From a virus: a stretch of 25,135 bases of DNA. The DNA is taken from IMG/VR virus record IMGVR_UViG_3300035698_005097, positions 1-25,135 of that record. One strand, written 5' to 3'. This document shows positions 1-25,135 of the stretch, piece by piece; within the stretch, counting starts at the first letter, position 1, and every line of letters begins with the position of its first letter. The notes beneath the pieces were generated by a model. The model made no database searches. It saw only the letters and a program-made list of their open reading frames with translations, and was not told the origin of the DNA. The translations under genes were made by a program, and so were the position numbers.

Positions 1-127
1 TTGGAGAGTTTTGGTTTCCCCTGCCGTCGACTGCCATCCAATAAATAAGTACCAGATTTTTAGTTTGTACGCCAAAACCGTTATTCTCATTGATTTTAAA
101 GTTGTTTAATATTTTTTTCGTAATATT
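1..127. repeat. Left copy of 127-bp terminal inverted repeat
   Basis: Reading inward from base 1, all 127 bases equal the reverse complement of 25009-25135; base 128 (g) is the first mismatch (t on the other side). The outermost 40 bases are GC-rich (22 of 40) compared with the AT-rich interior and contain the palindrome GTCGAC flanked by two CTGCC copies. The inner part is AT-rich and lies directly upstream of the first rightward gene. This could be a true terminal repeat, an inverted repeat inside a larger genome, or a de Bruijn k-mer boundary, since 127 is a common largest k. The repeat itself is certain; its biological meaning is not. Confidence 0.97.
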
Positions 128-146
128 GCAACATAAACACAAACGC

Positions 147-299
147 ATGAGTAAGGTATTCGTAGGGACCTGGGTAGACAAAAAGACTAGAATTGATTTT
201 AAAATGAAATGCGCTCAACTTGAATTAAATCAAGGAGATGTTATAGATTTGCTTATGATTAATTGGTTAAATAGAAAACACATAAAAGATGAGAAATAG
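147..299 (+). CDS. Small ribbon-helix-helix-like DNA-binding protein
   Basis: This is a 50-residue protein when started at the ATG at 147. An in-frame ATG at 90 would add 19 mostly hydrophobic residues encoded inside the terminal repeat, so 147 is preferred. The pattern is a short strand (VFVGTWV), a DKKTRIDFKMKCAQLELN helix and turn, then a second helix ending LLMINWLNRK. This is the beta-helix-helix layout of Arc/ParG-type repressors, which bind operators as dimers. It is the first gene of the rightward operon and overlaps the next by 11 nt. Its place next to the terminal repeat suggests it regulates this end, but that is inference. No closer family can be named. Confidence 0.6.
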   Translation: MSKVFVGTWVDKKTRIDFKMKCAQLELNQGDVIDLLMINWLNRKHIKDEK

Positions 300-423
300 A
301 GACAAAGAATCATTAACTTTAGGGTTGGTAATGCTTTTAGCGGTTACAACGGTGATAGGATGCGGTTTATTCCAAATAGGTCAAATAATCTACGGTATTA
401 TACGCTGGTCTATAATGATTTAA
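289..423 (+). CDS. Small membrane protein (44 aa)
   Basis: A 44-residue ORF starts at ATG 289 inside the end of the RHH gene (11-nt overlap) and stops at TAA 421-423, nine bases before the next gene. It has a charged N-terminus (MRNRDKES), a hydrophobic stretch at about residues 9-24, then a second hydrophobic stretch ending IIRWSIMI. Residues 22-25 read VIGC, which fits a lipobox, but almost nothing hydrophilic follows the cysteine, so a one- or two-helix membrane peptide is more likely than a lipoprotein. The operon overlap and lack of another gene in the 133-base gap support it. Function is unknown. Confidence 0.5.
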   Translation: MRNRDKESLTLGLVMLLAVTTVIGCGLFQIGQIIYGIIRWSIMI

Positions 424-432
424 AAAAAATAT

Positions 433-672
433 ATGGCAACAGGAGAAAGAAAGACAGAGTTGGATAAACTACTAGAAAATATGCAAGGCGTTCACTCGAA
501 AAGGATGAACGCGATACTTTCTACAATGGAGGATGAAGATTTTGTGGTTGCTTATTTTAAAACCTTAGAATATTCATTACCAAAACTACAAAGAAGGGAG
601 GTTGCGATAGAGGCTACCGAAACAACTATTGTAATAGAACACGTTACCTCGGTAGCGGAACCAGAAAAGTAA
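433..672 (+). CDS. Putative terminase small subunit
   Basis: This 79-residue protein is encoded directly before the large terminase: its TAA (670-672) touches the next ATG (673). The central part, with FVVAYFKTLEYSLPKLQR at about residues 37-54, resembles the C-terminal helical segment of small terminase-like proteins in many Bacteroidota phages, where an aromatic-rich helix is followed by PKLxR. A DNA-recognition helix is not clearly visible, and the protein is short for a TerS (usually 120-200 residues), so it may be a reduced form. The expected role is to recognise phage DNA and load TerL. The call rests mainly on position and that segment. Confidence 0.55.
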   Translation: MATGERKTELDKLLENMQGVHSKRMNAILSTMEDEDFVVAYFKTLEYSLPKLQRREVAIEATETTIVIEHVTSVAEPEK

Positions 673-1983
673 ATGAAGGTAAGGTTTAAAGTAACTAATG
701 TTTTTAAGAAAAACGAGTCCTGCTACAATAATATTAAAATAAGATACATTGTAAACTCAGGGGGTTCTCGTTCTAGTAAAACATATTCGATATTGCAGTT
801 GTTTGTAATTATTCTAATGGATAAAAAGAACTACAAGATATCCTGTTACCGTAACCTACGTATTGATTGTATAGATACGGTAGGGCAAGATTTTAAAAAT
901 ATAATCGAACAGTCGGGGCTTTCAGATAGATTTGTCCACAACATAAAAGACGCAAAATGGCTATGTAAAGCAACGGGTTCGGTTATATATTTTGCTGGAA
1001 CGGAGAAAATACACAAAGCTTTAGGGCAGCAAAACAACATTATATTTTTAAATGAGATTTCAGAGTTCTCTTTAGCTGTATTTAATCAGTTAGACCAAAG
1101 AACTAGAGATAAGGTTTTTATTGATTACAATCCATCTAAGGATTTTTGGATTGAGAGTTATAGGGAGAACTCAGCAGCTAGTTTTTTGCACTCTACGTAT
1201 AAAGACAATCCGTTTTTGACTATCGGAATAACTTCTAAGCTTGAAAGTTACAACCCTTACAAATGGGACGTAACCTACGTAGAAAACGGAGAAATACACT
1301 ACGAGGGCAAACCTGTTTCGCAAAAAAACCAACCACCTCCTAACGAGGTAAATATAAAGAACAATACCGCTGATAAATACCTATACGAGGTATATTGTCT
1401 TGGCTTGGGTTCTGAAAAACCAAATAGAATATATAAAGGTTGGAAAGTTTGTACTGACCAGTTCTTTGAGGCTTTACCTTACGAAAAATTCTACGGTCTT
1501 GACTTTGGGGTAAGTAGTCCTACTGCGGTTGTTCAGATATGCTTTGACGGAGATAGAACATTTTACGTAGACGAAGTACTTTACAAACCTATGAGTCAAA
1601 TGGGAGTAACTTTAGCGGAGTATCTTAAAGAGCCAAGAGGTGTTAACTCTCTACCTCTAGTAGATGTAGACCTAATAACTATTTGCGATTCTGCAAAACT
1701 TCAAATGGTAAATGATTTGGCAAATCAAGGATTAACGGCTTTGCCAGCTTTAAAGGGAGCTGGATCTGTTTCTAGAACAATATCGTCGGTTCAATCTTTT
1801 AATATTGTCTATACGGAGTCATCAAAAAATTTAAAAGAAGAATATCTTGACTATTCCTGGAAGTTAGATAGATACGGTTTAGCGGATGACTCACCAGAAC
1901 TTCATAAACCCGATCACTTAATGGATTCACTAGGGTATGTAATTTCTTGGGTAATAAATTATCTAGGTATAGGTTCAGTTTAA
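673..1983 (+). CDS. terL: Terminase large subunit (packaging ATPase/nuclease)
   Basis: This is a 436-residue TerL, a normal length. The N-terminal ATPase has a Walker A, GGSRSSKT (residues 30-37), and a Walker B, IIFLNE (123-128), with catalytic Glu128. The C-terminal RNase H-like nuclease shows three acidic positions: Asp277 in GLDFG, Asp339 in ICDSAK, and Asp414/Asp418 in HKPDHLMDSLGY. The enzyme pumps DNA into the prohead through the portal and cuts it. It follows the TerS candidate with no gap. Its portal, protease and capsid partners lie at the far right on the other strand, so the usual terL-portal order is broken. Both active sites look intact. Confidence 0.96.
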   Translation: MKVRFKVTNVFKKNESCYNNIKIRYIVNSGGSRSSKTYSILQLFVIILMDKKNYKISCYRNLRIDCIDTVGQDFKNIIEQSGLSDRFVHNIKDAKWLCKATGSVIYFAGTEKIHKALGQQNNIIFLNEISEFSLAVFNQLDQRTRDKVFIDYNPSKDFWIESYRENSAASFLHSTYKDNPFLTIGITSKLESYNPYKWDVTYVENGEIHYEGKPVSQKNQPPPNEVNIKNNTADKYLYEVYCLGLGSEKPNRIYKGWKVCTDQFFEALPYEKFYGLDFGVSSPTAVVQICFDGDRTFYVDEVLYKPMSQMGVTLAEYLKEPRGVNSLPLVDVDLITICDSAKLQMVNDLANQGLTALPALKGAGSVSRTISSVQSFNIVYTESSKNLKEEYLDYSWKLDRYGLADDSPELHKPDHLMDSLGYVISWVINYLGIGSV

Positions 1984-1998
1984 TTAATAAATTATAAA

Positions 1999-3264
1999 AT
2001 GAAAAAAAAGGTAAGGTGGTTAAATAAAGAAGAAGCTGAAATAATAGGTTTAGATCCAAAAGAAAACGACGGCAATAGAAAACAGAATAGATACCCGTTA
2101 AATTCTGAGGATTGGGAAAAAATACTTTATATTAGAAAATCAGCTAATAAAATTTCTCAAAGTACTAGGGAAGAACTTAAAAAAGAAACCAAGGTAGCTC
2201 CTAAGTTTGTTTTATCCGCATGGAATCAGGAGACGGGTAAAATGATGGATATTGACGAACATTGCAAACATTACTCACTTCCTCGTAAGGATATTTTAAA
2301 ATACAAACTAGTATCCCATACGGGTACTCCCTTTTTTAATATTGAGTTTAAAGACAAATTAGTAGAGGAAATTCAAAAATTTGACTTTGACAAAATAATA
2401 AAAAAACACATTAAACCGATAAAGGTAAAGCAAACCTCTACCAATCAAAAAAAAAGCAAGGATTTTGATTCTTTAACCTATACTGACGTTCATATTGGAA
2501 TGGATACCGACATAGATAATAATACAATGTATCAAGCAGCCTGGGATAAAAAAGAACTCGTAAAACTTGCGAATCTAATTGTAGAAAAAACAATAAAAGA
2601 GCAAGAGAGTAATATCTTATACGTTGACGATTTAGGTGACCTGTTAGACGGTCTTGACGGATATACTACAAGGGGAGGACATAAGCTTCCACAAAATATG
2701 ACAAATGAGGAGTGTTTTGACGCTGCTCTTGATTTTAAAATGATTATTTTACAGGGATTAGTTGATAATTACGATAAAATATTTTTTAATAACATTTGTA
2801 ACGACAATCATTCAGGTATTTTTGCTTACTTTGTAAATCAAGCTTTTAAAAAAATAGCGGAAGTACAATATGAAAACGTTACAGTTACAAATCATAGGCA
2901 ATTTATAAGTCACTATATTGTAAACAGAATTGGTTTTGTTATATCTCACGGAAAAGACGATAAGAACTTAAAATTTGGATTTAAACCCCATATAGACCTA
3001 AAAGGAGTAAGTAAAATAGACCAATACTGTAAGCATAACGGATTATACAAGGATTGCGACTTAATAATATTTAAAAAAGGAGATAGTCACCAAGCCCTTT
3101 TTGATATGTGTTCCTCAAGCGATTTCTTTTACTTTAATTACCCAGCTTCTTCACCAAGTAGTAACTGGATTAAAAGTAATTTTGAGTTAGGGCGAAGAGG
3201 TTTTGTAAACGAATCATTTGAAGGATTAAATAATTACTTAAAACCAAATTTTATAAGAAAATGA
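1999..3264 (+). CDS. Metallophosphoesterase-like protein next to terminase
   Basis: This 421-residue protein has calcineurin-like metal-binding motifs in order: DVH (163-165), GDLLD (213-217), the NDNHS variant of GNHD (268-272), SHGKDD with His317, and GDSH (361-364). These match the two-metal site of phosphoesterases and Mre11/SbcD-type nucleases, so phosphodiesterase or nuclease activity is likely. The first 150 residues lie outside this fold; residues 84-117 (IDEHCKHYSLPRKDILKYK region) could be a helix-turn-helix. It starts 15 bases after terL, and its TGA overlaps the next ATG (ATGA). Position suggests a role in packaging or DNA processing, which is inference. Substrate is unknown. Confidence 0.75.
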   Translation: MKKKVRWLNKEEAEIIGLDPKENDGNRKQNRYPLNSEDWEKILYIRKSANKISQSTREELKKETKVAPKFVLSAWNQETGKMMDIDEHCKHYSLPRKDILKYKLVSHTGTPFFNIEFKDKLVEEIQKFDFDKIIKKHIKPIKVKQTSTNQKKSKDFDSLTYTDVHIGMDTDIDNNTMYQAAWDKKELVKLANLIVEKTIKEQESNILYVDDLGDLLDGLDGYTTRGGHKLPQNMTNEECFDAALDFKMIILQGLVDNYDKIFFNNICNDNHSGIFAYFVNQAFKKIAEVQYENVTVTNHRQFISHYIVNRIGFVISHGKDDKNLKFGFKPHIDLKGVSKIDQYCKHNGLYKDCDLIIFKKGDSHQALFDMCSSSDFFYFNYPASSPSSNWIKSNFELGRRGFVNESFEGLNNYLKPNFIRK

Positions 3265-3347
3265 AAATAAAAAGAACAAAGTACTGGCTAATGCCTGAAA
3301 TGAGTCCTTGTGGAACTCACCTAATTTATAAAAAAATGTTTTACTAA
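3261..3347 (+). CDS. Micro-ORF (28 aa), coupled to both neighbours
   Basis: A 28-codon frame starts at ATG 3261, overlapping the previous TGA (ATGA), and ends with TAA at 3345-3347, whose last A begins the next ATG (TAATG). It therefore fits the gap between two genes with the same overlaps used elsewhere in this genome. The peptide is basic at the start (MKIKRTKYWLMPEM) and contains one cysteine and several aromatic residues. It resembles no family known to me. It could be a real small protein, or only a translated bridge that keeps ribosomes moving to the holin-like gene. Confidence 0.45.
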   Translation: MKIKRTKYWLMPEMSPCGTHLIYKKMFY

Positions 3348-3553
3348 TGAAAAACTTAAAACAATGGAAAACTACCTTAATTGGTTTAATATCCTACGTA
3401 GTCGCTTTCTATTATTTACTCGAAATAGAAAAGCCTAGTATTTTCGGGTTTGTTGCATTATTAATATTTGCAACTCTAATGTTGTTCTCTGCGGATTCGC
3501 TGATAGACTCATTAAAAAGATTTATAAAAAATAATGAAGACAAAAAAATTTAA
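3347..3553 (+). CDS. Putative holin (two membrane segments)
   Basis: A 68-residue protein with a basic N-terminus (MKNLKQWKTT), a first hydrophobic segment at about residues 11-26, a short charged turn (EIEKP), a second hydrophobic segment at about 31-50, and a charged C-terminal tail (KRFIKNNEDKK). Two helices with a basic tail is the class II holin layout. Holins open the inner membrane so that endolysin can reach the wall. The start overlaps the upstream micro-ORF by one base, and the amidase is encoded 0.7 kb away on the opposite strand. Small membrane proteins are poorly conserved, so the call relies on topology and context. Confidence 0.55.
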   Translation: MKNLKQWKTTLIGLISYVVAFYYLLEIEKPSIFGFVALLIFATLMLFSADSLIDSLKRFIKNNEDKKI

Positions 3554-3556
3554 AAA

Positions 3557-4222
3557 ATGATTATTTCAAGAACAAAAATTTATCAAACTAGTTTATTAAT
3601 AGTATCGTTGCTATTTTTATTGCTTTTAAACGAGCAATGTACCCAAACTCATACAATCAATCAATTAAACTCTGATATTGCCTCTTTAGGTATTGAAAAT
3701 CAATCCTTCGTAACTGAGGTAAACAAAAGTAAGGAGAAATTGAGTTATCAGGCTCAAATAGTTATAAGCCAGAAACAAGCTATTGAAAACGGTGTTTTAG
3801 AACTAAAAAGAATTAAAAAATTAAAATCTAAGGTAAGTTTTGAGACTAGAACAATAATAGATACTGTTTTTGTGCCATTTAAAGAAGTCTTAGAGGTTGT
3901 TGTAGATGGTAAGAAGGAAAATAGATTTAGATTCAAATACGACGAGCCTAATGGGTGGTTCTCAATTAACGGATACACAAATAAAGAAGGAATTAGGATA
4001 GATAACTTTACGGTAAAGAATGATTATAGTATTTATATAGCCGATACAAAATTAAGTCTATTTAAGAAAACTAATCCAGAAGTTTTGCTTGTAAATAAGA
4101 ACCCCTATACCGAGACTATAAAAATGAATAATATTGTTGTAAAATTTAACAAACCATTTTACAAGAAAAACCTTTTTTGGCTAGGTGTAGGAGTTGCGGG
4201 GGGTATATTAATTGCTAAATAA
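3557..4222 (+). CDS. Membrane-anchored coiled-coil protein, possible spanin-like
   Basis: This 221-residue protein has an N-terminal transmembrane segment (about residues 11-25, LLIVSLLFLLLL) and a likely coiled coil at about 33-95. A beta-rich middle follows (TIIDTVFVPFKEV, NGWFSINGYTNKEG), with a closing hydrophobic segment near the C-terminus (NLFWLGVGVAGGILI). Similar proteins with two end segments and a TxxDTVxVP motif are common beside lysis genes of Bacteroidota phages. A role in the cell envelope, perhaps spanning the periplasm as spanins do, is plausible but not shown. It is the last rightward gene, and its TAA directly abuts the stop of the convergent amidase gene. Confidence 0.5.
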   Translation: MIISRTKIYQTSLLIVSLLFLLLLNEQCTQTHTINQLNSDIASLGIENQSFVTEVNKSKEKLSYQAQIVISQKQAIENGVLELKRIKKLKSKVSFETRTIIDTVFVPFKEVLEVVVDGKKENRFRFKYDEPNGWFSINGYTNKEGIRIDNFTVKNDYSIYIADTKLSLFKKTNPEVLLVNKNPYTETIKMNNIVVKFNKPFYKKNLFWLGVGVAGGILIAK

Positions 4223-4642
4223 TTAATACCTAAAACTAATATTTTCATACTCTTTTTTAGCGTCAAAACTAGGACACTCTTTGGCGCTAAAATCTCTATG
4301 ACCAAAAACAACAGCGTTGTATTTATCTTTTAAGTCGCAAAGTAGATTTACTAAAGACTCTTTTTGACATTCCGTTCTAGTATCCTTTGCTTTCATTTTA
4401 GAGTCAACTCCTCCAATATAACAAACCCCTATACTACCAGTATTTTTACCAAAGCAATGTGCGCCTATTTTTTCGATAGGTCTACCTATACGAGTAGATC
4501 CGTCCAACTCTATTACAAAGTGATAACCAATATCAGACCAATTTCTTTCCTCAACGTGCCACCTTTTTACTTCTGAAATTAAAACATTTCTACCTTCGGG
4601 TGTTGCCGAGCAATGTACTATAATTTTATTTATTTTTCTCAT
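4223..4642 (-). CDS. N-acetylmuramoyl-L-alanine amidase (endolysin)
   Basis: A 139-residue Amidase_2 (T7 lysozyme-type) enzyme that cuts the bond between N-acetylmuramic acid and L-alanine in peptidoglycan. All five T7 lysozyme active-site positions can be placed: His10 in IIVHCSAT, Tyr40 in IGYHF, and His115, Lys121 and Cys123 in GHRDFSAKECPSF. The His-Lys-Cys spacing (6 and 2) is the same as T7 His122-Lys128-Cys130. There is no signal peptide, so export should need a holin. It is the last gene of the leftward operon. Its start overlaps the small membrane gene upstream by 17 nt, and its stop abuts the convergent gene's stop. Confidence 0.93.
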   Translation of the reverse strand: MRKINKIIVHCSATPEGRNVLISEVKRWHVEERNWSDIGYHFVIELDGSTRIGRPIEKIGAHCFGKNTGSIGVCYIGGVDSKMKAKDTRTECQKESLVNLLCDLKDKYNAVVFGHRDFSAKECPSFDAKKEYENISFRY

Positions 4643-4799
4643 CTTTGTTTTTGTCCCTATTCATTAAGTACCATTTTTGCATAGTGTATCCAATAACGGT
4701 AACTGTAAGCAAAATTTTTAAGCCTATTTCAACACTTGAGAAGTTCATAGCGAAAACCGCACCGTTTAGTCCGTATATTTTTAAATCTGTTATTGTCAT
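4626..4799 (-). CDS. Small membrane protein, possible second holin
   Basis: A 57-residue ORF fills the gap between the tail fibre genes and the amidase. It starts at ATG 4799-4797 and stops at TAA 4628-4626, overlapping the amidase start by 17 nt. The N-terminal 22 residues are mixed (MTITDLKIYGLNGAVFAMNF). A hydrophobic segment follows at about residues 24-38 (GLKILLTVTVIGY), then a very basic tail (MNRDKNKDEKNK). This resembles small one-helix proteins found directly before endolysins in Bacteroidota phages. Because another holin-like gene sits on the opposite strand, either could be holin or antiholin. The overlap with the amidase is the best support. Confidence 0.55.
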   Translation of the reverse strand: MTITDLKIYGLNGAVFAMNFSSVEIGLKILLTVTVIGYTMQKWYLMNRDKNKDEKNK

Positions 4800-4835
4800 T
4801 TTTTTAAATTAAATCTTTTACACCTCAATAGGTTG

Positions 4836-5258
4836 TTATGAACATAAATACTCAACTTGAACCTCACCACTTACAACGTAAATAACGTAAGTTGGGTTAT
4901 TGTTGTATATTTTATAGTAACCGTCTACTATATTTTGAGTATGCGCTTGATTTGCCCAAACTTTGTCCCCAGCAAAAGGAGTGGGGGCATCTCCGTTATG
5001 CCATTGATAGGTATTAGCACTACTAGAGCTACAAGCATTTTGATAAGAATTAAAACTTGACCCTACTGTAATTCTAGTATTATTTGCTGCGTGAATATAT
5101 CCTCTAAAATTAGACAACCTATCTTTGTTTCCTACGTAACTTGAGTTAAAAGTTCCAGTAGCTGCTGCAAAACATTGATTTAAGGAAGTATTATTTGTGT
5201 TTCCAAAAATTTCTTGAGCCACTTGACTTAATCTTATATTTCCTGTTGGTACAGCCAT
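4836..5258 (-). CDS. Small tail fibre/baseplate-associated protein
   Basis: A 140-residue protein whose start overlaps the stop of the tail fibre gene by one base (TAATG). The N-terminus (PTGNIRLSQVAQEIFG, then SLNQCF and SNFRGY) resembles a segment common at the start of small tail-tip or fibre-associated proteins of Flavobacterium-type phages. The C-terminal half is rich in Asn, Ser, Thr and Tyr and predicted to be beta-structured, ending VSGEVQVEYLCS. Coupling to the S74 fibre suggests it is a co-assembled fibre tip or accessory subunit. No enzymatic motif is visible. The structural assignment is reasonable, the exact role unknown. Confidence 0.5.
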   Translation of the reverse strand: MAVPTGNIRLSQVAQEIFGNTNNTSLNQCFAAATGTFNSSYVGNKDRLSNFRGYIHAANNTRITVGSSFNSYQNACSSSSANTYQWHNGDAPTPFAGDKVWANQAHTQNIVDGYYKIYNNNPTYVIYVVSGEVQVEYLCS

Positions 5259-7660
5259 TATATTCCTAAATGTTTTTTAATCAAATTTAAGTCTTTTATT
5301 GCGGTTTTGTATTGTTTTTTTAACTCTATATTTTCGTCGTATAGTTTATTAATACTTGCGGAGTTTATTGCGGTAATTTTAGGATAGGAAACTCTTTTAA
5401 TATTATCGTCTTCTCCAACAAAAACTATTTCAGGAAAATCTACAATAAGGTCATCGGCAACAAAACCAATATCTAGCCTGCCTGAGTCCTTCCAAATATA
5501 TCTTTTTGGCTTTAATCTCTTTGGCTCTAAATCCGTAATGTTTCTTTTAAGTCTAACGTCAGATTGTTGTATGAAATCACTAGCATAAGAATTCCCAGTT
5601 ACTCTGCAACTTCCATTAATATCTAAGGGATATATACTAGTATTGTAAGTGTCTCCTTGACCGTAATTTATTCGCATATGTCTTGCAATAGTAAGGTCTC
5701 CTTGATTATTCAAAGCCATGCACCCGTTACTGTTTCCTTGATTGTTTTTACCCCACCACCATCCTCTTCCAGATGTGGCGTCCATCTGAAAAGTCATTGC
5801 GAACTCGTTATTTAATGGACCAAAGGTATAAGCACTACCCATTCCTATACCGTATGTGCTTCCTTGCCAAACAGCGTATTTTACTCTTTGATTTGATTCA
5901 TTTGCTTCATAACTATTAGCCTTTACTAAACCATCAAAAGAAGCAAAACCATTACCTAAATTAAAAGAAATTCTAGCAGCGGTATTTGTCCTATCAATAA
6001 AGTTTAGCGATTTGTTTCCTTCGTATTTTATACCTGCTTGATAAGTGTTGTTTATGAAATAAAGTTCTCCACTATCAGAAGCGTTTTTACTTAAACGAAC
6101 ATCTCCGTTAAACATAGAATTACTTGCTACTCTAAACGTTCCGTTTACGTCTAGCTTATAAGAAGTAGAACTAAGACCAATTGCCACGTTACCCCCTTTA
6201 AACACATTCAATCCAGCCCCTCCAATATCATTATCTCCCCAATGAGATAGTATTATCCGACCCGTACCGCTTCCGTTACCTTGAAAGTATTTTACTAATC
6301 CTATTTTATCAGTATTTTGAGATGTTCCTAACAATATTTCAGACTGAACAGAACCTCCGTTTATCCTTAACCTACTTCCCGATATATCACCATTAAAACT
6401 TCCTGAACCATTAAAAGTACCTGAACCATTAGCGGTAATTCCTCCGCTAAAGTTACCAGTTCCCGTAAAGTCTACGTTTCCGTTATAAGCCAATACTCCG
6501 TTCTCCTTTAGGTTTAGTGTTCTTCCAGATACATCGTTTTGTAATTGAACACCTGACTCATTAGCACTACCTACTCCGATATATCCCTGCCTAGTTGTCC
6601 CGTTGGATTCGTAAAAAGAGAAATAAGATTGATTACCAGTCCCGCTAGAACTTCCTTTAACCCCACTAACATTAGGCATTAAAAGTTTACCTGCAAAATT
6701 AGCTTCGCCCGTAAAACTTGGAGAAGCCTTTGGTGCTAATCCTGACAAGTCTTGATTACCAGTAAATCCATTAGGATTACTACTTGAGTAATAATCAGAA
6801 GATTTAAAAGTTTTTACCTGTGCTAAATTTAAAATCTCGTCATCCATCAAGGCTCCAGATGCCCTTACATTAATAGAGTCCGTAACATCAGCGTTAGTCT
6901 CTATACTTCCCAACTTAACTATATCGGTAGTAGCTATTAACTCCCTTCCTGTAACTTTATCTACCTTATTACCTAAAGAGTTAGATAAATTTGAGATATC
7001 AGAAATATTTAAGGATACGACACCCGTCCTACCCGCAACGGAAAGAACCTTATCACTGTTATCTATCTTAGCCCATCCCGAAGCTGTTTTAACCGCCCAG
7101 TCATTTACTTCCCAATCAGTTATACCGCCTAAACTTGTAGACCCAGCCACGGTAACAATCCAAAATTGACCTGTTTTTGCATTTGGTTCTATATTTGGAC
7201 TATTTGAAGTTGCGTTCCAATTTCCCTGAGGAATTAACCCATCAGCTAAAGAGTCTAAAGCTATCTGCAAGCCGTCTATATCGGATATTTGATTAGGAGA
7301 TATCTTAATCCATTTGTTCTCTGAGAAGTATATTAAGTCACCTATGACGTAATTCTTTATACCCGCCCCTAGATTAAAGGAACCAGCAGCAGATACTTTG
7401 TATATATCACCAACAAAACCAATAGAGTTAGATAGTATTGGTGAATTTGTAGAGGCGTTCCAAGAACCCTTAAAACCCCTTAGTGTTTTTACGGTCACAA
7501 ATTGAGCATCTTGTTCTCCTTCTTGTATAGATATTTTTTTACTAGAACTATTTATGCTGACTAATTCCGTCAATTGTGACGCAAGCTTACTTTTGCTTAT
7601 TACTGAATTAATCCAATTCGTGTTTCTAGCTACTGACTGTTGTAATGTTTCTCTGCTCAT
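5258..7660 (-). CDS. Tail fibre with C-terminal S74 intramolecular chaperone
   Basis: An 800-residue fibre. Residues 65-120 and 146-199 are two copies of a small beta module (GxWNAxxNSPxI, then AGSxxLG and W.KI). The fibre hinge motif VLSVAGRTGVVSLN follows at 205-218, then Gly/Ser/Asn-rich beta repeats. The C-terminal ~105 residues are an S74 peptidase chaperone: SDVRLKRN with Ser700 and Lys705 at the same five-residue spacing as the endosialidase dyad, then IGFVADDL and a final coiled coil. In this family the domain drives trimer folding and then cuts itself off. The fibre probably binds the host surface. It lies 3 bp after the upstream tail gene and is coupled to the next by TAATG. Confidence 0.92.
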   Translation of the reverse strand: MSRETLQQSVARNTNWINSVISKSKLASQLTELVSINSSSKKISIQEGEQDAQFVTVKTLRGFKGSWNASTNSPILSNSIGFVGDIYKVSAAGSFNLGAGIKNYVIGDLIYFSENKWIKISPNQISDIDGLQIALDSLADGLIPQGNWNATSNSPNIEPNAKTGQFWIVTVAGSTSLGGITDWEVNDWAVKTASGWAKIDNSDKVLSVAGRTGVVSLNISDISNLSNSLGNKVDKVTGRELIATTDIVKLGSIETNADVTDSINVRASGALMDDEILNLAQVKTFKSSDYYSSSNPNGFTGNQDLSGLAPKASPSFTGEANFAGKLLMPNVSGVKGSSSGTGNQSYFSFYESNGTTRQGYIGVGSANESGVQLQNDVSGRTLNLKENGVLAYNGNVDFTGTGNFSGGITANGSGTFNGSGSFNGDISGSRLRINGGSVQSEILLGTSQNTDKIGLVKYFQGNGSGTGRIILSHWGDNDIGGAGLNVFKGGNVAIGLSSTSYKLDVNGTFRVASNSMFNGDVRLSKNASDSGELYFINNTYQAGIKYEGNKSLNFIDRTNTAARISFNLGNGFASFDGLVKANSYEANESNQRVKYAVWQGSTYGIGMGSAYTFGPLNNEFAMTFQMDATSGRGWWWGKNNQGNSNGCMALNNQGDLTIARHMRINYGQGDTYNTSIYPLDINGSCRVTGNSYASDFIQQSDVRLKRNITDLEPKRLKPKRYIWKDSGRLDIGFVADDLIVDFPEIVFVGEDDNIKRVSYPKITAINSASINKLYDENIELKKQYKTAIKDLNLIKKHLGI

Positions 7661-7663
7661 TTT

Positions 7664-9688
7664 TTATTTTTTAACTCTTTGGAAACCTTCTGATTCTAAT
7701 CTTAAGAGACTTGGTATCTCGTAAGAACCTACACTAAATAATTTGTCACTTCCTCTTGAAGTATATACTGCGTTTGATTTTGTCATTTGTGCCTTAACTC
7801 TATATAAATTAGTACCCGCGAGGCTAACAACCTCAGGCGACTCTTCTTTAACGTATTGTACCTCGTTCAAAAATACGAATTTATGAGCCAATGCTTGTAT
7901 AACTTTTCGCATCATTTGCTTTGGCATTAATTTAAAAGATATTAAATCATTTTCGTAACCCTCAGAGTCTACTAGATAAGTATTAATGTCTGTTTTTTCA
8001 GACTTAACGTCATCGGAAAAACCTCCTTGAAATAGGTCAATCGGTATTCTTACTCTATTCCTAATACCTGTTCCGTAGAACATATCGGTATTGTTTTCGT
8101 TGTAGTATTCTATTAATAGAGTGTCTTGGTGTGTTTCCAATACCTCGATAACCTCACTTAAATAAACCTCTTCCGAAAAAGATAAGTCAGTATCTGTTTG
8201 AGAAATATTTACTTGTATTTTCTTGTTTAAGAATTGTTGCATATTTATACTAAACTCGTAAATATTATAGCTTTCTAGACTATAAATACTACTAACAGTT
8301 ACGGTAGCACTTAAACTAGTGTAAGAAGCGTCTATTACCAAAACATACGCAGCTACTTCTTCGTCAAATATAATATTTACTATTTTAAACCAACCTCCGT
8401 TAACAAATACAAAGTTACCTATAACTCCCCAAGCTGGTAAGTTTCCGTTAAGATTATAATCACCAGAGGTAGTTCCCGTAGAGTAGTTGTAAGTATTTCC
8501 AGACAAGAAATACAAACCAGTCTCTACCCCTAGATTGGATATATTGTATATTATAGCGTCTCTACTGTCTTTTAAATCAATATAGTCAGTCTTAGCTTCG
8601 GTAGTTATATTTGTCTCGCTAAGGTTCTCGTCTACAACCGTAACAACTATATTGGAGTAGTTTGTTTTTATCTGTGTGGTTATAATATCACAACCTTGAA
8701 ACAATTGAGTATATTCATAAGAATTTTCAGTGTAAGGTAATTGCCAGCTTAATGTATTTTCGTCATTTTTGTAATCAGAGCAATTTCCCCAATTAGTATA
8801 TCTAGCAAATCTAATCGAGTTTGACTTACTTGGCAAGTCGGAATAAGGAAATCTCTCTCCAACACCTCCGTCTTCAAAAGAGGGTATTGTCACACTAGAG
8901 GTAGCTACGCATCCGTAAATATCATTAACGTAAACCGTATAATTGTCAGCTAAAAGACCGTTAAAAACATTGCTCTCTTGATAATTTACTCCGTCTAAAG
9001 AGTATTTATTGCCGTTTGACTCCCACAATACACCTATTCTTGTTACGGTTAAAGTTGCTCCTGACGGTGAGTTCAAATAAGAAGTTGTTATCTGAGAACT
9101 AACTACTGGCAACTTGGCTAAAACATTGTACCTATCAGTTTCAGAACCCTGCTTTACTATAAGCGTACGGTATCGACCCCTTGGTAAATTTACCAAAGTA
9201 AAAGGATTGGACGATACGGAAATTTCAGGACCACCTTCTAAGGTATAGCTATCTACTTGTCTATTTGTAGTAATATCTGCGTCTAACTGAGAGCAGGGGT
9301 CTTGAGAAGGGGCTTTAAATTCTACTTTGGTTATATCTAAAGCAGGTACGTCTGGAACGTTTGTAAAAGATACTACTAGACTTGGAATATCCGTAAAAAA
9401 CCTATTAGCTATAAAAAAATTAGGAGACGAAACAGTTATTCTTAAAGTTCTATTATCACCACTACCTGATAGTAAGAGGCTGTACGTATTAGTACTATTA
9501 TAGTCTACTTGAAATGAGTTTTTTAAATTATTGATAGTTTGCTCTATACTGTTACCAATAACCACTTGCCTTCTAGTCGATCTTTGTGTAAACTGAAAAC
9601 GCTCAAGAATATTAACTATGTTATTAAAAACTATAACACTTCCGTTAGTTGGTCGAGCAGTAAGGTTTATCGTGATAGTACTTGCCAT
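7664..9688 (-). CDS. Large distal tail protein with SprB-like repeat
   Basis: A 674-residue protein between the other distal tail gene and the fibre, most likely a baseplate or tail-tip component. Residues 1-95 form a separate alpha/beta-looking domain. Residues about 228-260 (YSLDGVNYQ ... NYTVYVNDIYGC) match the SprB repeat pattern, in which a Y-x-L-x-G start is followed by YTVxVxDxxGC; residues 147-180 may be a degenerate copy. SprB repeats occur in the gliding-motility adhesin of Flavobacteriia. The rest is beta-rich with no catalytic motif. Spacing to neighbours is 3 bp on each side. Tail location is well supported by context; the exact position in the particle is not. Confidence 0.65.
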   Translation of the reverse strand: MASTITINLTARPTNGSVIVFNNIVNILERFQFTQRSTRRQVVIGNSIEQTINNLKNSFQVDYNSTNTYSLLLSGSGDNRTLRITVSSPNFFIANRFFTDIPSLVVSFTNVPDVPALDITKVEFKAPSQDPCSQLDADITTNRQVDSYTLEGGPEISVSSNPFTLVNLPRGRYRTLIVKQGSETDRYNVLAKLPVVSSQITTSYLNSPSGATLTVTRIGVLWESNGNKYSLDGVNYQESNVFNGLLADNYTVYVNDIYGCVATSSVTIPSFEDGGVGERFPYSDLPSKSNSIRFARYTNWGNCSDYKNDENTLSWQLPYTENSYEYTQLFQGCDIITTQIKTNYSNIVVTVVDENLSETNITTEAKTDYIDLKDSRDAIIYNISNLGVETGLYFLSGNTYNYSTGTTSGDYNLNGNLPAWGVIGNFVFVNGGWFKIVNIIFDEEVAAYVLVIDASYTSLSATVTVSSIYSLESYNIYEFSINMQQFLNKKIQVNISQTDTDLSFSEEVYLSEVIEVLETHQDTLLIEYYNENNTDMFYGTGIRNRVRIPIDLFQGGFSDDVKSEKTDINTYLVDSEGYENDLISFKLMPKQMMRKVIQALAHKFVFLNEVQYVKEESPEVVSLAGTNLYRVKAQMTKSNAVYTSRGSDKLFSVGSYEIPSLLRLESEGFQRVKK

Positions 9689-9691
9689 AAT

Positions 9692-12061
9692 TTATATAGT
9701 ATTAAATTTTTTAATAGTCCAATTCCCAACTCCATTGGGTGATAGTTTTTGAATGTATCCTTCTTCAATTTCACCCTCTTCATTCATAAATGAAACAAGA
9801 CCATAGAAGTTTGGAATTTCTTTTCCCAAAACTACGGTTTTTCCTTGAACCTTTTGTAACAAATCGTAATCAACATTAAATTCAAACTCAATAATTTCTC
9901 CGTCCATTCGAGCAGTTTCTAGGTTTTTATTCTCAATGTTTCCGTTTTCTGAGTGAGAGACCCCTCCGTACTGAGGGTAGTCTACTGATTTTAATTTAGT
10001 TGTTAAACCACTATTAGCTACCGAACTACCGTATCTTATAAGGTCAAGAGGATACTTTACTAAACCAGTACCAATTTCCCAACCATGCCTAAGCAAAATA
10101 TTAAAAGGTGATAGCCTTAAATTCTGAGCCGTATCAGGACTAAAAACTCCTGTAGGTTTTTCTGAAAAATCATTTTGCCAAAGTCTTTGACTAAAAATAT
10201 TACTACCTTGAGTTCTTACCAGGTCAAGCAACCATATAGAATCGTCGTACTTTGTATCCTCAGTGGGAAAAAGTGAGAACGGTTTTCTTCTAGCAAACTC
10301 AAGACCGTAAGAATCAGCCCTGTACTTAATTAAAACACTATATATTTGCTCCAACTTATCTATAACAGTAGTGAAAGTAGTCTTTGTATTGTACTCGTCA
10401 AGACCAATAGCCTCCTCGTATTTACCGCCCTTAGTATAACCTATCTCCAAACCTGAGTAAAATGAGTCGGTCTCTAGGGATCTACGAACGTTGGTTACTT
10501 GAGAGTATTTAAACTTACCATTTACAATAGACCCAAGCCTTATAAGAACGTTTTTGTTGTAAAAATAATCTAACTTTTCTATTCTAAATGTTTCCTTAAA
10601 ACCAATCTTCTCAACACCTGCTCCCAAGTGCCAAGCACCAAAATAAGATTCGTAAAATTCCTTAAAACTAGTAGTCATTGGCTTGTATCTATTTTGACCG
10701 TTAGCCTCAGCTGCGTCGTCCTTGCTAAAGCCCCTAACCCAGAATCCGTGAGATATTCCAATCAAAGAAGCTTCTCCGTCTTTTTGATAACCGTCTTCTT
10801 TTTTTCCTAAGACATTACTTACTAGTAAGTTCTTTGTATCAGTAAATAACTCAAGAAATCTATTTGCAACATCAAAAGGCAAGTGAACATTATTTCTACT
10901 CGGAAAATAAGCACTATCTTCTAGTATTTCTACTGAAGAAGTCATATCCTTAAATGTTGGACGAAGATTACCGCTACTAAAAGAACCACCCCAATCTGTA
11001 GCCGTTCCAAAAAATTGAAGAGATAAACTTTCCCCCTTAAGTAATTCTATATTAAATTCAGTTTGAACACCGTCAACTTCACTATCGTAGTTGTTTTTAA
11101 TAAGGGTATTACCGCTAATCATATTGCCAGTAAAATTAATTACCTCTTCTTTAAAAATATAATCTATACTATCCCTGTACTTTGAAATTCTTAAGTAAAA
11201 ATTAGCGTTATCTAGTTCCTTTATATCTCTTTGATTTCCGATCCCAAACTCTTTATTTGCGTCAAATATGCTAAACTTGTATTTTAATTTTACATTAATT
11301 TTTTTGTCCCTATCGCTATCAATGTAAAACATACTCTCTACCCTACCCACCTCTGTATCGTTTTGAGCATAAGTAATCATTGATAACCTACCCCCTGAAA
11401 ACTGATTTATTTTTATATCAGAAACGTATGTAGTTAATAAAGGGTAGCCCATTGTTCCAAAGTAATTGTTATTGTTTTGAAACCTCATACTAAATTCTCT
11501 AAACCCAATAGAGTTTTCGGTTGTAGGTTCTGAATACGTATATTCTGACCCAGTTTCTAGTAATGAATTTAACTGAATGTTTCTACCCTCAAGAGCTACT
11601 TGATTAGGCTCCAGATAAGCTATCTCTTTTCCGCTTAAAGTATCCAACCTATCTAGTTCTATTGATTCGTTTTGCCTAGCCTTTATAATCCTTAAAAGAC
11701 CGCTACTAACAAACTTTATAGATACGCCTTGATTCTCTCTTGAGTAGGTTGAAAAATCCAAGAAACCAGTATATGATTGCTGCCATTCGTCAGTTGACGG
11801 ATTTCTCTCTTCTTTTGTTAAAATTAAATCTGCGTTTATTCCGTATATGTCATAGATATTTTTTATAAAATTATAACCACTATTGTAGAAAGTTAAGTCG
11901 TTTGTCATTTGAGGAAATATTCCATGAAAAGAACCGTCTCTAACAAACTCATTATCGTCGCTATTAAACCCAACAGGCTCCTCAACTATTTGTTGACCTG
12001 TTGGATTGTGTGTTAGCTTGTATCTTACTCTATCTGTGTATATTGGGTATATGCTACTCAT
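9692..12061 (-). CDS. Large tail/baseplate structural protein
   Basis: A 789-residue protein encoded directly after the tape measure gene, sharing one base with it (TAATG). In siphoviruses this slot usually holds the distal tail (Dit) or tail-associated (Tal) protein that caps the tube. The sequence is beta-rich and acidic, with no transmembrane segment and no enzyme motif that I recognise. The N-terminal ~135 residues (from IYPIYTDRVRYKLTH to SSGLLRIIKARQNE) look like a Dit-type domain, but that is only a guess from pattern and place. The structural role is inferred from order and size. Confidence 0.6.
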   Translation of the reverse strand: MSSIYPIYTDRVRYKLTHNPTGQQIVEEPVGFNSDDNEFVRDGSFHGIFPQMTNDLTFYNSGYNFIKNIYDIYGINADLILTKEERNPSTDEWQQSYTGFLDFSTYSRENQGVSIKFVSSGLLRIIKARQNESIELDRLDTLSGKEIAYLEPNQVALEGRNIQLNSLLETGSEYTYSEPTTENSIGFREFSMRFQNNNNYFGTMGYPLLTTYVSDIKINQFSGGRLSMITYAQNDTEVGRVESMFYIDSDRDKKINVKLKYKFSIFDANKEFGIGNQRDIKELDNANFYLRISKYRDSIDYIFKEEVINFTGNMISGNTLIKNNYDSEVDGVQTEFNIELLKGESLSLQFFGTATDWGGSFSSGNLRPTFKDMTSSVEILEDSAYFPSRNNVHLPFDVANRFLELFTDTKNLLVSNVLGKKEDGYQKDGEASLIGISHGFWVRGFSKDDAAEANGQNRYKPMTTSFKEFYESYFGAWHLGAGVEKIGFKETFRIEKLDYFYNKNVLIRLGSIVNGKFKYSQVTNVRRSLETDSFYSGLEIGYTKGGKYEEAIGLDEYNTKTTFTTVIDKLEQIYSVLIKYRADSYGLEFARRKPFSLFPTEDTKYDDSIWLLDLVRTQGSNIFSQRLWQNDFSEKPTGVFSPDTAQNLRLSPFNILLRHGWEIGTGLVKYPLDLIRYGSSVANSGLTTKLKSVDYPQYGGVSHSENGNIENKNLETARMDGEIIEFEFNVDYDLLQKVQGKTVVLGKEIPNFYGLVSFMNEEGEIEEGYIQKLSPNGVGNWTIKKFNTI

Positions 12062-15000
12062 TAGTTTAAAAGTTTAGATTTCCAGATTTGATGCTTAATA
12101 TCAATGTTTTGTGTTTTTACAAAGGTATTAGATTTAGAGTTCTTAACTGCCTTTGTATTCAATAACATTGCGTCTAACAATCTTTCGTCCAATTCTCTTT
12201 GTCCTGACATTATTTCGTCTAAGTTTTTTTGACTTAAACTTATACTAGCAAGAAGACTAGAGGAGTGAAGCATAGCACTCATATCACTTGGATTTTGTTC
12301 GTTAAACTTGTCAACCGAAGAAAATATCTCTGTTCCTTTTTGAAGACCCACTACCGTGTCTGTATTAGGTGTTAAGGATATATTTCCGTCAGGAGTTCTA
12401 ATAACCTCTTGTCTTCCACCGTCACCAACGACCGCCAATCCGTCTTTACCCATTACACCACCTTGAGCAAACTTAGGTAGAGGTTGCGCAATAACAGCTG
12501 CTGCCTGCAAAGCCCCTAAACCTATAAGTACAGGTATTAAAGGTATTCCCAAGAAACCAGTAGTTGCTAAGGTTTTTGAAACAGCAATAGCGGTATTTAT
12601 GGCAATAGCAATTAGTGCGTTCGCCTTTTCCGCAATAGCTTGTTTTCTTTGTACTTTCTTCTTTTTTTCTTCTAATTTTTCTAAGTCTCTATTTTCTTGT
12701 ATTCTTAAAAGCCTTGTCTGTTCAGCGTCTCCTTGTGCTAGTAAAAACAATTCATCATATTTTACCCTAGTAGCCTCTATCTCTGCGTCTATATTAGCTA
12801 TTTGATTGTCAAAAACCGCACCCGATAAATCAGTAATAGCCTGAGAATACTTCATAGCGTAATCAGCAGCCATTTCTAACTGTTCTTTTCGTGTTGGCTC
12901 ATCTTTAGTTTCTTCTGATTTATTACTTACTTTAGAACCCTCCAATACATCAATAGTAGCTTGCAATGACTGCTTTTGAGCATCGGTAGCTGTTGTAAGT
13001 GCTGCTAAACCTTTTAACTCGGCTATCTGTAAATCTAGCGATTTGTTTGTCTTTTCGGTTTCTAACTCTAATACATCTTTTGTATATTTTTTGTTTAAAT
13101 TTATTTTATCTTTTTTAGAGATACCTAGAACGGACAAAGAGTCATTTAAGTCTTTTGTTAGTTTTGTTTTTCTATTTGCTATGTCCTGATCTAGCTCTAG
13201 TTGGTTAAATTCAAATCCCTTTGATACAAAATCACTCTCTCTTGACGCGTAATTATCGTTTATTTTTTCTATTTCTTGTTTTGTATTTTCTACTACGATT
13301 AACTCCTGATAACCTTGTTGAGTTCTTAATTCCGTAATTGCATTTAACTGCTCCTTGGTTAAACGCGCCTCGCTACCCGCGCTGTCTTTTATCGCTTTTA
13401 TTTTTTGCTCAGTACTTTTTGATATTATATCTAGTTTATCCTCTTCAATTAATTTAGCTATTAGTGTTTCTTTTTGACCAGTCTCCTTTATAGTGTCAAG
13501 TATTTTTTTATCACCAGCCTGAGCTTCTTTAATTTTTTTCTCATTAAATAAGATAAAGGTTTTTAACTCTTCGGCTAATGCTTTTCTTCTAAAATCAGAA
13601 ATCTCTTCAATACCGTTTTTAGTCTCTTTTTCTCCTAAATCTACGGCAACAGAACCCTCAGCCAAAAGTCTTGTAGCGTTCATTTTACCCTCAGCTTCAC
13701 TCAGTCTTAAGGTAGCTTTTTCTAACTTTTCAGCTTCCTCTGTTCTCCTTCCTCGTATTTTTGTTCTGCTATCACTTTTTGACGGGTCTCTTACGTCTAA
13801 CTCCAATTGAGCTAATCTTTTTTGATGCTCTTTTACAAGTTCTTCCTCTTCTTTAAATTCAATAAAAGTCTTAGCGTATTTTTCCTTTGCTATTTTCTCC
13901 TCTACTTTATCTATCTCAGCTTGATAATCTAGCAATGCCTTACTAGCCTTTCTAACCGCCTCATGCGCTCCGTCTTTTGCTAATTTACCTACTGCGTTTT
14001 GAGTAGCTATTACGGTTGCTTTTTTTAGGTCTTTAAGTTTTTCACCGTTCTTTTTTGTCAACTCAAGTTCTTCACTAGCTGCCTTTCTAATAGCTTCGGT
14101 TTGCTTGTTGAAACCAGCCTCTAGAAAATCCGCGTTAGCAACTTCTTCTGAGTTAAACAATCTATCTATACCTTTTACAAAGGCTTCGGCAGATTCAAAA
14201 ACACCTTTTAAGAAACTCTTTATAATACTACCTTCACCCGTTAGGTTTTTAACAAAGTTTTGATAAGAGGTTGTTAGTCTATTCTGAGAAGCAACCAATG
14301 TATCTACCTTATCTACGGTATCTAATCCAAAAGCTAACTCAACAGCTCTAGCAAAACCAGGAAGAACCTCAGCCGATAGTAACTCACCCGCCTTTAACAT
14401 TTTATCTAATTGAGGAAGAGTAACACCTAAACTTGCTGCCATTATACCAAAAGCACCTGGCAATCTTTCACCTAATTGTCTCCTCAACTCCTCAGTAGTT
14501 ACTTTACCTTTAGAAAGCATTTGCTCTAAGGCTAGGAATACCCCTGAAAGTTCGTCGGTACGTAAACCAAGAACAGATCCAGCTTTAGCCATTGTCCCAA
14601 ATATTTTCTGAGTATCCTTTAAAGCTAATCCAGAGTTACGGGCAGCTGCTGCAAACTTTATAAATCTAGTAGAGGTCGCAACTAATGCGAGACCTAAATC
14701 AGAGGAAAGCTTTAACATAAAAGCTGTATTCATCTTAGCTTCGGACAAAGTCTTAGATGTTCTTTCTAAGGCAAATCTTAGTGAGTCAAAGGTCTTAGCT
14801 AACTCAAAAACACTAGTAAATAGCTTCATTGCCAAGTCCTTAAGTTTTGTTAAGGCAAACAAGATACCACCACCAGTAAGTATTCCTTTTATATTTCCTA
14901 GACCTGAGAAAAAACCTTTGTTTGATTTATCTGCTTTTCTAGTTGCTATTGAGACTTGAGAATACGTAGACGTTAATTCCTTTAACCTACCTTTTACTTT

Positions 15001-15348
15001 TAAGATCCTCATTTCGTACTGTAACCAAGACTTGTTTGAGGTAGTTAATTCTTTCTGTTCTTTTTGTAATTTAGAAATTTCTAAATTTAAAGCCTTAGCG
15101 GTTCCTTCTATTGTTTTTACACTACGCTTCTTTGTTTCGGTTAAGTTTTTGTTTGCGGTTATTAGCTTGTTAATAGCCTGAATTTCAGCAACTATTTTGT
15201 CATTACCCTGAACACCGCCCATTGTTGTTTTTGAGCCAGCTGTATTTACCTTAAGTATTTCTCTATGTAAAAGTTCCAACTTATCGGTAGCAACTTTTAT
15301 TTCTTCAATTGCTTTTTTGGATATTATAATATCAACTTGACCTGCCAT
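12061..15348 (-). CDS. Tail tape measure protein
   Basis: This 1095-residue protein is the longest in the window. It has an N-terminal coiled coil (about 1-135) and a tape-measure domain at about 180-340, with ALKDTQKIFGTMAKAGSVLG and TTEELRRQLGERLPGAFGIM in the typical pattern. A long Lys/Glu-rich helical region (about 420-900) follows, then a hydrophobic stretch at 909-957 rich in Ala, Ile and Leu, and finally a Gly-rich segment (FAQGGVMGKDGLAVVGDGG). Tape measures set tail length at about 0.15 nm per residue, suggesting a tail of roughly 160 nm, and help DNA cross the cell envelope. The downstream gene is coupled by TAATG. Confidence 0.95.
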   Translation of the reverse strand: MAGQVDIIISKKAIEEIKVATDKLELLHREILKVNTAGSKTTMGGVQGNDKIVAEIQAINKLITANKNLTETKKRSVKTIEGTAKALNLEISKLQKEQKELTTSNKSWLQYEMRILKVKGRLKELTSTYSQVSIATRKADKSNKGFFSGLGNIKGILTGGGILFALTKLKDLAMKLFTSVFELAKTFDSLRFALERTSKTLSEAKMNTAFMLKLSSDLGLALVATSTRFIKFAAAARNSGLALKDTQKIFGTMAKAGSVLGLRTDELSGVFLALEQMLSKGKVTTEELRRQLGERLPGAFGIMAASLGVTLPQLDKMLKAGELLSAEVLPGFARAVELAFGLDTVDKVDTLVASQNRLTTSYQNFVKNLTGEGSIIKSFLKGVFESAEAFVKGIDRLFNSEEVANADFLEAGFNKQTEAIRKAASEELELTKKNGEKLKDLKKATVIATQNAVGKLAKDGAHEAVRKASKALLDYQAEIDKVEEKIAKEKYAKTFIEFKEEEELVKEHQKRLAQLELDVRDPSKSDSRTKIRGRRTEEAEKLEKATLRLSEAEGKMNATRLLAEGSVAVDLGEKETKNGIEEISDFRRKALAEELKTFILFNEKKIKEAQAGDKKILDTIKETGQKETLIAKLIEEDKLDIISKSTEQKIKAIKDSAGSEARLTKEQLNAITELRTQQGYQELIVVENTKQEIEKINDNYASRESDFVSKGFEFNQLELDQDIANRKTKLTKDLNDSLSVLGISKKDKINLNKKYTKDVLELETEKTNKSLDLQIAELKGLAALTTATDAQKQSLQATIDVLEGSKVSNKSEETKDEPTRKEQLEMAADYAMKYSQAITDLSGAVFDNQIANIDAEIEATRVKYDELFLLAQGDAEQTRLLRIQENRDLEKLEEKKKKVQRKQAIAEKANALIAIAINTAIAVSKTLATTGFLGIPLIPVLIGLGALQAAAVIAQPLPKFAQGGVMGKDGLAVVGDGGRQEVIRTPDGNISLTPNTDTVVGLQKGTEIFSSVDKFNEQNPSDMSAMLHSSSLLASISLSQKNLDEIMSGQRELDERLLDAMLLNTKAVKNSKSNTFVKTQNIDIKHQIWKSKLLN

Positions 15349-15353
15349 AACTT

Positions 15354-16022
15354 TTATCTTTTATTCTTAATTTTGTCTAATTGTTTTTTTGAATCGGTAG
15401 ATTTTTCTTCTGCTCTAATTATCATAGCGCACCACTCAATTAAGGGGCAGGTATAAATATTTATCATTAAACCTAAAGACTCTTGCAATATAACCTTTTC
15501 TCTTATTATGTCAAAATTAACCTTTTTAGGTGTATTATCAATAACTTTTAGTACGTCTGAGTAATTAGATTTTTTTACCGCCAACTTTGTCTTAATTCCC
15601 CCTATCTGAATACTTAGCCAATTAACGTAATTTAAAGACTCCTCTTTGTTGCTTATAGCCTCAGAGTACAATAATCCCTCATCGTTTGAGAAATAGCTAA
15701 CAAACTCTTTAAATAAGGTAGAATTAAACTTAATATCTATTAAACAGTTGAAGGCTGAAACCAACCTAAACATTTTAGTCTCAAGGTCACTAATCTCGTT
15801 TAGTTTTCTATAATACTCTATGCTTTTTACGTCATTAGTATATTTAATTCTTTCATCGTAAATTTCCTTATACCTAGAAACTAATTTAATTTCTTCTTCT
15901 TTAGAAATACCTAAGGTTCTATCTATTCTATATTTTTTTATAAACCATCTCATATCAGATGTCTCAGCTATCTTGTAAAAGTTATACGCGGGTATGTCTT
16001 CAAATCCTAAATAAGTTTTCAT
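15354..16022 (-). CDS. Hypothetical tail protein in the tail-chaperone position
   Basis: A 222-residue, mainly helical protein encoded 5 bp before the tape measure gene. It opens with YLGFEDIPAYNFYKIAET, continues with long charged helices, and ends with a hydrophobic patch (INIYTCPLIEWCAMII) and a Lys-rich tail. Siphoviruses usually encode tail assembly chaperones between the tube and tape measure genes, often with a programmed frameshift. This gene occupies that slot but no frameshift site joining it to the upstream ORF is evident. A chaperone role is therefore positional inference. The ORF is clearly real by length and packing. Confidence 0.5.
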   Translation of the reverse strand: MKTYLGFEDIPAYNFYKIAETSDMRWFIKKYRIDRTLGISKEEEIKLVSRYKEIYDERIKYTNDVKSIEYYRKLNEISDLETKMFRLVSAFNCLIDIKFNSTLFKEFVSYFSNDEGLLYSEAISNKEESLNYVNWLSIQIGGIKTKLAVKKSNYSDVLKVIDNTPKKVNFDIIREKVILQESLGLMINIYTCPLIEWCAMIIRAEEKSTDSKKQLDKIKNKR

Positions 16023-16028
16023 GTTTTG

Positions 16029-16472
16029 TTATTTTGATAAATGCTTTCTAAAGTAAGTTTGTAACTGAGGTAGTAATATTTTATAATTTACTTCTTGTGA
16101 CTGAAATTTGTTTAACCCTAAAAGCTTGTTCTTATTAATAAACCTACTCTTTTTTGCTAAACCCATCCCCGAACTCATAAAAGTAATTATATTATTTTTG
16201 TAAGTTATAAAAATTCCATTAATAAAAGAACCAGTCCAATCAAAATTATACTTACTGCCAGCTATTTTTGGTTTGTTTGTTTTGTTTTTTTTAGCCCAAG
16301 ACTGAGTAAAAAAAGAATAATATCCTACAATTTTACCCCTTGAGTTTAGTCCCTTGCTTAAGCTTAATCTGTTCAGGTTCTCTATCTCGTCAGAACTAGA
16401 AAGCACCGACTTCTCAATACTAGATTCAACGCTAAAATTTTTAAGTTTTTTTTTATACTGAGCAACGTTCAT
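16029..16472 (-). CDS. Putative neck/tail-completion protein
   Basis: A 147-residue basic protein, 6 bp before the 222-residue gene and just after the tail tube terminator. The middle (FDWTGSFINGIFITYKNN) and end (NYKILLPQLQTYFRKHLS) resemble a small protein seen among Bacteroidota phage head-tail genes, where an F/WxTGxFxxG motif is followed by a beta hairpin and a C-terminal helix. HK97 gp10-like proteins have a comparable size. Its place after rather than before the tube gene is unusual for a completion protein, so the call is tentative. A run of nine A sits in codons 7-9, with no sign of frame change. Confidence 0.45.
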   Translation of the reverse strand: MNVAQYKKKLKNFSVESSIEKSVLSSSDEIENLNRLSLSKGLNSRGKIVGYYSFFTQSWAKKNKTNKPKIAGSKYNFDWTGSFINGIFITYKNNIITFMSSGMGLAKKSRFINKNKLLGLNKFQSQEVNYKILLPQLQTYFRKHLSK

Positions 16473-16486
16473 ATTTTAGGTATTAA

Positions 16487-16517
16487 AAAACCCTTCCTCG
16501 CATTGAGAAAGGGTTTT
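16487..16517 (-). terminator. Rho-independent terminator after the tail tube gene
   Basis: The arms 16487-16499 (aaaacccttcctc) and 16505-16517 (gagaaagggtttt) form a 13-bp stem with one C-A mismatch and a GCATT loop. Read on the minus strand, the stem is followed by a run of six T. It lies 23 bp after the tail tube stop (16540) and before the next gene start (16472). It would end, or partly end, transcripts of the abundant tube protein; genes downstream need readthrough or another promoter, none of which is obvious here. Confidence 0.8.
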
Positions 16518-16539
16518 AATTAATTGATTAAAATAAATA

Positions 16540-17463
16540 TTAAGCTACCGTAGCAGTTAATATCTCACTTCTATATAAGTCACCCGCTAAGATGATAGCA
16601 CTTGTCAAAGTAGAAGCGTCTTGGGTCTCTAGAGATATTACACCAGAACCTAAAGCAGTTACAGTTAACTCATAAAAACCTTCACCGCTACTTGATACCG
16701 TTACAGCTCCTCCTGAGAATTTAAAAGCTGGGGCTAATATAGACTCAATAGCCGTAATTCTATCGCTAGACAAAACTGCTTTTATTTTTAATACAGTATC
16801 TCCTGACGCAGGAACAACTGGTCCGTTAGCATCTTCAAAAGTAAACTGAATGCCATTTACTCCTGATACGTCAGAGATAGGAAAAGCGTTTGCTGCTTCA
16901 ATAACCGCGTAAGATGCGTCTATCTGATTTCTATCGGTTAATTGAAAAGTAAAAGATTTCTTCTCAGTTTCCGTAGCCGTTGCTGGCGTAGTAATAGATG
17001 AAAGAGTTTGTCCTGCGGTAAATCCCGTATAGTCTCCGTCAGTTGTAACTGCGTACTTCCAATTTCCGTTTACGTCACCAAGAACCCAGTTTACGTTTCC
17101 AAAACCAGTTAACTTAGCCATCTCCTTGTAGTAGTTTTGACCTTTTTTCATTGTCAAAGAATACTTAGGCAAACCCTTTAGAGTTAAAGCCTCTACTCCT
17201 AAAGGAGAAGTTTCCAAAGTATCGTCAGACATTGTTGGTTCAGAAGCAAACGCATCCATTAAAGGAATTACATCTCCTTTTTGTACCAAGCCCTGAATAT
17301 AGGTTAAAGTCAAATCCGTGTTAGCGGGAATCTTAACTCCTTTCTTAAACCCAAGTGCATGGATAACTAGACCGAATGAGATATCTCCCCCTAAGTCTCC
17401 TGTGTTGATTGTAGTACCTCCAGAACCCGCGGATTTTGAGGCTATTGTGCTAATTACTGCCAT
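16540..17463 (-). CDS. Major tail (tube) protein
   Basis: A 307-residue protein encoded between the head-tail connector genes and the tape measure region, the usual major tail slot. It is rich in Ala, Thr, Ser and Gly with alternating hydrophobic residues, as expected for a beta-rich tube subunit. Residues 1-150 (from MAVISTIASKSAGSGG) would form the tube domain. Residues about 165-300 look like an added Ig-like domain (VLKIKAVLSSDRI, EGFYELTVTALGSG). Its own hairpin terminator supports high-level expression. The start ATG lies inside the end of the upstream 59-residue gene (10-nt overlap). Identification is by position and composition, with no motif that proves it. Confidence 0.75.
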   Translation of the reverse strand: MAVISTIASKSAGSGGTTINTGDLGGDISFGLVIHALGFKKGVKIPANTDLTLTYIQGLVQKGDVIPLMDAFASEPTMSDDTLETSPLGVEALTLKGLPKYSLTMKKGQNYYKEMAKLTGFGNVNWVLGDVNGNWKYAVTTDGDYTGFTAGQTLSSITTPATATETEKKSFTFQLTDRNQIDASYAVIEAANAFPISDVSGVNGIQFTFEDANGPVVPASGDTVLKIKAVLSSDRITAIESILAPAFKFSGGAVTVSSSGEGFYELTVTALGSGVISLETQDASTLTSAIILAGDLYRSEILTATVA

Positions 17464-17633
17464 TTTATAAAATTTTTATTGATTAGTAAATCTACTTCTT
17501 TTTTATTTGCTTCAAAGGTTTTTCCTACTTTATATAGAATACCCTTAAAAGTAAATTGATGAACTACTATAATTGTTTTTGATTTTCTTAAAACAGCCTT
17601 AGTAGTTGGGATGTTATTCTTGATTTTTTTCAT
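17454..17633 (-). CDS. Small phage protein (59 aa) of KGxxYxxGxxFE type
   Basis: An ORF of 59 codons starts at ATG 17633-17631 inside the end of the upstream gene (20-nt overlap) and stops at TAA 17456-17454, overlapping the tube gene start by 10 nt. After a basic start (MKKIKN), the segment FKGILYKVGKTFEANKKEV leads to LLINKNFIK. This matches the pattern of small beta proteins common among phage head-tail genes, in which KGxxYxxGxxFE is followed by a helix and LIxxGxV. The overlaps at both ends and absence of any other gene in the 150-base gap support it. Function is unknown; a minor structural role is likely. Confidence 0.6.
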   Translation of the reverse strand: MKKIKNNIPTTKAVLRKSKTIIVVHQFTFKGILYKVGKTFEANKKEVDLLINKNFIKWQ

Positions 17634-18138
17634 AACTTATTGGCTTTAAAAATTTTAAATTAGAATGAAACTTAACTTCTATCGTAAGACCTATTGCGTC
17701 CCATAAGTCAATTGTACCGTTTTTATCGCTTTCTGCCGAGTAATTTGGTAACTTCATAATTTCCCACTTGTCTCCAATTCTAGTTGTAATATTAGAAACG
17801 GTAAGGGAATGAATCAATTTTTCCGTTAAGGGCTGTAAAACAAGATCAAAAGATTTTTTATATCTTTCGTTGTTAAACATTGACTGCCTAGTTTCTCTAG
17901 TTGCTATTATAAAAGAACAAGTTTTGACTACGTCTTGACCCAAGGAACCTTCGTAGTTGTCAGGAGACGGTAGCAACCATATCAAAGGATAGGTTCCTTC
18001 CTTCATTACCTGAACGTATCTATTTAGTTCGTCTTCATCGCCCCAATGAAATTTTGGTTTTGACAATAGGTTTGAGTTTATCTGAATAGCTGGTATTAAA
18101 TCAATAATAGCCTTTAAACTGTGTTCAACTACAATCAT
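17614..18138 (-). CDS. Putative tail terminator / head-tail joining protein
   Basis: A 174-residue protein sharing a 4-nt ATGA overlap with the upstream connector gene. The early helix (SLKAIIDLIPAIQ), then the YPLIWLLPSP strand and SFIIATRE, followed by a long helix (YKKSFDLVLQPLTEKLIHSL), fit the alpha/beta fold of tail terminators (lambda gpU, HK97 gp10-like), which close the tube and join it to the head. A similar protein is common in this slot in Bacteroidota phages. The family cannot be proved by reading, but the order of capsid, connector, this gene and tube supports the role. Confidence 0.55.
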   Translation of the reverse strand: MIVVEHSLKAIIDLIPAIQINSNLLSKPKFHWGDEDELNRYVQVMKEGTYPLIWLLPSPDNYEGSLGQDVVKTCSFIIATRETRQSMFNNERYKKSFDLVLQPLTEKLIHSLTVSNITTRIGDKWEIMKLPNYSAESDKNGTIDLWDAIGLTIEVKFHSNLKFLKPISYEKNQE

Positions 18139-18788
18139 ATTCCGAATGAATTTTGTTCTTCATAAAACTTAAAAACAAAGTTAGGAAAAGATGTGTCATC
18201 TAACTCGTTTGAGTCAGTTAAAAATTGATATAGACAAACAGTTGCCTCTTCTGAGGAATACCAATCAGTACCTTCGTTTCCAAATTTATTAACATAAAAG
18301 TTTGGAGCGTAACTTAATTGTGATTGATATTGTTTTAAAAACTTATTGTACGCTTTTATATACTTCGGTGTTGCGTCGTAATTTGTAGCGTTTTTAGAGT
18401 CATTTTTAACAATACCAGTAGTTGCAAAAGTTTCGTCGTAATTTCTAAGATACTGAGTATATACGTAGCAAGCTACAAGGCTTTGCTTATTTTCCCCCCT
18501 TAATCCTTGCCATCTTTTTTTGACTCCGTTGGGATCTTCGTAAGTTTTACCGTTAACTAAATCTTTCCATTTTTGGTTAGACCCGTCTAAGTCAGATAAA
18601 GCACTTACTAGCTGCTCATATAATTCAATACCTAGGGCATTTATTAGTAACTGTCCCTCGTACTCTACAATATAGAAATCTAAATCAGTTTGATTACTCT
18701 CCCCAACAACTCCCGCATTAGTATCGGTATTGTTTGGAATATATAAATCTCCTTGCTTAAAGTATGATGAATCAATTACGTTAGCCAT
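18135..18788 (-). CDS. Head-tail connector (adaptor)-like protein
   Basis: A 217-residue helical protein encoded shortly after the capsid gene. It contains ALGIELYEQLVSALSDLDG, then KWKDLVNGKTY and WQGLRGENKQSLVACYVYTQ, a helical pattern reminiscent of gp6/gp15-type connectors and of the DUF6712-like proteins of Bacteroidota phages. These form the ring below the portal to which the tail binds. The start shares one base with the 49-residue gene upstream (TAATG), and the end shares four with the next gene. The C-terminal part (FVFKFYEEQNSFGI) may reach the tail interface, which is a guess. Confidence 0.6.
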   Translation of the reverse strand: MANVIDSSYFKQGDLYIPNNTDTNAGVVGESNQTDLDFYIVEYEGQLLINALGIELYEQLVSALSDLDGSNQKWKDLVNGKTYEDPNGVKKRWQGLRGENKQSLVACYVYTQYLRNYDETFATTGIVKNDSKNATNYDATPKYIKAYNKFLKQYQSQLSYAPNFYVNKFGNEGTDWYSSEEATVCLYQFLTDSNELDDTSFPNFVFKFYEEQNSFGI

Positions 18789-18937
18789 TACTTATCTTCT
18801 TTTTTATCGTCTTTTTTGTTCTTCTTTTGTCCGTCTAACTTGCCAGATTTTTCTAAAGAGTCTTTAACTCCTTGTGAAACCCTTAAAGTCCTACCGTTGA
18901 ATTTTATCTCAACGGTAGTATCTTTAAAGTGACCCAT
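18788..18937 (-). CDS. Small basic protein (49 aa) after the capsid gene
   Basis: A 49-codon frame starts one base inside the capsid stop (TAATG at 18937) and ends one base inside the next start (TAATG at 18788), so it exactly fills the gap. The first half (TTVEIKFNGRTLRVSQGVKD) looks like a small beta hairpin; the second half is a Lys/Asp-rich tail (KKNKKDDKKEDK). A perfect stem-loop lies inside the coding sequence (18891-18918). It could be a minor capsid or head-tail protein, or mainly a coupling element. No family is recognised. The double coupling makes it very likely translated. Confidence 0.6.
   Translation of the reverse strand: MGHFKDTTVEIKFNGRTLRVSQGVKDSLEKSGKLDGQKKNKKDDKKEDK
18891..18918 (-). 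promoter_or_regulatory. Perfect 10-bp stem-loop just after the capsid gene
   Basis: The arm ctaccgttga (18891-18900) is repeated inverted as tcaacggtag (18909-18918), with an 8-nt loop. On the leftward mRNA it starts 18 nt after the capsid stop codon, inside the 49-residue ORF. It has no following U-run, so it is not a standard terminator. It could slow ribosomes or nucleases and thereby set capsid mRNA stability or the capsid-to-connector ratio; this role is inference. The structure itself is seen directly. Confidence 0.6.
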
Positions 18938-20199
18938 TATGCCTTAGCAATAGCTGCCTTGTCAGTTGCAAAGTTTCCTTTTACAAACGCAGGGTAGTGG
19001 TTAGACTTAACTCTCTGAACTAATCTAGCTTCTGCTAAAATAGTTACAAAGTTTTTTGTAAAGTCATCGTTCTCATAACCTACGTCGAATACCAATCCTT
19101 CTCTGAATCTTACTCCTGCCTTGGTAAAGTCTCCCACTAGGTAGTCTCCTTCATCAACTCCTGTGTTTGATACGATTGGAATACCTTTAATAATAGTATT
19201 AGATCCCGTTGAGAATGGAGGTAAAACATAGTGACCGTCACTACCTTTATCTAAATCCATCGCTGTAACATCTGATGGGTGCATCAAGATATAATTTGCC
19301 TGAAACAAAGCAACTGATACTTGGTTGATAGCAACTCTCAACGCATCTGCGTTAGTAGGCTTAACAACCTCATTTGCTTGACCCGTAGCAAAAGAACCAG
19401 GAGAAAAAGCGGTAGCGTTAGATTTTAAACCAACTAGGTTTTGACCAATACCGTCACCTGAAAGCAACTGAACGTCAATCGAAAGATTTATTCTTTCAGT
19501 AAGTTCTTGGTTAATCTCAGACTCCATCAAAGAGATATCGTCTAACATTTCCTTAGAAACCTTAATAAAAGCTGTAATCTTTCTAACCGCAGCACTAGCA
19601 AGTACTAAGTCGAAATCCATTTGCGCTTTCTTAGCACCTTCCGCTGTCATTGCTGGCGCTCCCTCTGGATTAGCCTGTTGTACCCACTCCCATAAATTAG
19701 AAGTAATTGAACCTACGTTCACTAACTCAATAATAAAAGGTGTACGCCTTGCTACTCTGGTAATACCCTCTTCTCTATCTGCTTGTGGTAATTGACCTGT
19801 TGTGTTTCCACCTACGGTCATATTTCCAACAGCTTTCATTGTCATACGAATATTCGTCTTAGAATCTCCGTTCTTCATTGCTACTAACTTCTCTTTGTTA
19901 GCGGTAAGCAATGAGGTAATTTGCTCCTTGTAAGAAAGATTCTTTTTACCAGATTCATCGTTTAACTTTTTGGTTAAAGTTTCGATAACAGTTGACTGGT
20001 CTTTCTGAGCTTGTTTTAGCTTTTCGTTTGAATCGCCTAAACTTACTACTGTTTTCTTTAACTCTTCCGAGTTGTCAGAAATTGCTTTCAAAAGTTCTGG
20101 ACTTAGTTCACCGAACGCTGTCTTTAGTTTTGTGTCCATTTTTGCACCGATAGAACCTTCTATCTTTAACATTAGTGCGTCAAATTCTTCTTTAGTCAT
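18937..20199 (-). CDS. Major capsid protein, HK97 fold
   Basis: A 420-residue phage_capsid-type protein. The first ~105 residues are a charged coiled coil (ELSPELLKAISDNSEELKK, LGDSNEKLKQAQ), the usual scaffold-like delta domain removed by the prohead protease. The shell domain follows, with QADREEGITRVARRTPFI, VRKITAFIKVSKEMLDD (the conserved long-helix region), DVQLLSGDGIGQNLVGLK and YILMHPSDVTAMD. It ends with VTILAEARLVQRVKSNHYPAFVKG, typical of the C-terminal A-domain strand. Protease and portal genes lie directly upstream. The next gene is coupled by TAATG, and a stem-loop just after the stop may tune expression. Confidence 0.95.
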   Translation of the reverse strand: MTKEEFDALMLKIEGSIGAKMDTKLKTAFGELSPELLKAISDNSEELKKTVVSLGDSNEKLKQAQKDQSTVIETLTKKLNDESGKKNLSYKEQITSLLTANKEKLVAMKNGDSKTNIRMTMKAVGNMTVGGNTTGQLPQADREEGITRVARRTPFIIELVNVGSITSNLWEWVQQANPEGAPAMTAEGAKKAQMDFDLVLASAAVRKITAFIKVSKEMLDDISLMESEINQELTERINLSIDVQLLSGDGIGQNLVGLKSNATAFSPGSFATGQANEVVKPTNADALRVAINQVSVALFQANYILMHPSDVTAMDLDKGSDGHYVLPPFSTGSNTIIKGIPIVSNTGVDEGDYLVGDFTKAGVRFREGLVFDVGYENDDFTKNFVTILAEARLVQRVKSNHYPAFVKGNFATDKAAIAKA

Positions 20200-20216
20200 T
20201 TTAACGTTTGTTTAAA

Positions 20217-21050
20217 TTAAAAATTAGTTTTATTAATCGCATCAAGTATATTGAAAGTGCTTTCTGCGGCTTCCTTTTGAGTGTCTATTTCTCCAATCAT
20301 ATCAAGGAAAGACGGCTCAGTCTTGGTGTTTATTGTAGGCGTAATTGGATTGCTTCCCATCGGAACGGCTGACCCTTCTATTACTTTAGCCTCTGTGATT
20401 ACCCAAAAGTAACCCTTTTTTTCCGCATCTTGGCTATTAATTACTTGAGATATATACTTATCGTAAAAATCTTTTTCTTTTTCGTAATCTTTGTCATTTA
20501 TTGCCAGCTCCATTTTCACGTACCTCATACCTACCGAATGGTTGGTAACAAAGCCTTGTTTGTATTGGTCAAACATATATGAGTTTCTTGACCTCTTAAT
20601 TATAGAGTCAAAAATCAAAGCCTGAGAACTACCCATTGCGTCATAACCCAAAGACTTCCAGCTCATTGTCTTAACTGAAACATCTAAGTCATTACCACTA
20701 GCTATAATCATATTAAAACAGCCTGATTTATGCTCCTGTATGTGCATTATTCTACTATTTTCTTTTATAGATTTGTTCCAAATACCAGGAATATGTACGT
20801 CACCGTGTGAATCTAGAAAATTTGTCGTATTTATTACGGATTTAACCCTAATCTCATCTTCATTATTTGGATCGTAATTAGAAAGTTTTGAAGCCTCTAA
20901 ATTAAAGTGCTTTTCGGGAATAGATACAAAACTCATCCCGTCAGCGTGTTTTATTACGCTCTTTTTTTGGCTAATCAAAGTCTCCTTGTTTAAAATTAAG
21001 AAGTCGAATAATTCTTTTTTTGTCTCGTAGTTTGGAATATCTATTTTCAT
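20217..21050 (-). CDS. Prohead maturation protease, HK97/S78 type
   Basis: A 277-residue serine protease of the herpesvirus-assemblin fold, which cleaves the capsid delta domain during maturation. The probable triad is His107 in HIQEHKSG, Ser172 in NHSVGM and Glu225 in VIEGSAVPMGSNP, the order known for HK97 gp4. An upstream LDSHGDVHIPGIW segment (79-91) is also characteristic. The C-terminal ~45 residues (from NTKTEPSFLDMIG) form an acidic tail that may target it to the prohead. It lies between portal and capsid, 17 bp before the capsid start. The family call is firm; the exact triad assignment is by motif reading. Confidence 0.88.
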   Translation of the reverse strand: MKIDIPNYETKKELFDFLILNKETLISQKKSVIKHADGMSFVSIPEKHFNLEASKLSNYDPNNEDEIRVKSVINTTNFLDSHGDVHIPGIWNKSIKENSRIMHIQEHKSGCFNMIIASGNDLDVSVKTMSWKSLGYDAMGSSQALIFDSIIKRSRNSYMFDQYKQGFVTNHSVGMRYVKMELAINDKDYEKEKDFYDKYISQVINSQDAEKKGYFWVITEAKVIEGSAVPMGSNPITPTINTKTEPSFLDMIGEIDTQKEAAESTFNILDAINKTNF

Positions 21051-21054
21051 AACT

Positions 21055-21159
21055 TTATTTATTAATTACTTCCTTGTCTCTTAATTGTTTGTTTCTTGAC
21101 TTAATTATTTTCTGCAACTCTTCTTTGCTAGGTTTCGTCACTCGTTCCTTGTTCTCCAT
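21055..21159 (-). CDS. Possible small charged protein (34 aa) between portal and protease
   Basis: A 34-codon frame starts at ATG 21159-21157, inside the 3' end of the portal gene in another frame, and ends at TAA 21057-21055, four bases before the protease start. It overlaps the portal by 32 nt. The peptide is highly charged and helical (KPSKEELQKIIKSRNKQLRD). The frame spans the 77-base gap exactly in this compact genome, which is the main support. No relative is known to me. It could instead be chance, since AT-rich sequence gives Lys-rich frames easily. Confidence 0.35.
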   Translation of the reverse strand: MENKERVTKPSKEELQKIIKSRNKQLRDKEVINK

Positions 21160-22441
21160 TTTGATTTTGATTTTGATTTGAACCTTCTTCGATTATACCG
21201 ATATCCTCTAAAACCAAATCCTTATCAAATCCACACATTTCAAGAGCAACCTCCTTAGGTATTCCTGTTTTTAGTAAATCATTAAGGGCTTTAGCTTTTT
21301 TACTTATACCTTCATACCTTTCTATTAGTATAAATTGCATTACGGGAAGATGGTCGTAAGTACCTATGATTTTGAATTCAGTATCCTTTAGCAATCTATT
21401 TAATACGTCAGCAAAAGAGTTTGTACTAGCTTGCATTTCGTTTTGTATATAAGATACCATAGACTCCTTACCGTTGTTGTAGGTAGTTTTTTTAGCCTCA
21501 ATAGATAAGATATCTTTTGGAATATGTAATGCTGAGTAAATCAAATTACCGTCTACCTTTACCGATTCATCCAGTCCTAGGTCCCTTAAAGCAATATGTA
21601 ATGACTTGTAGTCTATACTTGCTTTTGTTACAATTCCCCTTTTCCTAAACCAACCTAGACCATAGTTATTTTGAAGTAAGCTTTCTGCTTTTGCCTTGTC
21701 CTCCGCGCCTAGAGGAAGCGTTCCGTTACCACCTCCACTTATTAATTCTTTTCCGTTGGTTTTAAGGATTATATTTTTAGCAATTAAGGAGTCATTTGTA
21801 TTTAATAACGTCTGTCTTAATCCGTCAAGCCTAGAACTCACTTCGTAAAAGTTTGAATGTAACATATTCGGAAGGTCGTAGAAAAATATTAAGTCTTTTA
21901 TCTTAATTTTTAGGTTTTCTCCGTTTTTGTCGTAAACAACTTCTTTTTCACCCTCAATATCTAAGAGACCTGAGGAAACCATAGGAGACCTATATCCTGA
22001 CTTCTTGTACTCTATTGGAAACTCTATTAAGTCCGAGTCTAAAAGATAAATAGAAGTTATATCCTCGTTATCATTAAATCCTATTGGTCTTTTTAGATAT
22101 CCAACAGCTTTTCCTTGTGCTATTTGTATAAATTGCAAGCTTTCTAAAAAATCGGATTTTGTTTGGTATATATTTGGATTATGAAGTAATTTTATAAGCC
22201 AATGTTCTTTTTCTTCTTTTCCAGTTTCTTTATTTACCACCTTAAATTCAGCTTGACTAAAAAGCTTTGATATAAATAAAAGAGCTGGGGTCAATAACGG
22301 ATGGTTCTGAGCCATATCCAAGTTGTTAGAATACTCACCCTTACCAAAACCCTTGCTACCGTTCTCCACGTACCAATTGTTACCAGATTTGTCTCTAGTC
22401 CAGGTTAGTTTTTTGAGCTTATTTACAATATCTAATGCCAT
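21128..22441 (-). CDS. Portal protein, HK97 type
   Basis: A 437-residue phage portal, close to the HK97 family's usual size. Supporting segments include NHPLLTPALLFISKLFSQAEFKV near the N-terminus, HWLIKLLHNPN (about 79-89), the stem region, and an ALHIPKDILSIEAKKTTYNN segment followed by a helix (SMVSYIQNEMQ), typical of the portal clip and crown. The dodecameric portal forms the head entry ring, docks terminase and later holds the tail. It heads the morphogenesis block, with a possible promoter 18 bp upstream and a 51-bp gap to the previous gene. The C-terminus ends in a flexible Asn/Gln/Glu-rich tail. Confidence 0.9.
   Translation of the reverse strand: MALDIVNKLKKLTWTRDKSGNNWYVENGSKGFGKGEYSNNLDMAQNHPLLTPALLFISKLFSQAEFKVVNKETGKEEKEHWLIKLLHNPNIYQTKSDFLESLQFIQIAQGKAVGYLKRPIGFNDNEDITSIYLLDSDLIEFPIEYKKSGYRSPMVSSGLLDIEGEKEVVYDKNGENLKIKIKDLIFFYDLPNMLHSNFYEVSSRLDGLRQTLLNTNDSLIAKNIILKTNGKELISGGGNGTLPLGAEDKAKAESLLQNNYGLGWFRKRGIVTKASIDYKSLHIALRDLGLDESVKVDGNLIYSALHIPKDILSIEAKKTTYNNGKESMVSYIQNEMQASTNSFADVLNRLLKDTEFKIIGTYDHLPVMQFILIERYEGISKKAKALNDLLKTGIPKEVALEMCGFDKDLVLEDIGIIEEGSNQNQNQNGEQGTSDET
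21158..21180. repeat. Hexanucleotide tandem repeat in portal C-terminus
   Basis: Three perfect copies of ATTTTG (plus-strand reading) and one shortened copy. On the coding strand they encode the NQNQNQN tail of the portal protein. Such short repeats can vary in number by slippage, which here would only change the flexible portal tail by Asn-Gln pairs. Confidence 0.85.
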
Positions 22442-22458
22442 TACTTTACAGATTTGGT

Positions 22459-22466
22459 CAAAAATA
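22459..22466 (-). promoter_or_regulatory. Possible promoter -7 box before portal gene
   Basis: On the minus strand this reads TATTTTTG, an exact match to the Bacteroidota -7 consensus TAnnTTTG. Transcription would start about 10 nt before the portal ATG. A clear -33 TTG at the right distance is not seen, so this is weak. The site sits in the only sizeable gap (51 bp) between the accessory genes and the head genes, a sensible place for a late promoter. Confidence 0.35.
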
Positions 22467-22492
22467 CTAAAAATAAACTACATATTTTTATT

Positions 22493-22699
22493 TTATTCAG
22501 CTATAATCTTTTTTGCTAGAAATATATATGTTTTTGTCATTGCTTCATTTGTCTCCTTACCTTCAGTAACTGATTTATTATATCTTATAGGTGACTTACC
22601 TTCTTCTTTTACATTTATGCGCCAAGTCCCCCCGACCTTAACGGGGTAGACTTTTATTCCTTTTTTAAAACAGATACTACAAGCTTCTCCTATTGTCAT
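22493..22699 (-). CDS. Small conserved-looking phage protein (68 aa)
   Basis: A 68-residue protein coupled to the upstream gene by TAATG. It has a short helix with two cysteines (GEACSICFKKG), a beta-hairpin pattern (IKVYPVKVGGTWRINVKEEG) and a C-terminal helix (NEAMTKTYIFLAKKII). Two cysteines alone do not make a zinc site. It resembles small accessory proteins of Bacteroidota phages, but I cannot name a family. It is the last accessory gene before the portal. Function is unknown. Confidence 0.55.
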   Translation of the reverse strand: MTIGEACSICFKKGIKVYPVKVGGTWRINVKEEGKSPIRYNKSVTEGKETNEAMTKTYIFLAKKIIAE

Positions 22700-23082
22700 T
22701 ACTTTTTAGAACTATCTTTAATTAATATCTTGTCACTAATACTTATTAATCTTTTTCGATCCAAAGTGTACGCTACAAAAACTTCTTGAAGTTTAGTAAA
22801 GTCTCTAAAATCAAACTTCAAAAACTCGTCTATAAACGTAAGTTTGTTTGATACTATTCTGTGAGACAAATCCTTATCGTCTACGTTCTCGGTCTCGTTA
22901 AAATAGTCCTCTTCTATTTTTATAAGGTCTTCAAGAGTTCTTTTAACGTTCATTTTTGCGGATTGCTTAAACACGCCCAAATGAGAAGATTGCTCTAAGT
23001 AGTGAGCCGTTACGTACGATGATACAATTCCACCGCTTACAAATTGTATTGCTTTTTCTGATAATCTTATTTTTTTACTCAT
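22699..23082 (-). CDS. Hypothetical helical protein (127 aa)
   Basis: This gene overlaps the upstream gene by 8 nt and the downstream gene by 1 nt (TAATG). The protein is mostly helical and charged, with MNVKRTLEDLIKIEEDYFN and DFRDFTKLQEVFVAYTLDRK as the main helices. An N-terminal hydrophobic patch (AIQFVSGGIVSSYVTAHYL) is too mixed for a clear membrane segment. No family or active-site motif is recognised. Its place beside DUF3310-like, VRR-NUC and MazG-like genes suggests an early or DNA-metabolism accessory role, but nothing in the sequence proves this. Confidence 0.55.
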   Translation of the reverse strand: MSKKIRLSEKAIQFVSGGIVSSYVTAHYLEQSSHLGVFKQSAKMNVKRTLEDLIKIEEDYFNETENVDDKDLSHRIVSNKLTFIDEFLKFDFRDFTKLQEVFVAYTLDRKRLISISDKILIKDSSKK

Positions 23083-23347
23083 TTTTTAACATTAAGTTTA
23101 ATACTAGGTGAGTTTTTTCTATGTCTTGTTCAAATTTGCCTTTTTTATAGGCTCTATCTATTCTTTTAATTGCGTCAAATTGATATGCGTTCCAACCTCT
23201 TTGTACTGCAATTTTGTAGAGGCTTCCATTCTCGTTATCGTAATGCTCAGGAGCCTCTGCGTAATGTAGACCGTCGTTTCCGTTCTGTGCAATGATTTGA
23301 ATTCTTTTATTCCTTTGTATTTCTTCTATATCTAATCCGCTACTCAT
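23075..23347 (-). CDS. DUF3310-like small phage protein
   Basis: A 90-residue protein whose centre reads DGLHYAEAPEHYDNENG, then LYKIAVQRGWNAYQFDAIKR and IDRAYKKGKFEQDIEKT. A PxHY start, a GxNAYxxxAIKRixRayKKG-type core and a final DIEKT helix are the marks of DUF3310 proteins, found widely in phages and often placed with nucleotide-metabolism genes. Its biochemical role is not established. It shares 4 nt (ATGA) with the VRR-NUC gene upstream and 8 nt with the next gene. Confidence 0.65.
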   Translation of the reverse strand: MSSGLDIEEIQRNKRIQIIAQNGNDGLHYAEAPEHYDNENGSLYKIAVQRGWNAYQFDAIKRIDRAYKKGKFEQDIEKTHLVLNLMLKNE

Positions 23348-23676
23348 AATATTATTGTTTTTATTAATTCTTTAAATTCCTCAAGAGACCGAACAATATA
23401 ATACTCAAAACCTTGACTAATCATTAATTCTTGCCAAGACTTTTGAGATTCTGACTGCCTACCTATATCTGTTTTTAACTCTATCATTATAGAAAAACTT
23501 TTGTAATACAGTACCATGTCGGACCTTCCTTTTATTACACCTAGATACTTGTTTTGTTTACCCCTCAATGACCCTATTGAGTTATTATTATTGTAGCAAA
23601 GACAACCTCTAAGTTCAGGGTACTCGTTATTAAAGAACATTACAATTTCTTGCTGAATACGACTTTCTGATTTCAT
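23344..23676 (-). CDS. VRR-NUC domain nuclease
   Basis: A 110-residue single-domain VRR-NUC (PD-(D/E)XK) nuclease. Visible residues are an early helix with Glu10, an Asn-rich turn (CYNNNNSIGSLRG), GVIKGRSDMVL with Asp53, the IELKT strand with Glu66 and Lys68, and QSESQKSWQELM with Gln78. The end GFEYYIVRSLEEFKELI is typical of the family. Stand-alone viral members are thought to resolve branched DNA such as Holliday junctions, which would help packaging or recombination. Length is normal. It abuts the MazG-like gene upstream with no gap and overlaps the next gene by 4 nt. Confidence 0.88.
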   Translation of the reverse strand: MKSESRIQQEIVMFFNNEYPELRGCLCYNNNNSIGSLRGKQNKYLGVIKGRSDMVLYYKSFSIMIELKTDIGRQSESQKSWQELMISQGFEYYIVRSLEEFKELIKTIIL

Positions 23677-24033
23677 TTACTTATCTTTTACAAATTTTCC
23701 ATTAATCATTCGACCCTCTCTCTTTTCTATTATGTCAAGAGCCAATCCTAGTGCTTCTAGTGCATCTATTTTTTGAAGCTCGCAACCAATTAAAATAGTT
23801 ACTAAAATATCGCCAAAGTCGTCTATTATTGCATCCTTTGTTTTTGTAATGACTCCTTTAGAATTAATGTAAGATTCTAGTCCGTTCTGTTGTGCAAAAA
23901 GAGACTCTCTTGCCTCTGCCACTTCTTCCTCTGTTTTAGAAATTTGAGACAATGGTGTTGCTTTGTCTAAAATACCTCTACTGTCTGCCCAACTAATTAC
24001 TCTTTGGTTTAATAAATTAAATTTATTTTTCAT
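23677..24033 (-). CDS. MazG-like nucleotide pyrophosphohydrolase
   Basis: A 118-residue all-alpha protein. The ExxE part of the metal site is Glu37/Glu40 in KTEEEVAEARE, and the second part is Asp72/Asp75 in IDDFGDILVTIL, an Asp-for-Glu variant of the usual ExxD. The end LDIIEKREGRMINGKFVKDK closely fits phage MazG-like proteins. The family hydrolyses nucleoside triphosphates to monophosphates and pyrophosphate; in phages it may clean nucleotide pools or affect alarmone signalling. It abuts the VRR-NUC gene. The family call is firm; the substrate cannot be read from the sequence. Confidence 0.88.
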   Translation of the reverse strand: MKNKFNLLNQRVISWADSRGILDKATPLSQISKTEEEVAEARESLFAQQNGLESYINSKGVITKTKDAIIDDFGDILVTILIGCELQKIDALEALGLALDIIEKREGRMINGKFVKDK

Positions 24034-24046
24034 TCTTTTATATTTT

Positions 24047-24271
24047 TTACTGATCCCTAAATCTTTCGTATTCTATTCTAGACTTAAACTGAGAAATAGA
24101 GTCAAAATCGTTAAAATGATAATCTTTTAAGTCGTGTTTTATGTAGGTTCCATCTGTACTAACGACTATAAATCTATACCTCCAATTCTTTTCATTAGTA
24201 ACTTCATCAATTACTAATGAAACCGAAACGCTAGGGTCTAGTCTAGCGTGTTCTAAGGTTTTTTTACTCAT
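24047..24271 (-). CDS. Hypothetical small protein (74 aa)
   Basis: A 74-residue protein that starts one base after the RHH gene ends and stops 13 bp before the MazG-like gene. The pattern suggests several strands (VSVSLVIDEV, WRYRFIVVST, TYIKHDLKDYHF) and a C-terminal helix (QFKSRIEYERFRDQ). The N-terminus (MSKKTLEHARLDP) resembles that of the RHH gene product by chance or by short shared start. No family, membrane segment or catalytic motif is recognised. It is likely real by packing within the operon. Confidence 0.5.
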   Translation of the reverse strand: MSKKTLEHARLDPSVSVSLVIDEVTNEKNWRYRFIVVSTDGTYIKHDLKDYHFNDFDSISQFKSRIEYERFRDQ

Positions 24272-24272
24272 A

Positions 24273-24440
24273 CTAATCTCTTATGGCTCTTTTTATGCCA
24301 AGAATTATAATATCGGTTAAAGTTAATTTGTTTTTAATGCACCAGATCTGGGCTTCCTCCTTTAGATCTATAGGTAGCCTAACAAAACTACCGACGGTTC
24401 CCCCTTCTTTTTTTTTTGATACTAAGTTTTTCTTACTCAT
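24273..24440 (-). CDS. Ribbon-helix-helix (Arc/CopG-type) DNA-binding protein
   Basis: A 55-residue ORF that starts at ATG 24440-24438 and stops at TAG 24275-24273. After a Lys-rich arm (codons 3-11, with a run of ten A) comes the strand GSFVRLPIDL, helix KEEAQIWCIKNK, turn LTLTD and helix IIILGIKRAI. This is the Arc/CopG fold, in which the strand enters the DNA major groove as part of a dimer. It is the second gene of the leftward operon and sits 1 bp from both neighbours, so it may control that operon. The fold assignment is good; the target is unknown. Confidence 0.7.
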   Translation of the reverse strand: MSKKNLVSKKKEGGTVGSFVRLPIDLKEEAQIWCIKNKLTLTDIIILGIKRAIRD

Positions 24441-24441
24441 T

Positions 24442-24663
24442 TTACTGTTTTTTAATTAAGTATTCTAAATTTTGCTTTGCCGTACCAACAACAACCGCGT
24501 CCTCAATAGAAAAGGCTCCTGCTTTTGTTGCCATTTGAACCGCTTGAATCAATACTCCCAAAGAACTAACCTCGCTCTCGCTTAGATGTGTTTCTTTAGG
24601 CGTTTTTAAGTCTTCTACTTTTTTTACTTCTTCTACTTTTTTTACTTCTGGTACTTTCTTCAT
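24442..24663 (-). CDS. Small protein with EVKKVE repeats (73 aa)
   Basis: The first gene of the leftward operon. Residues 6-19 are a charged repeat (EVKKVEEVKKVE) encoded by a perfect 18-bp tandem duplication. Residues 27-73 form a helical domain (SEVSSLGVLIQAVQMATKAG, then FSIEDAVVVGTAKQNLEYLI) of a type often seen in small phage accessory proteins, though I cannot name a family. The start ATG has an A-rich upstream context without Shine-Dalgarno. The repeat arm could be a flexible spacer or a protein-binding segment. Function is unknown. Confidence 0.6.
   Translation of the reverse strand: MKKVPEVKKVEEVKKVEDLKTPKETHLSESEVSSLGVLIQAVQMATKAGAFSIEDAVVVGTAKQNLEYLIKKQ
24613..24648. repeat. 18-bp perfect tandem duplication
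   Basis: Two identical copies of ttctactttttttacttc stand head to tail at 24613-24630 and 24631-24648, inside the EVKKVE-repeat gene. A third, partial copy follows. The unit length is a multiple of three, so copy-number change keeps the frame. Confidence 0.95.
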
Positions 24664-24892
24664 CTTACTTATTTATTTAAGTTAAATTAATATTAAAAGT
24701 TCTTTGTTCAAATTTCAGTTATGAAATAAAACTACGTTGTTTCTTTTGTGGAAGTGTCTCCTTCCTCATTGATTTACCTTTACAATAAACTCAACTGCTG
24801 ATACAGTTTATAATAATCGCAACTACTTCCTCTAGTTTGCATATTTTTATCGAGGTATTATTATTGTTTATCTTCAAGCAAAGAACTTATTA

Positions 24893-24957
24893 AATATAAC
24901 GACAATCTGTAAGGTTGGCGAAGCTTTGGCTGCCAGGCTTTAGACTATCGTTATATT
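24893..24957 (-). ncRNA. 65-nt stem-loop at predicted 5' end of leftward transcript
   Basis: Arms 24893-24908 and 24942-24957 pair over 16 positions. Two positions are A-C mismatches on the plus strand but become G-U wobbles on the minus strand, so folding is favoured in leftward RNA. The 33-nt apex can form a second hairpin (UGGC/GCCA, a 2-nt bulge, AGC/GCU, a CAAA loop). The 5' arm begins within about 3 nt of the start predicted from the -7 box at 24964-24971. No U-run follows, so it is not a terminator. It could be a leader element, a small RNA or a DNA-level site; the type is uncertain. Confidence 0.5.
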
Positions 24958-24963
24958 CTTCTA

Positions 24964-24971
24964 CAAATATA
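24964..24971 (-). promoter_or_regulatory. Possible promoter -7 box of leftward operon
   Basis: On the minus strand this is TATATTTG, an exact match to TAnnTTTG. A -33 TTG is not present 17-23 bp upstream. Two 9-bp direct repeats (atatagtgt at 24967-24975 and 24979-24987, 12 bp apart) overlap and precede the box and could be an operator. The start would be near 24958. It is the best candidate for the main leftward promoter. Confidence 0.4.
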
Positions 24972-25008
24972 GTGTTATATATAGTGTAATCCTATTCTTT
25001 TTTTTATA

Positions 25009-25135
25009 AATATTACGAAAAAAATATTAAACAACTTTAAAATCAATGAGAATAACGGTTTTGGCGTACAAACTAAAAATCTGGTACTTATTTATTGGAT
25101 GGCAGTCGACGGCAGGGGAAACCAAAACTCTCCAA
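25009..25135. repeat. Right copy of 127-bp terminal inverted repeat
   Basis: This is the exact reverse complement of 1-127. The identity stops at 25008, next to a run of T and A. The GC-rich outer end and AT-rich inner end mirror the left copy, so each copy lies upstream of an operon running inward. Whether it is a true genome end, an internal inverted repeat, or an assembly boundary cannot be decided from sequence alone. Confidence 0.97.

Follow-up and report, generated by a model that had tools for sequence, protein, structure and literature searches.

A perfect 127-base inverted repeat at the ends of a siphophage contig as the probable trace of a longer, collapsed repeat

Described relatives and the layout of the window

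The closest described systems are siphophages of Flavobacterium, Polaribacter, Cellulophaga and Tenacibaculum (the filifjonk/hattifnatt group, P12002L, phi19:1 and JQ), whose TerL, portal, MCP and tail proteins are homologous, at low identity, to those of the DNA analysed here. We refer to this DNA, positions 1 to 25,135 of IMG/VR record IMGVR_UViG_3300035698_005097, as the window. The identities reach at most 39% for TerL and at most about 31% for the portal, and up to 60.5% for MCP; megablast found no match to the window among phage records. In the cultured relatives all late genes share a strand and TerL precedes the portal, whereas in the window TerS-TerL and the portal start from opposite ends and converge; such a split late operon is absent from the cultured relatives that we checked. 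These relatives are also 35-57 kb in length and carry replication modules, whereas no replication gene was found in the window.

Inverted repeats do occur among described phages. The cultured Cellulophaga phage phi19:1, a circular record, has an internal inverted repeat of 275 bp (99.3% identity; 5-279 and 18304-18578) around its early region; this repeat duplicates one 77-aa gene, but TerL and portal stay on one strand. The same check of cultured relatives yielded one 65-bp palindrome in P12002L. Protein-primed phages (phi29 and PRD1 types) have inverted repeats at their ends, as does the window contig. Unlike these phages, the window has no terminal-protein or B-family polymerase gene that we could find, its gene content is that of a terminase-packaged tailed phage, and in its relatives G004 and G011 the repeat is not terminal.

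By PHROGs and Pfam, the window has only genes for packaging, head, tail and lysis, and these are of the type found in siphophages of Flavobacteriia: TerL, portal, HK97-type MCP and tape measure, all present (PHROGs 2, 12 and 10, plus tape-measure families), place it in the Caudoviricetes. Neither replication genes (polymerase, primase, helicase) nor a B-family DNA polymerase with terminal protein was detected among its main ORFs (PHROGs; Pfam on ten ORFs). The genes form two convergent operons that meet at 4222/4223 (Table 1): the left one begins with a 50-aa gene, the probable TerS and TerL, and the right one runs from leader genes through portal and tail to amidase.

Table 1. Positions of the repeat copies, predicted promoter box and genes in the window
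Feature	Position	Strand	Basis or remark
Visible inverted repeat, left copy	1-127	+	Exact comparison; probably a single vertex of a k=127 graph, where a longer repeat has its inner edge
Left arm operon	147-4222	+	ORFs, PHROGs; collinear with G001, partly with G011
50-aa gene, first of left operon	147-299	+	ORF
Probable TerS	433-672	+	ORF/PHROGs
TerL	673-1983	+	ORF/PHROGs
Calcineurin-like phosphoesterase relative	1999-3264	+	Named from annotated Cellulophaga phage homologues
68-aa gene	3347-3553	+	ORF
221-aa gene	3557-4222	+	ORF
Right arm operon, structural part	4223-22441	-	ORFs, PHROGs
Amidase	4223-4642	-	ORFs/PHROGs
Tail fibre and tail proteins	within 4223-22441	-	ORFs/PHROGs
Tape measure	12061-15348	-	ORFs/PHROGs
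MCP	18937-20199	-	ORFs/PHROGs
277-aa gene, between MCP and portal	20217-21050	-	ORF
Portal	21128-22441	-	ORFs/PHROGs
Right operon, leader-proximal genes (68-aa, 127-aa, 90-aa and the four rows below)	22493-24663	-	PHROGs/Pfam, G001 map
VRR-NUC-like gene	23344-23676	-	PHROGs/Pfam
MazG-like gene, then 74-aa gene	23677-24033 (MazG-like)	-	PHROGs/Pfam
55-aa gene	24273-24440	-	ORF; "RHH" is a label only, with no family match
73-aa gene	24442-24663	-	ORF
Bacteroidetes-type -7 box TATATTTG, predicted	24964-24971	-	Motif scan; precedes the right-arm operon and lies 37 bases inward of the repeat edge
Visible inverted repeat, right copy	25009-25135	-	Exact comparison; matches G004 ~2070-2196, in the late-operon leader

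A terminal repeat of exactly 127 bases

The first-pass annotation had described a perfect terminal inverted repeat of exactly 127 bp that breaks off at once, and exact comparison confirmed this: bases 1-127 are the reverse complement of 25009-25135 at 127 of 127 positions, the next three bases inward are all mismatched, and the similarity ends there. Chance is ruled out, since the longest inverted exact match in 20 shuffled windows was only 14-18 bases. Elsewhere in the window there is no other exact repeat of at least 77 bases, and an exact search of IMG/VR with 63 bases of the repeat gave no match.

We then compared the ends of the window, and those of 18 related full-length contigs, each with the rest of its own contig. 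Exactly 127 bases are repeated at the ends of the window and also at the right end of each of three other contigs (G005, G008 and G011); in G011 there is a mismatch at base 128, after which the match resumes to base 234. The only other repeat-ended contig is G001, with 1571 bases, and the remaining contigs share nothing of 20 bases or more. The 127-base stops in the three other contigs are as expected of an assembly with a largest k of 127 that halts at an unresolved branch. JGI-style metaSPAdes uses k up to 127, and one soil study ran metaSPAdes with -k 33,55,77,99,127 (PMC10434106). The window's repeat resembles the k-mer overlap at the ends of de Bruijn contigs (metaSPAdes, largest k 127) in its length of 127, its perfect identity, its abrupt end and the recurrence of the same length in other contigs. 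That overlap is usually discussed for the direct repeats of circular genomes, whereas the vertex in the window is inverted and so mimics a complete genome with ITRs.

Two of these contigs have features of their own. In G005 (IMGVR_UViG_3300022841_000021, 51 kb), positions 1-17897 are identical to contig G006, and the remainder contains a second set of TerL, portal, MCP and tape measure. At first sight G005 resembled a full genome with replication genes, but because of this second set we excluded it as probably two phages fused, apparently at a tail-fibre repeat near 17897. In G008 (reversed), tandem tail-fibre-like repeats of about 71% identity occupy ~17.6-21.9 kb, and the contig end is the 127-base repeat.

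If the contig were a whole, linear genome whose 127-bp terminal inverted repeats were genuine, as in protein-primed phages, it would also present a perfect inverted repeat at both physical ends. Viral pipelines treat contigs with inverted-repeat ends as complete, and CheckV counts repeats of at least 20 bases as ITRs (PMC8116208). We nevertheless hold this reading to be extremely improbable: the length of the repeat equals a k that assemblers use, G001 has 1571 bp in the same place, G011 and G004 continue beyond it, and the window encodes TerL, with no polymerase, terminal protein or other replication gene found among its main ORFs.

Longer repeats and outward sequence in related contigs

Our scans covered IMG/VR, GTDB genomes and phage records. 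With TerL as query, the only close relative was G001 (IMGVR_UViG_3300027752_000085, 26,980 bp), the other matches being distant (28-45%); two scans of genome contigs, with TerL and with the portal, returned no relatives. The TerL of G001 is 84% identical to that of the window, the two contigs are collinear over most of their length, and the ends of G001 form a perfect inverted repeat of 1571 bp at the place homologous to the window's repeat. Contained in it are the leader and counterparts of the VRR-NUC, 74-aa, 55-aa and 73-aa genes (window 23344-24663), with the MazG-like gene missing; these four leader-proximal genes are therefore present on both arms in G001. In an alignment made by way of G002 and G004, the right end of the window maps about 0.4 kb inside the G001 repeat; the G001 repeat thus reaches farther than the visible repeat of the window, both outward and inward. 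The outer end of G001, used as a query, matched G001 only.

Contig G004 (IMGVR_UViG_3300002186_000028) extends the comparison farther out. Window positions 24892-25041 align to G004 2163-2313, and G004 runs on for about 2.07 kb past the point at which the window stops. The end of G001 aligns at G004 1644, beyond which G004 continues for another 1643 bases; there, outside the repeat, lies a 141-aa gene (616-1041) that as a query matched only itself. A run of ten Gs at G004 1628-1637 falls just outside the G001 end point, and is plausibly the reason that G001 stops there at both ends. Runs of 8-10 Gs outside the late-operon leader were also seen at G011 4362-4370 and G016 4410-4417, and a scan of 19 contigs gave no others; such runs could halt assembly, or they could have a function in packaging or regulation.

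A further observation comes from G011 (IMGVR_UViG_3300025108_000196, 33,964 bp), the TerL of which is 52% identical to that of the window. It shares the split layout, with the portal at 8128 (+), TerL at 31361-32689 (-), and a TerS-like gene and an Arc-like small gene adjoining TerL. Its inverted repeat (4674-4907 versus 33731-33964, 99.6% identical) occupies the same place as the window's. Phage genes extend for 4.67 kb outside one of the copies, which is therefore internal; the second copy is truncated where the contig stops. The outer genes encode a peptidase (PHROG 4191), a 474-aa protein with phage relatives and a 208-aa protein; directly inside the internal copy are a DUF5906/primase-like protein and a methyltransferase.

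These relatives bear on two further readings. The first supposes a linear genome with kilobase inverted terminal repeats, of which the window and G001 would each represent the middle plus part of each ITR. G001 does have the form R-U-R' (R being the repeat and U the unique region) without anything beyond, and breaks in ingroup contigs often fall 0.15-0.7 kb upstream of the 55-aa gene. Such breaks are equally expected from a collapsed internal repeat, however, the ten-G run that G004 places just outside the G001 end is a likely assembly stop, and the 4.67 kb of genes outside the G011 repeat speak against termini at this point, as does our finding no protein-primed replication gene either in those outer genes or among the main ORFs of the window. 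We consider kilobase terminal repeats unlikely. The second reading is that the inverted repeat is a chimera of amplification or misassembly, absent from the virus. Fold-back chimeras are common in amplified viromes, and the related G005 looks chimeric. The repeat recurs, however, in three distinct phages (the window, G001 and G011), at the same place and between the same genes, for which reason we rejected an amplification chimera and assign this reading almost no weight.

We conclude that the repeat is real and that assembly set the length over which it is visible. The 127 bases are almost certainly, judging from the sequence comparisons, the assembler overlap length at which a longer inverted repeat was cut, and the contig almost certainly represents one arm, with the late genes, of a phage genome larger than itself. 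The earlier proposal of one arm of a larger genome, with a repeat longer than 127 bp, fits the 1571-bp repeat of G001, the internal copy in G011, the 127-base ends of G005 and G008 and the outward run of G004. Continuation past the repeat is seen in the relatives G001, G004 and G011 only.

A proposed genome structure and its late-gene control

The explanation that we favour, and rate as highly probable, is a k=127 graph overlap in a genome of the order R-U-R'-V; R would most likely supply both late operons with a common control region. The contig would be a single graph edge that starts at a 127-mer and ends at the reverse complement of that 127-mer. The unique region U, 25 kb long, would have a copy of the longer inverted repeat R at either side, and R would have been collapsed by an assembly that presumably used k=127; going by G001, R may continue outward for about 0.4 kb or more into what would be phage DNA (V) that is absent from the record. 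Two inverted repeats thus probably separate the late arm, i.e., the window, from an unassembled arm. U carries two convergent late operons: TerS-TerL-phosphoesterase, read from the left repeat, and VRR-NUC-portal-capsid-tail-amidase, read from the right repeat.

The most likely role for R is suggested by what it carries in the relatives. The box motif that precedes the right-arm operon of the window (Table 1) has counterparts at the corresponding position in G001 and in G004, according to the motif scan, and in G001 and G011 an inward TAnnTTTG box is present in both repeat copies. Since the relatives' R holds the operon leader together with inward, promoter-like boxes on both sides, it may provide the two late operons with one control region. 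In the left repeat of the window the TAnnTTTG motif is matched only imperfectly (TAATATTG at 121), so the case for a shared promoter is weaker in the window than in G001 and G011. In the noncoding, outward part of R there are also short direct-repeat arrays with TTGACA/AATTGACA cores (G001 125-177; G004 ~1760-2090); these could be origin iterons or regulator sites.

As to how such a repeat might arise, four contigs (G014-G017), with portals about 57% identical to the window's, have the order TerS - VRR-NUC - TerL - portal on one strand, whereas in the window, G001 and G011 TerS-TerL is at the far end in the opposite orientation, and R precedes both halves. We hypothesize that the late-operon control region was duplicated in inverted form when TerS-TerL moved, that the repeat was retained since both halves need a control region, and that the copies are kept identical by recombination or gene conversion. 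The window TerL is closer to that of G011 (52%) than to those of G014-G017 (43-44%), and its portal is closer to those of G014-G017 (56-57%) than to that of G011 (49%). The different nearest relatives for TerL and portal suggest that modules have been exchanged, in connection with the split late operon.

A possible addition to the R-U-R'-V structure, rather than an alternative to it, is that R serves as a recombination substrate by which U inverts relative to V, giving two isomers. The arms between herpesvirus inverted repeats invert, as does the C segment of phage P1. In our comparison with invertible segments of the P1 C and Mu G type, inverted repeats flank the segment in G001 and G011, and the near or full identity of the two copies (100% in G001, 99.6% in G011) is what continuing recombination would produce. 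Against this, no isomer was observed, no site-specific invertase, recombinase or integrase was found in the window (PHROGs, Pfam), and a collapsed repeat looks alike with or without inversion; we offer inversion only tentatively.

Inverted terminal repeats serve as proof of completeness, but here the repeat would mark a collapsed internal repeat, and the record would be short of one arm; as the contig is almost certainly one arm, a completeness label that rests on the 127-bp repeat would be wrong. A repeat exactly k long (127 in JGI-style assemblies) may accordingly serve as a simple flag for falsely complete records. Such an exact-k artefact is consistent with how few ITR contigs prove to be high-quality genomes: for IMG/VR contigs with a completeness estimate, CheckV rated 33.2% of those with ITRs as high quality, versus 90.0% of those with DTRs (PMC8116208). 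For the phages themselves, the division of the late operon over two inverted repeats is an architecture not found in the cultured relatives examined. It may be, though we put this forward as a doubtful generalization, that they represent a tailed-phage lineage whose genome has four parts, a late and an early arm separated on both sides by an inverted repeat, comparable to the unique and repeat regions of herpesviruses or chloroplasts. In such a genome the late operon would lie in two halves that converge, each under the same control region supplied by its repeat, and inversion of one arm relative to the other would be possible.
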